Positions 1 through 64,000 of a DNA stretch of 64,000 nucleotides are shown here, one piece after another. This stretch comes from Thioclava marina (GTDB lineage: Bacteria; Pseudomonadota; Alphaproteobacteria; Rhodobacterales; Rhodobacteraceae). The position numbers were made by a program, and so were the translations under genes. The notes below the pieces were generated by a model that was not told where the DNA came from, ran no database searches, and saw only the letters and a program-made list of their open reading frames with translations. The first letter of the stretch is position 1; each line of letters begins with the position of its first letter. The DNA is taken from positions 186,001 to 250,000 of the forward strand of contig NZ_MPZS01000001.1 of the NCBI RefSeq assembly GCF_002020135.1. Reading direction: 5' to 3'.

Positions 1-34
1 CGCGAATGAACGAGACGAAACGGACAGGCACGCG

Positions 35-1264
35 ATGACGATGATGACCCGACTGCTCACCCTTCTGGCTCTGGTGCTCACCTTGCCGCTGGCACCGCGT
101 GTCGCGATGGCGCAGGCCGGCAATTACGCCCCGGTGATCACCGTGAACGGCCTTGGCATCACCGATTACGAGATCAGCCAGCGCGAGAAATTCCTCAAGC
201 TTCTGGGCACGCCCCAATCGACCCGCGAGGATGCCGAGAAAGCTCTGATCGAGGACCGCCTGCGGACCTGGGCAGGCAAGCAGCTCGGGATGAAGATGAA
301 TGAGGAGGCGCTCACGCGCGGCATGTCCGAATTCGCGAGCCGCGGAAACCTGTCGACCGAACAATTCATCACGCTGCTCGGCCAGAATGGCATCGACCCC
401 AACACCTTCCGCGATTTCGTCGCCGCCGGCGTGATCTGGCGCGAGGTGGTGCGCGCGCGCTTCGCCCCCCTGATCAATGTCACCTCCGCCGATGTCGATC
501 GCGCGATGATGCCCGAAAGCCAGACCGGCAAGGGCGTGAAAGTGCTGATCTCCGAAGCGATCGTCCCCGCCCCGGCCGGTCAGGAAGCCGCAGCGTTGGG
601 TCAGGCCCGCCAGCTCTCGGCGGCGAAGGGCGAAGGCGCCTTTGCTGCATTGGCACGCAAATATTCCGCCGCGCCGACCCGTGATCGCGGCGGGCGTCTC
701 GAATGGATGCCGATCGACAAGCTGCCCGCACAGCTGCGCGGTCCGATCCTCGCGCTCAAGCCCGGCACCGCGACCGGTCCGATCCAGCTCAACGGGGCTG
801 TGGCGGTGTTCATGCTGCGCGCGATCGGCGATGGCGATGCGCCCTCGGCACCGCAGGATCTGAGCTACATGACCCTGAATCTCGGCGCGACTGGCAGCGC
901 ACAGGCCGCGAAGCTCGCAGCACAGGCCGCCGCCGATGCGCGCGTGTGCAATCAGCTCTATACCGTCGCAAAGGGCCTGCCCGAAAGCGCCATCACCCTT
1001 CACGAGAAGGTCGCGCAATCCGCCGTCCCGACCGACGAGGCGCTGGTTCTGGCCCAGCTCGATCCGGGCGAGACCCAGATCCTGCGTCGTGGCGGCAGTG
1101 ACGTGCTGGTGATGCTGTGCTCGCGCGAGGTGGCCGACACCAAGGATCAGCCCGCGCCCGATCGCAAGACGGTGCGTTCCTCGCTCGAGGATCAGGCGCT
1201 CGGCGCCTATGCGACGGGCTATCTCGCCGATCTCGAGGCCGAAGCGGTGATCGTTCGGAAATGA
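35..1264 (+). CDS. surA: SurA-family periplasmic peptidyl-prolyl isomerase/chaperone
   Basis: The 409-residue protein begins with a clear signal peptide (hydrophobic core at residues 6-20, likely cleavage after AMA near residue 26), so it acts in the periplasm. Residues 30-160 resemble the SurA N-terminal chaperone region, and residues 168-265 form one parvulin-type PPIase domain with the RKYSAAPTRDRGGRLEW stretch. E. coli SurA has two parvulin domains; only one is evident here. SurA-family proteins help outer-membrane proteins fold. The stop overlaps the pdxA start as ATGA, and pdxA and rsmA follow, the classic lptD-surA-pdxA-rsmA order. The in-frame CGC GAA TGA at 1-9 may be the last codons of lptD, which I cannot confirm. 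Confidence 0.85.
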   Translation: MTMMTRLLTLLALVLTLPLAPRVAMAQAGNYAPVITVNGLGITDYEISQREKFLKLLGTPQSTREDAEKALIEDRLRTWAGKQLGMKMNEEALTRGMSEFASRGNLSTEQFITLLGQNGIDPNTFRDFVAAGVIWREVVRARFAPLINVTSADVDRAMMPESQTGKGVKVLISEAIVPAPAGQEAAALGQARQLSAAKGEGAFAALARKYSAAPTRDRGGRLEWMPIDKLPAQLRGPILALKPGTATGPIQLNGAVAVFMLRAIGDGDAPSAPQDLSYMTLNLGATGSAQAAKLAAQAAADARVCNQLYTVAKGLPESAITLHEKVAQSAVPTDEALVLAQLDPGETQILRRGGSDVLVMLCSREVADTKDQPAPDRKTVRSSLEDQALGAYATGYLADLEAEAVIVRK

Positions 1265-2259
1265 GACCGCGCGACGCAGACCGCCCGGTCATTTTGAGCT
1301 GTGGCGATCCATCCGGCGTCGGGCCGGAACTCGCCGCGCGCGCCTGGGAGCATTTCGGCGCGCGACTGCCCTTCGTCTGGATCGGCGATCCGTCACACCT
1401 GCCGCGCGGCACCAAGATCCGCGAGATCGAGCGCGCCTCCGACGCCGTCACCCATGCCAGCGCGGGCCTGCCCGTGCTGCCGCATGCCTTCCCGGCCGCC
1501 GCCATTCCGGGTCAACCCGATCCGGCCAACGCGAAATCGGTCGTCGATGTGATCGCGCGGGGGGTCGATCTTGTGATGCGTGGCGAGGGTGTGGCGCTTA
1601 CGACCGCGCCCATTAACAAGAAAGCGCTGCATGACGGGGCGGGCTTTGCCTTTCCCGGGCATACTGAATTTCTCGCCCATCTCGCGGGTGTCGAACGGGT
1701 GGTGATGATGCTCGCCAGTTCGCGCAGCACGCCGCCCTTGCGCGTCGTGCCCGCCACGATCCATATCGCGCTGCGCGATGTGCCCGAGGCCTTCACGCCG
1801 CAACTGTTGCGCGACACGGTGCGCATCACCGCCGAAGGGCTGCGCCGCGATTTCGCGCTCGACACGCCACGCATCGCGGTCGCAGGGCTCAACCCCCATG
1901 CCGGCGAAGGCGGCGCGATGGGGAGCGAGGAAGGCGACTGGATCGCCGACACGATCGCCGGGCTGCGCGAAGAGGGCTATGCGCTCGCCGGTCCCCTGCC
2001 AGCCGACACGCTCTTCCACGAGCGCGCGCGTCAGGGCTATGACGCGGCGATCTGCGCCTATCACGATCAGGCGCTGATCCCGATCAAGACGCTCGATTTC
2101 GACGGAGGCGTGAATGTCACGCTCGGCCTGCCCTTCATCCGCACCTCGCCCGATCATGGCACGGCCTACGATATTGCGGGTCAGGGGCGTGCGAACCCCG
2201 CCTCGCTGATCGCGGCGCTCGAGATGGCCTCGCGCATGGGCGCGGCGCGGAGGGCGTGA
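1261..2259 (+). CDS. pdxA: 4-hydroxythreonine-4-phosphate dehydrogenase PdxA
   Basis: PdxA oxidises 4-phosphohydroxy-L-threonine in the DXP-dependent pyridoxal-5'-phosphate pathway, in the cytoplasm. The 332-residue product has the family opening [15 protein letters not shown] and the metal-binding histidine segments [20 protein letters not shown] and [12 protein letters not shown], the usual family layout and length. An in-frame start exists further upstream inside surA. I chose ATG 1261 because it overlaps the surA stop (ATGA) and gives the normal N-terminus. The rsmA start follows one base after the stop, which points to co-transcription and translational coupling. Confidence 0.95.
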
Positions 2260-2260
2260 G

Positions 2261-3106
2261 ATGGCCACGATCGACGGGCTGCCCCCGCTGCGCGAGGTAC
2301 TGCGCACCCATGACCTCGTGGCCAAGAAAAGCCTCGGGCAGAACTTCCTGCTGGATCTGAACCTCACGGCCAAGATCGCGCGCTCGGCGGGCGATCTGAC
2401 GGGGGCGGATGTGCTGGAGATCGGACCCGGACCCGGAGGTCTGACGCGCGGGCTTCTGGCCGAAGGCGCGCGCAAGGTGCTCGCGATCGAGAAGGACACG
2501 CGCTGCCTGCCCGCCCTGGCCGAGATCGCTGCCGCCTATCCGGGGCGGCTCGAGGTGATCAACGGCGATGCGCTGGAAATCGACCCGCTCTCCCATCTCA
2601 CCCCCCCGATCAAGATCGCAGCGAACCTGCCCTATAACGTGGGCACCGAACTGCTGGTACGCTGGCTGACGCCGAAGAACTGGCCGCCCTTTTGGGAGAG
2701 CCTGACGCTGATGTTCCAGCGCGAGGTGGCTGAACGGATCGTCGCGAAACCCGGCAGCAACCATTACGGGCGCCTCGCGATCCTCGCGCAGTGGCGCGCC
2801 GAGGCGAAGATCGTGATGAGCCTGCCGCCCGAGGCCTTCACCCCGGCGCCCAAGGTTCATTCGGCGGTCGTGCATCTGCGCGCCCTGCCCGAGCCGCGCT
2901 ACCCGGCCAATGCCGCGACCCTGAGCCGGGTCGTCGCGGCGGGCTTCAATCAGCGTCGCAAGATGTTGCGCGCCTCGCTCAAGGGCGTTGCGCCGGATAT
3001 CGAGGCGAAACTGGAGAAGGCCGGGATCGCGCCCACGGAACGGGCCGAGAAGGTGACGCTGGAACAGTTCTGCCGACTGGCGCGGATCGTCGACGGTCAG
3101 GAATGA
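2261..3106 (+). CDS. rsmA: 16S rRNA (adenine1518-N6/1519-N6)-dimethyltransferase RsmA (KsgA)
   Basis: RsmA dimethylates two adjacent adenines in the 3'-terminal hairpin of 16S rRNA, a late step of 30S assembly. The 281-residue sequence carries the typical start [11 protein letters not shown], the SAM-binding motif [16 protein letters not shown] and the catalytic motif [14 protein letters not shown]. It has the usual family length. It is third in the surA-pdxA-rsmA operon and its stop codon overlaps the start of the following acetyltransferase gene. Confidence 0.96.
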
Positions 3107-3552
3107 TCCGCGCGGCCCGTGCGGAAGATCTCGATCGGATCGGGGCGATCCCCGACGCGGCCTTCCTCCCCTACATCGCGCGCATCGGTCGCCCGCCCGC
3201 GCCGATGGCGGCCGATCACCGCTCTGACCTCTCCCATCTCTGGGTCTGCGAACATGACGGAGACGTCGTGGGGTATATGGGCCTGATTGCCCGAGACGGG
3301 CCCCAGATTGCCTTGCAGATCGAGCCGATTGCGGTCGATCCAGACGTGCAGGGAAAGGGGATCGGAGGGCGCTTGATCGCCTTCGCCGAAGCGCAAGCCC
3401 GATCTCTCGGGGTCGAACGGCTGACTCTCTACGTCAATGCCGCGATGATCGAGACCCGTGCGATCTATGCGCATCTCGGCTTTCTCGAGACCGATCGCCG
3501 TGTGGAAGACGGGTTTGACCGGGTTTTTCTCGAAAAATCCCTGCCTCGCTGA
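3103..3552 (+). CDS. GNAT family N-acetyltransferase
   Basis: This 149-residue protein is a single GNAT domain. The acetyl-CoA pyrophosphate-binding loop is [15 protein letters not shown] near residues 88-102, followed by a [18 protein letters not shown] segment typical of the fold's C-terminal half. The start at 3103 overlaps the rsmA stop (ATGA), so it is the last gene of this operon, and a strong hairpin terminator follows. The substrate cannot be told from the sequence. The position next to rsmA does not prove a ribosomal target. Confidence 0.85.
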
Positions 3553-3575
3553 CCCGAGGCGATGCGCGACATCAA

Positions 3576-3604
3576 AAAGGCCCGCCAATCCGGCGGGCCT
3601 TTTA
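3576..3604. terminator. Bidirectional intrinsic terminator
   Basis: The 11-bp perfect stem AAAGGCCCGCC / GGCGGGCCTTT with a 5-nt loop has an A-run on the left and a T-run on the right. It can therefore end both the plus-strand surA operon and the minus-strand DUF4167 transcript. Confidence 0.9.
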
Positions 3605-3626
3605 TCTGGTTCGTCAGGATAACCGC

Positions 3627-4247
3627 TTATTCGCCCGATGCCTCGGGGGGCGCGGTTTCCACTGCCACCTCAGCCTTTTCAGCTTTGGGCACACGCGGTT
3701 TACGCGGCGCGCGCGAGCGTTTCGGCTTCTCGGCTTTTTCCGCCTTCTCGGCGGGAGCCTCTGCCGGAGCGGCTTCGGCGCGGCTTTCGGGGGTTTCGAC
3801 GAGGCTCGAGCCGTCTTCTTCAGGCTCGGGCATCGGCGGCATCATCGAGGCGCTCTGATCGGCGTTCTCCTGGCTGCGCTCCTCGCGCTCGGGGCGCTCG
3901 TTGCGATGGCCGTCCTGAGCGTTGCCGCCCTGACCGTTCGCCTGATGGCTTTGCTGGTTCTGCTGACGCTGCTGGTTGCGCGCTTCCTGTTCGCGGGCCT
4001 GCTCTTTCTGGGCCTCGCCCAGCATGCGGGTATAATGCTCGGCATGCTGAAGGAAGTTCTGCTCGGCCACACGGTCGTTGCCAAGTTGCGCGTCACGGGC
4101 GAGCGCAAGGTATTTGTCAATGATCTGCTGGGGCGTGCCACGCACTTTGCCCTCGGGACCGGAGCTGTCAAACACCCGGTTGACGATGTTGCCCATCGAC
4201 CGCTGACGGTTCGACTTGTTACGCGAACGGGATTTCGAAGATCTCAT
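3627..4247 (-). CDS. DUF4167 domain-containing protein
   Basis: The 206-residue product starts with a strongly basic segment (MRSSKSRSRNKSNRQRS), followed by the compact DUF4167 region (residues about 15-85, containing RVFDSSGPEGKVRGTPQQII). After that comes a low-complexity tail, rich first in Q/N and then in Ala/Lys/Pro/Glu. I rejected an upstream start that adds 54 unrelated residues and chose ATG 4247, where the conserved basic start begins. The family is alphaproteobacterial and of unknown function; the basic head suggests nucleic-acid binding, which is inference. It follows prfA-prmC on the same strand with a 260-base gap, so it may have its own promoter. Confidence 0.85.
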   Translation of the reverse strand: MRSSKSRSRNKSNRQRSMGNIVNRVFDSSGPEGKVRGTPQQIIDKYLALARDAQLGNDRVAEQNFLQHAEHYTRMLGEAQKEQAREQEARNQQRQQNQQSHQANGQGGNAQDGHRNERPEREERSQENADQSASMMPPMPEPEEDGSSLVETPESRAEAAPAEAPAEKAEKAEKPKRSRAPRKPRVPKAEKAEVAVETAPPEASGE

Positions 4248-4507
4248 GGCTTTCGTTTTTCTGGCCCGGTCACGCCGGGCTTGAGGAATCTGGCCGAAGG
4301 GATTTGGCCTTGCGAGAGGAAGAGCCGCCCTGAGCATTATTGCCCGGTTTGGCATCGTCACCCGCGCTGTGAAGCTGAGCCGTGCGGGGGATATCGATCC
4401 GCCCTGCACAGGCTTGACTAAACATGTGCGGAGTGGGCTTTCAAGTCGGAAAATGTGTCAAATCCACGTTTTCCCCGGATTTTCCCAGGTTTTGCGCGAA
4501 TTTGCGC

Positions 4508-5365
4508 TCAACTGGCACCACAATCGCCAGCGTCACCGGGCTTCTGCGCCACAATGACGCGGTCGCGCCCATCGAGGTCCTGCCGGGTCTCGATCTGTTC
4601 GAACCCCTGCGCAGCAAGCAGCTCCGTCACAGCCGAAGCCTGGGTCGGCCCGATTTCGAGCACGATCCGCCCGCCCGCCATAAGCCGCGCCGGAGCCCCA
4701 AGCGCAATCGCGCGATAGGCATCGAGACCGTCACCGCCGGGGGTCAGGGCCGAGTGTGGCTCCCATTCGCGAACATCGCGCGACAGCCCCGCCATCTCGT
4801 CCTGCGCGATATAGGGCGGGTTCGACACGATCAGATCGAAGCGTCCCGGAACGGCGGAAAACCAGTCGGACAGCAGGAATTTCGCCCGTTTCCCGACGCC
4901 GAGCGCGTCCGCGTTCCCTTTGGCGACGTCCAGAGCCGCGGAAGAAAGATCGGTACCCGTTCCCGCCGCGAAGGGCATGGATTTCAGAAGCGAAATCAGG
5001 ATGCAGCCGGTGCCGGTGCCAAGGTCAAGCGCATGAATGAAAGGGCGTTCGAGCGCCACTTGCACGAGGATCTCTGTCTCCGGGCGCGGATCGAGCGTGT
5101 CGCGGGTGACGCGGAACTCATGTCCCCAAAACAGACGCTTTCCGGTGATCTGGGCGACGGGCTGGTGTTGCATACGGGCCGCGATCGCGGCGTCAAGGCG
5201 AGTGGCCGCGTCATCGGGCAGCGGATCGTGCAGCGCGAGCGTCAGCCGCTCGGGCGCAATGCCGAGCGCATGCGCCAGAAGCCTGCGCGCATCGCCCGAC
5301 GCGCCCTCGATCCCGGCCTCTTTCAGGCGCCGGGTGGCGGCGATCAGCGCTTCTTGCGCCCTCAC
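4508..5365 (-). CDS. prmC: Peptide chain release factor N5-glutamine methyltransferase PrmC (HemK)
   Basis: PrmC methylates the glutamine of the GGQ motif of class-1 release factors. The 285-residue protein has an N-terminal helical release-factor-binding domain and a Rossmann SAM-binding domain with [16 protein letters not shown] and the diagnostic catalytic NPPY (VSNPPYIAQ). Its start overlaps the prfA stop as ATGA, so enzyme and substrate are made from one message. The second substrate, RF2, is encoded at 20.5 kb. Confidence 0.95.
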
Positions 5366-6417
5366 CCGTCCATCTCCGCGAGCTTGGCCGCCTGATCGTC
5401 CGAAATCAGCGCGTCGATCACCTCTTCGATCTCACCTTCCATAACCTTATCAAGGGAATAGAGGGTGAGGTTGATGCGGTGATCGGTCAGGCGCCCTTGC
5501 GGGAAATTATAGGTTCGGATGCGTTCCGAACGATCGCCCGACCCCACCTGGGACTTCCGCGTCTCGGCGCGTTCCGAGGCCGCGCGGTCGCGTTCGGCCT
5601 CGTAAAGCCGCGCGCGCAGCACCGCCATCGCATTGGCGCGGTTCTGGTGCTGGGATTTCTCGGAGCTCGTGACCACGATGCCGGTCGGCAGGTGCGTGAT
5701 GCGCACCGCCGAGTCGGTGGTATTCACGTGCTGGCCGCCCGCACCCGACGCGCGCATCGTGTCGATCCGGATATCGGAGGCAGGAATGTCGATATCGACC
5801 TCCTCGGCCTCGGGCAGAACGGCGACGGTGGCTGCGGATGTATGGATGCGCCCACCGGCTTCGGTCTCGGGCACACGCTGAACCCGGTGCACGCCGGACT
5901 CGAATTTCATCCGCGCAAAGACGCCCTCGCCCTCGATCCGCGCCACCGCTTCCTTGACGCCGCCGAGCTCGGTCTCGGTCAGGTCCATCAGGTCGAACCG
6001 CCAGCCGTGTTTCTCGGCGTATTTCTGATACATGCGCAGCAGATCGCCCGCGAAAAGCGCGGCTTCCTCGCCGCCCGTGCCGGGGCGGATTTCAAGGATC
6101 GCGGGGCGCGCATCGGCGGCATCTTTCGGCAAAAGCGCAAGGCGCAGCGCCTGTTCCATCTCGGGGATGCGGGCCTTGAGGCGCGGCAGCTCTTCCTCGG
6201 CCAGCCCTTTCATCTCGGGATCGCTCAGCCAGCCCTCCGCCTCGGCAAGATCGGCCCGCGCCTGACGCCAGGCCTCGACCTCGGTCACGACCGGTTTGAG
6301 CTCGGAATATTCGCGGCTAATCTCGGCGATCTTTGCGGGATCCGCGCCCGCGTTGAGCTGCGCCTCGAGGTACTCGAAGCGTGCAAGGATCTGGTCGAGT
6401 TTCTCTTCGGGCAACAT
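5362..6417 (-). CDS. prfA: Peptide chain release factor 1 (RF1)
   Basis: RF1 ends translation at UAA and UAG. The 351-residue protein has the GGQ motif at residues 227-229 ([15 protein letters not shown]) for peptidyl-tRNA hydrolysis. A P-x-T type codon-recognition tripeptide occurs as PET at residues 183-185 within [18 protein letters not shown] chose ATG 6417, the standard MLPEEKLDQ start. An upstream in-frame start would add 41 residues of non-family sequence. It is first in the prfA-prmC pair and reads away from the rhodanese gene at 6603. Confidence 0.96.
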
Positions 6418-6602
6418 GAGGCTCGGTTTGGCGTGAAGCGCGGGGGGCGTCAAGCGCAGAGCGGTGCAACAGCCCTGTGACGCAGGGTGTTTGCCGCTCG
6501 GGCACACCCGATCCGGGGCGCGGCGATCCGCATGTAACAAACAGATGACGCGCGTCCGGCCCTTTGATAAACCGCGCGCCGGGAGAGATCCGAGGGAGAG
6601 AG

Positions 6603-7031
6603 ATGATGATCCGCAACCTGATCATGACGAGCCTGCTCGTGCTGGGCACCACGCCCGCGCTCGCACAGGACCGCGACGCCGCCATCGAGGCGATGAACGA
6701 CTACATGATGTTCTCGGGCTATGAGGACGGGATCATCCTGCCCGAACAGATCGACAGGGAGGTCTTCGAGAATGTCCTCTTCGTGGACACCCGCGATCCC
6801 GCGCAATTCGCCCGGGAAACCATTCCGGGGGCCGTGAACATCGAATGGCGCGAGGTGCTCGACCGGATCGACGAGATCCCCGAGACGCAAAAGACCATCC
6901 TGTTTTGCAACACCGGCACGCTGAGTTCGATGGCGACCTTCGCGCTACGCACGGCGGGGCGCAAGAATGTCGTGGTGCTGCAAACCGGGATCGACGGCTG
7001 GCGGGACTGGGCGGCCTACAAACCCGAGTGA
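6603..7031 (+). CDS. Periplasmic rhodanese-like domain protein
   Basis: The 142-residue protein begins with a signal peptide (cleavage likely after ALA, residue 21) and contains one rhodanese domain. The active-site loop has cysteine 102 in [11 protein letters not shown], so it is likely catalytically competent for sulfur transfer, but with a non-standard loop rather than CRxGx[21 protein letters not shown] is the usual first half of the fold. A purine-rich ribosome site (GAGGGAGAGAG) precedes the paired ATGs at 6603/6606. The physiological sulfur acceptor is unknown. Confidence 0.8.
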
Positions 7032-7178
7032 CGCAATCCGGGGCCGCGCGATCACAACTTGGCCGGGCGCGACGGTGCGTCCCTTTACGCCTCTCGCGCA
7101 ATGACCTAGATAAACAGTCGAGAAATAGACGCCCCCTGATTGCCGCCCTCTCGGGCGCGAACCGCGAAAGAGGCCCCG

Positions 7179-7544
7179 ATGACCGCCACGCCCGAAGAGC
7201 CGCTCGAAGGCACGCCGCTGATCAAGCCCTCGACCACCGACCATCCGCTCTATGATAAGGTCGTGGAGGCCTGCCGTACGGTCTACGACCCGGAAATCCC
7301 GGTCAACATCTACGATCTGGGCCTTGTCTACACGATCGAGATCAGCCCCGAGAACGACGCGAAGGTGATCATGACGCTCACCGCGCCCGGCTGCCCCGTG
7401 GCAGGCGAGATGCCCGGCTGGGTGCATGATGCGGTGGCCTGCGTCGAAGGGCTGCGCGACGTCGACATCGAGATGACCTTCGATCCGCAATGGGGCATGG
7501 ACATGATGTCGGACGAGGCGCGGCTGGAACTGGGCTTCATGTGA
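7179..7544 (+). CDS. SufT-like DUF59 (MIP18 family) Fe-S cluster assembly protein
   Basis: The 121-residue protein is a DUF59 domain with the characteristic TVYDPEIPVNIYDLGLVY and the conserved cysteine segment LTAPGCPVAGEMP, ending in a short FDPQWGMDMMSDEARLELG tail. Such proteins help deliver iron-sulfur clusters to target proteins. In many genomes the gene sits in the suf operon, but here it stands alone. ATG 7179 follows an AAAGAGG ribosome site; an earlier in-frame start is less well supported. A copy of the dispersed repeat lies 53 bp after the stop. Confidence 0.85.
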   Translation: MTATPEEPLEGTPLIKPSTTDHPLYDKVVEACRTVYDPEIPVNIYDLGLVYTIEISPENDAKVIMTLTAPGCPVAGEMPGWVHDAVACVEGLRDVDIEMTFDPQWGMDMMSDEARLELGFM

Positions 7545-7597
7545 TCGGTTGGAGGGCGGCTCGGGCCCCGTCGCGGGGCGGCAGGTCCTGAACGGGA

Positions 7598-7659
7598 GGG
7601 GGGCGCTGCCCCCGCTCGCGTCCCGCGAGCCCCCCGAGATATTTTCGTCAAGAAGAAGG
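7598..7659 (+). repeat. Dispersed hairpin repeat, copy A
   Basis: The copy contains the shared head GGGGGCGCTGCCCCC, a perfect variable hairpin GCTCGCG-TCC-CGCGAGC, then the shared tail CCCCCGAGATATTTTCGTC and AAGAAGAAGG. It lies downstream of the SufT-like gene in sense orientation. Confidence 0.85.
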
Positions 7660-7778
7660 GGGCGGTCGTGCTCCCTTTTTGCATTTTCGCACAAGGGGTC
7701 GCGCGCGGGCGCGCTTGTCCTCGCCCCGCCCCGCCCCATCTCAACGGACCGATGCGCAAACCTGAGAAGAGGACTTGC

Positions 7779-8849
7779 ATGACCGATACGCCTTTCACCC
7801 CCGCCAAACTCGGTGCGATCGAGATCGCCAACCGTTTCGTGATGGCCCCCCTCACCCGCAACCGCGCGCCCGATCTGGTGCCGACCGATCTGACGGTCGA
7901 ATATTACCGCCAGCGCGCAGGCGCCGGGATGATCGTGACCGAGGGCACGCAGATCTCGCCGATGGGCCAGGGCTATGCCTGGACGCCGGGGATCTACAAT
8001 GACGATCAGGTCGCGGGCTGGAAGAAAGTCACCGAGGCCGTGCATGGCGCGGGCGGCAAGATCGTGGCGCAGCTCTGGCATGTCGGCCGGATCTCGGTGC
8101 CGCAGCTTCTGGGCGGGCGCGATCCGGTGGCCCCCTCGGCGATCTCCGCCGCGTCGAAGACCTTCGACGGCGAGGGGTTCGTCGAGACCACCACGCCGCA
8201 TGCCCTGAGCGTCGAGGAGATCGCCGCGACCATCGAGGATTACCGCAAGGCGGCCGCGAATGCGAAAGCTGCGGGTTTCGACGGGGTCGAGATCCATGCC
8301 GCGAATGGCTACCTGATCGACCAGTTCCTGCGCGACACCTCGAATACGCGCGAGGATGCCTATGGCGGGTCGATCGAGAACCGCACGCGCTTCCTGCGCG
8401 AAGCGGTCTCGGCGGTCGTGAGCGTCTGGGGGCCGGGCCGGGTCGGTATCCGTCTCTCGCCCTGGTCGAATGCGAACAATGTCGGCATCGACAGCGATAC
8501 GCCGGCGCTTTTCGGGGCCGTGGTCGATTTCCTCAACACGCAGGACATGGCCTTCGTGCATCTCGTCGAGGGGCAGACCGGCGGCCCGCGTGACTGGCCC
8601 GAGGGTGGGATCGAGACGCTGCGCGCGAAGATCCGGGCGCCCTATATCGCCAATAATGGCTATAGCAAGGAGATGGCCGAGGCCGCGCTGGCCGACGGGG
8701 CCACGGCGGTGGCCTTCGGGAAACTCTTCATCGCGAACCCCGATCTGCCGAAGCGTTTCGAGACCGGGGCGGCGCTCAACGAACCGAACCCGGCGACGTT
8801 CTATGGCGGCGGGGCCGAGGGCTATACGGATTATCCCTTTCTCGACTGA
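7779..8849 (+). CDS. Old Yellow Enzyme family NADH:flavin oxidoreductase (alkene reductase)
   Basis: This 356-residue TIM-barrel flavoenzyme has the OYE hallmarks: NRFVMAPLTRNRA near the N-terminus, QLWHVGRISVP, FDGVEIHAANGYLIDQFLR with the His-Ala-Asn substrate-binding group, and YGGSIENRTRFLREAV. It resembles the NemA/xenobiotic reductase branch that reduces activated alkenes, N-ethylmaleimide or nitro compounds using FMN and NAD(P)H. ATG 7779 is preceded by GAGAAGAGG. The gene has its own terminator at 8871, so it appears to be a single-gene unit. The true substrate is unknown. Confidence 0.9.
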   Translation: MTDTPFTPAKLGAIEIANRFVMAPLTRNRAPDLVPTDLTVEYYRQRAGAGMIVTEGTQISPMGQGYAWTPGIYNDDQVAGWKKVTEAVHGAGGKIVAQLWHVGRISVPQLLGGRDPVAPSAISAASKTFDGEGFVETTTPHALSVEEIAATIEDYRKAAANAKAAGFDGVEIHAANGYLIDQFLRDTSNTREDAYGGSIENRTRFLREAVSAVVSVWGPGRVGIRLSPWSNANNVGIDSDTPALFGAVVDFLNTQDMAFVHLVEGQTGGPRDWPEGGIETLRAKIRAPYIANNGYSKEMAEAALADGATAVAFGKLFIANPDLPKRFETGAALNEPNPATFYGGGAEGYTDYPFLD

Positions 8850-8870
8850 GACCGTCTGAGTGATTGAGCG

Positions 8871-8896
8871 ATGCGGGCCTGCGGGCCCGCATTTTC
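8871..8896 (+). terminator. Intrinsic terminator after the OYE gene
   Basis: A perfect 9-bp stem ATGCGGGCC / GGCCCGCAT with a TGCG loop is followed by TTTC. It lies between the convergent OYE and SulP genes. Confidence 0.8.
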
Positions 8897-8919
8897 ATTG
8901 TGTCCACGGGTTTGGCGCG

Positions 8920-10572
8920 TCACGTCACGGGTTTGTCGGCCGGACCGCCGAGGATCCCGATCGCAGCATCGACCGACTGGAAGACGAATTTCTCGCCCAG
9001 GGTCGAAAGCAGACCGCTTCGGGCGAGGTCGTCTTGCGCATGGGGGGCTTCGAGCCGCGCGAGCGCCACGACGAGGCCGCGCCCGCGCAACTCCTCGATC
9101 AGCGCGCCAAGCCGGTCCGCCCCGGTCAGATCGACCGCCAGCACGCCCGCGCATTCCAGAACCACGAGATGGGCCCCGGGCATCGCGGCGACGTGGCGGC
9201 GGATGCCGTTCATGATTCCGGAAGCATTCGCGAAACTGATCGGCGAGGTGATGCCCAGAACCAGCACGCCCTCGTAACGCTCGGGCTCCTCGTCGCTTGC
9301 GGGTCGGCGCCACCAGACCGTGGTGCCGGGGACGTTATGCAATTCGACGACCTGCGACTGGAAAAGCGGCATCGAGGCATAGACGAGCGAGAGCAGGATC
9401 GCGAGCGGCAAGCCGTATTGCAGCGGCAACAGGAACACGAGCCCGGCGGTCGCCAACGCGATCGCCCCTTCGGAGGAACTGCGGCGGATCAGGTCGTGCA
9501 ATCGGGCCGAACTCAGCAGATGCAGGGCGATATAGCTCAGAACGCCGGCCAGAGCGGCGGCGGGCAGGTTGCTGAGCACCCCCGCGCCCAGACCGAGCAG
9601 CGCCAACCCGATCAAAGCGGCACCCAGCCCCGCGAGCTGGGAACCCGCCCCGCTTTCACGCAGGATCTGGGTCCGGGGCGGGCTCGAGTTGACACCGAAC
9701 CCGCCTCCCGCGGCCGTGGCCAGATTTGCCAGCGCCAGCGCGCCGAAGGCGTTGCGGCGCTCGGGCGCGCTATCGGCGCCGCTCGTGCGCAGAACGACCG
9801 TGGTCTGCGAGAGGCACAGGAAGGTGATGGAGAGCGCGGTGGGCAGCAGGTCGATCGCGCGTGCGGCGGACAAAGCGGGCCAGTGCAGCCCCGCATCGCC
9901 CGCCACTCCCCGGATGCGCGGGAAGATCTCGCCCGAGGGATCCGCGAAGGCGGCCACGGCAATCGCACAGACCAGCGCGCTCAGGGGGATCGGCAAGCGA
10001 CGGTTCACCGCCGCTCCGATCACGCAGGCCAGCGTGATCAGAGCGGCCATGACGAAAGGCGCGAGTCTGGCCTGCCCGGAGGCGTCCCAAAGCGCGGGAA
10101 CGGTCTCGATCGGGCTTCCGGGCGGCAGGGACAGCCCCAGGGCGACCGGCAGTCGGCCCACGAAGATATGGACCGCGATCCCCGCGAGCATCCCGGAGGT
10201 CACGGGTTTCGACAAGAGCTCGGCCATCCATTCGAGCCGCAACAGCCAGACGACAAACAGCATCGCGCCCACCATCGCGGCCAGAAGCGCCGGATCCCCG
10301 GGCATCGCGCCCATCGCGGCAAGTGCAGTGGCGATGAGGGGTGCGATGGTCGAATCCGCGCCTACCGAAAGCGTCGGGTTTCGCCCGACCAGCACCATCA
10401 CCACCGAGGCCACGGCGAAAACGATCAGCCCCTGCGCCGCGGGAAGGCCCGCAAGCTGCGCAGTCGCGAGCTGTTCGGGGATCGCGATCGCGGCCAAAGT
10501 CAGCGCCGCAAACAGATCCGCGCGCGGCGCAAAGCTGGGCAGGCTCGGGAAAAGGGGCAGGCTCGGGCGCAT
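8920..10572 (-). CDS. SulP family anion transporter with C-terminal STAS domain
   Basis: The 550-residue membrane protein has about a dozen hydrophobic segments in residues 20-400. The conserved SulP entry region is IPEQLATAQLAGLPAAQGL, followed by VGRNPTLSVGADSTIAPLI. A cytoplasmic STAS domain lies at about residues 430-545 (start of domain YEGVLVLGITSPISFANA). SulP proteins move sulfate, bicarbonate or dicarboxylates. The substrate here is not evident and there is no adjacent carbonic anhydrase or cys gene. It is divergent from the HesB gene with 176 bp between them. Confidence 0.88.
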   Translation of the reverse strand: MRPSLPLFPSLPSFAPRADLFAALTLAAIAIPEQLATAQLAGLPAAQGLIVFAVASVVMVLVGRNPTLSVGADSTIAPLIATALAAMGAMPGDPALLAAMVGAMLFVVWLLRLEWMAELLSKPVTSGMLAGIAVHIFVGRLPVALGLSLPPGSPIETVPALWDASGQARLAPFVMAALITLACVIGAAVNRRLPIPLSALVCAIAVAAFADPSGEIFPRIRGVAGDAGLHWPALSAARAIDLLPTALSITFLCLSQTTVVLRTSGADSAPERRNAFGALALANLATAAGGGFGVNSSPPRTQILRESGAGSQLAGLGAALIGLALLGLGAGVLSNLPAAALAGVLSYIALHLLSSARLHDLIRRSSSEGAIALATAGLVFLLPLQYGLPLAILLSLVYASMPLFQSQVVELHNVPGTTVWWRRPASDEEPERYEGVLVLGITSPISFANASGIMNGIRRHVAAMPGAHLVVLECAGVLAVDLTGADRLGALIEELRGRGLVVALARLEAPHAQDDLARSGLLSTLGEKFVFQSVDAAIGILGGPADKPVT

Positions 10573-10748
10573 GTCTCAGGCGGTCTCCGCGACGATCGGT
10601 GGGTCTTTCTCCTTCCGTGTTAGGCCATCGTGCGACACGGGTCCATCGCCCGGGCGCGCGCACCCGCGCTGTGCGTCCCTGTCCCGGAGGCGCCCTTGGA
10701 AATCCCGGCCGCGCGCATTAGGTTGTTGCACGAAGGAGACCGCGCCCC

Positions 10749-11117
10749 ATGTTCAACGTTCCCGGACAAGATCCCGTTACCCTGACCGATGCCGCCGTCG
10801 CGCAGATTGCCAAGCTGATGGCGCGCGAAAATGCGGCCGGTTTCCGCATCGGCGTCAAGAAGGGCGGCTGCGCGGGGATGGAATACACGATGGAAGTCGC
10901 GGCCGAGGCCGGTCCGATGGATATCGTGGTCGAGAAAGGCCCCGCGCGGGTTCTGATCGCGCCGATGGCGCAGATGTTCATGCTCGGCACCGAGATCGAC
11001 TACGAGACCGGCCTTCTGGAAAGCGGCTTCAAATTTCGCAATCCGAACGTGGTCGAGGCCTGCGGCTGCGGCGAGTCGATCAAGTTTCGCGACGTCGACG
11101 CCGACGAGACCACCTGA
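10749..11117 (+). CDS. HesB/IscA family A-type iron-sulfur carrier protein
   Basis: The 122-residue protein belongs to the A-type carriers (IscA/SufA/ErpA). It shows the three conserved cysteines: one in VKKGGCAGMEY and two in the C-terminal VEACGCGES motif that bind a cluster or iron. It stands alone, not in an isc or suf operon, so which A-type role it plays is open. An AAGGAG ribosome site lies about 10 bases before the ATG. The next gene is tpiA with its own upstream region. Confidence 0.9.
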   Translation: MFNVPGQDPVTLTDAAVAQIAKLMARENAAGFRIGVKKGGCAGMEYTMEVAAEAGPMDIVVEKGPARVLIAPMAQMFMLGTEIDYETGLLESGFKFRNPNVVEACGCGESIKFRDVDADETT

Positions 11118-11220
11118 GCCACCGCGCAGGTCCGCCCTGCCCCGCGCCAATTTGCCCTTTGCGAGCAGCCGCGCCCTGGCCTAATCTCCCGCGCAATGAC
11201 ATCAGGGAGAGAGAAACCAC

Positions 11221-11964
11221 ATGCGCAAGAAACTTGCTGCCGGCAACTGGAAGATGAACGGGCTCAAGGGCGACCTGCACGAGGTCTCGGCGCTCATCGA
11301 AGCCCATCCCCACCCGAAATGCGACGTTCTGCTCTGCCCGCCCGCGACGCTGATCGCAGGCATGTCGATGACGGCGGCGGGCCGGATCGCTGTGGGGGGC
11401 CAGGATTGCCACATGCGCAGCTCGGGGGCGCATACCGGCGACATTTCCGCGCAGATGATCCGCGATGCGGGCGGCTCCTACGTGATCCTCGGGCATTCCG
11501 AACGCCGCGCCGATCACCATGAGAGCGACGTGATCGTGCGCGCCAAGACCGAGGCCGCGATCGAGGCGGATCTTGTCGCGGTGGTCTGCGTGGGCGAGAC
11601 GGAGGCGCAGCGTGACGCGGGCGAGACGCTGACCCTGATCGGCAACCAGCTCAAGGGTTCGCTGCCCGATCATGCAAGCGCCGCCAATACCGTCATCGCC
11701 TACGAACCCGTCTGGGCGATTGGCACCGGCCGTACCCCGACGCTTGAGCAGATCGCGGAAGTCCACGATTTCATGAGAGAACAGCTGATCAAGCGTTTCG
11801 GAGCCGAGGGCGACGGGATGCGTCTGCTCTATGGCGGATCGGTCAAACCCTCGAACGCCGCCGAGATCTTCGCGGTCTCGAATGTCGATGGCGCGCTGGT
11901 TGGCGGGGCCTCGCTCAAGGCCGCTGATTTCGGCGCGATCATCGAGGCGCTTGCGGCCAGTTGA
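11221..11964 (+). CDS. tpiA: Triosephosphate isomerase
   Basis: TpiA interconverts dihydroxyacetone phosphate and glyceraldehyde-3-phosphate. The 247-residue barrel shows all catalytic residues: Lys11 in GNWKMN, His92 in GHSERR and Glu162 in [11 protein letters not shown], plus the phosphate loop [23 protein letters not shown] ribosome site precedes ATG 11221. A hairpin terminator follows, so it is probably transcribed alone. Several Rhodobacterales carry two tpiA copies; I cannot see another in this window. Confidence 0.96.
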
Positions 11965-11995
11965 GCCGCGCCCGACCATTGCAGATACCAATTCG

Positions 11996-12026
11996 CCGCC
12001 CGGTCTCCATGCCGGGCGGTTTTTCC
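11996..12026 (+). terminator. Intrinsic terminator after tpiA
   Basis: A perfect 8-bp stem CCGCCCGG / CCGGGCGG with an 8-nt loop is followed by TTTTTCC, 31 bases after the tpiA stop codon. Confidence 0.85.
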
Positions 12027-12157
12027 ATGTCCCCGGCAGAACCGACCCGCTCCAACTCGGGTATGACCGAAGATGTCAAAGCACATATCGGTCTCGCCAA
12101 GTCAAATCTCTTCGCCCATAGTGCCGTCAGGGTCATGCAACAGGGCGGAAAAGACAG

Positions 12158-13510
12158 ATGACGACAGCGGGCGGGTACGTTCGGCGGGTTTTGATGGTCG
12201 CTGTGCCGGCGGCACTTGGGGTGTTCGCGATCTATTACGCAGGCAATCTCAAGAGCTTGCCCGAACCCACTGAAACGAAGCGCAATCCGACGCCGGTTCG
12301 GGTCATCACGCTTGAACCGATCGATCTCGTTCCGCGGGTCAGCGGCTACGGCACGATCGCGCCGGTGCGCGAATGGCGCGCGGTGGCGCGGATCGAGGGA
12401 GAGGTCACCGAAGTCGCCCACCCGCTCGCCCCCGGCGACATCGTGCCCGCTGGGACGCTCGTGTTCCGCATCGACGACAGCGATCTGAAACTCGATCTGG
12501 CGAATATCGACGCGCAGCTCGCCGCCTCGAAGGTGAAGGATGAGACCGTCAAGGCGAGCCTTGCGCTGGCGCAATCCGACCTCGCGCTGATGCAGGAAGA
12601 TCTCAAGCGTCAGGAGCGGCTCAACAGTCAGGGCGTGGTGACGCAAGCGGCACTGGAGGCCACGCGCCGCCAGGAGCTGACCGCGCGCACCAAGGTCACC
12701 GAGCTTGAAAACCAGATCACCTTGAATGGCGCGGAACGCGAAGTTCTGGGCACGCAGCGCAGCTCGCTCGAACGCTCGATCGGTTTTGCCGAGATCCGCG
12801 CGCCCTATGAGCTTCGCGTGGCCTCGATCAGCGCCGATCTGGGGCAATATGTCAGCCGGGGTCAGGTGATGCTGACCGGCGAAGGCACCGAAGCGGTCGA
12901 TATCTCGGCGCAATTCCCGATCGGACGGATCGGCCCGCTGCTGCGTCTGGCTGGCGAAGGCACCGAGGTTACCGATCTCAAGGCCAAGGTGAAACTGCCC
13001 GCGCCCGAGCATCAGGTCGACTGGCCCGCCACGGTCGAGCGCATGGGTGAGGCGATCGACGAGCGCACGCAAAGCGCGCCGGTCGTGGTGCGCGTCGACG
13101 ACCCGCAAAGCCAGAGCGTCGCAGGTCAACGCCCGCCGCTGCGGCGCAACATGGTCGTCGAAGTCGAGCTTTCCGCCCCCAAGCGCAAGGCGCTCGTGGT
13201 GCCGGTCGAGGCGGTGCAAAACGGCTTGGCGCTCGTTGTCTCGGCCGAAGGCGTGCTCGAGAAGCGCCCCGTGACGACCGGTTTCGTCTCGGGCGATATC
13301 GCGGTGGTGGCGAACGGGCTCAAGCCGGGCGATCAGCTCGTCGTAACGGACCCTTCGATCGCGGTCCCGGGCATGGCGGTGAAGCCGCTCGAGGATGATG
13401 CGCGCAAGGCCGAGATCCTCGCCGAGGCGCTCGGTCAGGCGGCGGAGGCCCCCAAGCCCGGCTCGGGCGGCGGCGCAGGCGGCGGCAAGAACAAAGAGGC
13501 CGCGCAATGA
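12158..13510 (+). CDS. RND efflux periplasmic adaptor (membrane fusion protein)
   Basis: The 450-residue protein has an N-terminal membrane anchor (residues 10-30), then the two halves of a lipoyl-like domain (VARIEGEVTEVAHPLAPGD and FAEIRAPYELRVASISAD). Between them lies a long alpha-helical hairpin (about 110-200), followed by beta-barrel and membrane-proximal parts and a Gly/Lys-rich tail. This is the HlyD/AcrA architecture that links an inner-membrane RND pump to an outer-membrane channel. The stop overlaps the pump start (ATGA at 13507). No TolC-like gene or local regulator is present, so the outer-membrane partner must lie elsewhere. Confidence 0.9.
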   Translation: MTTAGGYVRRVLMVAVPAALGVFAIYYAGNLKSLPEPTETKRNPTPVRVITLEPIDLVPRVSGYGTIAPVREWRAVARIEGEVTEVAHPLAPGDIVPAGTLVFRIDDSDLKLDLANIDAQLAASKVKDETVKASLALAQSDLALMQEDLKRQERLNSQGVVTQAALEATRRQELTARTKVTELENQITLNGAEREVLGTQRSSLERSIGFAEIRAPYELRVASISADLGQYVSRGQVMLTGEGTEAVDISAQFPIGRIGPLLRLAGEGTEVTDLKAKVKLPAPEHQVDWPATVERMGEAIDERTQSAPVVVRVDDPQSQSVAGQRPPLRRNMVVEVELSAPKRKALVVPVEAVQNGLALVVSAEGVLEKRPVTTGFVSGDIAVVANGLKPGDQLVVTDPSIAVPGMAVKPLEDDARKAEILAEALGQAAEAPKPGSGGGAGGGKNKEAAQ

Positions 13511-16500
13511 TCCGTCTGTTCGCGGGCCACCGCACGGCGGCCAATATCCTGATGATCGCGATCTCGGGGCTGGGGCTGCTCGCCCTGCCGATGATGCAGC
13601 GCGACACCTTCCCCGAGACGCCGCCTTCGGATGTCTCGGTGCGCATCACCTATCCGGGCGCGGCCCCCGCCGAGGTGGAGACCGGGATCTGCACCGTGCT
13701 CGATCCGGTGTTGATGAAGGTCGAGAACCTCGCCAAGCTCACCTGCCTTGCACGCGAAAACGCGGCCCAGGTCACCGCCGAGATGATCGAAGGCGCGGAC
13801 ATGACGCGCTTTTACAACGACATCAAGGATGCGGTGGACGGGGTGACCTCCTTCCCCACCAAGGCCGATGATCCGGTGACGCAGATCGTCGAGCGTGTGG
13901 CATCGGTTTCCTCGGTCGCGGTGACCGGGCCGAAGGATCCGGCGGTGCTTTACGCCTATGCCCAGCATCTCGCCGATCAGCTGCGCGCCGACCCGGCAAT
14001 TTCGCAGGTCGATGTGAACGGGTTCTCGGATCGCGAGATCGCCATCGAATTCGACCGCGCGGCGCTGGAGCGCTACGGGCTCGACATGACCGAGATCGGC
14101 ACGGGGCTCGCGCGCTACAGCCTCGACATGCCCGCAGGTACGCTAGAGGGACGCTCGGGCGACACCGCGATCCGCTTCCTTGGCGAAAAACGCACCCCGC
14201 AAGAGCTGGGCCAGATCCCGATCGCGGGCAGCGCGACGGGCGGCGAAGTGCGGCTGGGCGACGTGGCCAAGATCACCGCCGGGTTCTCCGATCCCGCGCA
14301 GGCCACCTATTTCGACGGCCAGCGCGCGGCGATCGTGGCAGTATCGAAGACCGGTTCGCAGGATGCGCTGAAGGTGAAGGCCGCCCTCGATCGCCAGCTC
14401 GACAAGGCCCGCGCCGAGGCGCCGGGCAATATCACCCTCTCGATCTCGCAAGATTCCACCCAGAACATCCGCGAGCGCCTGCGGATCATCGGCACGAACG
14501 GCTTTCAGGGCCTCATTCTCGTCCTCGTGGCGATGTGGCTCTTCTTTGGGCTGCGCATGTCCTTCTGGGTCGCGATGGGCCTGCCGGTCAGCTTCCTCGG
14601 CGCGATCTTCGCCATGCAGATGCTGGGCTACACGATCAACATGATGACGATGGTGGCACTTCTGGTCGCGACGGGTCTGTTGATGGACGATGCGATCGTG
14701 ATCTCGGAGAACATCGTGCGCCGGCGACAGAAGGGCGAAAGCGCGCATGAAGCCGCGGTCAACGGCGTGCTGCAGGTCGGTCCCGGCGTGCTGGCCTCGT
14801 TCCTCACAACCGCGATGATCATCGGGCCGCTGAGTTTCCTGTCCGGCAATATCGGGGCGCTTCTGAAATACATCCCGATCGTGCTTTTGCTCACGCTCAC
14901 GATCTCGCTGGTCGAGGCGTTCCTGATCCTGCCCGCCCATATGCGCCACTCGCTCCATGGCGATCTGCGCCCGGGCCGGGTCAGCCGTGCGGTCAATGGA
15001 GCGTTCGACAAGCTGCGCGACGGGGTCATCGTGCCGCTGGCCGAGCGCGCGCTGCGCTATCGCTACCTCACGATCGGGCTTGCGATCTTCATCGTGGCCC
15101 TGTCGGTCGCCCCCTTCACCGGCGGGTTCATCAAGTACCAGAGCTTCCCGACGCTGGAGAGCGACACGGTCGAGGCGCGGCTCTTGCTCGCGGAAGGCTC
15201 GCCGCTTGCCCGCACCGAGGCGCGGGTCGCCAAGGTGGTCAAGGCGCTTGAACAGCTCAACGCAGAGCTGACCCCCGAGCAACCCGACGGCCAGCAACTC
15301 GTGCAGAGCTATACGATCACATATGGCGCCAATGCCGACAGCCCGAGCAGCGGTCCGAACATGGCCACCGTCAGCGCCGCACTGCTGCCTGCGGGTACGC
15401 GCTCGACCGAGGTGGGCGTGATCCTCGATACCTGGAAGAAGCTCGTAGGGCAGATGCCCGACATGGCGGCCTTCCGCGTCACCGACAAGGAACGCGGTGC
15501 CGGGGGCAAGCCGATCGACCTTCTCCTCGAAGGCGACAATCTGGACGATCTCGCGATCACCGCACGCGAGCTTCGCAAGTTCTTCCGGGGCTTCGACGGC
15601 GTGCGCGACGTGACTTTCGATCTGCAACCCGGCAAACCCGAGATCGTGGTGAGGATGCGCCCGGCGGCGGCCAACCTGCTGGGCGTGACCCCGCAGGCGC
15701 TTGCAACCGAGCTGCGCGCGGCCTTCCGGGGAGACAGCGCGGTGAGCTTCGCCGATGCCTATGGACAGGTCGACGTGGTGGCGCGCTTGGCGCCCTCCGA
15801 ACGTCAGACATTGGGCGATGTGCTGGCGCTGCGCGTGCCGGGTACGAATGGCGCGCTGGTTCCACTCTCTGCGGTGGCGGATGTCACCGAGACGCGCGGT
15901 TTCAACACGATCACCCATGTGAACGGGCAGCGCGCCGTCTCGGTGCAGGGCTCGATCAACGCCGCGGTCGCCAATGCGCGCGAGCTTATGGCCGCGATGC
16001 GCGCCGATTACCTGCCGCAGCTGGCGCAGAAACGTCCCGGCATCAAGGTTATCGTGCTGGGTGAAGAGGAAGATACGGCGACGACGGGTGCCTCGCTGGC
16101 GCGCTACATGACGGCGGGTGTCGTGGGCGTCTATCTTCTGCTGGCTTTCTACATGTCGAGTTTCATCCGTCCCATCGCGGTCATCGCGGCGGTCCCCTTG
16201 AGCCTTGTGGGCGTGATGTGGGGCCATATGGCGCTTGGCATGCAGATCTCGCTGCCGAGCCTCGTGGGCCTCGCAACCCTGGCCGGCGTCGTGGTGAACG
16301 ACTCGATCCTGCTGGATGCGTTCATCGGCGAACGCCGCGCGGCGGGTTCCGATATCATCGAGGCGGGCCGCGAGGCGGTGCGCGATCGTTTCCGTGCGAT
16401 CTTCCTGACCTCGCTGACGACGATCGTGGGGCTCGGACCGCTCCTTCTCGAACAAAGCACCCAGGCGCAGTTCCTTCGGCCTATCGTCGCGAGCCTCGCC

Positions 16501-16647
16501 TTCGGTATGACCGCCGCGACGGTCCTGTCGCTCTTCGTGACCCCGGCGCTGCTGGCGATCCTCGAAGATTTCGGCCTCAATCTCGCCACCAAAGAGGCTG
16601 AGGAGGACAGCGCCGCGCCGCTGACCGAGCCCGCCACGAAGACTTGA
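13507..16647 (+). CDS. RND family efflux permease
   Basis: The 1046-residue protein has the duplicated RND layout: a TM helix at about residues 10-30, a large periplasmic loop, a TM cluster around 335-475, a second periplasmic loop, and a final TM cluster around 855-1020. The proton-relay aspartates are D394/D395 in [16 protein letters not shown]. The second half carries the matching [17 protein letters not shown]. It forms a pump with the adaptor encoded just upstream and would be driven by the proton gradient. The exported compound cannot be predicted from these motifs. Confidence 0.93.
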
Positions 16648-16745
16648 CACGTCCCGCTCTTCGCGCGGCGCCGATTGCATGGCGCCGCGCGGCACCTATA
16701 TCCGCCTCGCTTGGGATCACGTCAGGTGAGAGGACGCGAAAGAGA

Positions 16746-17690
16746 ATGGGATACGTCAAGACCGCGATTCTGATGGCCGCGCTGACGGCCTTGTTCATGG
16801 GGCTCGGATACCTGCTTGGCGGGACCGGGGGCGCGCTGATCGCATTGGTCGTGGCTGCCGGGATGAACGCCTTTTCGTGGTGGAATTCCGACAAGATGGT
16901 CCTGCGGATGCACAATGCGCAGCCGGTCGGACCGAATGACCGCTCGGGACTGACGGAGCTTGTGGGCGAACTGGCCCGCAATGCCGGGCTGCCGATGCCC
17001 GCGGTCTACTTGCTCGACACAGCTCAACCCAACGCTTTCGCCACCGGTCGCAACCCGGAAAACGCAGCCGTCGCGGTGACGGCGGGCCTGATGCAGAGCC
17101 TCTCGCGCGAGGAACTCGCCGGGGTGATCGCCCATGAGCTTGCCCATATCCGCAACCGCGACACCGCGATCATGACTGTGACGGCGACTTTCGCCGGTGC
17201 CATCGGCATGCTGGCGAATTTCGCGCTGTTCTTCGGCGGCTCGCGTGAGCGGATGGGAATCTTGGGCACGCTCGCAATGATGATCCTCGCGCCGCTGGCA
17301 GCCGCACTCGTTCAGATGGCAATCTCGAGGACGCGCGAATATGCCGCCGACAAGGCAGGTGCCGAGATCTGCCGCAACCCGCTCTGGCTGGCCTCGGCGC
17401 TCGAGCGGATCGAGGCGGGCGCGGCGCGCGTCGACAATATCGCAGCAGAGCGCAACCCGGCCACGGCCCATATGTTCATCATCAACCCGCTGCATGGTCA
17501 GGGCGCGGATAACCTTTTCGCAACCCACCCCTCGACCGCGAACCGCGTTGCGGCGCTGCGCCAGCTGGCGGGCGGTTCGGGCCCCCGCTCGACGCAGCCC
17601 CGCCCCGCTCCGCAGCCCGAGATGACGGGATTCCGCGACAGCTCCGTGCCGCCGGTGCGGCGCAAGGATCGCTCCGGCCCCTGGAACTGA
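16746..17690 (+). CDS. htpX: Membrane-bound zinc metalloprotease HtpX
   Basis: HtpX takes part in quality control of inner-membrane proteins. The 314-residue protein has two N-terminal membrane helices (residues 5-45), the zinc motif H130-E-x-x-H134 in [15 protein letters not shown], two further hydrophobic segments and the conserved [15 protein letters not shown]. The C-terminal Pro-rich tail is typical of alphaproteobacterial copies. I chose ATG 16746 (MGYVKTAIL); an earlier in-frame start would add 34 unlikely residues. It follows the RND gene by about 100 bp. Confidence 0.94.
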
Positions 17691-17795
17691 TCAAGCCACC
17701 ACCGCAAAGCAAGAGCGCCCGACCGAATGAACGATCGGGTGCCTCCTTGGCCTTAATCGCGAAACACGAGACAGCGACGCGAACGCGCCGAAGTC

Positions 17796-18569
17796 TCAGT
17801 AGGTCAGGCGGCGATACATGTGCCAGCTCGCATGGCCGAGCACCGGCAGCACCACCAAAAGCCCAAGGAACATCGGGATCATCCCGATGAACAGGCTCAG
17901 CGCGATCGTCAGCCCCCAGATCCCCATCGAGACCGGGTTCGCGATCACCGCGCGCATCGAGGTCAGGATCGCCGTGATGATGTCGATCTCGCGCTCCATC
18001 AGGAGCGGCAGGCCGACCACGGTGAAGGAAAACAACGTCAGTGCGAAGATCGCGCCGATGATCGAGCCGATCGCCAGCATCGCAAGCCCGTTCCCGGTGA
18101 AGAGGATCTCGGGCGACGAACTGACATTGGTGAAGGCCGACAACCCCATGAACAGCGCGAAGGTGGTATGGGCCACGAAGACCCAGAACATGAACATCAT
18201 CAGGATCAGCATCGCCATGGACGGGATCTGCCGGTCCTTTTGCGAAATGCAGCAGGCCATCACCTCCCCCCAGACCAAGGGCTCCCCTCCCTCGATCCGG
18301 CGGCTGATCTCGTAAAGCCCGATCGCCGCGAAGGGCGCGAGCAGCGGAAAACCAAGCGCGAAGGGAATGAGCCACCATTCCTCGCCGCGTGCCGAAAACA
18401 CCATCCAGAGCACGATCCCGCCGAGGACATAAAAGCCCGAAAACATCAGCCCGAAAGCGGGCGCGCGCAGGAAATCGCGCCACCCCTCACGCAGCACCTC
18501 CGGGATCGCCGAGACCGGCATGTCGCGAAAATGCGGCAGCTCGGACGGCTCAGACATCACTTGTTGCAT
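17796..18569 (-). CDS. DUF2189 family integral membrane protein
   Basis: The 257-residue protein has a short N-terminal cytoplasmic part and about six hydrophobic segments, matching DUF2189 proteins (features such as ISRRIEGGEPLVWGEV and MEREIDIITAILTS). Function is unknown. The start at 18569 fits a GGGAGAG ribosome site six bases away; a second ATG at 18557 is less well placed. It is convergent with htpX and divergent from the Hint-domain gene. Confidence 0.8.
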   Translation of the reverse strand: MQQVMSEPSELPHFRDMPVSAIPEVLREGWRDFLRAPAFGLMFSGFYVLGGIVLWMVFSARGEEWWLIPFALGFPLLAPFAAIGLYEISRRIEGGEPLVWGEVMACCISQKDRQIPSMAMLILMMFMFWVFVAHTTFALFMGLSAFTNVSSSPEILFTGNGLAMLAIGSIIGAIFALTLFSFTVVGLPLLMEREIDIITAILTSMRAVIANPVSMGIWGLTIALSLFIGMIPMFLGLLVVLPVLGHASWHMYRRLTY

Positions 18570-18860
18570 TCTTCTCTCCCTGACAGACAGGCCCTCTCCC
18601 CAGAGCCTGTTCACTCACGTTGCGTCACGCATCCGTGATCTGTCGAGAAAAACCTCTGCCGCAGAGCAGCAATGCAGATGCAAAAAACAGGCTTCAAGCG
18701 TCGCGAAAACGGGACAGTTCTCGGATTGGGCCCCAATTTCGACGTCGACCCAGCACATTCCCGACACAATTGAAAATCAGACCGATCATCTTAAGTGTGC
18801 AGGACCGAAATCGGTGTCGGCTCCGGCAAACCTGCTCGCGACAAAGACAGACTGAACGCG

Positions 18861-19949
18861 ATGACCACCTACAGCCTCAAGATCTTTTCGCTGGATTCGG
18901 CGACGACCAGCGCCGCCGGCATCCTCGAGCAAAGCCCGTCCGGCGCCCAATGGGGCTGGTATTCCTCCCCCACACTCACGGTGAACACCGGCGCCGCGCC
19001 AACCCAGGTTGAGATCTCCGACACCGATGGCTCGAGCGGCACGCTCGACGATGACAGCGAGGGGCAAGTTCTCACCCAGGACACGGTGATCGGGGGTGTA
19101 ACCTATGCCGCGGGCTCGATGCTTCAGGACGAATACGAGGTCTCGTTGACCGACGGCACGAATACGTATCGTCTCGTCGCGATCTCGGTGCGAACCTATT
19201 CCGACCCCTATACCTATAATGACCAGATCATCGGCTTTTCCTGGGAAGGCGATGCCCCGCCCGAAGGCGTCACTCTCACCTACGTCGCCTCGAGCAATCA
19301 GGATTACGCATCGATGGTGCCCTGCTTCACGCCGGGCACGCAGATAGAGACGCCTGACGGCCCCCGCCCGGTCGAGAGCCTTCGGGTGGGAGATGCGGTC
19401 CTGACCCTGGACCACGGTGCGCAACCGCTTCGCTGGATCGCCCGGCGGCATCTGAACGCGGGCGATATCGACCTGCGCCCCGAACTCTGTCCGATCCGGA
19501 TCGCCGCAGGGGCGCTCGGGCCGGGGCGGCCCGCACAGGATCTGGTGGTATCGCCACAACACCGCATCTTGCTGCGTTCGCTTATCGTCGAGCGGATGAC
19601 AGCCGAACCGGAGGTCCTGATCGCCGCGCGCCACCTCACCGCCCTGCCCGGGATCTCGGTGCTGCGCGACGCATGTGAACCCGCGTATATCCATCTGCTC
19701 TTCGATCGCCACGAGGTGGTCATCGCAAACGGCACGGAAGCTGAGACACTGCTGCTCGGCCCGGAGGTGACACGCACCCTGCCCCGCGCCACCCGGCAGG
19801 CCTGGCATCGGCTCCTGCCCGATCTCGATCCGACGAATCCGCCGCCACCCGCGCGGCCGCTGGTGACGGGAAAAAAGGCGCGCAATCTCGTGGCGCGCCA
19901 CCACCGCAACGCCAAGGCCCTGCAGGATGCCCTCGTGACGGTGATCTAG
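18861..19949 (+). CDS. Hint (Hedgehog/intein) domain-containing protein
   Basis: The 362-residue protein has an acidic, Thr/Ser/Asp-rich N-terminal part (residues 1-150) without a classical signal peptide, then a Hint_2-type domain. That domain starts at Cys155 in PCFTPGTQIETPDGPRPVE, continues with LRVGDAVLTLDHGAQPLRWI, and contains the conserved histidine in VVSPQHRILLRS. Such proteins are common in Rhodobacteraceae and may cleave themselves at the Hint cysteine. No RTX calcium-binding repeats are visible. The C-terminal tail after about residue 310 is basic. The stop overlaps that of the opposite-strand gene in CTAG. Confidence 0.82.
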   Translation: MTTYSLKIFSLDSATTSAAGILEQSPSGAQWGWYSSPTLTVNTGAAPTQVEISDTDGSSGTLDDDSEGQVLTQDTVIGGVTYAAGSMLQDEYEVSLTDGTNTYRLVAISVRTYSDPYTYNDQIIGFSWEGDAPPEGVTLTYVASSNQDYASMVPCFTPGTQIETPDGPRPVESLRVGDAVLTLDHGAQPLRWIARRHLNAGDIDLRPELCPIRIAAGALGPGRPAQDLVVSPQHRILLRSLIVERMTAEPEVLIAARHLTALPGISVLRDACEPAYIHLLFDRHEVVIANGTEAETLLLGPEVTRTLPRATRQAWHRLLPDLDPTNPPPPARPLVTGKKARNLVARHHRNAKALQDALVTVI

Positions 19950-20491
19950 CCGCGCGTGCTGAGTGTCGCGAGCACTGTGGAGACCAGATCCTCGATCGGG
20001 CGCGCGCCCGAGAGGTTCAGCACCGGCTCGGATCGTCCCGCCAGCCACTCCCGGTGGCGCGACAGCGAACGCCCCGAGAAATAGGGATCGTCATAGTTCG
20101 ACGCCCATTTCAGAAAGGCGGCGTGGTTATGAAACAGATCGCCTCCCGTCCGGATCCTCTCACCGAACTTGAGCGCCTCGCGTTTGCGGATGCGGGCCAG
20201 ACGGATCGGTGTCGGGGCGCTGAGGAAGACGATCAAATCCGCCCCTTCGATCACCGGCTCCCCCCAGCCATCGAGCGAACCGGAAATCACCCATCCCTCG
20301 GGTGCTTTCGCCTCTTCCATCAGTTGAAGCCGCTCTTCGGGCGGGCGTTTGACGGTATAGGGCGGATCGCTCGGCGCCCAGAAGAACGCGTCAGTGTCGA
20401 GATGGGGCACATCAAGACGCTCGGCAATCCCCCGTCCGAGGGACGAGGTTCCAGACCCTGCGGCGCCGGTGATATGAACCCGCGCCGCCAT
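19946..20491 (-). CDS. Adenylate-kinase-like P-loop protein
   Basis: The 181-residue product opens with a P-loop, HITGAAGSGTSSLGRGIAERL, followed by PHLDTDAFFWAP and a C-terminal arginine-rich lid-like segment (RLARIRKREALKFGERI). This matches small nucleoside/shikimate-kinase-like NTPases. In the Walker A motif the usual lysine is replaced by threonine (GSGTS). Similar GSGT variants exist in this protein group, so it may still bind nucleotide. It starts 4 bp after the prfB stop on the same strand, so they are likely co-transcribed. Its 3' end overlaps the Hint gene by 4 bp. Function is not known. Confidence 0.7.
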   Translation of the reverse strand: MAARVHITGAAGSGTSSLGRGIAERLDVPHLDTDAFFWAPSDPPYTVKRPPEERLQLMEEAKAPEGWVISGSLDGWGEPVIEGADLIVFLSAPTPIRLARIRKREALKFGERIRTGGDLFHNHAAFLKWASNYDDPYFSGRSLSRHREWLAGRSEPVLNLSGARPIEDLVSTVLATLSTRG

Positions 20492-20495
20492 CGGC

Positions 20496-21623
20496 TCAGT
20501 CCGCCGCCTGTGCGTCGGCTCGGGATTTGCCCTCGACCCCCATGGCCAGCGTCGCCGCCATGAGCCCGTCGAGATCTCCATCGAGCACGCCCTGCGTATC
20601 CGAAGTCTCGAACCCGGTGCGCAGGTCCTTCACCATCTGATAGGGCTGAAGCACATAGGACCGGATCTGGTTGCCCCAGCCCGCCTCGCCCTTGTTCTCG
20701 TGAGCCTCGTTGATCGCAGCGGTACGCTTGTCGAGCTCCATCTGGTAGAGGCGCGACTTCAGCGCGTTCATCGCGATCTCGCGGTTCTGGTGCTGCGATT
20801 TCATCGAGGAGGTCACTACGATCCCGGTCGGGATGTGGGTGATCCGCACCGCCGAGTCGGTCGTGTTCACGTGCTGACCGCCGGCGCCCGAGGACCGGTA
20901 GGTGTCGACACGGATATCGGAAGGGTTCACCACGATGTCGATATTGTCGTCGACCACCGGATAGACCCAGACCGAACTGAACGAGGTGTGACGGCGCGCC
21001 GCCGAGTCATAGGGCGAGATCCGAACGAGACGGTGCACGCCCGATTCCGATTTCAGCCAGCCATAGGCATTGGGGCCCGAGATCTTGTAGGTCGCCGATT
21101 TGATCCCGGCCTCTTCGCCCGGGCTCTCGGATTCGAGCTCGACCGTGTACCCCTTCTTCTCGGCCCAGCGGACATACATCCGCGCCAGCATCGAGGCCCA
21201 GTCGCAGCTTTCCGTGCCACCCGCGCCGGAATGCACTTCGAGATAGGTATCGTTGCCATCCGCCTCGCCATCGAGAAGCGCCTCGAGCTCCTTGCCCGCG
21301 GCCTCCTCTTTCAGCGCCTTGAGCGATTTCTCGGCCTCGGAGACGATCTCGGCATCGTCTTCCATCTCGCCCAGTTCGATCAGCTCGACATTGTCGGTGA
21401 GCTCCTGCTCGATGCGCTGATAGGTCTCGAATTTGTCCATCAGTTGCTGACGATCGCGCATCAGCTTCTGCGCGCGCGCCTGATCGTCCCACAAGGTGGG
21501 ATCCTCGATCATGGCGTTGAATTCCTCGATCCGGTGCGGCGCGGTCTCGAGATCCATGCGCTGGCCCAGCAGGGCAAGCGATTTGCGGATCTGCTCCACG
21601 ATATTCTGCGTCTCGGCGCGCAT
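20496..21623 (-). CDS. prfB: Peptide chain release factor 2 (RF2)
   Basis: RF2 ends translation at UGA and UAA. The 375-residue protein has the GGQ motif at residues 248-250 and the RF2-specific recognition site as SPY at 203-205 ([15 protein letters not shown]), where E. coli has SPF. The reading frame is continuous, with no in-frame UGA and no CUUUGA slip site near codon 25, so the programmed frameshift known from E. coli prfB is absent. The adenylate-kinase-like gene follows closely. Confidence 0.96.
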
Positions 21624-21720
21624 ATGTCGTCCTTCGTGATATCTTGGTGCGGGTGATACGAAATCGACAGCCCGCCCGCAAGCACCGGCGTCGCAAGAGG
21701 CGGCGGAGGGGCGCTCGGAA

Positions 21721-21783
21721 AGGGGCGCTGCCCCCGCCTGCCCTTCGGCAGGCTCCCCCGAGATATTTGGATCAAGAAGAAGG
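21721..21783 (+). repeat. Dispersed hairpin repeat, copy B
   Basis: The copy contains the head GGGGCGCTGCCCCC, a perfect variable hairpin GCCTGCC-CTTC-GGCAGGC, the tail CCCCCGAGATATTTGG and ATCAAGAAGAAGG. It lies upstream of prfB, head away from copy C. Confidence 0.88.
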
Positions 21784-21797
21784 AAAAATCGTGCCTG

Positions 21798-21857
21798 TTT
21801 CTTCTTGATGGAAATATCTCGGGGGAATCCGCGTCAGCGGATGGGGGCAGCGCCCCC
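21798..21857 (-). repeat. Dispersed hairpin repeat, copy C (inverted relative to B)
   Basis: Read on the minus strand this copy has GGGGGCGCTGCCCCC, a hairpin ATCCGC-TGAC-GCGGAT, CCCCCGAGATATTTCC and AAGAAGAA. It begins 3 bp after the stop codon of the amidohydrolase gene and forms a tail-to-tail pair with copy B, 14 bp apart. Confidence 0.88.
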
Positions 21858-21860
21858 GTT

Positions 21861-23024
21861 TCAGCCGATCGGCAAGGCGCGCTCGGCCAACCGCGCGAGG
21901 AAGGACGCGCCCATCGGGGCGGCCTCGTCGTTGAAATCGTAACGCGGGTGATGGAGGCCGTGGCCCTCGCCCGTTCCCATGAAGAGATAGGCGCCCGGGC
22001 GGGTCTCCAGCATGTAGGAGAAATCCTCCGCCCCCATTTCGCGCGCGGCGCGACGCTCGACCCGGCCGGTGCCGGCGATTTCCTCGGCGACCGTCGCGGC
22101 GAACTCGGCCTCATCCGCGTCATTGACCGTGGGCGGGTAGCCGCGCTCATAGGTGATCTCGATCTCGACGCCATGCGCCGCGGCAAGCCCCGACACGATG
22201 TCACGAAAACGGCTTTCCGCCAGATCGCGGATCGCGGGATCGAAGGCGCGGATCGTGGCGCAGAACCATCCCTCTTCGGGAATGATGTTCGAAGCAGAAC
22301 CGACATGGATCTGGGTGACGGAAATCACCAGCTCGTCGCCCGCACCGACATTGCGCGCCACCACCGTCTGCAGAGCGTTGACCATGCCGGTGATCGCGAC
22401 GATCGGGTCGATGCAATCTTGCGGCGTGGCGCCATGCCCGCCCTTGCCGCGCACCGTGACCCAGGCGGTATCGACCGAGGCCATATAGGGGCCCGGCGTG
22501 GTGTAGAAATGGCCGAACGGCAGGCCCGGCGCGTTATGGATGGCGAAAACGCGGGCGATCTTGAAACGGTCCATGACGCCCTCGCGCACCATTACCTCGC
22601 CGCCGCCGCCCTCTTCTTCGGCGGGCTGGAAGATCAGCGCCACGGTGCCTGCGAAATTGCGCGTCTCGGCGAGGTAGGCGGCCGCGCCCAGAAGCATCGT
22701 GGTATGCCCGTCATGACCGCAGGCATGCATCTTGCCTTCCGTCTCGGAGGCGTAATCCGCGCCGGTCTCCTCGGTGATCGGCAGCGCGTCCATATCGGCG
22801 CGCAGCCCCACCACCGGGCCCGGCGCGCGCCCCTTGATCAGCGCCACGATACCGCTTTGGGCGATGCCTTCATGGATCTCGTCGACACCGATCTCGCGCA
22901 GGCGTTCAGCCACGAAGGCGGAGGTCTGCGGCAGGTCGAATTCAAGTTCGGGATGGCGATGCAGCCAGCGCCGCCATTCGGTCATCCGGTCTCCGAGATC
23001 GGCGATTCGATTGATGACGGGCAT
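21861..23024 (-). CDS. M20 family amidohydrolase (hippurate-hydrolase-like)
   Basis: The 387-residue protein is an M20D-type metallohydrolase. It shows RRWLHRHPELEFDLPQTS, VVGLRADMDALPITEET, the metal-binding KMHACGHDGHTTMLLGAAAYL region, the PAEEEGGGG segment with the catalytic glutamate, and a C-terminal GAEDFSYML. Family members cleave N-acyl amino acids, hippurate or indole-acetyl conjugates; the substrate here is unknown. It is divergent from mazG with 63 bp between starts, and a dispersed repeat copy abuts its stop codon. Confidence 0.9.
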   Translation of the reverse strand: MPVINRIADLGDRMTEWRRWLHRHPELEFDLPQTSAFVAERLREIGVDEIHEGIAQSGIVALIKGRAPGPVVGLRADMDALPITEETGADYASETEGKMHACGHDGHTTMLLGAAAYLAETRNFAGTVALIFQPAEEEGGGGEVMVREGVMDRFKIARVFAIHNAPGLPFGHFYTTPGPYMASVDTAWVTVRGKGGHGATPQDCIDPIVAITGMVNALQTVVARNVGAGDELVISVTQIHVGSASNIIPEEGWFCATIRAFDPAIRDLAESRFRDIVSGLAAAHGVEIEITYERGYPPTVNDADEAEFAATVAEEIAGTGRVERRAAREMGAEDFSYMLETRPGAYLFMGTGEGHGLHHPRYDFNDEAAPMGASFLARLAERALPIG

Positions 23025-23087
23025 GGTGGACTTCCCTCGCGCGGATGGTTAGGCCAGAGCCAATCGCATGGCAGGAGGCAAGCTGCA

Positions 23088-23930
23088 ATGGCCAAACCCG
23101 ATGACGCGCTGATCTTTGACGAGAGCGGGGAGGCCGCGCATCAGTTCGACCGGCTGATCGCGATCATGGCCTGTCTGCGCGACCCGAAAACGGGCTGCCC
23201 CTGGGATCTCGAACAGGATTTCGCCTCCATCGCCCCCTACACGATCGAGGAGGCCCATGAGGTCGCCGATGCGATCGCGCGGCAGGCCTGGGAAGAGCTG
23301 CCCGGAGAGCTGGGCGATCTGGCCCTGCAGGTGGTCTATCACGCGCAGATGGCCTCGGAAGAGGGCCGGTTCGACATCGCCGATGTACTGCGGGCGATCA
23401 ACGCCAAGATGGTGGCGCGCCACCCCCATGTATTCGGCAATGAGAGCCGCGACAAATCCGCGGCGCAGCAAACCGCGGATTGGGAAAAGATCAAGGCGGC
23501 CGAGCGGGCCGCGGCGGGCAAGACCGAGCGCGTCGGGGTTCTCGATGGAGTCGCGCTGGGGCTGCCCGCGCTGACCCGGGCGATCAAATTGCAGAACCGT
23601 GCGGCGCGGGTCGGGTTCGACTGGCCCTCGACCGACGAGGTGCTGGAAAAGATCGTCGAGGAGGCGCGCGAGCTGGAAGAGGCGCGCGACCAGCTCGGGC
23701 CCGAAGAGCTGGCCGAGGAATATGGCGACCTGCTTTTCGTGATGGTCAATCTCGGACGGCATCTCGAGCTCGATCCGGAGGGCGCTCTGCGCGCGGCAAA
23801 TCTGAAATTCACCAATCGCTTCAATTATATCGAGCGTGAACTCGAGGCGCGCGGCAAGGCTCCGAAGGATAGCGATCTGGACGAGATGGACGCGCTCTGG
23901 AACGCGGCGAAAGCGCGGGGGATCAAGTGA
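23088..23930 (+). CDS. mazG: Nucleoside triphosphate pyrophosphohydrolase MazG
   Basis: MazG hydrolyses (d)NTPs to monophosphates and pyrophosphate. The 280-residue protein has two MazG domains, at residues about 20-125 (containing GCPWDLEQDFASIAPYTIEE and the ELGDLALQVVYH metal-binding helix) and about 160-265 (containing EEYGDLLFVMVNL). ATG 23088 is supported by an AGGAGG ribosome site ten bases upstream. A degenerate copy of the dispersed repeat follows the stop codon and fills the gap to the convergent tauE gene. Confidence 0.93.
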   Translation: MAKPDDALIFDESGEAAHQFDRLIAIMACLRDPKTGCPWDLEQDFASIAPYTIEEAHEVADAIARQAWEELPGELGDLALQVVYHAQMASEEGRFDIADVLRAINAKMVARHPHVFGNESRDKSAAQQTADWEKIKAAERAAAGKTERVGVLDGVALGLPALTRAIKLQNRAARVGFDWPSTDEVLEKIVEEARELEEARDQLGPEELAEEYGDLLFVMVNLGRHLELDPEGALRAANLKFTNRFNYIERELEARGKAPKDSDLDEMDALWNAAKARGIK

Positions 23931-23933
23931 CCG

Positions 23934-23992
23934 GAGAGGGCTCTGCCACCGCGCTGTCGCGCCCCCCGAGGTATTTCGGGCAAGCTGAAAGG
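23934..23992 (+). repeat. Dispersed hairpin repeat, copy D (degenerate)
   Basis: The head is decayed (GAGGGCTCTGCCACC), the hairpin is short (GCG-CTGT-CGC) and the tail reads CCCCCCGAGGTATTTCGGGC then AAGCTGAAAGG. It starts 3 bp after the mazG stop in sense orientation. Confidence 0.65.
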
Positions 23993-23993
23993 C

Positions 23994-24809
23994 TCAGAGA
24001 AACGCCTTGCGCAGCATGTTCAGCGCGACCAGCATCAGGAAGACCGCAAAGACGCGCTTGAGCTTCTTCGGATCGAGCTTATGCGCCAGCGCGGCACCCA
24101 GCGGCGCGGTGAAGGTGGTCATCGCGATCACGATCAGGAAGGCGGGGATGTTCACCGCCCCGATCGAATAGGGCGGCGCATCGGCCACGGGCGTGAGCAG
24201 GAAGCCGATCGCCGAGGGCAGAGCGATGGTCACGCCGAAGCCCGCCGAGGTCGCGACCGCGCGGTGGATCGGGATGCCGTGCAACGTCTGCATGGGTGTG
24301 CCGATCGAACCGCCGCCAATCCCCAGCAGAACCGACAGAAACCCCATCAGTGGCCCGAACCAGGCGCGGAACAGCCCGCCCGGCAGCCCGTCCGAGATCC
24401 GCCAGCTCGATTTGCCGAACATCATGTAAAGCGCGATCACCATCACCATCACCGCGAAGATGATCTGCATGGTGGAGGAACGCAGCTGATGCACCACCAG
24501 CACGCCGATCACCGCGCCGATGGCGATCGGCACCACCCATTGCTTGAGGATCACCCAGTCGACCGCGCCCTTGCGGTTATGCGCCATGACCGAGCGGATC
24601 GAGGTCACGATGATCGTCGCCAGAGAGGTCGCCACACAGACCTGCATCAGATCGTCGGACGCATAGCCCAAGCCGTTGAAAAGATAGAAGAAGGCGGGGA
24701 CCAGAACGATCCCGCCGCCGACGCCCAGAAGGCCCGCGAGAACCCCCGCGAAAGCGCCCACCCCCATCAGGATCAGCACGAGGGGCACAAGGGTGGACAG
24801 ATCGGGCAT
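23994..24809 (-). CDS. TauE/SafE family sulfite exporter-like permease
   Basis: The 271-residue protein has about eight hydrophobic segments in two similar halves. It shows the family signatures LAGLLGVGGGIVLVPAFFYL near the N-terminus and SVLLGIGGGSIGTPMQTL in the second half. TauE/SafE proteins are linked to export of sulfite or organosulfonates, but many members have unknown cargo. It lies 24 bp downstream of dusA on the same strand and may share its transcript. No taurine or sulfite metabolism genes are nearby. Confidence 0.88.
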   Translation of the reverse strand: MPDLSTLVPLVLILMGVGAFAGVLAGLLGVGGGIVLVPAFFYLFNGLGYASDDLMQVCVATSLATIIVTSIRSVMAHNRKGAVDWVILKQWVVPIAIGAVIGVLVVHQLRSSTMQIIFAVMVMVIALYMMFGKSSWRISDGLPGGLFRAWFGPLMGFLSVLLGIGGGSIGTPMQTLHGIPIHRAVATSAGFGVTIALPSAIGFLLTPVADAPPYSIGAVNIPAFLIVIAMTTFTAPLGAALAHKLDPKKLKRVFAVFLMLVALNMLRKAFL

Positions 24810-24833
24810 GGGCGGAAACTCCTTGATTTCCGC

Positions 24834-25832
24834 TCAGTTAACCCGTTCACGCAGCGCTGACAACGCGCTCTCGAAAAGTTCAACCCCGGCGCCCTCGCGC
24901 GTGGCCCCCTCGGAGAGGATCTGGCGGAAGCGGCGCGCGCCGGGCTTGCCGTGGAAGAGGCCCAGCATGTGGCGGGTGATCTGATGCAGGCGTCCCCCCT
25001 TCGCAAGGTGATCGGAAATATAGGGGATCATCGCCTCGGCCACCTCAAAGGCGTCGCGCGCCTCGCCCTGCCTCCAGAGCCGCGCATCGGCTGCGCCCAG
25101 AACCTCCATCGGCTGGTGATAGGCCGCACGCCCGACCATCACCCCGTCGATCCCCTGCCCGAGTTGCGCCTCGGCGGCGACCAGATCCGCAATGCCGCCA
25201 TTGATCGAGATATGGAGCTGCGGGAAGGCCGCTTTCATCGCGTGGACCAGCGGGTAATCGAGCGGCGGGATCTCGCGGTTATCTTTGGGCGAGAGGCCTT
25301 GCAGCCAAGCCTTGCGGGCATGAATGGTGACACGGGTGACACCGGCCGCAGCGATCTTTTCCAGAAATGCGGGCAGCACCTCCTGCGGCTCCTGATCATC
25401 CACCCCGATCCGGCATTTCACCGTGACCTCGACAGGTTGCGCGGCGATCATCGCGGCACAACACTCGGCCACCAGATCGGGGGTCTTCATCAAAACCGCA
25501 CCGAAGGCGCCCGATTGCACCCGATCCGACGGGCAGCCGCAATTGAGGTTTATCTCGTCATAGCCGAAATCCGCGCCGATCGTCGCGGCCTCGGCCAATT
25601 CGCCCGGATCCGAACCGCCAAGCTGCAACGCCACCGGATGCTCGGCATCGTCAAAGCCCAGAAGCCGCGCGCGATCGCCGTGGATCACCGCAGGCGCCGT
25701 CACCATTTCCGTATAGAGCAGCACCTGAGAACTGATCTGACGATGGAAATAGCGGCAATGCCGGTCGGTCCAGTCCATCATCGGCGCGACCGAGAGGCGC
25801 GCGGCGCGGGACAGGGCGTCGGATGTCGTCAT
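24834..25832 (-). CDS. dusA: tRNA-dihydrouridine(20/20a) synthase DusA
   Basis: DusA is an FMN enzyme that reduces uridine 20/20a in the D-loop of tRNAs. The 332-residue barrel has the DusA start LSVAPMMDWTDRHCRYFHR and the catalytic cysteine at residue 100 in INLNCGCPSDRVQSGAFGA, then VTIHARKAWLQGLSPKDNRE and the helical C-terminal tRNA-binding domain. These are the DusA-subgroup signatures. A tRNA-Arg gene lies just upstream on the same strand. Confidence 0.94.
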   Translation of the reverse strand: MTTSDALSRAARLSVAPMMDWTDRHCRYFHRQISSQVLLYTEMVTAPAVIHGDRARLLGFDDAEHPVALQLGGSDPGELAEAATIGADFGYDEINLNCGCPSDRVQSGAFGAVLMKTPDLVAECCAAMIAAQPVEVTVKCRIGVDDQEPQEVLPAFLEKIAAAGVTRVTIHARKAWLQGLSPKDNREIPPLDYPLVHAMKAAFPQLHISINGGIADLVAAEAQLGQGIDGVMVGRAAYHQPMEVLGAADARLWRQGEARDAFEVAEAMIPYISDHLAKGGRLHQITRHMLGLFHGKPGARRFRQILSEGATREGAGVELFESALSALRERVN

Positions 25833-25908
25833 GGCGGTTTGCCTCTTGGACCGTCTCTAATGCGTCGCCCTCGCCCCCGAGGCGTAAAGTCTACCGGTGA
25901 GAGGGAGG

Positions 25909-25985
<77 letters not shown>

Positions 25986-26033
25986 CTGAGCGCGGATATA
26001 GAGAAGCCGTGCGCGCGCCGCAACTGCGAATTC

Positions 26034-27143
26034 TCAGCGCTTCGCGGCCAGAGCGTCGTCGAGAACGCCCGCGAGCACCTCGCGCGGCACGTCAGAGGTG
26101 ACGAAGGCCTGCCCGATGCCACGCGCGAGGATGAAGCGCAGCTTGCCGTCGAGCACTTTTTTGTCCTGCGCCATCAGCGCGATCAGCCCATCGGTATCCG
26201 GCAGATCGCCAGGAATATCGGCCAGATCGACCTTCATCCCCATGTCGCGCAGATGGGCGCGCACGCGGCTGGGCGCCTCCTGCGAACACAGGCCGAGGCG
26301 CTGTGAAAGCTCAAAGGCCAGCGCGCAGCCGATCGCGACGCCCTCGCCATGCAGCAGCCGGTCGGAAAACCCCGTCGCGGCCTCGAGCGCGTGGCAGAAG
26401 GTGTGACCGAGGTTCAGAAGCGCCCGGTCGCCCTCTTCGGTCTCGTCGCGCGCGACGATCTCGGCCTTCATCTCGACCGAGCGTTTCACCGCGTGCAGGC
26501 GCTTGTCCATGTCGCCCGCCGCCATCGCGGGTGCGTTCGCCTCGAGCCAGTCGAAGAAACCTGCATCGCCCAGCAGCCCGTATTTCACCACCTCGCCATA
26601 GCCCGCGAGGAAATCGCGCGGCTTGAGCGTGCCCAGCACGCCCAGATCGGCCAGCACCAGCGAGGGCTGATGGAAAGCGCCGATCAGGTTCTTGCCCTGC
26701 GGTGCGTTGATCCCGGTCTTGCCGCCGACCGAGCTGTCCACCTGCGCCAGAAGCGAGGTCGGAATCTGCACGAAACGCACACCCCGGCGCAGCACGGCGG
26801 CCGCGAATCCCACCAGATCGCCGATCACGCCGCCGCCAAGGGCGATGACGATATCCTTGCGCTCGACCTTCTGCTCCAGCAGCCATTCGACGGTGCGGGT
26901 GAACTGCGGCCAGCTTTTCGTGGCCTCGCCCGGAGGCAGGGTCAGCGCGACCATCTCGATCTCGCCCAGGCCCTTGCGCAGCGTCTCAAGATGCAGATCG
27001 GCCACCGTCTGATCGGCGACGACGGCGACGCGCGGGCGGCGCAGCAAGGGCGCGATCTCGGCGCCTGCATTTTCCAGCAGCCCGGTGCCGATGCGCACCT
27101 CGTAGGAGCGTTCGCCCAGTTCGACCGGAACGATCTCACGCAT
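26034..27143 (-). CDS. aroB: 3-dehydroquinate synthase AroB
   Basis: AroB makes 3-dehydroquinate from DAHP, the second step of the shikimate pathway, using NAD and a divalent metal. The 369-residue protein has ALGGGVIGDLVGFAAAVLRRG for the nucleotide region, IPTSLLAQVDSSVGGKTGIN, the lysine-rich NLIGAFHQP, and the metal-binding histidines in NLGHTFCHALE. Its first 8 bases overlap the end of aroK, so the two are translationally linked. The type II dehydroquinase of the next step is at 35 kb. Confidence 0.95.
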   Translation of the reverse strand: MREIVPVELGERSYEVRIGTGLLENAGAEIAPLLRRPRVAVVADQTVADLHLETLRKGLGEIEMVALTLPPGEATKSWPQFTRTVEWLLEQKVERKDIVIALGGGVIGDLVGFAAAVLRRGVRFVQIPTSLLAQVDSSVGGKTGINAPQGKNLIGAFHQPSLVLADLGVLGTLKPRDFLAGYGEVVKYGLLGDAGFFDWLEANAPAMAAGDMDKRLHAVKRSVEMKAEIVARDETEEGDRALLNLGHTFCHALEAATGFSDRLLHGEGVAIGCALAFELSQRLGLCSQEAPSRVRAHLRDMGMKVDLADIPGDLPDTDGLIALMAQDKKVLDGKLRFILARGIGQAFVTSDVPREVLAGVLDDALAAKR

Positions 27144-27756
27144 CTTTCACCTCTTCGATCAAACCATCGACCTCGCGCAAATGCGCGATCACCTTGCGCG
27201 CCATGTCCGGCACCGAGAGCCCCGGCTCCGCCTCGACTGCGACCTGCGCTTTCGAATAATGCGGCAGGCGCTGCGCGAGCAGATCGGTCAGCGTCCGTTT
27301 GGGATCGGCGGTGCGCAGCAGAGGTCGCGTATTCTTGTGGCGCACACGTTGCCAAAGCAGCTCCAGATCGGCCTTGAGCCAGACCGAAACGCCAAGCCGC
27401 GCGATCATCTCGCGATTGGCTTCTGACAGGAACGCCCCGCCCCCCGTCGAGATCACGCCCGGCGGCCCGGATAGCAACCTTTCGAGCACTTCCGATTCGC
27501 GCGCCCGGAAGAACGGCTCGCCATCGCGGGCGAAAATCTCGGCCACGCTCATCTGGGCGGCGCGCTCGATTTCGTGGTCGCTGTCGAGAAAGGGGGCGTC
27601 GAGCATCCGCGCCAGCGCGGTGCCCACAGCCGTCTTGCCCGAGCCCATCATGCCCACAAGCACGATCGAACGCGTCAGATGCCCCAGCACCGGTTGATCC
27701 TGCTCTGCCCCGGCTCTCACCTTGTCAATCCCGTCTTCCGGTCCCATCTCACACAT
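27136..27756 (-). CDS. aroK: Shikimate kinase AroK
   Basis: AroK phosphorylates shikimate with ATP. The 206-residue protein has a variable N-terminal extension of about 28 residues, then the Walker A motif LVGMMGSGKTAVG (Lys41), the shikimate-binding DSDHEIERAA and the ISTGGGAFLSE loop, and the LID arginine region KNTRPLL. I chose ATG 27756 because AGGG lies seven bases upstream; an alternative ATG lies at 27747. It is followed by aroB with an 8-bp overlap, the usual aroKB order. Confidence 0.94.
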   Translation of the reverse strand: MCEMGPEDGIDKVRAGAEQDQPVLGHLTRSIVLVGMMGSGKTAVGTALARMLDAPFLDSDHEIERAAQMSVAEIFARDGEPFFRARESEVLERLLSGPPGVISTGGGAFLSEANREMIARLGVSVWLKADLELLWQRVRHKNTRPLLRTADPKRTLTDLLAQRLPHYSKAQVAVEAEPGLSVPDMARKVIAHLREVDGLIEEVKDA

Positions 27757-27903
27757 CGGCGGACCCTTGCACAAACGTGAGGCAAGCCCCCTTGAATGGC
27801 GTGAACTTCCCTGAAATGCCATATATGATCAACGCGAAACCGCAACCAAGAACGGCCCGCCCGACCCGGAAGGGGCCGCGACAGACGGCAGAAAAGAGAG
27901 AAA

Positions 27904-28071
27904 ATGGGGCGCATCTTCAAGCTCATCGTCATCCTTCTGATCCTTGGCACGATCGGCGTGATAGGCTTCGCCTATCTCGGAGACATGAGCCCGGACAGCC
28001 AGGAGCAACGTATCGAGGTCACCTTGCCCGGAGGGGTCGGTGCTGGCAGCGGGGGAACGGGTGGGAACTGA
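27904..28071 (+). CDS. Small single-pass membrane protein (55 aa)
   Basis: A short frame opens at ATG 27904 after an AAAGAGAGAAA ribosome site. The 55-residue product has one membrane helix (IFKLIVILLILGTIGVIGFAY, residues 4-24) and a short polar, Gly-rich tail with SPDSQEQRIEVTLPGG. It begins the plus-strand unit divergent from aroK and overlaps the next gene by 32 bp in another frame. I do not know its function. The regular helix, good ribosome site and coupling make it likely real. Confidence 0.65.
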   Translation: MGRIFKLIVILLILGTIGVIGFAYLGDMSPDSQEQRIEVTLPGGVGAGSGGTGGN

Positions 28072-29623
28072 GCGCCGCGCGCTCGCGGCGAGCCTTGCCG
28101 GTTTGCTGATCCTCGCTCCGGCCAGCGTGCTGCGGGCCGAGGTCGATCAACCCATGTCCGCGATCGACTGGCTCTCGCATTCGGTGGCCAATGCGCCGCA
28201 CAATGAGACGCCTGCCCCGAAGGAGCGGATCACTGGCGCGGGCGGGATCGAGGATATCGCCGTGCTCTCGCTCGATGCGCCCTCGGCCGACACGCTGGGG
28301 TTGCTGCCGGCCGAGCGCACGGGCCTGCCTCGCACGCTCTGGGGCAAGACGCCCGAGCCGGAACTGGCCCGGGCATTGCGCGCGATGCCCCTCGACCAGC
28401 TCCCCGCGCTCCAAAGCCTGACGATGACGCTGCTGCTGACCGAGCTGAACCCGCCGGAGATTGCCGCGTCCGCGCAACGCAACCAGCTCTTTCTCGCCCG
28501 GGTCGATCGGCTGCTCGACATGGGCGCGCTCGATCAGGCCCATGCGCTGCTGTCGCAGGCGGCAACGAACGATCCCGAGATTTTCCGGCGCAGTTTCGAC
28601 GTGGCGCTGCTGCTGGGGCAGGAACGTCGCGCCTGCAAGATCATCGAACGCAGCCCCTCGATCGCGCCCTCCTACGCGGCGCGGATCTTCTGCCTTGCGC
28701 GCAACGGACAATGGGATCTCGCTGAGCTTACCTTCGGTACCGGCAAGGTTCTGGGTCAGATCCCGGCCTCCGAGGTGAGCTTGCTCGAGCAGTTCCTCGA
28801 CCCGATGCTGGCCGAGGGCGCCGAGGATATGCCCCCGCCCGATCCGGTCACGCCGCTGAGCTACAAGATGATGGAGGCGATCGGCCAACCGCTGCCAACC
28901 TCGGTTCTGCCGCTGGCTTTCGCGCAAGCCGATCTGACCGAGAACAACGGCTGGAAATCCCAGCTTGAGGCGGCGGAACGGCTGGCGCGTGCGGGCGTGC
29001 TCGATCCCAATCGCCTTCTGGGCCTTTATACGGAACGCAAGGCGGCCGCGTCGGGGGCGCTGTGGGACCGGGTTTCGGCGGTGTCCGAACTCGATAAGGC
29101 GCTGGCCGCGGGCGACACGAAAGCCGTCTCGCGCGCCCTGCCCCGCGCTTACAAGGCGATGGCGGAAAACGAACTCGAGCCGGTCCTCGCCGCGCTTTTC
29201 GGCGATCAGCTTTCGGGCATGACGCTCTCGGGCAAGGCCGCGCGGCTGGCTTTCGAGCTGAGCCTGCTGACCCCGAACTATGAGGAGAACGCACGCATCG
29301 GCGCCGAGGCAGATCCCCGCGGAGATCTGCTCGCGGGGCTGGCACAGGGCGACACCTCTCAAATGCGTACACGCGACAGTCTCGGCCGCACCCTCAAGGT
29401 GGTGTTCGACGCCCCCCCGACTGCGGCCGCGGATCGCTATGAGGGGCTTTTGCCAGACCAGCTCGGCCTCGCGATCATCGAGGCGATCGGCGACGTCACC
29501 GAAGGCGCGAAGGGCGATTACCCGCGGCTTCAGGACGGGCTGCGACTGCTGCGCCTCGTCGGGCTGGAATCGACCGCGCGGCGCACTGCAATCGAACTTA
29601 TGGTGCTGGAGCGGCGCGGATGA
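28040..29623 (+). CDS. Conserved hypothetical exported/periplasmic protein
   Basis: The 527-residue product has an N-terminal signal sequence (ALAASLAGLLILAPASVLRA, ending near residue 33) and no other membrane helix. The rest is mostly helical, rich in Ala/Leu/Glu with repeated helix pairs, which suggests a TPR/alpha-solenoid fold; that is inference. The start is a GTG at 28040 with GGAGGGG in front; a later GTG at 28061 would also keep the signal peptide. The stop overlaps the xerD start (ATGA). I do not recognise a characterised family. Confidence 0.75.
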   Translation: MLAAGERVGTERRALAASLAGLLILAPASVLRAEVDQPMSAIDWLSHSVANAPHNETPAPKERITGAGGIEDIAVLSLDAPSADTLGLLPAERTGLPRTLWGKTPEPELARALRAMPLDQLPALQSLTMTLLLTELNPPEIAASAQRNQLFLARVDRLLDMGALDQAHALLSQAATNDPEIFRRSFDVALLLGQERRACKIIERSPSIAPSYAARIFCLARNGQWDLAELTFGTGKVLGQIPASEVSLLEQFLDPMLAEGAEDMPPPDPVTPLSYKMMEAIGQPLPTSVLPLAFAQADLTENNGWKSQLEAAERLARAGVLDPNRLLGLYTERKAAASGALWDRVSAVSELDKALAAGDTKAVSRALPRAYKAMAENELEPVLAALFGDQLSGMTLSGKAARLAFELSLLTPNYEENARIGAEADPRGDLLAGLAQGDTSQMRTRDSLGRTLKVVFDAPPTAAADRYEGLLPDQLGLAIIEAIGDVTEGAKGDYPRLQDGLRLLRLVGLESTARRTAIELMVLERRG

Positions 29624-30585
29624 ACGACGCGCCGCCCGATGCACGCTGGCTGCCCGCCTTTCTCGAAGCGCAAGCCGCCGAAGCGGGGGCCGCGCGCAAC
29701 ACGATCCTCGGATATGGGCGTGACCTCAATGACTTCGCGGGCTTTCTTCAAGCGAAAGGCCTGAGCTACGCGACCCTTACTCGCGAGAATATCGAGACCT
29801 ACCTGATCCGCTGTGAGGCCGACGGGCTCGCGAAATCGACCCGCGCGCGACGTCTGAGCGCGATCCGGCAGCTTTTTCGTTTTGCCTATGAAGAGGGCTG
29901 GCGCGCCGACAATCCCGCGATCCGCATCTCCGGCCCGGGCCGCGCGAAACGCTTGCCCAAGACGCTTTCGCTCGAAGAGGTCGAAGCCTTGCTGGAGGCC
30001 GCCCGCGATCAGGGACGTTCCGCCCGCGACCAGATCCGCAACCGCTGCCTGATGGAATTGCTCTATGCCACGGGGATGCGAGTTTCCGAGCTCGTCTCCC
30101 TACCCGTCTCTGCCGCGCGGGGCGATCCGCGGATGCTTCTGGTGCGCGGCAAGGGTGACAAGGAACGCATGGTGCCACTCTCACCGCCCGCGCGTGAGGC
30201 GCTGGCCGACTGGCTCAGAGCACGCGATGCCGCCGAGGAAGAGGCGCATGTCCGACACCGTGCCCCCTCCTCTCGGTTTCTCTTTCCCTCGCCGGGAAAG
30301 GAAGGCCACCTGACCCGGCAATCCTTTCACCGATTGCTCAAGGATATCGCGGTGAATGCGGGGATCAGCCCCGCCAAGGTCACGCCCCATGTGCTGCGCC
30401 ACGCCTTCGCGACTCATCTTCTGCAAGGCGGGGCCGATCTGCGCGCGATCCAGATGCTGCTGGGCCATGCCGATCTCTCGACCACCGAGATCTATACCCA
30501 TGTGCTCGACGAGCGGCTCAAGGAACTGGTGCTTCAGCATCACCCGCTAGCCAAACCGCGCGGCAATCGGCACGGCGACGCTTGA
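29620..30585 (+). CDS. xerD: Site-specific tyrosine recombinase XerD
   Basis: XerD with XerC resolves chromosome dimers at dif at the division septum under FtsK control. The 321-residue protein has the SAM-like N-terminal domain (residues 8-105). The catalytic domain carries R154 (TGMRVSEL), K178 (VRGKGDKERMVPL), H257/R260 (HVLRHAFATHLL), H283 (LGHADLSTTEIYTHV) and the nucleophile Y292. A lone chromosomal copy without att sites or phage genes argues for the housekeeping Xer protein. Its start overlaps the upstream gene as ATGA. Confidence 0.9.
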   Translation: MNDAPPDARWLPAFLEAQAAEAGAARNTILGYGRDLNDFAGFLQAKGLSYATLTRENIETYLIRCEADGLAKSTRARRLSAIRQLFRFAYEEGWRADNPAIRISGPGRAKRLPKTLSLEEVEALLEAARDQGRSARDQIRNRCLMELLYATGMRVSELVSLPVSAARGDPRMLLVRGKGDKERMVPLSPPAREALADWLRARDAAEEEAHVRHRAPSSRFLFPSPGKEGHLTRQSFHRLLKDIAVNAGISPAKVTPHVLRHAFATHLLQGGADLRAIQMLLGHADLSTTEIYTHVLDERLKELVLQHHPLAKPRGNRHGDA

Positions 30586-30618
30586 ATGCGCCACGGCGCG
30601 GCCCCATAACCTAAGCCC

Positions 30619-31929
30619 ATGGAAAACACTCTCGATATTGCCTTCTGGATCACCGCCGGCGCGATCGTTCTGCTTCTGGCGCTCTCGGCCTTCTTCTCGG
30701 GCTCTGAAACCGCGCTGACGGCCGCGAGCCGCGCCAAGCTGCGTGCGCAGGCCGACAAGGGCGAAACGGGCGCGAAGACCGCGCTGGAGGTCACCGAAGA
30801 CAGCGAGCGGCTGATCGGTGCGATCCTGCTGGGCAATAACGTGGTCAACATCCTCTCGGCGGCGCTGGCCACCGCGCTTCTGACCCGGATCTTCGGGCAA
30901 TCGGGCGTGGCCCTCGCGACGGTGGTGATGACGCTCCTTGTGCTGATCTTCTCCGAAGTCCTGCCGAAGACCTACGCGATCACCCTGCCCGAAAAAGTCG
31001 CCGCCAAGGTCGCCGGTCCGATCCGCGTCGTGACCTTCGTGCTCGCCCCCATCGTCGCTGTGGTACGGATGATCGTGCGCGGCATCCTTTATGCCTTCGG
31101 CATGCGCACCGACAAGAACACCCATATGTTCTCGATCCACGAGGAGATCGCGGGCGCACTGGCGCTGGGTCAGTCCGAGGGAACGGTCGACAAGGAAGAC
31201 CGAGACCGCCTGCTGGGCGCGCTCGATCTGGGCAATCGCACGGTCGAGGAGATCATGCTGCACCGCTCGCAGATCGAGATGCTCGATATCGAGCAGGACC
31301 CGGATTCGATCCTCACGGCGGTGCTTTCCTCGCCCCATACACGCCTGCCCCTCTATCGCGGCGAGCGCGAGAACGTGGTTGGCGTGATCCATTCGAAAGA
31401 CCTGCTGCGCGCGGTGGAGAAAGTCATGCGCGGAGGCGACGGCACACTCGAGAGCATCTCCGATCTCGACCTCACCAAGGTGATGATGAAGCCCTATTTC
31501 GTGCCCGAGACGACGCCTCTCGACGAGCAGATGCAGGAATTCCTCAAGCGTCGCACCCATTTCGCGCTGGTGGTGGACGAGTATGGCGACCTGCGCGGAT
31601 TGCTGACGCTCGAGGACATCCTCGAGGAAATCGTGGGCGAGATCACCGATGAATTCGACCCCAAGGCCGAGCGCAACCTCAAGCCCACCGAAAGCGGCGA
31701 TTACATAGTCGACGGTTCGATGACGATCCGCGATCTCAACCGCGAGACCGACTGGAGCCTGCCCGATGACGAGGCCAACACGATCGCGGGCCTGGTGATC
31801 CACGAGGCGCAGACGATCCCGACGGAAGGTCAGGTCTTCTCCTTCCATGGCTTCCGCTTCGAGGTGCTGACGCGCAAGGACAACCGGCTGACCCGCCTCA
31901 AGATCCGCCCGCTGATCCCCGGCGCGTGA
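30619..31929 (+). CDS. CNNM/CorC-type transporter-associated protein (DUF21-CBS-CorC_HlyC)
   Basis: The 436-residue protein has an N-terminal DUF21 membrane domain (residues 10-180, about four helices, with ALSAFFSGSETALTAASRAKL). A pair of CBS domains follows (about 200-340, including FALVVDEYGDLRGLLTLEDIL), then a C-terminal CorC_HlyC domain. Relatives are linked to Mg2+/Co2+ efflux or homeostasis; older names call them hemolysin-like. It follows xerD by 33 bp and probably belongs to the same unit. A dispersed repeat overlaps its stop codon. Confidence 0.9.
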   Translation: MENTLDIAFWITAGAIVLLLALSAFFSGSETALTAASRAKLRAQADKGETGAKTALEVTEDSERLIGAILLGNNVVNILSAALATALLTRIFGQSGVALATVVMTLLVLIFSEVLPKTYAITLPEKVAAKVAGPIRVVTFVLAPIVAVVRMIVRGILYAFGMRTDKNTHMFSIHEEIAGALALGQSEGTVDKEDRDRLLGALDLGNRTVEEIMLHRSQIEMLDIEQDPDSILTAVLSSPHTRLPLYRGERENVVGVIHSKDLLRAVEKVMRGGDGTLESISDLDLTKVMMKPYFVPETTPLDEQMQEFLKRRTHFALVVDEYGDLRGLLTLEDILEEIVGEITDEFDPKAERNLKPTESGDYIVDGSMTIRDLNRETDWSLPDDEANTIAGLVIHEAQTIPTEGQVFSFHGFRFEVLTRKDNRLTRLKIRPLIPGA

Positions 31930-31992
31930 GGGGGCGCTGCCCCCCGCTGCGCTGACGCGCTGCCCCCGGGATATTTATGTCCAAGTCGAAGG
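31928..31992 (+). repeat. Dispersed hairpin repeat, copy E
   Basis: The copy starts within the stop codon of the CorC-type gene. It reads GAGGGGGCGCTGCCCCC, an almost perfect variable hairpin GCTGCGC-TGAC-GCGCTGC with one T-T mismatch, then CCCCCGGGATATTTATGTCC and AAGTCGAAGG. Confidence 0.85.
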
Positions 31993-31999
31993 TGCGCGA

Positions 32000-32245
32000 T
32001 CAATCGCAGGCGCAGCCCGGCCCCTTGTGGCAGGCTTTCGAGCGGCTGATGCAACTGTCGCCGCAAGCCTTCCCCTTCGAGCAGTGCTTGCAGCATTTCG
32101 CATGGACCACGCCTGTCTGATGAGCGATCTGGAACAGCGCATCCCTGGTCCCGACCGCGGAACGATCTCGTTCGGGAGCCGTTTGCGCAGCTCCCACGGA
32201 CGCCGCCAAGACGAATGCGACGATACTTGCCGTGACTTTGGACAT
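32000..32245 (-). CDS. Small secreted Cys-rich protein (81 aa)
   Basis: The product has a signal peptide (cleavage near AAQ, residue 20), a short polar spacer and a compact C-terminus with eight cysteines. The pattern is CCKHC - GKACGDSC - ACHKGPGCACD. Proteins with this CCKxC/GKxCGDxC pattern are widespread in proteobacteria as hypotheticals; metal binding or disulfide bonding is plausible but not shown. A strong GGGGGAGG ribosome site precedes ATG 32245. It ends 8 bp from repeat copy E and is divergent from guaA. Confidence 0.75.
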   Translation of the reverse strand: MSKVTASIVAFVLAASVGAAQTAPERDRSAVGTRDALFQIAHQTGVVHAKCCKHCSKGKACGDSCISRSKACHKGPGCACD

Positions 32246-32370
32246 CTGTCCTCCCCCTTGACCGCTTCCCACGTTAACGATGGTTAATTATGGGCCGTAT
32301 GGGGTCAAGTGCGCGCTCGGGGCCTGCTGCCCTCTTGCCAAGAAGCCGCGCCGGCCCTAATGGCAAAGCC

Positions 32371-33936
32371 ATGACACAGCACCAGCGCCTCCTCATCATC
32401 GACTTCGGCTCCCAGGTCACGCAGCTGATCGCGCGTCGCCTTCGCGAGCTCAATGTCTATTGCGAAATCCATCCCTATCAGAACGTGACGGATGCCTTCC
32501 TCAAGGAGTTCGCCCCGAAGGCGATCATCTTCTCGGGCGGGCCCGACAGCGTGACGCGCGAGGGATCGCCGCGTCCGCCGCAAAGCGCCTATGAGATGGG
32601 CGTGCCGATCCTCGGGATCTGCTATGGCCAGCAGGTGATGATGCAGGATCTGGGCGGGTTGGTGGAGGCTGGCCAAAGCCACACCGCCGAGTTCGGCCGC
32701 GCCTATGTGACGCCGACCGAGACGCGGATCGATCTGCTCAATGGCTGGTTCATGGATGGCACGGGCCGCGAACAGGTCTGGATGAGCCATGGCGACCATG
32801 TCAGCAAGCTCGCACCGGGCTTCGAGGTCTTCGGGACCTCGCCGGGTGCGCCTTATGCGATCACCGCCGATCTGAGCCGCCGGTTCTACGCGGTGCAATT
32901 CCACCCGGAAGTGCATCACACGCCGAACGGAAAGACCCTCTACGAGAATTTCATCCGTGACGCGGGCTTCACCGGTGACTGGACGATGGCGGGCTATCGC
33001 CAGCAGGCGATCGACGCGATCCGCGAGCAGGTCGGCGACGCGCATGTGATCTGCGGGTTGTCGGGCGGCGTGGACAGCTCGGTCACCGCGATATTGCTGC
33101 ATGAGGCGATCGGCGACCAGCTGACCTGCGTTTTCGTCGATCACGGCCTGCTGCGGATGAACGAGGCCGACGAAGTGGTCACGATGTTCCGCGACCATTA
33201 CAACATCAAGCTGATCCATGCCGACGAGTCCGAGCTGTTCCTCGGCGAGCTGGAAGGCGTCACCGACCCCGAGGTCAAGCGCAAGACGATCGGTCGTCTC
33301 TTCATCGACGTGTTCCAGAAATACGCCAACCAGATCGAGGACGCTGAATTCCTCGCTCAGGGCACGCTCTACCCCGATGTCATTGAATCGGTGAGCTTCT
33401 CGGGCGGCCCTTCGGTCACGATCAAGTCGCACCACAATGTGGGCGGCCTGCCCGAGAAGATGGGTCTCAAGCTGGTCGAGCCGCTGCGCGAGCTGTTCAA
33501 GGACGAAGTGCGCGCGCTTGGTCATGAGCTGGGCCTGCCGGCCTCCTTCATCGGCCGCCACCCCTTCCCGGGGCCCGGCCTTGCCATTCGCTGCCCCGGA
33601 GAGATCACCCGCGACAAGCTCGAGATCCTGCGCAAGGCGGATGCGGTCTATATCGACCAGATCCGCAAGCACGGGCTCTATGACGAGATCTGGCAGGCCT
33701 TCGTCGCCATCCTTCCCGTCCGCACCGTCGGCGTGATGGGCGACGGGCGCACCTATGACTATGCCTGCGCGCTGCGCGCGGTAACCTCGGTCGATGGCAT
33801 GACCGCCGATTACTACCCGTTCAGCCACGAGTTCCTCGGCGAGACCGCGACGCGGATCATCAACGAGGTGAAGGGCATCAACCGGGTGACCTATGACATC
33901 ACCTCGAAGCCCCCGGGCACGATCGAGTGGGAATGA
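32371..33936 (+). CDS. guaA: GMP synthase (glutamine-hydrolysing)
   Basis: GuaA converts XMP to GMP with glutamine and ATP. The 521-residue protein has an N-terminal class I amidotransferase domain with the nucleophile Cys84 in [10 protein letters not shown] and the His-Glu pair in [11 protein letters not shown]. The ATP-pyrophosphatase P-loop is [13 protein letters not shown], and the C-terminal dimerisation domain ends in the conserved PPGTIEWE. I chose ATG 32371; a longer in-frame start adds 27 unrelated residues. A repeat copy follows the stop by 7 bp. Confidence 0.96.
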
Positions 33937-33943
33937 CATGAGA

Positions 33944-34011
33944 GAGGGGGCGCTGCCCCCTCTTTTCCTTTCAGGAAAATTCACCCCCGGGATATTTTCG
34001 CCAATTCGAAT
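33944..34011 (+). repeat. Dispersed hairpin repeat, copy F
   Basis: The head GAGGGGGCGCTGCCCCC is followed by an A/T-rich but perfect hairpin TTTTCCT-TTC-AGGAAAA, then CCCCCGGGATATTTTCGCCA. The hairpin sequence is unrelated to the other copies while the pairing is kept. It follows guaA in sense orientation. Confidence 0.85.
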
Positions 34012-34142
34012 GCGCGAAACGACGTCTTAACCGGAATGGGCATAGCGAGATCTGGCGGTACGGGCGGGGACACCGATGACCGCCCAAGGCGAGCTTGTCC
34101 GGCTCGCCGCCTCTTTGTGGATCGAGGCGTGAAAATCCTCCT

Positions 34143-34208
34143 CCCTTCTTCTTGAGATAAATATCTCGGGGGAGAGGCGCGGAACGCGCCGAGGGGGCAG
34201 CGCCCCCT
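34143..34208 (-). repeat. Dispersed hairpin repeat, copy G
   Basis: On the minus strand it reads AGGGGGCGCTGCCCCC, a hairpin GGCGC-GTTCC-GCGCC, CCCCCGAGATATTTATC and TCAAGAAGAAGGG. It faces copy F tail-to-tail across 131 bp. Confidence 0.88.
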
Positions 34209-34736
34209 GATCCCTGGACGAGAAACCTGCCGCTCGCGAAGCGCGATCGACATTCTGTGCACTGCTCTCGCGCAAGACTGACATGTTCGGGAGCACGAAA
34301 ACGTATCTCGCCACGAGGTTTCATTGCGACTGACCCGCAGGGTTTCCCCTGGCGATCACGATGAAAGCCAAGTCATTTCGCTCGAGCGTCAGTCCTGCCC
34401 TCCCTTGGCCTCAATAGAACCAAAGCCGAACAAGCCGTTCACCATTTTGACGGTGAGCCGTCCGCAAACACGCCTGACGATGGTGATGTCGGCGCGCATG
34501 AAAAGCGCCGAAGCGCGGGTTTTGCGGGGGAGAAACGCCACCCGCGCGAGTATGACCTCTGACGCACGCGACGACACGGGCTCCGGGAGCGTTGCGGCGC
34601 GCGCTATGGGGGCGCGCTTTCCACTCTCCGCGCTCTGGACAGGACGAGGGCGCCACGCATAGGCTCATCCTGTTCCACGAAGCGCCGCACGGGGATGGCC
34701 TCCATCCCGGCGCTTCCATTTCCATGGAGATGGCAC
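34209..34736. other. Intergenic stretch without a supportable gene
   Basis: With the F/G repeat pair this makes an 800-bp gap between guaA and the monooxygenase gene. Open frames exist on both strands (the longest about 110 codons), but they lack ribosome sites, recognisable motifs and natural composition. I see no tRNA, terminator or clear pseudogene. A 7-bp hairpin GGCGAGC / GCTCGCC lies between the two repeats near 34090. The stretch could hold an untranslated regulatory RNA, for which I have no evidence. Confidence 0.5.
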
Positions 34737-35012
34737 ATGGCCCTTTCGCTCACCGGTCGGCTGATCTGTACCACTGAGGCTCAGGCCGAGATCGTGCGAG
34801 GCTACCTGCCCGAGCATATCCGGCTCACGCGCGCGGAGCCCGGATGCGAGCTCTTCGAGGTCACGCAAGGCGATGATCCAATGGTCTGGGACCTGAACGA
34901 ACGTTTCGCGAGCCGGGACGATTTCGAGGCGCATCAGGCGCGCACCAAGGCCTCCGCCTGGGGGCGCGCGACGCAAGGGATCACGCGCGATTTCCAGATT
35001 TCCGAAGGCTGA
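34737..35012 (+). CDS. ABM-type (putative quinol) monooxygenase
   Basis: The 91-residue protein has the ferredoxin-like antibiotic-biosynthesis-monooxygenase fold pattern: LTGRLICTTEAQAEIVRGYL, then TRAEPGCELFEVTQ and WDLNERFASRDDFEAHQ. Relatives such as YgiN act on quinols, but many small ABM proteins have no known substrate. The ATG at 34737 follows a GGAGA ribosome site. Its stop codon directly abuts the aroQ stop on the other strand with no base between. Confidence 0.8.
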   Translation: MALSLTGRLICTTEAQAEIVRGYLPEHIRLTRAEPGCELFEVTQGDDPMVWDLNERFASRDDFEAHQARTKASAWGRATQGITRDFQISEG

Positions 35013-35450
35013 TCAGCCCAGCAGCGAGCAGATCCGGCGCGTCGCCAGCGCATAGCCCTCGATCCCGAAGCCCGCAAGCACCCCGTCGGCACGCAGCGAG
35101 ACATAGGAGTGATGGCGGAAGGCCTCGCGCTTGTGCACGTTCGAGATATGGCACTCGAAAACCGGCCCGTCGAAGGCGTTGAGCGAATCGAGGATCGCAA
35201 CCGAAGTATGGGTGTAGGCGCCCGGATTGATCACGATGGCGCAGGCCTTCTCGCGCGCCTCGTGGATCTGATCGACGATCGTGCCCTCGTGGTTCGACTG
35301 GAAAAGCGCGATCTCGAAGCCCTTCTGCGCGGCCACCGCCTTGCAGATACGCTCGACATCATCGAGCGTGTCAGAGCCGTAGATCTCCGGCTGACGCTTG
35401 CCCAGCAGGTTCAGGTTGGGGCCGTTCAGGATGTAGATCAGGCGCGACAT
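35013..35450 (-). CDS. aroQ: Type II 3-dehydroquinate dehydratase AroQ
   Basis: AroQ dehydrates 3-dehydroquinate to 3-dehydroshikimate, the step after AroB. The 145-residue protein is a typical dodecameric type II enzyme. It has [19 protein letters not shown] with the catalytic arginine/tyrosine loop, [13 protein letters not shown] and the catalytic histidine in [17 protein letters not shown]. It lies 96 bp downstream of the MttB-family gene on the same strand and is probably a separate unit. Confidence 0.96.
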
Positions 35451-35546
35451 CGGGTCCTCGGGGTGATTTCCGCCCCAATTGGCCCCAAATGCCGCGTTGA
35501 TACAAGCCTTTGCACGCAGATCGCGCGCAAGCGCGACCCGCAGGCC

Positions 35547-37103
35547 TCACATGAAGGCGTCGGGCTCGGCCGCTTTCTTGCGCGCGACATAGTCGGTGAG
35601 CGCCTCGGCGATGCCGGGATCGAGCGCGGGCGGCTGATAATCGCCCAGCATCTTCGCCACGCGCTTCTCGGCCAGCGCCATCGTATCGAGCCCGCCCTGC
35701 TCTTCCCAGGTCTCGAAGGGCCGGTAATCGAGCAGGTTCGTGCGCCAGAAGGCGTCCTTGAAATTGGCCTGGGTATGGGCGCAGCCGAGATAATGGCCGC
35801 CCGGACCAACCTCGCGGATCGCATCCATCGCCTGCCCGTTCTCGGTCACATCGACGCCCTGGGCGAGCCGGTGAAGAACGCCGAGCTGGTCGGCATCCAT
35901 CACGTATTTCTCGTAGGAAGAGACGAGGCCCCCTTCGAGCCAGCCGCAAGCGTGGAGCATGAAGTTCACGCCCGCATAGAGCCCGTTATTGAGCGTGTTC
36001 GCACTCTCGTAGGCGGCTTGCGCGTCGGGCAGTTTCGAGCCGGTGAAGCCCCCTGCCGAGCGATAGGGCAGCCCGAGCCGCCGCGCGAGCTGGCCCGCGC
36101 CAAGTGTGATCAGCGAGGCTTCGGGCGTGCCGAAGGTGGGTGCGCCCGAATTCATGTCGATCGAGGTCACGAAGGCGCCGAAGATCACAGGCGCGCCGGG
36201 ACGGATCAGCTGACTATAGGCCACGCCTGCCAGCACCTCGGCCAGAACCTGCGTGAGCGTGCCCGCGACCGAGACCGGCGCCATTGCGCCGCCCACGATG
36301 AAGGGCGAGATGATGCAGGCCTGATTGGCGCGCGCATAGACCTCCAGCGCCCCCATCATCGTCGCATCGAATGTCAGCGGCGAGTTGATGTTGATGAGCG
36401 AGGTCATCACCGTGTTCTGGTCGACGAAATCGGAGCCGAAGAGAATCTTCGACATCTCGACACTGTCGGCGGCGCGTGAGGGCTCGGTGACCGAGCCCAT
36501 ATAGGGCTTGTCTGACAGCGTCATATGCGCGTGGAGCATGTCGAGATGGCGCTTGTTCACCGGCACGTCGGTCGGTTCGCAAACGGTCCCGCCCGAATGG
36601 TGAAGCCATTTCGACATCTGACCGAGTTTCACGAAGTTGCGGAAATCGGTGATCGTGGCGTAGCGGCGTCCGCCATGGTTGTCGCGCACAAAGGGCGGGC
36701 CATAGACCGGGGCGAGCACGAGGTTGCGCCCGCCGATCTCGACATTGCGCTCGGGGTTGCGGGCCGCCTGGGTGAATTGCGAGGGCGCGGTGGCGCAGAG
36801 CTTGCGGGCAAGGCCGCGCGGGATGCGCACGCGCTCCCCCTCGATATCGGCGCCGGCCTCGCGCCAAAGGTCGAGGGCCGCCGGGTTCTCTACGAAATTG
36901 ACGCCGATCTCCTCGAGCACGGTTTCCGCGTTATGCTCGATGATCTGGAGCGCTTCCTCGTTCAGGATCTCCATGTCGGGGATGTTGCGCGTGATGTAGC
37001 GCGCGAATTCCACCCGCACCGCCGTGCGCTCGGCCCTGCGGGCTGCCCCGCCACCACCACGGGCGCGACGGCCCACACGTTCTGCCTGTTCCGAATCGGC
37101 CAT
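35547..37103 (-). CDS. Trimethylamine methyltransferase (MttB) family protein, non-pyrrolysine type
   Basis: The 518-residue protein matches the MttB superfamily along its length (INEEALQIIEHN-like start region, GGTVCEPTDVP, TLGAGQLARRLGLPYRS and YESANTLNNGLYAGVNFMLHACGWLEGGL). The frame has no in-frame UAG, so it lacks the pyrrolysine of archaeal MttB and belongs with the bacterial homologues, some of which demethylate glycine betaine or other quaternary amines to a corrinoid protein. No corrinoid protein or reductive activase is nearby. ATG 37103 follows GGAGG. The N-terminus is Arg/Gly-rich. Substrate unknown. Confidence 0.85.
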   Translation of the reverse strand: MADSEQAERVGRRARGGGGAARRAERTAVRVEFARYITRNIPDMEILNEEALQIIEHNAETVLEEIGVNFVENPAALDLWREAGADIEGERVRIPRGLARKLCATAPSQFTQAARNPERNVEIGGRNLVLAPVYGPPFVRDNHGGRRYATITDFRNFVKLGQMSKWLHHSGGTVCEPTDVPVNKRHLDMLHAHMTLSDKPYMGSVTEPSRAADSVEMSKILFGSDFVDQNTVMTSLININSPLTFDATMMGALEVYARANQACIISPFIVGGAMAPVSVAGTLTQVLAEVLAGVAYSQLIRPGAPVIFGAFVTSIDMNSGAPTFGTPEASLITLGAGQLARRLGLPYRSAGGFTGSKLPDAQAAYESANTLNNGLYAGVNFMLHACGWLEGGLVSSYEKYVMDADQLGVLHRLAQGVDVTENGQAMDAIREVGPGGHYLGCAHTQANFKDAFWRTNLLDYRPFETWEEQGGLDTMALAEKRVAKMLGDYQPPALDPGIAEALTDYVARKKAAEPDAFM

Positions 37104-37174
37104 GACATCCTCCGCCCGTAATTCCGACCCCAAACTAACGGCGGGAGGGATGCACGATGTCTTGTTTGCGTCCG

Positions 37175-38260
<1,086 letters not shown>

Positions 38261-38269
38261 CTTCCCCCC

Positions 38270-39910
38270 TCAGGCCCCGTGATCGTCGAGGCGCAAAATG
38301 CTTGGCTGCCACGGGCCCAGATGCAGCGTGTGATCGGGCATCGGACGGATCGAGCCCAGCTCACCCGCGATCGTCACCCAGTTGCCCGGCGGCACGGTCG
38401 CATTCACCGGCTGGTCGGACAGGTTGAAATAGCAAAGGATCGTCTCGTCCTCGTTCTTGCGGGTGAAGACGAAGAGATCCCCCGAACAATACATGTCCTC
38501 CATCGCCCCCTTGCGCAGCACCTCGTGGTTGCGCCGGAACGCGATGGCGCGACGGTAGTGATGCAAAAGCGAGGCGGGGTCATGTTCGGCCACGTCGGCG
38601 GCGATGTTGTGATGAACCGAGGGCACCGGAAGCCAGGGCCGCGCCTGCGAGAAGCCGCCATATGCCGCGTCGCGCTCCCAGACCATCGGCGTCCGGCACC
38701 CGTCGCGGCCCTTGAACTCGGGCCAGAATTCGATGCCATAGGGGTCTTGCAGATCCTCGAAGGCCAGTTCGGCCTCGGGCAGGCCCAGCTCCTCGCCCTG
38801 ATAGAGGCAGAGCGAGCCGCGCAGGCACATCATCAGCGTCGTATAAAGCCGCGCGGCCGCAGGTGTCAGGTGCCAGCGCGAGATATGGCGCTCGACATCG
38901 TGGTTCGAATAGGCCCAGCAAACCCAACCATCCTTCGCCACCTCATCGACCTTCTCGAACACCGCCTTGAAATAGCGTGCATCGAGCGGCGCGTGCCCGG
39001 ACAGAAGCTCGAAGGCGTAGGACATCTGCATCTTGTCGCTGCCCGAAGTGTATTCGCCGAGGATCTCCAGCCCGCGTTGGCTGTCGCCCACCTCACCCAC
39101 GGCGGCTGCGTTGTAATTGTTCATCAACGTGCGCAGCTTGCGCAGGAAACGCAGGTTCTCGGGGTTGTTCTTGTCGTAGATATGGCGCTGGTGATTGTAG
39201 GGGTTCACCTTGGGGGCGGTCTGGTCGTTGCGCTCCTCGGGCGGCAGCGGAGGATTGTCACGCAACTCCTTGTCGTGCATGTAAAAATTGATCGTGTCGA
39301 GGCGGAACCCATCGACGCCCCGCTCCAGCCAGAACTTCGCGACGTTCAACAGCTCCTGCTGTACTTCGGGGTTGTGGAAGTTCAGGTCGGGCTGCGAGAC
39401 GAGGAAGTTGTGCATGTAATATTGCTCGCGCCGGCCATCCCAGTGCCAGCCCGGACCGCCGAAGATCGACAGCCAGTTGTTGGGCGGCGTGCCGTCGGGT
39501 TTGGGGTCGGCCCAGACATACCAGTCGGCCTTGGGGTTGTCGCGGCTCGACCGGCTCTCCTGGAACCACGGGTGCTGGTCCGAGGTATGCGACAGCACGA
39601 GGTCGATCATCACTTTCAGCCCCAGCGCATGGGCCGTCGCGATCACCTGGTCGAAATCGGCGAGATTGCCGAATAGCGGATCGACATCGCAGTAATCGGC
39701 CACGTCATAGCCGAAATCCTTCATCGGAGAGGTGAAGAACGGCGAGATCCAGACCGCATCCGCGCCCAGCGAGGCCACATGCGGCAGCCGCCGGACGATC
39801 CCCAGCAGATCGCCCACCCCATCATTGTTGCTGTCTTGGAAACTACGCGGATAGATCTGGTAGATCACCGCTCCGCGCCACCATTCTTCTGTCTTCGTGA
39901 GAGAATTCAT
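38270..39910 (-). CDS. aglA: Alpha-glucosidase AglA (GH13)
   Basis: The 546-residue enzyme belongs to the GH13 oligo-1,6-glucosidase/alpha-glucosidase group. It starts WWRGAVIYQIYPRSFQDSN and has the catalytic nucleophile D205 (GFRLDTINF), acid/base E273 (VGEVGD) and transition-state D338 (YSNHD). No signal peptide is present, so it acts in the cytoplasm on imported sugars such as maltose, sucrose or trehalose. I chose ATG 39910, which overlaps the aglG stop as TGATG; a TTG codon just upstream also opens the frame. Confidence 0.93.
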   Translation of the reverse strand: MNSLTKTEEWWRGAVIYQIYPRSFQDSNNDGVGDLLGIVRRLPHVASLGADAVWISPFFTSPMKDFGYDVADYCDVDPLFGNLADFDQVIATAHALGLKVMIDLVLSHTSDQHPWFQESRSSRDNPKADWYVWADPKPDGTPPNNWLSIFGGPGWHWDGRREQYYMHNFLVSQPDLNFHNPEVQQELLNVAKFWLERGVDGFRLDTINFYMHDKELRDNPPLPPEERNDQTAPKVNPYNHQRHIYDKNNPENLRFLRKLRTLMNNYNAAAVGEVGDSQRGLEILGEYTSGSDKMQMSYAFELLSGHAPLDARYFKAVFEKVDEVAKDGWVCWAYSNHDVERHISRWHLTPAAARLYTTLMMCLRGSLCLYQGEELGLPEAELAFEDLQDPYGIEFWPEFKGRDGCRTPMVWERDAAYGGFSQARPWLPVPSVHHNIAADVAEHDPASLLHHYRRAIAFRRNHEVLRKGAMEDMYCSGDLFVFTRKNEDETILCYFNLSDQPVNATVPPGNWVTIAGELGSIRPMPDHTLHLGPWQPSILRLDDHGA

Positions 39911-41064
39911 CAACCACCTTTAACCGAACCCGCCAGCAGACCGCGGACGAGATATTTCTGCATTGCAAAGAAGACCCCGAGCGGAACCGCGATCGACACG
40001 AAGGCGGCGGCGGCCAGAATGCCCCAGTCCCCTCCGCGAGACCCCAGCAGGTCGTCGGCGATCTTCACTGTCATCACCTTGGTCTGATCGTTGGCCGGCA
40101 GGAACACCTTGGCGACAAGAAGATCGTTCCAGACCCACAGGAATTGGAAGATTGCAAAAGAAGCGAGCGCCGGGAATGACAAAGGCAGCACGATCTTCAT
40201 GAAAATCTGGAAATCCGTGGCCCCGTCGACCTTTGCGCTCTCGATGATGTCGCGCGGCAGACCCACCATGTAATTGCGCAACAGATAGATCGCGAGCGGA
40301 AGGCCGAACCCGGTATGGGCCAGCCAGATGCCCACGAAACTCTGCCCGATCCCCACATCCTGATGGAGCCGCAAAAGCGGCACCAGCGCGAGTTGCAACG
40401 GCACCACCAGCAATCCAACGACCGCCGCGATCAAAAGCCCGCGCCCGGGAAATTCCATCCAGGCCAGCGCATAGGCCGCGAAGGCTGCAACGAGGATCGG
40501 GATGATCGTGGCCGGGATCGTCACCGTGAGCGTATTGAGAAAGGCCTGCCCCATCCCGTCCGAGAACAGAACCTGCCTGTAATTGGAAAGGGTGAAGGCC
40601 GGCGGCATGTCGGCCACGAAATAGACGCGCGGGCCGGAGCCCTCGAAGCTCGTGCTCGACGTCACCTCATAGGCGCCATCGGCGTTCACCGTCATCGTGC
40701 CCGCCTCGGTCTGCGCCGTCTCTCCCGCCTTGTAGGCGCCCGGCTTGATGCCCGAGGTCCCGAAGGCCACGATTTTCGCCCCCGGCTTCAGATCCCTTGC
40801 ATTCTGGCCATCCGTCAGCAGGTTGCCGCTGAGAACGTAGGCCCCGTCCGCCTGTGTCTCGCCCTCGCCCGGGATCCGGTCGCGGAAGGCCTTTTCGACC
40901 GGGAAGGCCGACTCCCACCAGCCCGACTGGCTGATCTGATCGGTGGTGCGAAAGGAGCTCACCAGCAGACCCACCGTCGGGATCAGCCAGAGCACGACCA
41001 TGAGAGCGACCGAGATATGAACCGCCCAGGTCAGGCGCGATTTCTGCCCCGCGATGGAAGCCAT
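39910..41064 (-). CDS. aglG: Alpha-glucoside ABC transporter permease AglG
   Basis: The 384-residue permease is MalG-like, with about six membrane helices and the EAA loop IIESAKVDGATDFQIFMKIVLP that docks on AglK. Between the first helix and the core lies a large soluble insert (about residues 40-165), giving a periplasmic loop much longer than in E. coli MalG; AglG proteins are known to be long. Both ends overlap neighbours by one base (TGATG), so translation in the operon is tightly coupled. Confidence 0.92.
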   Translation of the reverse strand: MASIAGQKSRLTWAVHISVALMVVLWLIPTVGLLVSSFRTTDQISQSGWWESAFPVEKAFRDRIPGEGETQADGAYVLSGNLLTDGQNARDLKPGAKIVAFGTSGIKPGAYKAGETAQTEAGTMTVNADGAYEVTSSTSFEGSGPRVYFVADMPPAFTLSNYRQVLFSDGMGQAFLNTLTVTIPATIIPILVAAFAAYALAWMEFPGRGLLIAAVVGLLVVPLQLALVPLLRLHQDVGIGQSFVGIWLAHTGFGLPLAIYLLRNYMVGLPRDIIESAKVDGATDFQIFMKIVLPLSFPALASFAIFQFLWVWNDLLVAKVFLPANDQTKVMTVKIADDLLGSRGGDWGILAAAAFVSIAVPLGVFFAMQKYLVRGLLAGSVKGG

Positions 41065-42041
41065 CAGCGCATCTCCTTTCGGGCCTGAATGATGTTCCAG
41101 ATCATCACCGGCAGCACGATGATCATGATCACGAAGGCCACCGCCGTGGCCCGCCCGTCATCGCGGAACATGTAGCTCATCATGTAGCTCGGCAGGATCT
41201 GCGTGCCGAAATTCCCGCCCGTCGTCGCGTAGACGATATCGAAGACCTTCAGCACGAGAATGGTGATCGTCGTCCAGACAACCACGATCGTCGGCATGAT
41301 CTGCGGCACCTTGATCTTGAAGAACAGCTGGAACGGGTTCGCCCCGTCCAGCACCGCCGCCTCGACCGTTTCCTCGGGAATGCCGCGCAACGCCGCCGAG
41401 AGGATCACCATCGCAAACCCGGTCTGGATCCAGATCAGGATCACCATCAGGAAGAAGTTGTTCCAAAACGGGATCTGCAAGGGATCGAGCGGCTGGAGGT
41501 GGAAGGCGTCACGGATCGCGTTGATCAAACCGATCTGAGGATTGTTCGCATAGACGAATTTCCAGATCAGCGAAGCGCCCACGAAGGAAATCGCCATCGG
41601 CATGAAAATCAGCGATTTCGCGATATTGCCCCATTTGATCCGGTCGGTGAGCTGGGCCGCCATCAGCCCGAAGAAGGTGGCGAGCGCCGGCACCACCAGC
41701 ACCCACAGGAAGTTGTTGAAGACCGCCTGCCGGAACGTGTCATCAGCGGCGAGCTTCTGGTAATTGCCCAGCCCGATGAACTCCGTCCCGTTGCGATTGA
41801 AGAGCGAGCGCCAGAACGAGCCGACCACCGGATAGGCGAGATAGAGCCCCAGCGCCGCGATCGCGGGAAACAGGAACAACCAGGGGCGCACCATATTCGC
41901 ACGGTTGATGTTGCGGCCCGGATCGGCTCCGCGCGGCGGGAAGATGACTTTGTCGAGCACGAGGTTGGAGGCGTAGAAATAGGCGATGCAGCCGCCAACC
42001 CCGAGCGCGATCGTGATGATCCCTTGCAAGATCGGTGACAT
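41064..42041 (-). CDS. aglF: Alpha-glucoside ABC transporter permease AglF
   Basis: The 325-residue MalF-like permease has about seven or eight hydrophobic segments and the EAA loop ETVEAAVLDGANPFQLFFKI. I chose ATG 42041 (MSPILQGIITIALG), which follows a GGGAGGGG ribosome site. A longer upstream frame would run through the intergenic stem-loop into aglE and is not credible. It pairs with AglG in the membrane. Confidence 0.92.
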   Translation of the reverse strand: MSPILQGIITIALGVGGCIAYFYASNLVLDKVIFPPRGADPGRNINRANMVRPWLFLFPAIAALGLYLAYPVVGSFWRSLFNRNGTEFIGLGNYQKLAADDTFRQAVFNNFLWVLVVPALATFFGLMAAQLTDRIKWGNIAKSLIFMPMAISFVGASLIWKFVYANNPQIGLINAIRDAFHLQPLDPLQIPFWNNFFLMVILIWIQTGFAMVILSAALRGIPEETVEAAVLDGANPFQLFFKIKVPQIMPTIVVVWTTITILVLKVFDIVYATTGGNFGTQILPSYMMSYMFRDDGRATAVAFVIMIIVLPVMIWNIIQARKEMR

Positions 42042-42072
42042 CTGGCCCCTCCCCGAACCGTTTACGCAAGAG

Positions 42073-42104
42073 CGCGCCCCCGGGACATGGCGTCCGGGGG
42101 CGCG
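42073..42104 (-). promoter_or_regulatory. GC-rich stem-loop between aglE and aglF
   Basis: A 13-bp stem GTCCGGGGGCGCG / CGCGCCCCCGGGAC with one bulged base and a short loop lies in the 70-bp gap after the binding-protein gene. It has no T-run. In mal-type operons such structures stabilise the binding-protein message or cause partial termination, raising AglE over the permeases. That role is inferred here. Confidence 0.6.
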
Positions 42105-42111
42105 ACCTGTC

Positions 42112-43476
42112 TTACTTCTCGATGCTGTCCCAGCGCTTCTGGACCGCGTCGGCCGCTTCCTGCGCGGTCTCGTCGCCGGTGGTGTAGGCCACCATAGCCT
42201 TCCAGAACGCATCCGTTCCGATCTCGCCCGGCATCTGGTCGGAACCGTCGAAGCGGAAGGTGGTCGCATCCAGCAGGATCTTGTTCATGTTACGCTGAAC
42301 GTCATTGGCGAAGGCCGCGAGGTTGACGTTCTTGTTCGGCGTAAGGAAGCCCGACTGCGCCATCCAGATCTCGGATGCGATCGGGGTCTCGAGGAACTTG
42401 ATGAAGGCCTCTGCGGCCTTGCTGTCCTTGGTGATGCCGAACATCGTGCCCGCGCCGAGCACCGGCTTGCCGAGATCCTTGCCCTCGTAGGCCGGGAAAT
42501 AGAAGAAATTCACGTCCGAGCCCACCTTGGTGCCTTCGGGGAAGAAGGTCGGGATGAAGCTCGCCTGCTTGTGCATGTAGCATTTCGGCGGAAAGTCGAA
42601 GAGCCCCTTCGGACTGTCGCGGAAATCGGTCGTGGCCACCGCCTGCTCGCCCCCTTCGGCGAAACCCGGGGTCTTGGCGAACCAGCCGTAGTCCTTGATC
42701 GCGTCGACGACTTTGGGATCGTTGAACTTAAGCGCGTTCGAGACCCAGTCGTCATAGGTCTGGGGCGACTGGGTGCGCAGCATGATATCTTCGACCCAGT
42801 CGGTCGCGGGCCAGCCGGTCGCCGCCCCCGAGCCAAGCCCGATGCACCAGGGCGTGCCGCCATCGGCCTTGATCTGCTCGGTCAGCGCCTTGAGCTCCTC
42901 CATGGTCTCGGGAACCTTGTAGCCCGCTTCCTTGAAGTTCTCGGGCACATACCAGACCAGCGACTTCAGGTCCGCCTTGAAGGGGAAGGTGAAGGTCTGT
43001 TTCATGCCATCCTTGCCGGCATAGGTCGAGAGATCCTCCCAGCTCTGACCCGCGGCGTAATTGTCCTTGATCCAGGCGCCCGTGCCTTCGGGCATCGGGG
43101 TCAGGTAGCCCTGCTTGGCCAGATCGGAGGCGAGACCGGGCTGCGGGAAGACCGCGATATTCGGGGGCGTGCCGCCTTTTGCCGCGATCACGATATCCTG
43201 CTCGAAGCTTTCCGAGCCCGAATAGTCGACCTTCGCGCCGGTCGCGGCCTCGAAATAGGCCAGAACGCTTTCGAACAGCTTCTTGTCGCCACCCGTCCAC
43301 GGACCCGTGATGGTGAGCGTCTTGCCGCTCAGGTCATTGTCCTTGGCGAATTGATCATAACTGGCCCAGTCGAAGCGATCGGGCTCGCTCCCCGGTTTGA
43401 ACGTGAGCTCCTGCGCCGAGGCGAGCCCCGCCGACAGCGCCAGCGCCGCGATGCCAAGCATCAGATGTTTGGTCAT
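42112..43476 (-). CDS. aglE: Alpha-glucoside ABC transporter substrate-binding protein AglE
   Basis: The 454-residue protein has a signal peptide (KHLMLGIAALALSAGLASAQ, cleavage near residue 22), so it is periplasmic. It has the family-1 extracellular binding-protein pattern, including GKTLTITGPWTGGDKKLFESV and the C-terminal AAEAFIKFLETP. ATG 43476 is preceded by GGGAGGA. It is the first gene of the agl operon and its upstream region carries operator O1. Homology to the rhizobial AglE suggests trehalose, sucrose, maltose or related glucosides as ligands. Confidence 0.92.
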   Translation of the reverse strand: MTKHLMLGIAALALSAGLASAQELTFKPGSEPDRFDWASYDQFAKDNDLSGKTLTITGPWTGGDKKLFESVLAYFEAATGAKVDYSGSESFEQDIVIAAKGGTPPNIAVFPQPGLASDLAKQGYLTPMPEGTGAWIKDNYAAGQSWEDLSTYAGKDGMKQTFTFPFKADLKSLVWYVPENFKEAGYKVPETMEELKALTEQIKADGGTPWCIGLGSGAATGWPATDWVEDIMLRTQSPQTYDDWVSNALKFNDPKVVDAIKDYGWFAKTPGFAEGGEQAVATTDFRDSPKGLFDFPPKCYMHKQASFIPTFFPEGTKVGSDVNFFYFPAYEGKDLGKPVLGAGTMFGITKDSKAAEAFIKFLETPIASEIWMAQSGFLTPNKNVNLAAFANDVQRNMNKILLDATTFRFDGSDQMPGEIGTDAFWKAMVAYTTGDETAQEAADAVQKRWDSIEK

Positions 43477-43524
43477 GAATTCCTCCCGGTATATGGCGCT
43501 TCGGACCGACACGACTCACCATGC

Positions 43525-43538
43525 CCAAAGCGCTTTGG
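43525..43538. promoter_or_regulatory. LacI-family operator O1 (aglE side)
   Basis: The perfect 14-bp palindrome CCAAAGCGCTTTGG has the central CG typical of LacI/GalR operators. It lies 49 bp before the aglE start codon, in the divergent aglE-aglR region, and is the likely AglR binding site. Confidence 0.75.
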
Positions 43539-43715
43539 ACTTGAGTGACCGTCTCAGAGCACTCACCGGATGTCAATTGTCGCGCCTCGCGCGCAAATCA
43601 ATTTCCCTTTATTTCCATAATCTTTTTCGAGACATCGTCGCCGCAACGCAGCATCCTCGTTGCCGCGCATGCAGCATTGACGGGCAAAATCCGCGCGACT
43701 AACCTCGCCTCTGAT

Positions 43716-43729
43716 CCAAAGCGGTTTGG
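43716..43729. promoter_or_regulatory. LacI-family operator O2 (aglR side)
   Basis: CCAAAGCGGTTTGG differs from O1 by one central base and ends 4 bp before the aglR ATG. It would cover the aglR ribosome site region and suggests autoregulation. O1 and O2 centres are 191 bp apart. Confidence 0.7.
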
Positions 43730-43733
43730 GGCG

Positions 43734-44765
43734 ATGAATCTCAAGACACTGGCACAAGAACTCGGGTTGTCGCCCACGACGGTGAGTCGCGCACTCAACG
43801 GCTATCCGGAAGTCTCCGAGGCCACCCGGATGCGCGTCATGAAGGCCGCCGAAGCCGCGAATTACCGCCCCAACACCCAGGCGAAACGGCTCGCCACCGG
43901 CCGCGCAATGGCGATCGGCCACATCATCCCGATCTCGACCCGCCACGAGATCGTGAACCCGGTCTTTGCCGACTTCATCGCGGGCGCAGGCGAGGTCTAT
44001 GCGCGGCGCGGCTATGACATGGTGATCACAATCGTGCCCGACGATCAGGAAGCGCGCGCCTATGCCGAACTGCGCTCGAAAGGGAATGTCGACGGGGTGC
44101 TCGTCCACGCGCCGAAGGTCGAGGATCATCGCATCGCCATGCTCGACCATCTCGGGATGCCCTTCGTGCTGCACGGGCGGGTCAGCGGGATCGAAAGCTC
44201 TTACAGCTGGGTCGATGTGAACAATGTTCGCGCCTTCACCCGCGCTACCGATTTCCTGCTCGATCTCGGGCATCGCCGGATCGCGCTGATCAACGGGATC
44301 GGCAACATGGATTTTGCCCGCAGACGGCGGCGCGGCTATGAACAGGCCCTGATGGCACGGGGGATCGCGCCCGATCCGGCGCTCATCACCGAGGGCGAGA
44401 TGACCGAGGCACAGGGCCACGATGCGGCCCGCGCGATGCTGCAATTGTCGAACCCGCCCACGGCTTTCCTCACCGCCTCGCTGCTTTCGGCGATGGGCGC
44501 GCGGCGCGGAATCGAGGAGGCGGGCCTCAAGATGGGGCGCGACATCTCTATCCTGACCCATGACGACGAGCTGGGCTATCTCAGGAACGGCACCGCCGAA
44601 GAGCCGATCTTCACCGCCACCCGCTCCTCCGTACGCGAGGCGGGGCGGCGCTGCGCGGCGCTTCTCATCGACCAGATCGAGAGCGGCGACCGCACGCCCC
44701 GTCACGAACTGATGGAGGCGGTTCTGGTGCTCGGGCAATCCACGGGCCCTGCCCCCACACGCTGA
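43734..44765 (+). CDS. aglR: LacI family transcriptional regulator AglR
   Basis: The 343-residue protein has a LacI helix-turn-helix at the very N-terminus (LKTLAQELGLSPTTVSRALN, then the hinge helix region YRPNTQAKRLATG) and a periplasmic-binding-like effector domain. I chose ATG 43734; an upstream frame would add 63 residues of unrelated AT-richer sequence. It is divergent from aglE and heads the plus-strand group with the beta-glucosidase and glucokinase genes. It probably represses the locus until a glucoside or its product binds. Confidence 0.9.
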   Translation: MNLKTLAQELGLSPTTVSRALNGYPEVSEATRMRVMKAAEAANYRPNTQAKRLATGRAMAIGHIIPISTRHEIVNPVFADFIAGAGEVYARRGYDMVITIVPDDQEARAYAELRSKGNVDGVLVHAPKVEDHRIAMLDHLGMPFVLHGRVSGIESSYSWVDVNNVRAFTRATDFLLDLGHRRIALINGIGNMDFARRRRRGYEQALMARGIAPDPALITEGEMTEAQGHDAARAMLQLSNPPTAFLTASLLSAMGARRGIEEAGLKMGRDISILTHDDELGYLRNGTAEEPIFTATRSSVREAGRRCAALLIDQIESGDRTPRHELMEAVLVLGQSTGPAPTR

Positions 44766-44773
44766 AAAACAGG

Positions 44774-46105
44774 ATGAAGATGCTTCCGAAACGCACTGAC
44801 TTTCCGAATGATTTCCTCTTCGGCACGGCAACCTCCGCCTATCAGATCGAAGGTCATGCCTTTGGCGGTGCGGGCCCCTCGCACTGGGACACCTTCGCGG
44901 CCACGCCGGGCAATGTCGTGCGCGCCGAAAACGGTGCGACGGCTTGCGATCACTATCATCGGTGGGAAGAAGATCTCGACCTGATCGCGGCGGCCGGGTT
45001 CGATTGCTATCGCTTCTCGACCTCCTGGGCGCGGGTCATGCCCGAGGGGCGCGGGGCGGTGAACGCGGAGGGCCTCGATTTCTACGACCGGCTCGTTGAC
45101 GGGATGCTGGAGCGCGGGCTCAAACCCGCCCTCACCCTCTATCACTGGGAACTGCCCGCAGCGCTTTCCGACAAGGGCGGCTGGCGCAATCGCGATATCG
45201 CCTTCTGGTTTGCCGATTTCGCGCAGGTCATCGCGGACCGGCTCGGCGACCGGATCTGGTCGGCCGCCCCGATCAACGAGCCCTGGTGCGTCAGCTGGCT
45301 GAGCCATTTCGAGGGCCATCACGCGCCCGGCCTGCGCGACATCCGCGCGACCGCCCATGCGATGCATCATGTGCTGCTCGCGCATGGGCAGGCGATCCGG
45401 GTGATGCGCGATCACGGCATGAAGAACCTCGGCGCAGTGTGCAATTTCGAGGCCTCCCTTCCAGCCGATGACAGCCCCGAGGCGCAAGCCGCCACCGCCC
45501 GCCACGACGCCTATTACAACCGCTTCTTCGTCGAGGGGATGTTCAAGCGCCGCTATCCCGAAGAGGTCATGGTCGCCTTCGCCCCCCACATGCCCGCCAA
45601 TTGGGAGGATGATTTCGCGGTGATCGGCGAGCGGCTCGACTGGTTCGGCCTCAATTACTACACCTGCAAGCGCATCGCGCCCGCAGAGGATCCCTGGCCC
45701 GCGCTGCGCGAGATCGAGGGTCCGCTGCCCAAGACCGCGATGGGCTGGGAGGTCTATCCCGAAGGCCTCCATCACTTCCTCACCCGCCTCGCGCGAGACT
45801 ATACCGGCGATCTGCCGCTCTACGTGACCGAGAACGGCATGGCCTCGCCCGATGTGATCGCAGGCGGCAAGGTCGAGGATCCGCAGCGCATCGCCTACTA
45901 CCGCGACCACCTCGCGGCGATGCGGCGGGCGATGGCCGAGGGCGTGCCGGTGAAGGGTTATTTCTGCTGGTCGCTGATGGACAATTACGAATGGGCGCTG
46001 GGTTACGAGAAACGCTTCGGCCTCGTGCATGTCGATTTCGAAACCTTGCAGCGCACCCCGAAAGCGTCCTATTTGGCATGGCAGGACGCATTGGGGAGCC
46101 GCTGA
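44774..46105 (+). CDS. GH1 family beta-glucosidase
   Basis: The 443-residue enzyme has the GH1 opening FLFGTATSAYQIEG, the acid/base Glu169 in PINEPW and the nucleophile Glu353 in YVTENG, with YFCWSLMDNYEWALGY near the end. There is no signal peptide, so it is cytoplasmic. It hydrolyses beta-glucosides such as cellobiose, complementing AglA, which cuts alpha-linkages. It lies 8 bp after aglR, and its stop overlaps glk as TGATG. Confidence 0.93.
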   Translation: MKMLPKRTDFPNDFLFGTATSAYQIEGHAFGGAGPSHWDTFAATPGNVVRAENGATACDHYHRWEEDLDLIAAAGFDCYRFSTSWARVMPEGRGAVNAEGLDFYDRLVDGMLERGLKPALTLYHWELPAALSDKGGWRNRDIAFWFADFAQVIADRLGDRIWSAAPINEPWCVSWLSHFEGHHAPGLRDIRATAHAMHHVLLAHGQAIRVMRDHGMKNLGAVCNFEASLPADDSPEAQAATARHDAYYNRFFVEGMFKRRYPEEVMVAFAPHMPANWEDDFAVIGERLDWFGLNYYTCKRIAPAEDPWPALREIEGPLPKTAMGWEVYPEGLHHFLTRLARDYTGDLPLYVTENGMASPDVIAGGKVEDPQRIAYYRDHLAAMRRAMAEGVPVKGYFCWSLMDNYEWALGYEKRFGLVHVDFETLQRTPKASYLAWQDALGSR

Positions 46106-47064
46106 TGAGCGAACAGATCACGTTGCTGGCCGATATCGGCGGCACCAATACACGTGTCGCCATGGCCCGCGACGGCGTGCTTTGCCCCGAGACGATCCGC
46201 CGATATGCCAACAAGGGGCGAGCATCTCTCGAGGCGATCCTCGCCGATTACCTGCAAGAGGAAGACTGCGATCAGCCGCTGGCGGGCGCCTGTGTCGCCG
46301 CTGCAGGCCCGGTGCGAGACAATCGCGCCGAGATGACGAACCTCTCCTGGGTGATCGAGGCCGAAAATATCGCGGCACTCACACGGGCCGGTCAGGTTTT
46401 CGTGCTCAACGACCTTCAGGCGCAGGGTCATGCGCTGGGGTATCTCGCCCCCGGGGCGATCCTCCCGATCCTGCCCGGCGAACCCGCGCGCGAGGGCTCG
46501 GCCCGGCTCGTCGTCGGTATCGGGACCGGGTTCAACGCAGCGCCCGTGCATGAGGGCCCCGGTGGCCGCGTCGTGCCGCCCTCGGAAGCGGGTCACACCA
46601 CGATGCCCTGCACCACGGAGGCCGATTTCGCCCTCAAGACCTATCTCGAGGCGAAACACGCCTTCGCCAGCGTCGAACACGTCGTCGCGGGGCGCGGGTT
46701 GGAGCGGATCTATGCCTACCTCAAGGGCGAGGAGGACGCGACCACGCCCGGCGAGCAGATCCTGTCTCTGATCGAGGCGGGGGACGAAACCGCCGTCGCC
46801 GCGGGCCGCACCTTCGTGCAGATGCTGGGTAAAGTGGTGGGGGATCTGGCGCTGACCCACCTGCCCTTTGGCGGGATCTACCTGATCGGCGGCGCCGCGC
46901 GCGGGGTGGTGCCGTGGCTCGAGCCCTTCGGTTTCGCCCAGGCTATGCAGGCCAAGGGCCGCTTCTCCGAGTTCCTGCGGGCCTTCCCGGTCTCGGTGAT
47001 CGAGGATGACTATGCCGCGCTTCACGGCTGCGCCGCCTTCCTCAAGGCGCGGCTGTCGCAATAA
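46105..47064 (+). CDS. glk: Glucokinase
   Basis: The 319-residue protein is a proteobacterial-type glucokinase. It has the phosphate-1 motif LLADIGGTNTRVAMA, a glucose-binding region around FVLNDLQAQGHALGYL, the phosphate-2 motif VVGIGTGFNAA, and the conserved EAGHTTMP and YLIGGAARGVV. It phosphorylates glucose released by AglA and the beta-glucosidase, completing the pathway into central metabolism. It is the last gene of the aglR unit. Confidence 0.94.
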   Translation: MSEQITLLADIGGTNTRVAMARDGVLCPETIRRYANKGRASLEAILADYLQEEDCDQPLAGACVAAAGPVRDNRAEMTNLSWVIEAENIAALTRAGQVFVLNDLQAQGHALGYLAPGAILPILPGEPAREGSARLVVGIGTGFNAAPVHEGPGGRVVPPSEAGHTTMPCTTEADFALKTYLEAKHAFASVEHVVAGRGLERIYAYLKGEEDATTPGEQILSLIEAGDETAVAAGRTFVQMLGKVVGDLALTHLPFGGIYLIGGAARGVVPWLEPFGFAQAMQAKGRFSEFLRAFPVSVIEDDYAALHGCAAFLKARLSQ

Positions 47065-47140
47065 GCCCGCCCGCGTCAAACCTATTTTAACGGCTCGGCT
47101 CTAAGCCTCTTTCTCGACAGTTGTTGAAAAGAGGTTTGCG

Positions 47141-47182
47141 ATGCGTCCGTACCCCCTCCCGCAGCGGGCGGCCCGTGCATGA
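47141..47182 (+). other. Possible 13-codon leader ORF before the STAS gene
   Basis: An ATG at 47141 has a strong AAAAGAGG ribosome site six bases away. It opens a 13-codon frame whose stop overlaps the ATG of the STAS gene (ATGA at 47179). The STAS gene itself has only a weak ribosome site, so this leader could feed ribosomes to it. It may be a chance frame. Confidence 0.4.
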
Positions 47183-47454
47183 CGGTGCTCGCCCTGCCCG
47201 ACCGTATCGATCTCGGCGCGGTCTCCGCATTGCATGCGGCGCTCGACCCCGTGACTATCGGGCCGACCGTGATCGACGCCTCGACGGTCAGCCATCTCGG
47301 CGCGCTCGGGGTGCAGTTGCTTGTCTCGGCCGCGCTGAGCGCACGCGCCTGCGGTCACAGCCTGACGATCACCCCCCGCTCCGACGCTTTCGACGAGGCG
47401 CTGGCCCGCTTCGGCATTTCTATCGACGATCTGCAAAATACGGAGGCTGCATGA
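47179..47454 (+). CDS. STAS domain protein of the chemotaxis operon
   Basis: The 91-residue protein is a lone STAS domain with the central signature VIDASTVSHLGALGVQLLVSAA, as in anti-sigma-factor antagonists. The serine that is phosphorylated in SpoIIAA-like proteins is in the DASTVSHLG loop. It opens the che operon and overlaps cheY by ATGA. STAS proteins precede cheY-cheA in several alphaproteobacterial che operons, but their role there is not settled. Confidence 0.8.
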   Translation: MTVLALPDRIDLGAVSALHAALDPVTIGPTVIDASTVSHLGALGVQLLVSAALSARACGHSLTITPRSDAFDEALARFGISIDDLQNTEAA

Positions 47455-47816
47455 GCCTGAAAGTTCTCGCGGTAGATGACAGCCGCACGATCCGCGACAT
47501 GCTCAGGCTGACCCTCGCCGATGCGGGGATCGAACTCTACCTTGCCGAGGATGGGGTGCACGGCCTCGAGGTTCTCGGCGGGATCGACCCCGATGCGATC
47601 ATCTCAGACATCAACATGCCACGCCTCGACGGGTTCGGATTCATCGAGGCGGTTCGGGGGCAGGATCGGCATCGGGCGACACCGATCCTCGTGCTGACCA
47701 CGGAATCCGCGCCCGAACTCAAGGCCCGTGCCCGCGCCGCCGGGGCCACCGGCTGGATCGTCAAACCCTTCGATCCGGTCAAGCTGGTCAAGGCGCTCAA
47801 CATGGTCGCTGGCTGA
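47451..47816 (+). CDS. cheY: Chemotaxis response regulator CheY (first copy)
   Basis: This is a stand-alone 121-residue receiver domain. The acidic pocket is D9/D10 in VLAVDDSRTIR, the phosphoacceptor is D53 in IISDINMPRLDG, threonine lies in VLTTES, and lysine lies in WIVKPFDP. It would receive phosphate from CheA, encoded 10 bp downstream. A second cheY is at 51371. Which one binds the flagellar switch and which acts as a phosphate sink cannot be told from sequence. Confidence 0.92.
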   Translation: MSLKVLAVDDSRTIRDMLRLTLADAGIELYLAEDGVHGLEVLGGIDPDAIISDINMPRLDGFGFIEAVRGQDRHRATPILVLTTESAPELKARARAAGATGWIVKPFDPVKLVKALNMVAG

Positions 47817-47826
47817 GGAGAGCGAG

Positions 47827-50031
47827 ATGCCCAACGACCCGATGGCCGAAATCAAGGCCTCCTTCTTCATCGAATGCGATGAGCTGCTCGAAAGCCTGCA
47901 AGATGCGCTGACCGAGATCGAAGAGGGTGCGCATGACGGCGAGACGATCAATATCGTCTTTCGCGCGGTCCATTCGATCAAGGGCGGCGCCGGGGCGTTC
48001 GGGCTCGAAGCGCTGGTGGCGTTCGCCCATCGCTACGAAACGGTGATGGACGAGGTCCGCTCGGGCCGGCTCGAGGTCAGTGCCGAGGCGGTGAAGCTTT
48101 TCTTTCAGGCGGCCGACCTGCTGGCTGACGAGGTTCACGCCGCACGCGACAGCCAACCCGAACCCGAGGGCGCCGAAGCCTGCCTCAAGGCGCTCGAGGC
48201 ACTTCTGGGCGCGGACCGTTTGGCCGAGGCCGAGACCGATGACGCCCCCCCTGATTTCCAACCGATGGGTCTCTCTCTCGATCTTGCCGCCGATTTCGAC
48301 ATTGGCCAGACCCCGCCGGATGCCCATGTCCTGCACTTCAAACCCCATGCCGATCTCTACGCCTCGGGAAACGAACCGCTCTATCTCCTGCGCGCGCTGG
48401 CCGACCTTGGTCCGCTCGAGACCGAGGTCGATTTCTCCGCGATCCCGCCGCTCGACGCGATCGACCCCGAAGCGGCCTACCTCTCTTGGACCCTGCGCCT
48501 CGACCGCACGCTCGACGAGGCCGCAATTCGCGATGTGTTCGATTTCGTCGAGGATGTCTGCGATCTCGAATTTGGCTCGCGGGAAAACCCGCTCGATAGC
48601 TTCGGTGACGTGACTTCGCTGCTTCAATTCGACGCCAGCACGTCTGGAAACGACGAAAACGCTCCGGCCAGTTTCGGAGCCCCGCTCGCCGCCCCACCTC
48701 CCGAGCCCACACCTGCTCCGGGCCCGCCCTCTCCTCCGTCCCGCGCGGGAGAAGCGAACGAGCCGGATCGCGCGGGGATGTCTCCGATGACACCGCCAAC
48801 GCCCGCGACAGGAACGCCTGCGGCAGACCCCGGCGCGACGGTTCGCGTCGACCTCGAACGGATCGATCGCCTCGTCAATCTCGTGGGCGAGCTGGTGATC
48901 AACCAGGCCATGCTCGCCCAATCGGTGACAGAGGCCGGACTGCCGCCCAACTCGCCGGTCATGACCGGGCTCGAGGCCTTCATGATGCTCACCCGCGACA
49001 TTCAGGACAGCGTGATGATGATCCGCGCGCAGCCTGTCAAACCGCTCTTTCAGCGCATGGCCCGGATCGTGCGCGAATCCTCCTCGGCAATCGGCAAGGA
49101 GGTCAAGCTACGCACCGAGGGCGAGGCGACAGAGGTCGACAAGACCGTCATCGAACGCCTCGCCGACCCGTTGACCCACATGATCCGCAACGCCGTCGAT
49201 CATGGGCTGGAGACCACCGAAACCCGCGTCGCGGCCGGAAAACCGCGCGAGGGTGTGATTACGCTTTGCGCGCAACATCGCTCTGGCCGCGTCGTGATCG
49301 AAGTGACGGACGACGGAGGCGGTATCAATCGCAAGAAGGTCTTTGCCAAAGCGGTCGAGAAAGGCCTCGTGCCCGCAGACTCCCACCTGAGCGACAGCGA
49401 GATCGACAATCTTCTCTTCCTGCCCGGGTTCTCCACCGCCGATCAGGTTTCCGCATTGTCAGGGCGCGGCGTCGGGATGGATGTCGTCAAGAGCTCGATC
49501 CAGGCGCTTGGAGGACGGATCGCGATCACCTCCGAACCCGGCAAGGGCACATGTTTCTCGATTTCGCTGCCGCTGACGTTGGCCGTTCTCGACGGTATGG
49601 TCGTCAACGTCGCCAATGAGACGCTCGTCGTGCCTCTTTCCTCGATTCTCGAGACAGCGACTCTGACACGCGAAGACATCCGCGTGCTCGGGCCGGAAAC
49701 CCATGTCATCCACCTCCGGGGCGCCTTCGTGCCGCTCTATGATCTGGGGGCCGAACTCGGCTATCGCGCTCCCAAGTCGAATTACGAAGGCGGGATCGTG
49801 CTGCTCACCGCCCAGGAAAACGGAGAACGATCGGCCCTCGTCGTCGACGCGATCCTTGAACAGCGCCAGGTCGTGATCAAGGGGCTGCAACAGTCCTACG
49901 GCCACATCCCCGGCGTCGCCGCCGCCACAATTCTCGGCGACGGTCAGATCGCGCTGATCCTCGACCCCGCCGACCTCGTCGATAATGCTTCGGGCCGCAC
50001 AGGCAGCCGCGACCTCACGCTCGCAGGATGA
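47827..50031 (+). CDS. cheA: Chemotaxis histidine kinase CheA
   Basis: The 734-residue kinase has P1 (Hpt) with phosphoaccepting His49 in FRAVHSIKGGAGAFG and a P2-like CheY-binding region (about 160-275). A Pro-rich linker follows, then the P3 dimerisation helices (about 340-400, VDLERIDRLVNLVGELVINQ), P4 ATPase with N box HMIRNAVDHGLE, G1 DDGGGIN and G2 GRGVGMDVV, and a CheW-like P5 domain. It autophosphorylates under MCP control and passes phosphate to the two CheY proteins and CheB. Confidence 0.95.
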   Translation: MPNDPMAEIKASFFIECDELLESLQDALTEIEEGAHDGETINIVFRAVHSIKGGAGAFGLEALVAFAHRYETVMDEVRSGRLEVSAEAVKLFFQAADLLADEVHAARDSQPEPEGAEACLKALEALLGADRLAEAETDDAPPDFQPMGLSLDLAADFDIGQTPPDAHVLHFKPHADLYASGNEPLYLLRALADLGPLETEVDFSAIPPLDAIDPEAAYLSWTLRLDRTLDEAAIRDVFDFVEDVCDLEFGSRENPLDSFGDVTSLLQFDASTSGNDENAPASFGAPLAAPPPEPTPAPGPPSPPSRAGEANEPDRAGMSPMTPPTPATGTPAADPGATVRVDLERIDRLVNLVGELVINQAMLAQSVTEAGLPPNSPVMTGLEAFMMLTRDIQDSVMMIRAQPVKPLFQRMARIVRESSSAIGKEVKLRTEGEATEVDKTVIERLADPLTHMIRNAVDHGLETTETRVAAGKPREGVITLCAQHRSGRVVIEVTDDGGGINRKKVFAKAVEKGLVPADSHLSDSEIDNLLFLPGFSTADQVSALSGRGVGMDVVKSSIQALGGRIAITSEPGKGTCFSISLPLTLAVLDGMVVNVANETLVVPLSSILETATLTREDIRVLGPETHVIHLRGAFVPLYDLGAELGYRAPKSNYEGGIVLLTAQENGERSALVVDAILEQRQVVIKGLQQSYGHIPGVAAATILGDGQIALILDPADLVDNASGRTGSRDLTLAG

Positions 50032-50034
50032 ACC

Positions 50035-50505
50035 ATGACAGAACCAACCAACACCCAGACAAACTCCAACGAAGTCGAACTTCTTTCCTTTCGCCTGGGC
50101 GACGAGGAATACAGCGTCGACATCATGTCCGTCCGAGAAATCCGTGGCTGGACACGCGCGACACCCCTGCCCCACGCGCCAGCCTATGTGCGCGGCGTGA
50201 TCAACCTGCGCGGCACCGTGCTGCCGGTCGTGGATCTCTCGGTCCGTCTCGGCATGAGACCCGTCGCCGGCGACGCCCGCAACGTGATCGTCGTGGTCCA
50301 GATCGGCACTCAGACAGCCGGCCTTCTCGTTGATGCTGTCTCCGACATCCTGGCCCTTCCGCGCAGTGCGTTGCAGCCACCCCCGGATCTCGCGGCGGAC
50401 ACGGCACAACGCTGCATTTCGGCACTCACGATCGTTGAAGGCCGTATGATCCGCGTCCTCGACCTGACGGCGGTTCTTCCCCAAGACGATGCCGAGGCCG
50501 CATGA
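50035..50505 (+). CDS. cheW: Chemotaxis coupling protein CheW
   Basis: The 156-residue CheW links receptors to CheA. The sequence shows SFRLGDEEYSVDIMSVREIRG and the conserved PHAPAYVRGVINLRGTVLPVVDL, typical of the CheW fold. It starts 3 bp after cheA and overlaps cheR by 4 bp (ATGA), so CheA, CheW and CheR are translationally coupled. Confidence 0.95.
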   Translation: MTEPTNTQTNSNEVELLSFRLGDEEYSVDIMSVREIRGWTRATPLPHAPAYVRGVINLRGTVLPVVDLSVRLGMRPVAGDARNVIVVVQIGTQTAGLLVDAVSDILALPRSALQPPPDLAADTAQRCISALTIVEGRMIRVLDLTAVLPQDDAEAA

Positions 50506-51380
50506 GCACGACCGAGCAACTCACACCAAACCAACTTTCGCCTGCCCCGCACGAGCTCGAGGCGATCGCACGCATTCTCCACGACGCGACCGGCATCGTC
50601 ATCACCCAGGGCAAGAGCTCGATGGTTCAAAGCCGCCTCAGCAAGCGTCTTCGCGAACTCGGGATGAGCGATTACGCGACCTACATCGCCCATGTGACCT
50701 CCGAAAGCGGTGTCGAGGAACGACGCGCGATGATTTCGGCGCTCACCACCAACGTCACGCGTTTCTTTCGCGAAAACCATCATTTCGAGACGCTGAGCAC
50801 CGCCGCTTTGCCGCCCCTGATCGCGCGGGCGCGCGCAGGCGAACGTATCAGGCTCTGGTCGGCGGGCTCATCAAATGGCCAAGAGGCCTATTCGATTGCC
50901 ATGATGATCGCCGAGGCGGCTCCGGATTACGCAAAACTCGACCTGCGCATCCTCGCCAGCGACATCGATCCGCACATGATCGCGGCGGGCCAAGCCGGTC
51001 TCTATGACAGTTCGGCCCTCGCGAGCGTTCCGACCGACATGCAACGCAAGTATTTCTCCCGCAAAGGTGAAAAAGTTCAGATCGCCACGCCGCTCCGGGA
51101 ACTTATCAGCTTCCGCGAACTCAACTTGCATGAGCAATGGCCGATGCGCGGACGCTTCGACATCATTTTCTGCCGAAACGTCGTGATCTATTTCGACCCT
51201 GATGCCCAGGCGAGGCTGTGGCAACGGTTCGAGGCACAGCTCGCGCCCGAGGGTTGGCTCTTTGTGGGTCATTCCGAGCGTATCGCAGATCTAAGCCAGT
51301 CCAATCTCGTGACCGCAGGCGTGACGACCTATCGCCTTCGTGCAGAAACGACCACCAGGGAAACTCGCAAATGGCATTGA
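50502..51380 (+). CDS. cheR: MCP glutamate methyltransferase CheR
   Basis: CheR methylates receptor glutamates with SAM. The 292-residue protein has an N-terminal helical domain (residues 15-90, with SRLSKRLRELGMSDY and TTNVTRFFRENHHF) and a SAM domain with LWSAGSSNGQEAYSIAMM and DIIFCRNVVIYFD. The first SAM motif has SSNGQE where many CheR proteins have CSTGEE. The nearby MCP ends in a WEDF-type tail that CheR could bind. Its 3' end overlaps cheY2 by 10 bp. Confidence 0.94.
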   Translation: MSTTEQLTPNQLSPAPHELEAIARILHDATGIVITQGKSSMVQSRLSKRLRELGMSDYATYIAHVTSESGVEERRAMISALTTNVTRFFRENHHFETLSTAALPPLIARARAGERIRLWSAGSSNGQEAYSIAMMIAEAAPDYAKLDLRILASDIDPHMIAAGQAGLYDSSALASVPTDMQRKYFSRKGEKVQIATPLRELISFRELNLHEQWPMRGRFDIIFCRNVVIYFDPDAQARLWQRFEAQLAPEGWLFVGHSERIADLSQSNLVTAGVTTYRLRAETTTRETRKWH

Positions 51381-51757
51381 GAGACCAACTGCGCATCCTC
51401 GTCGTCGACGACATGTCGACCAGTCGCGGCCTGATCATGCAGGCACTCGATGCGATGGGCATTCGCCAGGTCGGCTATGCGGTCGATGGCCCGGGCGCGC
51501 TTGAAGTCCTCGGCAAAACGCCGATCCATCTCGTGATATCGGATTACAACATGCCGGGAATGGACGGGCTCCAGCTCCTGCGGGCAATGCGCACCAATGC
51601 GCGCACGAAAGGCCTCGGGTTCATCTTGATTACCGGTCGCGCCGATCGCGACGTCATCGAAACCGGCAAGCGCTTGGGGATGAACAACTTCATTAAAAAA
51701 CCATTCGAGCCGCAAGAGCTGAAGGCGTGCATCGAAGCCGTGGTAGGTCGACTGTGA
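51371..51757 (+). CDS. cheY: Chemotaxis response regulator CheY (second copy)
   Basis: The 128-residue receiver has the pocket D13/D14 in ILVVDDMSTSRG, phosphoacceptor D58 in VISDYNMPGMDG, a threonine in ILITGRADR and a lysine in FIKKPFEP. It begins inside the end of cheR, so it is coupled to it. The next gene overlaps its stop as GTGA and encodes a DxxxQ protein that could dephosphorylate it. Confidence 0.92.
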   Translation: MALRDQLRILVVDDMSTSRGLIMQALDAMGIRQVGYAVDGPGALEVLGKTPIHLVISDYNMPGMDGLQLLRAMRTNARTKGLGFILITGRADRDVIETGKRLGMNNFIKKPFEPQELKACIEAVVGRL

Positions 51758-52140
51758 GCGTGGATACGCCGCGATCTTACACGCAACCCGAGAGTCGTCT
51801 CGAAGCGGCCGAACTCCTGCGCCGTATCGGTCTCGAACTCGAAGCTCTCGCGCGGCTTTCCCTCAGGATCGAGCGAAGCTTGTCGGAAATTGAACTTCCC
51901 GAACATCTTCCGGTCGGCATTGTCAGGGAGCTTCAAGGGATTGATCGGATCAGCCAATCGCTCAGCGAGTTCGCCATCCTTTTGTGCACCGTGAGCGCGG
52001 AAACTCCGTCAGAGGCCACATTTTCTCGCTCTGAACTATTTTCGCGACTTCGGCTCAAGGAGCTCATCAACAATCTCGACCCTGCCCATTGCGACGCGCT
52101 CGCAAAACGTGACAGCGATGGTGAAATCCAATGGCTTTAG
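51754..52140 (+). CDS. Candidate CheT/CheZ-like CheY-P phosphatase
   Basis: The 128-residue product starts at GTG 51754, overlapping cheY2. It is almost wholly helical, with two long amphipathic helices around residues 12-48 and 52-80. The second contains ELQGIDRISQSLSEF, where D64 and Q68 fit the DxxxQ catalytic motif of CheZ and of the rhizobial CheT family. Known phosphatases insert the glutamine into the CheY active site. The operon position after cheY2 supports the idea. The assignment is inference; it could instead be a scaffold like CheS. Confidence 0.6.
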   Translation: MSVDTPRSYTQPESRLEAAELLRRIGLELEALARLSLRIERSLSEIELPEHLPVGIVRELQGIDRISQSLSEFAILLCTVSAETPSEATFSRSELFSRLRLKELINNLDPAHCDALAKRDSDGEIQWL

Positions 52141-52153
52141 CTGCCGCGGCGCA

Positions 52154-52167
52154 CCATTGTACAATGG
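52154..52167. other. Perfect 14-bp palindrome in the convergent gap
   Basis: CCATTGTACAATGG lies 14 bp after the stop of the DxxxQ gene in the 209-bp gap before cheD. It could be a protein-binding site or a weak hairpin. There is no T-run, so I do not call it a terminator. The rest of the gap shows nothing recognisable. Confidence 0.4.
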
Positions 52168-52349
52168 GTCTCTTCGTTTCATCGCCAAGGTTCGTTTGTT
52201 GAAGCCCTAACCGATAGCGGCAGACCGCCAGTCAGAGCCTCGCGGATTTCGAAATGGTTCCCTCAAGAAGGGCATCAGCCCCCTCCCCGCCGACCCGCCC
52301 CAACGTCAAACTCAGCTCAGTGCATCTCCCGCCTGATCGTAGAGCTTCG

Positions 52350-52874
52350 TCAAAACAACTCAACGTCGCCCCCCCGAAGCTCCGGCACGGGAACTGGATC
52401 AATCCGGAAAGCCTCACCAAGCAGGCGCTGCCGCGCACGTCCGGAATCGGGCCAGAACTCGATCCGTCGCGCCTGTGTCCCCCCAAGACTTTGACTCACA
52501 CACGGTATTTCTTGCTGCTGGAGAAATGCGAGCGCGAAATCGCAGTTCTTTCTTCCGGCATCCGAAAGGCCGGCAATCATTCTGGCACCCCCGAAGAGTT
52601 TGGCTCTGAGCCCAGAGCGATGCGCCCCGAGCTTCATCAAATCATTGATCAGCAACTCCATCGCATTGACGCCGAAACTTGCCGCCGCGATTGCCGATCC
52701 AGATCGTTCCGGCAGGAGAAAATGGTTCATCCCACCAACTTGCGCAGATGCATCATACAGGCAGCACGCCACGCAGGATCCGAGAATGGTCGTGATCGAC
52801 CGCGAGCCGGCAGCACAAGCGAGAAACTCGCCCTGCGAAATATGCTGGGGGCGCAGTTCTTGCCCATGGATCAT
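52350..52874 (-). CDS. cheD: Chemoreceptor glutamine deamidase CheD
   Basis: CheD deamidates receptor glutamines. The 174-residue protein has the catalytic cysteine in TILGSCVACCLYD, the histidine in GGMNHFLLP and the threonine/serine-containing ARRIEFWPDSG region. I chose ATG 52874, which overlaps the cheB stop as ATGA; a longer in-frame start adds 15 residues. It is last in the minus-strand mcp-cheB-cheD unit, a common grouping of receptor-modifying enzymes with their receptor. Confidence 0.93.
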   Translation of the reverse strand: MIHGQELRPQHISQGEFLACAAGSRSITTILGSCVACCLYDASAQVGGMNHFLLPERSGSAIAAASFGVNAMELLINDLMKLGAHRSGLRAKLFGGARMIAGLSDAGRKNCDFALAFLQQQEIPCVSQSLGGTQARRIEFWPDSGRARQRLLGEAFRIDPVPVPELRGGDVELF

Positions 52875-53920
52875 TGCTGACCCTTTCGATTTCCAGATGC
52901 CAATCGGGTTTCTCGGCAAAGAGCGAGAATTTCGCCCGCGATCTTCTCAAGTGGGATCGCGCGTTCGGCACCACCATTTTCAAGCGCCGCGCGCGGCATT
53001 CCGAAAACGACCGACGTCGCTTCGTCCTGCGCCAGGCAACGTGCACCCGCCCGGCGCAGCCTGAGCATGCCCTCGGCGCCATCACGGCCCATTCCTGTCA
53101 ACATCAGCGCGACACAGCGCTCGGCATTCCGCAGAGCAGAATCGAACAGAACGTCTACCGATGGACGGTGCCCATTGCGCTTTTCCGCCTCCACGAGGCG
53201 GCACCAAAGCGCTCCGCATCCGTCCAGTGCGAGATGGAAACGGCCGCCGGGGGCGAGGTAAATGTGTCCTTGGGAAACATCCGCTCCATCAGAGGCAAGC
53301 TGGACCTTCGGCGCGATCTGACGATCTAGGCGCCTCGCAAAATTGGCGAGAAAACCCTCGGGCATATGTTGGGTGATAAGCGTCGGCGGGGAATTTTCCG
53401 GGAATGATTTGAGAAGCGTCTCCAAAGCGCCCACGCCCCCCGTCGAGGATCCAATCAAGATGAACTTTCCATTCCAGGAAAACCCTTTCTGGATGACCAT
53501 GGGCGAGCGGCTCGCCTGGGGCCTCAGACGGGCCGACGCCGCAGCGACCAACAATTCGGGCAGCGCTGCAAACGGTTGATCGAGGCCATCGAAACGCGGT
53601 TTGCCGATACATTCGACGGCACCAAGGGAAAGCGCCTCAAGAGCGGCAAGTGAGCCTTGTTGCGTTTCCGTCGATACCATCACGACGGGCATCGGCCGCA
53701 AACGCATGAGTTTTTCGAGAAATTCGAGCCCATTCATACGTGGCATTTCGACATCGAGCGTCAGCACGTCCGGGTTGAGCAATTTGATCAACTCGCGGGC
53801 CTCGTAAGGGTCACGGGCCTCACCCACCACTTCGAGCCTAGGATCGGAAACCAGCCGGCTCCGGATCAGTTGACGGATGGTTGTCGAATCGTCGACGAGA
53901 AGTACGCGTATGGGATTCAT
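52871..53920 (-). CDS. cheB: Chemotaxis protein-glutamate methylesterase CheB
   Basis: The 349-residue protein has a receiver domain (residues 3-120, phosphoacceptor D56 in LTLDVEMPRMNG) and a C-terminal methylesterase domain. The catalytic serine lies in LIGSSTGGVGALETLL, the histidine in ITQHMPEGF and the aspartate in MLTGMGRDGAEGM. When phosphorylated by CheA it removes methyl groups from receptors, opposing CheR. It lies 43 bp downstream of the mcp gene on the same strand. Confidence 0.95.
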   Translation of the reverse strand: MNPIRVLLVDDSTTIRQLIRSRLVSDPRLEVVGEARDPYEARELIKLLNPDVLTLDVEMPRMNGLEFLEKLMRLRPMPVVMVSTETQQGSLAALEALSLGAVECIGKPRFDGLDQPFAALPELLVAAASARLRPQASRSPMVIQKGFSWNGKFILIGSSTGGVGALETLLKSFPENSPPTLITQHMPEGFLANFARRLDRQIAPKVQLASDGADVSQGHIYLAPGGRFHLALDGCGALWCRLVEAEKRNGHRPSVDVLFDSALRNAERCVALMLTGMGRDGAEGMLRLRRAGARCLAQDEATSVVFGMPRAALENGGAERAIPLEKIAGEILALCRETRLASGNRKGQQ

Positions 53921-53963
53921 GATATCGTCGTCTCAAAATGCGGAATCCGTGGATCCCGAGCGC

Positions 53964-56900
53964 TCAAAAGTCTTCCCAGTCATCCTCGCGCCGATCGGTA
54001 GCTTTGACGACATTTCCAACGATCTCGACGCTGGTGAAGCTCGCCTCGGGCGAAGGCACATGAACCTCTTCGAAAACGTGCGCCTCCACTCTACCGACCT
54101 GCCTATCTTCATCGGCCCGCCGCAATTTTTCCGGCCGCAGCAGATCCTCGCCTACGCCAGTCTCTCCCAACGGGACGCGGAATTGCGACGTCGTGTCGCG
54201 CAGGGCCATCGCACTTGCATTCAGTGCGTGGCTTGCCGCCGTCGTTTCCTCGAACATCGCGGCATTCTGTTGCGTTACCTGATCAAGCTGGTTCATTGCC
54301 TCATTGATTTCGTTCAATCCCTGCGCCTGTTCCTGAGCCCCTGAGGCGATCTCGGAGACACGGGCCGCAATATCGACGACCGACGCCAGAATGCCTTCGA
54401 GCGCGCGACCGGTCTCACCCACAAGCCCAACCCCCCGCGAAACCTGTTCGGAGGAGGCAGTGATCAAGGTCGCGATTTCGCGCGCCGCATCGGACGATCT
54501 TTGCGCAAGCGCACGGACTTCGGACGCGACGACCGCGAACCCGCGGCCCGCTTCGCCCGCACGCGCGGCCTCGACGCCGGCATTGAGCGCCAGCAGGTTC
54601 GTCTGAAAAGCGATCTCGTCGATGACACCGATGATCTTGGAGATCTGCTGAGAACTCGTCTCGATTTCGCTCATGGCGAGAATGGCCTGCTGAACGACCG
54701 CACCCGAATTCTCGGCACTGCTACGCGCCTGAGACACGACCGTATCGGCCTCGGAAACACCTTTTGCAGAGGCGCTGACGGATGAGGAAAGCTCATCAAG
54801 GGCGGCAGCGGTCTCTTCGAGTGTCGCGGCCTGTTGTTCGGTGCGCTTGCTCAGATCGTCAGAGGCGGAGGAAATTTCGCGCACCTCGGAATCGATCGCA
54901 GCAGCGTTCTCGATCACGGCCCGCATGGCCTCGGCAAGGTTGTCGACCGCAGCGTTGAAATCGGCGCGCAGAGCTTCGTAATCGGGCGAGAAAGCAGCAT
55001 CGATCGTCGTCGACAGATCCCCTTTCGAAAGCGCGTTCAACCCGTCCCGCAATGCGTCGACGACCGATTGCTGCGCCGCCATCATCCGCTCATTCTCTTC
55101 CTGAGCGGTAGCGAGAGCGTGAACCGCTTCTGTGACATCATTGCCAATGAACACGATTTTCATCATCCGGTTGGAGCGATCCGCCACCGGGTTCAGCGTA
55201 CCCTCGAGGATATATTTGGGGCCTGCAGACAAACGCAACAAGAAACGCCCTCTTACCGGATTTCCCCGATGAACCTCTGGCCAGGGATCATTGCCGTCCT
55301 CGAAATGAAGCCGCTCCGTGATCTGGGTGCCGATGACCCCCTCGGCACTGGCGCCGAGAAGGGTGCGCAGGCGATCATTGAGGCGCGTGACCGTACCATC
55401 GGGAAGCAACTCGCAGACCAGCTGGTTGGAATCGATCGCATCGATCAGGGCTCGTTGCATGCGCAGTTGGGTCACGTCACGCCACTCCACCACGAGACCG
55501 AGCGTGCGCCCCTCATCGTCGGTGATCTCGGAAACGTCGACACCGAAACGACCGTCACCAATCTTGATATCGACATTCAGCGGGAGGCGGTCACGGTCGG
55601 TCAGAAGACGGCGCGCGGTTTCGGGAACCGCGTGAAATTCATCCATGCACCGCCCGATCAGTCGGTCCGCCGAGAGATCGGGGATCACCTTGTGAAACTC
55701 CTCAATCTGGCTTTCGATGAGCCTCTCGACGGCCGGATTGACATGGATGATCCTGAAATCCGCATCCACAAGCATGAGCGCGGCGGAGGCGGTGTCGAAA
55801 GCGGTTCCTTGCAGGCGCGCCTCGCGTTGGATCTCTTCGACCGCGGCGAGATCGTGGCGCAGCCCATCGAGCGCCTTGGCGATCACGCCGACCTCATCGC
55901 CGCGGGCACGGCCGTCCACCGGGTTGCAATAATCGCCATCGGCGATCGCACCAATGGCCGAACCCAAACGTTGCAACGGACGCGCGACCGAGCGCGCCAT
56001 CCATCCGGAAAGCCCTGCAAGCAAGAGGACCAGCCAGCTCGCGTGAAACAACATCGATCCAGCGAGCGCCTGAGCCGGCGCGAACAGCTCGTCACGGTCC
56101 TGTTCGACGACGGCGGCGTAATCTCTGCCGAAAAGCCTCAGCGGCATGAACACCTCGATTGCCGGCAGACCGCCAAGTGAAGTTCCCTCGACCCGACCGG
56201 ATTCGGTGGAATTTCCATCGGACAGGGCGGGATCATCTACAATTGCGCCGGGCACGAGACCATCGACCGGATGACGCAGTGCGCCGAGAAGCCGTCCCGC
56301 AGGGTCGGTCACATAGCCCTGCCCGGTCTCTCCAAGGCCGCGCGACGCGCTCATGACCTGACCGATCTCAGTCGCGGGCAGCCACAGGACGAGCGCGCCG
56401 AGTTTCAAGCCATTCGCACTTATGACGGGCACTGCGGAGAAGAGATGCGGCGCCCCGGAATCGGTAAGGATTTCCGAGAAAACGACGCCAACGCCCGCGT
56501 CGGCTTCATCGAGCGCCGCTTGGGCCACCTTTGCGAACGCAGCTGGCGCTTCCTCGATCGGGCGGGTGAATTCGCCGCCCTTTCGCACCGAATAGACCAC
56601 CCGCCCGTCACGCGCGACGAGATAGAGATCGGCGTAGCCACCCTCATCAAGCGCTTGCTGAAACGCCGGGTGGTAACGGCGATGCTGGATGGCGTAATCG
56701 AGGACACCCTCAACCTCCTCGCTGATTTCGCGGGCGCCGGCGGGATCGCTGCCATACAACTCCACGAGGCGGGCGCTCGCCTCTTCACCCAGGCGCGACA
56801 ATCCCTTGTCGAAGTCATAGAGCGCCCGCGCCGTCGTGGGATTGCCCGCCAGTTGCCGTGTTTCGGACTCGGCATGGAGCGACCAGGCCTCAAGCTGACT

Positions 56901-57068
56901 CACGCGGGCCTCGAGCGTCCGGCTGAGCCGTCCTTCGCCCTCGCTCTCGAGCAGCGCATAAGCCTCCCGATAGGCGGACGCGCCCATGATCGTCAGCGCG
57001 ATCATCGCGATCGCCACCAGCATCAAGGGCAGTTTGATCCCGAGTTTCAGATTATCGAGAAAGCGCAT
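53964..57068 (-). CDS. Methyl-accepting chemotaxis protein with periplasmic sensor, HAMP and two PAS domains
   Basis: The 1034-residue receptor has a TM helix at about 12-31, a large periplasmic sensor (about 35-335, Cache-like), and TM2 at about 337-357. HAMP follows to about 410, then two PAS domains (about 425-540 and 545-660), a second HAMP-like segment ([15 protein letters not shown]) and the signalling hairpin with tip [20 protein letters not shown]. It ends with DWEDF after an acidic linker, resembling the NWETF/DWEEF tether for CheR. PAS domains may bind haem, flavin or ligands. ATG 57068 follows GGAGGA. Confidence 0.93.
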
Positions 57069-57212
57069 CGCAGTCCTCCGGCGCGAAGGGGTCGTCACAA
57101 CGAACCACCCCGGGCGGGGCAGTTCGGCTTAACCATCGCGACAAGGGCTGAAGATTTGCTAAATCGGATCCGGGAAAGTGAAAGCGCGTTCGATAAAATG
57201 CGCAAGGCCTTG

Positions 57213-57977
57213 TCAGAGGCCGAAAAATGCCGCGCGAAGCAGGCCGGTGCGGCGAGAAAATTCCGACAGATCGAGGGCCCCAGGGGCGAAGGGATCGGGC
57301 GAGATACGGGCGCGCTCGAGTTGCGCGCGCGCCTGCCAACCGGGCAAAAGCGCCGCGCGGGCATCCCCTTTGAGCACGCGTCGGCCAGCGTTCAGACGCG
57401 CCAGCCCCTCTTGGGCCAAAGCGCGCACCCCGTCGGGCGCGAGCCCCACCAGTGGCGGACGATTGCGCGCGGTCAATTCGGGCCAGGCCTTGAGCAAGGC
57501 CGCAAGCCCCGCACCGGCCCCGAAACTCCGCACGCCTGTCTCGGCCTCGGGTGCAGCCCCGAGTGCCTCGGCCGCCGCCCAGTAAAGCGCGCCAGCCGTC
57601 TGGTCGAGATAGGCCCAAAGCGCGGACGTGTCGGCAAAGGGGTCCGGCCAGCAATCGGCGCGGCGGGCCTCGGCCACAGCGATCAAATGGCGCGCATGGG
57701 GGGCGACGGGACGCAGCCCAGCCCCGATCTCATGCGGAGGCTCGCGCCCTTCCGACAATCCATCCAGCGCGTCGATCCACCATTGCAGACGCATCTCGGC
57801 CACCATCGGCTCGGCCGAGGCCCAGGGCGCGCGCGCGATCTCGAGATTGGCGGCGTAGAGCGGCCAAAGACGGTCGCGCAGCGGCGCGGCCGTGGCCATG
57901 GTCGCGGCGAACCGGTCGGGATCGCCACGGCGCACGGCCTCTGCCGCCGCATGAAGACTGGCAGCCAGATCGCTCAC
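57213..57977 (-). CDS. Squalene/phytoene synthase family protein
   Basis: The 254-residue protein is related to squalene/phytoene synthases (helical, with AEMRLQWWIDALDGLSEG near residues 60-77). The first Asp-rich motif is not typical and the second is absent, so catalysis of head-to-head prenyl condensation is doubtful. It resembles the NDUFAF6-like branch linked in eukaryotes to complex I assembly; that role here is inference. The GTG start overlaps the cimA stop (GTGA). It is divergent from no carotenoid genes, which argues against a crtB role. Confidence 0.75.
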   Translation of the reverse strand: MSDLAASLHAAAEAVRRGDPDRFAATMATAAPLRDRLWPLYAANLEIARAPWASAEPMVAEMRLQWWIDALDGLSEGREPPHEIGAGLRPVAPHARHLIAVAEARRADCWPDPFADTSALWAYLDQTAGALYWAAAEALGAAPEAETGVRSFGAGAGLAALLKAWPELTARNRPPLVGLAPDGVRALAQEGLARLNAGRRVLKGDARAALLPGWQARAQLERARISPDPFAPGALDLSEFSRRTGLLRAAFFGL

Positions 57978-59596
57978 GCGGGCACCGCCCCGTCGCGCAG
58001 CAGTTTCCAGATCATCGCGTCGAGCAGCGCCTCGAACGACGCATCGACTATGTTCGGCGAGACGCCCACGGTCGACCAGCGCTGCCCCGCCCCGTCCTCG
58101 CTGTCGATGATGACGCGGGTGACGGCCTCGGTGCCGCCCTGGGTGATACGCACGCGGAAATCGACCAGTTTCATGTCGTCGATGAAGCGCTGATAGGGGC
58201 CGAGATCCTTCGTGAGCGCCTTCGACAGAGCGTTCACGGGGCCCCGGTCATGGCCCTGCTCGTCCATGCTCTCGCTGACCGAGAGCATCTTCTCGCCGCC
58301 GACCTTCACCACCACGACCGCCTCGGAGATCGACACCATCTTGTCATAGCGGTTCTTGCGCCGCTCGACCGTGACCTTGTAGCGCTTCACCTCGAAGAAC
58401 TTGGGCAGCTGACCCAGTTCCGCCCGCGCCAGCAGCTCGAAACTCGCCTGCGCGCCGTCATAGGCATAGCCCTGATCCTCGCGCTCCTTGATGATCTCGA
58501 GGATGCGGGCGAGGCGCGGGTCGTCTTTCGCTACCTCGATCCCCATGCCTTTCAGGCGCGCGCGCAGGTTCGACTGCCCCGCCTGATTGGACATCGGGAT
58601 GAGCCGCGTGTTCCCCACCAATGCGGGGTCGATATGCTCATACGTGTCGGGGTTCTTGAGGATCGCGCTCGCGTGCAGACCCGCCTTATGAGTGAAGGCC
58701 GAAGCGCCGACGTAAGGCGCGCTTCGCAGCGGCACCCGGTTCAGGATGTCGTCGAGCTTGCGCGAGAGCTTGGTAATGTCGCGCAGCCTTTCATGGCTGA
58801 TGCCGGTGTCGAGCGTCGAGGCATAGGGCTCCTTGAGCAAGAGCGTCGGGATCAGCGTGATCAGGTTCGCGTTGCCGCAGCGCTCGCCCAAGCCGTTGAG
58901 CGTGCCCTGCACCTGACGCGCGCCCGCCTCGACCGCCGCGAGGCTGCCCGCGACCGCGTTGCCGGTGTCGTCATGGCAATGGATGCCGATCTTGTCACCG
59001 GGGATGCCCGCCGCGATCACGTCCCGAACGATCCGCCCGATCTCGCCCGGCAGCGTGCCGCCATTGGTATCGCAAAGCACAATCCAGCGCGCACCGGCCA
59101 CATGCGCAGCGCGGCAGCACTCGAGCGCATAATCGGGGTTCGCCTTGTAGCCGTCGAAGAAATGCTCGGCATCGAACAGCGCCTCACGGCCCTGCGCCAC
59201 CATATGCGAGACCGAGGCGCGGATATTCTCGAGGTTTTCCTCCAGCGTGATCCCGAGCGCGGTGCTCACATGGTAATCATGCGTCTTGCCGACGAGGCAG
59301 ACGGCGGGCGTATTCGCGTTCATCACGCCTGCGAGCACATCGTCATTCTCGGCCGAGCGCCCTGCCCGCTTCGTCATCCCGAAAGCGGCAAAGGTCGCCC
59401 GCGTCTGCGGCCGCGCGTCGAAGAAATCGCTGTCGGTCGGGTTCGCCCCGGGCCAGCCGCCCTCGATATAGTCGATGCCGATGCCGTCAAGCGCCTTGGC
59501 GATTTCGATCTTCTCGGGGACCGAGAACTGCACGCCTGCCGACTGTTGGCCATCGCGCAACGTGGTGTCGTAGAGATAGAGGCGGGATTTGGTCAT
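57974..59596 (-). CDS. cimA: (R)-citramalate synthase CimA
   Basis: CimA condenses pyruvate and acetyl-CoA to citramalate, giving a threonine-independent route to isoleucine. The 540-residue protein has a catalytic barrel with YDTTLRDGQQSAGVQFSV, CDTNGGTLPGEI and the metal-binding IGIHCHDDTGNAVAGSLAAV, and a C-terminal LeuA-type regulatory domain (about 400-530) for end-product control. Length and motifs fit the CimA/2-isopropylmalate-synthase family, closest to the CimA group. It lies downstream of cysS behind a pair of GC-rich hairpins. Confidence 0.9.
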   Translation of the reverse strand: MTKSRLYLYDTTLRDGQQSAGVQFSVPEKIEIAKALDGIGIDYIEGGWPGANPTDSDFFDARPQTRATFAAFGMTKRAGRSAENDDVLAGVMNANTPAVCLVGKTHDYHVSTALGITLEENLENIRASVSHMVAQGREALFDAEHFFDGYKANPDYALECCRAAHVAGARWIVLCDTNGGTLPGEIGRIVRDVIAAGIPGDKIGIHCHDDTGNAVAGSLAAVEAGARQVQGTLNGLGERCGNANLITLIPTLLLKEPYASTLDTGISHERLRDITKLSRKLDDILNRVPLRSAPYVGASAFTHKAGLHASAILKNPDTYEHIDPALVGNTRLIPMSNQAGQSNLRARLKGMGIEVAKDDPRLARILEIIKEREDQGYAYDGAQASFELLARAELGQLPKFFEVKRYKVTVERRKNRYDKMVSISEAVVVVKVGGEKMLSVSESMDEQGHDRGPVNALSKALTKDLGPYQRFIDDMKLVDFRVRITQGGTEAVTRVIIDSEDGAGQRWSTVGVSPNIVDASFEALLDAMIWKLLRDGAVPA

Positions 59597-59656
59597 AGGG
59601 TGCCTCCATCGTCCTTGTGTCCCACCCGTTCAGGCGGTCCTGCGTTCAGAGCTCCC

Positions 59657-59702
59657 GCCCGGCGGCACGCCGGGCCGCGCCCGACCCGCCCCCCAGGGCG
59701 GG
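59657..59702 (-). promoter_or_regulatory. Tandem GC-rich hairpins between cysS and cimA
   Basis: Two perfect stem-loops lie next to each other in the 136-bp gap: GCCCGGCG-GCA-CGCCGGGC (59657-59675) and CCCGCCC-CCCA-GGGCGGG (59684-59702). Neither is followed by a T-run on the minus strand. They could attenuate readthrough from cysS, stabilise mRNA ends, or be neutral. Confidence 0.45.
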
Positions 59703-59732
59703 CGCGTCCCTTGTCTCTGGATGCGCTCTCCA

Positions 59733-61226
59733 TCACAACCCCTCCAGTTTGGTGGGGTCGAAGGACTCGGTGATGTCAATCTTCACGTCCGTTTTCGACA
59801 TACGCACCTCCAGTCCAGCCGCTAAAAGCATCGACTTCATTGCATCGACCTTCGAGAAGTCTTTGCTCTCCATTGCTTCAGCACGCAAATTAGCAAGTGC
59901 CTTCTCGTACGCATCGAAATCAATTGGATCAGAAAGAATATGCGAAAGAGATGTACCGAACGAAACTGACCAGATATGATCCGGATCGAAACCGAGAAAC
60001 CGAAGCGTTTCTGATAGTTCAATTTTCGCCTGCAAATCGGTTTTCGCGCGCTTCGCAATCGCGTGCATCTCAGCAATTGCCAAAGCAGTATTCAGATCGT
60101 CAGCCAATGCAGAAATGACCGTTTTCGAAGGACCTTGGCCTTCTACATTCTCAGCTACCGCATCACGTTCAGCGTCAATGAGTTCCTTCCAACCAAGAAG
60201 AGTCTTCTCCGCCTGACGCGCCTTCTCCGCCGTCCAGTCCATCGGCTTGGTGTAATGCGTCTGCAGGAACACGAAGCGGATCACCTCGCCCGGAATGCCC
60301 TTCTCGCCATCGTGCCCACCCAACAGATCGCGCACCGTGAAGAAATTGCCCAGGCTCTTGGACATTTTCTTGCCCTCGACCTGCAGCATCTCGTTGTGCA
60401 GCCAATAGCGCGCGAACGAGCCCTCGGGATGGGCGCAGCAGCTCTGCGCGATCTCGTTCTCATGGTGCGGGAATTGCAGGTCGATGCCGCCGCCGTGGAT
60501 GTCGAAACTCGCACCCAGCAGCTCGTAAGACATCGCCGAGCACTCGATATGCCAGCCCGGACGGCCACGTCCCCAAGGGCTGTCCCAGCCCGGCAGCTCG
60601 TCATCGGACGGCTTCCAGAGCACGAAATCCATCGGGTCTTCCTTGAAGGGCGCCACCTCGACCCGCGCGCCCGCGATCATGTCATCGACCGTGCGCCCCG
60701 ACAGCGCGCCGTATTCCTTATACGAGCGCACCCGGAAAAGCACATGGCCCTCGGCGGCATAGGCGTGACCGTCGGCGATCAGCGTCTCGATCATCGCGAT
60801 CATCGCGCCGATATAATCCGTCGCGCGGGGCTCCGCTTTCTCAGTTTCGACTCCCTTGATTGAGGGGCGCAGCGCCTTCAGAGCATCCATATCCGCGTGA
60901 TACCAGCCGATGGTTTCCTCGGTCCGCGCGCGGATCAGATCCTCGAGCGAACCCTCGGCCCCGGCCTCCTTGCGCGCCAGCGCGGTCGCGTTGATCTTGT
61001 CATCCACATCCGTGAAATTGCGCACATAGGTCACATGCTCGGGCCCGTAGACATGGCGCAACAGCCGGTAGAGCACGTCGAACACCACCACCGGCCGCGC
61101 ATTTCCCAGATGCGCGCGGTCATAGACCGTCGGGCCGCAGAGATACATGCGCACATTCTCGGGGTCGATGGGTTGGAAATCCTCGACTTTCCGGGTCAGG
61201 GAATTGCGCAAACGGATCTGGGTCAT
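59733..61226 (-). CDS. cysS: Cysteinyl-tRNA synthetase CysS
   Basis: The 497-residue class I synthetase charges tRNA-Cys. It shows the zinc/HIGH region [18 protein letters not shown], the conserved GWHIECSAM and the KMSKS loop [14 protein letters not shown] chose ATG 61226; a start 4 codons upstream is possible. The C-terminal anticodon-side part (about residues 340-475) is encoded by DNA of about 47% GC with different codon choice, while the rest is above 60%. The frame is intact and family-like throughout, so this looks like a functional mosaic gene. Confidence 0.95.
59800..60210. other. Low-GC block inside cysS (probable recombinant segment)
   Basis: Counting 59821-60180 gives 168 G/C in 360 bases (46.7%), against 63% in 60481-60540 of the same gene. 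The edges near 59800 and 60210 are fairly sharp, and A/T-ending codons are common inside. Both flanks of cysS are normal for the window. Confidence 0.75.
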
Positions 61227-61367
61227 GTGTCCTCGCAAAGGTCGGCGGCACCTGCCGGCGGGCTTACAAGGTCATGTGGTTTTTGGAAAGAGAAGACCGG
61301 CCCGCGTGAGAGATGTCAGCGGATAATGCAGCAAATGGTGAGGGTCTTCGTCGTCATGGGCAAAGTG

Positions 61368-62198
61368 TTACGCCCTTCGCGCAAGCCCGTCCAGAGCATT
61401 CTCGGGCGTGCGCGCAGCACAGCGGAAAGGCTCGAAGGGCGAGATCTCGACGCGCTTGCCCTCGAAGATACAGAAGGACCCGGGCGGGACCTCTTCCCAA
61501 TCGCATTCCTCCACTTCGAGCGGTTCGGACACCAGAGCCCGCCCCCGCCGGGTCTCGGACCAACGATGATAGAGCGAGGGCGCGTGCTCGTCGCTCGCAT
61601 AGCGCGCCGCGTAAAGCCGCACACCATCGGAAAAGGCGACCGTCAGACGCATGTAAGGCGCGCTCCCGCGTTCGCGCGAAAGCGTCTCGAACCGCGCCAC
61701 CGCCCGCTCCAGCGCAGCTTTCGGATCGGCCTCCAGCCCCTCGGCCAGCGCGATCAGGAACAGCGCCTCGCTATCGGTCGCACCCTTGCGCTGACAATAG
61801 AGGCTGTCGGGGATCATCATCTCACCCGCGCGGCGGAAATCATCGTAACCGCCGATCTGGCCGTTATGCATGAATGACCAACGACCCACGACGAAGGGAT
61901 GGCAGTTGTTGCGGCTCGTCGCCGTGCCGGTCGAGGCGCGAACATGGGCGAGAAACAGCGGCGATTTCACCGTCGCGGTAAGCGAGCGCAGGTTCGGATC
62001 GGACCAGGCGGGCATCACGTCGCGATAGAGCCCCGGCTCGGGCTTCTCGCCATACCAGGCCACCCCGAACCCGTCCGCATTGATCGCGGTATGGCCCAGC
62101 GTGGCGGACTGGCTTTGGTGAATGAGCGAGTGGCTGGGCCGCGCGACGATCTCTTCGAGAAAGATCGGATCCCCGATATAAGCGGCCCAGCGACACAT
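61368..62198 (-). CDS. Class II glutamine amidotransferase (YafJ/EgtC-like)
   Basis: The 276-residue protein starts MCRWAAYIGDPIFLEE, with Cys2 as the N-terminal nucleophile after Met removal. It has the Ntn fold segments NADGFGVAWYG, HVRASTGTATSRNNCHPF and WSFMHNGQIGGYDDF that shape the glutamine pocket. No second catalytic domain is attached. Relatives include EgtC, which acts in ergothioneine synthesis, and YafJ of unknown role. No egt genes are nearby, so I call only the family. Confidence 0.87.
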   Translation of the reverse strand: MCRWAAYIGDPIFLEEIVARPSHSLIHQSQSATLGHTAINADGFGVAWYGEKPEPGLYRDVMPAWSDPNLRSLTATVKSPLFLAHVRASTGTATSRNNCHPFVVGRWSFMHNGQIGGYDDFRRAGEMMIPDSLYCQRKGATDSEALFLIALAEGLEADPKAALERAVARFETLSRERGSAPYMRLTVAFSDGVRLYAARYASDEHAPSLYHRWSETRRGRALVSEPLEVEECDWEEVPPGSFCIFEGKRVEISPFEPFRCAARTPENALDGLARRA

Positions 62199-62226
62199 TT
62201 CAGTTCAATACCTTACAGGGCAAAGC

Positions 62227-62532
62227 TCAACCGAAAGACACGTCTTCCATCGCCTCGACGATGACCAGATCGCGCTCGGAAGCGCCCTTCGCATGGGCGA
62301 GCGCGGCCTGATAATCGTTGGAGTGATAGCAGGTCTCGGCGGCCTCCAGCGAGGGGAACCAGGCGACCACGTTGCGCGCCCGGTCATTGCCTTCAAGCTG
62401 CACGTAACGCGCGCCGCGCGCCAGGAAGCGCCCGCCATGTTTTGCAATCGCCGGCCCCGCACCTTCGGCATATTTTCCGTACGCCTCGGCATCGAGAACC
62501 TTCACATGTGCAATCCAGAACGCACCCGCCAT
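62227..62532 (-). CDS. DUF1330 domain-containing protein
   Basis: The 101-residue protein has the DUF1330 dimeric alpha-beta barrel pattern (FWIAHVKVLDAEAYGKYAEG, then GGRFLARGARYVQLEG and a C-terminal ASERDLVIVEAMED). Function is unknown. ATG 62532 overlaps the alaS stop as TGATG and has GGAGG seven bases upstream; a GTG one codon earlier is possible. It is probably translated by coupling to alaS. Confidence 0.85.
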   Translation of the reverse strand: MAGAFWIAHVKVLDAEAYGKYAEGAGPAIAKHGGRFLARGARYVQLEGNDRARNVVAWFPSLEAAETCYHSNDYQAALAHAKGASERDLVIVEAMEDVSFG

Positions 62533-64000
62533 CACAGCCCCTCCAGAAAAGATTTCACAGCCGCCACGGCCTCATCGGCCTTCGACGGATCGGCCCCACC
62601 GGCCTGCGCCATGTCCGGACGGCCACCGCCGCCCTTGCCACCCAGCGCCTGCGCCGCGGCCTTCACCAGATCGACGGCGCTGACCTTGTCGGTCAGGTCC
62701 TTGGTGACGCCCGCCGCCACCGCCGCCTTGCCGCCCGCATCCGCGACAACGAGGATCACGCCCGAGCCGACCTTCTCCTTCAGCTCGTCCACGATGCCGG
62801 GAAGATCCTTGCCCGTGACGCCCGAAACCACTTGAGGAACGAACTTCATCCCATTGATTTCGCTCACTTCCGGTCCACCCGAAGCACCGCCGCCCATCGC
62901 CAGTTCACGGCGCAGCTGCGCCACTTCATTGGCAAGCGTCTTGCGCTCATCGAGGATCGCCTGGAGCCGCGACAGAACATCGGCCTCCGAGGTCTTCATC
63001 AACCCCTCGATCTCGCCCAGCAGCGCATCGCGGCGGCGCAGCTCGGCCATCGCGACATCGCCGGTGAGCGCCTCGATCCGGCGCACACCGGCCGAGGAGG
63101 CGCTCTCGCCCGTCAGAACGAAGGTGCCGATATCGCCGGTGCGCTTCACATGGGTGCCGCCGCAGAGTTCGAGCGAATAGACATTGCCGCTCGTGCCCTT
63201 GCCGGAATTGCTCAGCTCACCCATCGAGACGACACGGACCTCATCGCCGTATTTCTCGCCGAACAGCGCCTGCGCGCCAAGATCGCGCGCATCGTCGGGC
63301 GTCATGATCCGCGTTTCCACAGGCGTGTTTTGGCGAATGAAATCATTCACTTCACGCTCGATCTTCGCAATCTCGTCGGGCGAGAGCGCCTTGTTATGCG
63401 AGAAGTCAAACCGCAGACGATCCTCGGCGTTGAGCGAGCCACGCTGAGCGACATGCTCGCCCAGCGTCCGGCGCAGCGCCTCGTGCAGAAGGTGCGTCGC
63501 CGAGTGGTTCGCCCGGATCGAGCTACGGCGGGCATGATCCACCTCCAGTTTCGCACCCTGCCCCTTGGCGATCTCGCCCTCGGTCACCTTCGCGAAATGG
63601 ATGAAGACGCCCGCGACCTTTTTCGTGTCGGTCACTTCGGCCTTGCCGGTCTCGGTCACGATCCAGCCGCGATCGCCGACCTGGCCACCGCTTTCGGCAT
63701 AGAACGGGGTCTGGTTGACCACGATCTGCACTTCCCCATTGCTCTTGGCGATCTCGGCCCCGTCCGCCACCAGCGCGGTGATCTGACCCTCGGCCGTTTC
63801 GGTGTCGTAGCCCAGGAACTCGGTCGCCCCGAGCTTTTCGGCAATGTCGAACCAGATCGCGGCATTCGCCGCCTCGCCCGAACCCGACCAGCTGGCGCGC
63901 GCCTTGGCCTTCTGCTCTTCCATCGCGGCGTCGAAGCCTTCGGTATCGACCTCACGATCTCGCTCACGCAGCGCATCCTGCGTCAGATCGAGCGGGAAGC
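62532..64000 (-). CDS. alaS: Alanyl-tRNA synthetase AlaS (C-terminal part; 5' end outside the window)
   Basis: About 489 codons of the C-terminal half are visible and the frame is open to the window edge; the segment [14 protein letters not shown] lies in the last 77 bases. Visible are the end of the core domain ([13 protein letters not shown]), the editing domain with its zinc ligands in [19 protein letters not shown] and [13 protein letters not shown], a coiled-coil and the C-Ala/DHHA1 domain ending in VKSFLEGL. The aminoacylation motifs lie outside the window. It would charge tRNA-Ala and clear mischarged Ser/Gly. Confidence 0.95.

What the first reader, a model, noticed from the sequence alone, without database searches (positions are those of the whole stretch)
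7598..34208. Dispersed ~65-bp repeat with a compensating variable hairpin, mostly placed right after stop codons
Seven copies (7598, 21721, 21798-, 23934, 31928, 33944, 34143-) share the head GGGGGCGCTGCCCCC and the tail CCCCCGAGATATTT, followed by TCAAGAAGAAGG or a variant. Between them lies a hairpin whose bases differ in every copy but still pair (for example GCTCGCG/CGCGAGC, GCCTGCC/GGCAGGC, TTTTCCT/AGGAAAA). That is covariation, so the folded shape seems to be selected. Five copies (A, C, D, E, F) follow a gene in sense orientation, three within 3 bp of the stop codon or overlapping it. They lack T-runs, so they are not simple intrinsic terminators. Possible roles are 3'-UTR processing or stability, Rho-linked termination, or a REP-like non-autonomous element. 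I do not know a published description.
Basis: seen in the sequence. Interest (0 to 1): 0.72.

Follow-up and report, generated by a model that had tools for sequence, protein, structure and literature searches.

The report
Gene-end hairpin repeat with genome-specific tag
A short folded DNA repeat sits right behind many genes in this bacterium and its relatives, and each genome stamps its copies with its own 11-letter tag that reappears, usually with the middle letter changed, in a few small RNA-like loci, which hints at an unknown mechanism that keeps gene-end signals in step.

Summary
The repeat is real and far larger than the seven copies seen. A covariance model finds 146 matches at E<=1 in the own genome and matches in 15 of 16 genomes of the genus, own included; the named carriers listed are nearly all Rhodobacterales. 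Of 141 copies, 68 are sense and within 25 bp of a stop codon, 10% expected. Opposed doublets are always tail-to-tail (31 own, 24 in G001), never head-to-head.
(2) Each genome has few composite loci, roughly one per main WORD in the best-sampled genomes. They carry WORD on both arms around a conserved hairpin; an inner copy, in 22 of 29 altered at its centre, covaries with the right arm.
The own genome has no Y1 (RAYT) transposase and no Rfam family matches. I read it as a REP-like 3'-end repeat whose tag is set by a key locus; guide RNA or mobile master is open. Strong termination is unlikely: some copies lie between closely spaced genes, one inside an operon. Nothing was measured in the laboratory.

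The parts
7598..7658 (+). copy A: P1 GGGGGCGCTGCCCCC, variable hairpin P2, CCCCCGAGATATTT, N3, word TCAAGAAGAAG; 53 bp after the stop of a Pfam FeS_assembly_P gene (7179-7544 +)
   Evidence: CM E 5.3e-16; gene calls
21720..21782 (+). copy B, tail-to-tail partner of C; no sense gene upstream
   Evidence: CM E 6.9e-14; context
21798..21858 (-). copy C, 2 bp after the stop of an M20 peptidase gene (21861-23024 -)
   Evidence: CM E 4.0e-13
23935..23990 (+). copy D, degenerate; tail end faces the stop of a TauE gene (23994-24809 -)
   Evidence: CM E 2.8e-4
31929..31991 (+). copy E, overlaps the last base of the stop of a CNNM/CorC gene (30619-31929 +)
   Evidence: CM E 1.8e-11
33945..34011 (+). copy F, left element of a composite locus, 8 bp after guaA (GMP synthase)
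   Evidence: CM E 3.3e-10
34012..34144 (+). spacer of the composite locus (a decayed member): TTAACCGGAAT, scaffold hairpin GCGGTACGGGCGGGGACACCGATGACCGC, inner word CCAAGGCGAGC at about 34084-34095
   Evidence: alignment of 8 spacers; pattern match G000:C1:220060-220095, 3 mismatches; composite alignment A3
34145..34208 (-). copy G, right element of the composite locus, word TCAAGAAGAAG; no sense gene within 528 bp upstream
   Evidence: CM E 2.2e-13

Best explanation
A Rhodobacterales-wide, REP-like, non-coding repeat that occupies gene 3' ends. Shown by sequence: a copy is a head (P1 plus a variable hairpin P2, or another GC-rich hairpin) joined to a tail GRGATATTT-N3-WORD; WORD is shared by most copies of a genome and changes in concert; a few composite loci per genome carry WORD on both arms and a usually centrally altered WORD' beside a conserved hairpin. 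Inferred: each composite is the key for its word. It yields a small structured RNA, or is the mobile master copy, through which an unidentified protein recognises GATATTT-N3-WORD sites; this keeps the words of all copies in step. Placed behind stop codons, the hairpins help to define or protect mRNA 3' ends, weakly or in both directions, rather than acting as strong terminators.
For: Placement: 103 of 141 copies (of 146, 4 inside predicted genes and 1 uncovered site left out) follow a sense gene, 47% expected; 68 of 141 are sense and within 25 bp of the stop, 10% expected. Doublets: own genome 31 clusters +-, one ++-, one ++, one --, none with -+; G001 24 +-, no other doublet. Positions persist: 65 of 73 clusters with both flanks found in a fetched G001 stretch have the same composition there; the G001 stretches were chosen around its own copies, so sites lost in G001 are not counted. 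Long flanks are about 89.5% identical.
Words: G000 54 of 60 GAG-class tails TCAAGAAGAAG, G001 71 of 75; its GGG class is GCAGTTGGAAR-like. From the rows shown: G017 54 of 55 GACAGAAGA, G020 15 of 15 AACAGAAGAA, G024 7 of 7 GCAAAATGAAG. Named loci (82 words parsed of 98 copies): 20 within-genome pairs differ by 1.2 of 11 on average, 3301 between-genome pairs by 4.4 (pairs not independent). YCAAGARGAAG outside the tail context: 8 in the genome, one of them at an element, 13 for the reversed control. Head type B carries the same words, 30 exact sites. Words are swapped at orthologous sites.
Key loci: 1-4 pattern hits in 14 of 16 genomes of the genus. In 29 composites WORD' is nearest to its own flanks: 1.41 mismatches of 10 to the own right flank against 3.49 to others, 0 of 2000 permutations; 23 of 28 mismatches to the nearer flank fall at positions 5-6. 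Helix WORD':right arm changes on both sides in all 8 pairs; whole structure 61 changed cells against 16 shuffled, 6-28 when slid. The same layout, with A6 changed to G, appears in Thalassobius, Thalassovita and a Rhodobacteraceae MAG (loci L231, L269, L266), in Thalassococcus and in Paracoccus.
Against: No transcript or protein was seen. The WORD' match may only reflect pairing inside the composite. WORD' equals a flank in 6 of 29 composites and one more differs only off-centre. Some words have no key: 30 of 140 distinct tails in G000, 5 of 18 in G005, and in G013 4 of 5, where foreign keys fit better on average (0.52) than the own one; in 200 kb of P. pantotrophus three tails read CAAGAAAGAAG without a matching composite there. 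38 of 141 copies have no sense gene upstream. Loktanella phnK-phnL and 10 of 45 tandem copies within 14 bp of the next gene argue against termination.
Confidence: 0.42

Rival explanations
1. A MITE-like mobile family moved by an unidentified transposase: composites are full-length masters with outward heads, tight tail-to-tail pairs are deletion derivatives, singles are solo ends; words are subfamily signatures.
For: High copy number, intergenic, opposed doublets in one arrangement with two spacings, 8-30 or 123-138 bp (26 and 5 own; 21 and 3 in G001); turnover across the genus at guaA; tails seem replaced at orthologous sites together with N3: N3 agreement 1.88 of 3 (random 1.24) in 50 pairs that kept word I, about random in the groups that changed word, but also about random (1.0 against 0.92) in 8 pairs that stayed in class II.
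Against: No target duplication or clean empty site seen; 65 of 73 clusters the same in two species (sampling bias as said); few identical copies (98 distinct P2 of 106); position behind stop codons; no Y1 transposase in the own genome; 1 partial match in 50,697 phage records.
Confidence: 0.25
2. Host-selected transcription terminator or 3' stabiliser: hairpins P1/P2, C-run, then the weak hybrid GRGAUAUUU; words are homogenised by short-tract gene conversion and have no partner.
For: Behind guaA, where the own genome and G001 have the element, 8 of the other 14 genus genomes have a hairpin with a T-run, five within about 10 bp of the stop and three at about 30-70 bp (my reading). Canonical terminators outside the element at 6 of 91 element-bearing ends against 26 of 121 others, Fisher p 0.003; 1 of 34 at ends that face only a reversed copy. 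Lengths of the two C-runs are coupled (73 of 106 equal, 48.2 expected, 0 of 5000; family 69 of 85, 45.7 expected, 0 of 5000). Reversed copies in four congeners end in P1 plus T-run.
Against: A copy inside an operon and copies close to the next gene; enforced folds favour P1 over G-run:C2 by a median 5.2 kcal/mol; in 5 of the 6 ends with both, a canonical terminator already precedes the element; does not explain words or composites.
Confidence: 0.22
3. Genome-specific DNA uptake (or recombination) signal used in inverted pairs, as in Neisseria and Pasteurellaceae.
For: Genome-specific 11-mers; inverted pairs behind genes, as described in PMC1852404 (passages).
Against: 146 model matches against generally 1000 or more copies stated there; YCAAGARGAAG words hardly occur outside the element.
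Confidence: 0.04
4. Classical REP element mobilised by a RAYT (Y1) transposase.
For: Copy number, palindromes, 3'-end position, doublets; three copy-rich congeners have Y1 genes.
Against: No PF01797 match in the own genome (5 contigs, listed as 100% complete) or in 12 of 15 congeners, while E. coli in the control set rings; no GTAG in 146 own and 98 family copies.
Confidence: 0.03

Closest known systems
REP / BIME elements with RAYT transposases (Nunvar 2010, PMC2817692: passages; REPINs, PMC3116915: listing only)
   Same: More than 100 intergenic palindromic copies, species-specific sequences, doublets, gene 3' ends
   Different: No Y1 transposase in the own genome; a core constant across an order and a separate genome-specific tag; RNA-like composite loci
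Intrinsic (Rho-independent) terminators
   Same: GC-rich hairpins just behind stop codons; at guaA congeners have a classical terminator instead
   Different: No T-run in sense direction; C-run and GRGATATTT after the hairpins; constant downstream tag
DNA uptake sequences in terminators (Kingsford 2007, PMC1852404: passages)
   Same: Genome-specific short words in inverted pairs behind genes
   Different: Words confined to the element; copy number several times lower
RNA-guided DNA binders of the TnpB/TldR/Cas12 kind (recalled; TldR also seen in a search listing, PMC13418256)
   Same: Constant T-rich motif 5' of a variable word; the word recurs in the same sense in a structured RNA-like locus
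   Different: No such protein identified; inner word mostly differs at its centre; no transcript shown
MITEs (recalled definition)
   Same: Non-coding, inverted ends around a spacer, many short derivatives
   Different: No target duplication seen; most sites shared by two species

Membership tests
REP/RAYT | Y1 (PF01797) transposase in genomes with many copies | tested here: not met
   own genome 0; 3 of 15 congeners have one or two matches; E. coli control rings
REP/RAYT | more than 100 intergenic palindromic copies | tested here: met
   146 matches at E<=1; 4 of 145 inside predicted genes
REP/RAYT | GTAG-type foot at the hairpin | tested here: not met
   GTAG in 0 of 146 own and 0 of 98 family copies
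Intrinsic terminator | hairpin directly followed by a T-run | tested here: not met
   tail is C-run + GRGATATTT in sense direction; some reversed copies in congeners do have one
Intrinsic terminator | transcripts end there | not testable with these tools
   no RNA data held
DNA uptake sequence | word spread over the genome, generally 1000 or more copies | tested here: not met
   YCAAGARGAAG: 8 matches outside the tail context, 13 in the control
MITE | terminal inverted repeats around a spacer | tested here: met
   composites
MITE | target-site duplication or clean empty site | tested here: inconclusive
   8 of 73 clusters differ between G000 and G001; mostly decay or unresolved
Rfam RNA family | match above gathering score | tested here: not met
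   window: only a tRNA; eight composite loci: only tRNAs
RNA-guided DNA recogniser | guide in an expressed RNA and an associated effector protein | not tested

The most novel reading that the evidence does not exclude
An RNA-guided system marks gene ends in Rhodobacterales: each composite locus makes a small RNA (scaffold hairpin with a GGGA loop, 11-nt guide WORD', intrinsic-terminator hairpin), and a protein carrying it recognises a constant GATATTT motif followed, after three free bases, by WORD in the DNA or RNA behind stop codons, mostly with a built-in central guide-target mismatch. Guide change drives concerted change of more than a hundred sites, so that each genome writes its own dialect.
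Probability: 0.18. Interest if true: 0.96.

Novelty: new variant of a known kind. Interest (0 to 1): 0.8.

Why it matters
Rhodobacterales include model phototrophs and denitrifiers and abundant marine bacteria (recalled), yet these gene-end repeats turned up in none of the searches made here. The tag-and-key pattern makes an old question testable: how can a hundred dispersed sites change their sequence together? Whether the agent is an RNA, a transposase or conversion, the composite loci name the place to cut. It would also help the annotation of 3' ends in this order.

Tried and rejected
Rejected: RAYT partner; Rfam families; a trans RNA bearing the bare word YCAAGARGAAG elsewhere in the genome (8 hits, 13 in the control); random placement; phage origin (1 partial match in 50,697 records; 3 contigs; 1 contig for the scaffold).

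Led nowhere or was wrong: the first gene finder took antisense frames and was replaced (by 29); the first energy comparison did not enforce the pairs (redone in 48); the first terminator scan scored the element itself (redone with the element masked in 49); one script failed on a missing row (redone). An A-rich stretch upstream of the head, which would make reversed copies terminators in the other direction, is not general in the own genome. Compensatory change in P2 between orthologues of equal length is undecided: 3 compensatory pairs, all in one copy, 1 one-sided, 4 broken. P. denitrificans and P. pantotrophus were sampled in 4 x 50 kb each of one replicon: the word GAACGAAGAAG occurs there 7 times, always behind a TATT tail, three of these being arms of the composites, but other words without a key also occur.

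Literature: exact strings and keyword sets only; PMC12306157, PMC5089854, PMC1852404 and PMC2817692 were seen as passages; all others as listings.
Full report
1. The observation. The seven copies are there and are not chance. A covariance model from 34 own copies gives 146 matches at E<=1 in the 3.65-Mb genome, in 111 clusters. A class-wide draw gave 4 of 289, strong only in the own genome; of three other family members in it one had a single weak match (only 18 candidates scored per genome).

2. Anatomy. P1 is GGGGGC-GCT-GCCCCC. P2 is a hairpin of nearly free sequence in three registers (CTC..TCA, CTCT..ATTCA, G..C). A C-run, GRGATATTT, three free bases and an 11-mer follow. The lengths of the first and second C-run are coupled, as if the G-run could pair with either, but enforced folds favour P1 by a median 5.2 kcal/mol. 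A switch is possible, not shown. A second head, GCCTCCGGCGG, carries the same tails at 30 exact sites.

3. Placement. With a codon-based gene finder (569 genes in 522 kb of stretches chosen around copies), 103 of 141 copies follow a sense gene at a median 11 bp from the stop. Simulation in the same intergenic gaps expects 47% sense, 10% sense within 25 bp, 26% divergent; observed 103, 68 and 12 of 141. On plasmids the best place of each of 36 records overlaps no annotated feature in 34 and two records have no annotation, but the gene tables there are incomplete, nearly empty for some.

4. Terminator or not. Behind guaA the own genome and G001 have the element, the latter decayed; 8 of the other 14 genus genomes have a hairpin with a T-run, five close to the stop and three 30-70 bp away (my reading). 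Behind the M20 gene, G000 and G001 have a pair, G015 a single sense copy, four congeners a reversed copy whose P1 runs into T's. Canonical terminators outside the element are rarer at element-bearing ends (6 of 91 against 26 of 121; 1 of 34 at ends facing only a reversed copy). Against strong termination: in Loktanella a copy fills the 70-bp gap between phnK and phnL, and 10 of 45 tandem copies end within 14 bp of the next start. I infer a weak or conditional 3'-end function.

5. The words. G000 uses TCAAGAAGAAG with GAG tails and CCAAGAGGAAG or CCAATTCGAAG with GGG tails; G001 uses TCAAGAAGAAG and GCAGTTGGAAR. One search matched ten further genomes; its cut listing shows rows for six (one only in part), and each has its own prevailing word or two. 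In named loci words agree within a genome far better than between genomes. Of 146 own copies, 120 have a homologous stretch among those fetched from G001 and 113 an element at the matching place, with 105 distinct partners; since the G001 stretches were chosen around its copies, this says that sites are shared, not how many were lost. In 85 unique pairs with both tails parsed, the class of word changed in 25. P2 is identical in 7 of 29 pairs whose word changed and 13 of 45 whose word did not. N3 is random where the word changed and partly kept where word I is kept, but is also random in the few class II pairs. This points to replacement of the tail as a block; selection on fast-changing bases is not excluded.

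6. The composite loci. Long tail-to-tail pairs enclose a conserved spacer with a third word. Its core occurs 1-4 times in 14 of 16 genomes of the genus, 40 hits, some with 3 mismatches and not all composites. Of these, 30 came with loci and 29 were aligned; the weak hit L498 was left out. In G008 and G001 the two main words have one composite each, in G015 likewise besides two weak hits, and in G000 the three main words have one each, plus decayed ones, one of them in the window. The inner word differs from the nearer flank at position 5 or 6 in 22 of 29 composites and at 23 of 28 mismatches (read). It pairs with the right arm, and that helix covaries in all 8 pairs; the scaffold hairpin GCGG(N)ACA-GGCG-GGGA-CGCC-GATGACCGC is nearly invariant in the genus. 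In other genera its inner stem changes compatibly (GGCT/AGCC in Thalassococcus and Paracoccus) and the change A6 to G recurs. Weaker matches to the scaffold on plasmids of Cereibacter (E 0.002), Thiothrix (E 0.03) and others, without flanking elements in the stretches read, suggest that the RNA-like motif is older than the repeat.

7. Matching of keys and tags. Ignoring positions 5-6, distinct tails that match a composite of their own genome: G000 110 of 140, G001 97 of 100, G002 7 of 8, G004 3 of 3, G005 13 of 18, G006 12 of 14, G007 2 of 2, G008 2 of 2, G009 8 of 10, G010 3 of 3, G012 9 of 9, G013 1 of 5, G014 13 of 16, G015 3 of 5; averages against genomes of other clades 0 to 0.60, with single maxima up to 1.0 because genomes share words (clades drawn by me). 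Only the fetched stretches were read, so most genomes give few tails. This supports but does not prove one key per tag.

8. Judgement. Established by sequence: the family, its placement, its genome-specific words, the composites. Inferred: a trans-acting recogniser. Open: guide RNA, mobile master or conversion. Nothing was found in print by nine searches of an open-access library, of which two used exact repeat strings and one exact scaffold strings; papers outside it were not seen.

Noticed in passing
own genome C1:445678 and 29 other sites: Second head type GCCTCCGGCGG(R)GATATTT with the same words; some pair tail-to-tail with type A (C1:585942, C1:616799).
   Followed up: partly
own genome C1:566328, C1:830302, C3:606421: A further module: head with stem GTCGCCGG(A)GGGCGAC followed by a tail such as AAATACTGACG, upstream of some copies.
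   Followed up: no
L547, L543, L548 (Thiothrix and Cereibacter plasmids): Scaffold hairpin without flanking repeats, near antirestriction, DUF932/DUF945, H-NS or replication genes of plasmids.
   Followed up: partly
L544, L546 (Phaeobacter and Paracoccus tegillarcae plasmids): Small plasmids with a GATATTT-N3-GAACAAAGAT tail followed by the scaffold and inner word GAACGGAGATG; in the Paracoccus plasmid this lies before the replication gene.
   Followed up: no
L552-L559 (Paracoccus replicons): A different tail, GAGTATTT or GGGTATTT-N3-GAACGAAGAAG after GCATG or GCAGTG-like bases, in two places behind a classical terminator.
   Followed up: no
window 5587-5778 and 20730-20921: 192-nt direct repeat, 75% identical; the second lies in a release-factor gene, the first in the gene 5362-6417, perhaps a paralogue.
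   Followed up: no
L548:1560-1638: Sub-threshold Rfam match to CcsR1 (27.5 bits, cut-off 65.3).
   Followed up: no
G011, G003: Two congeners without composite hits; G011 also has no copy at E<=0.001 (G003 has 45), so the system may be lost or divergent there.
   Followed up: no
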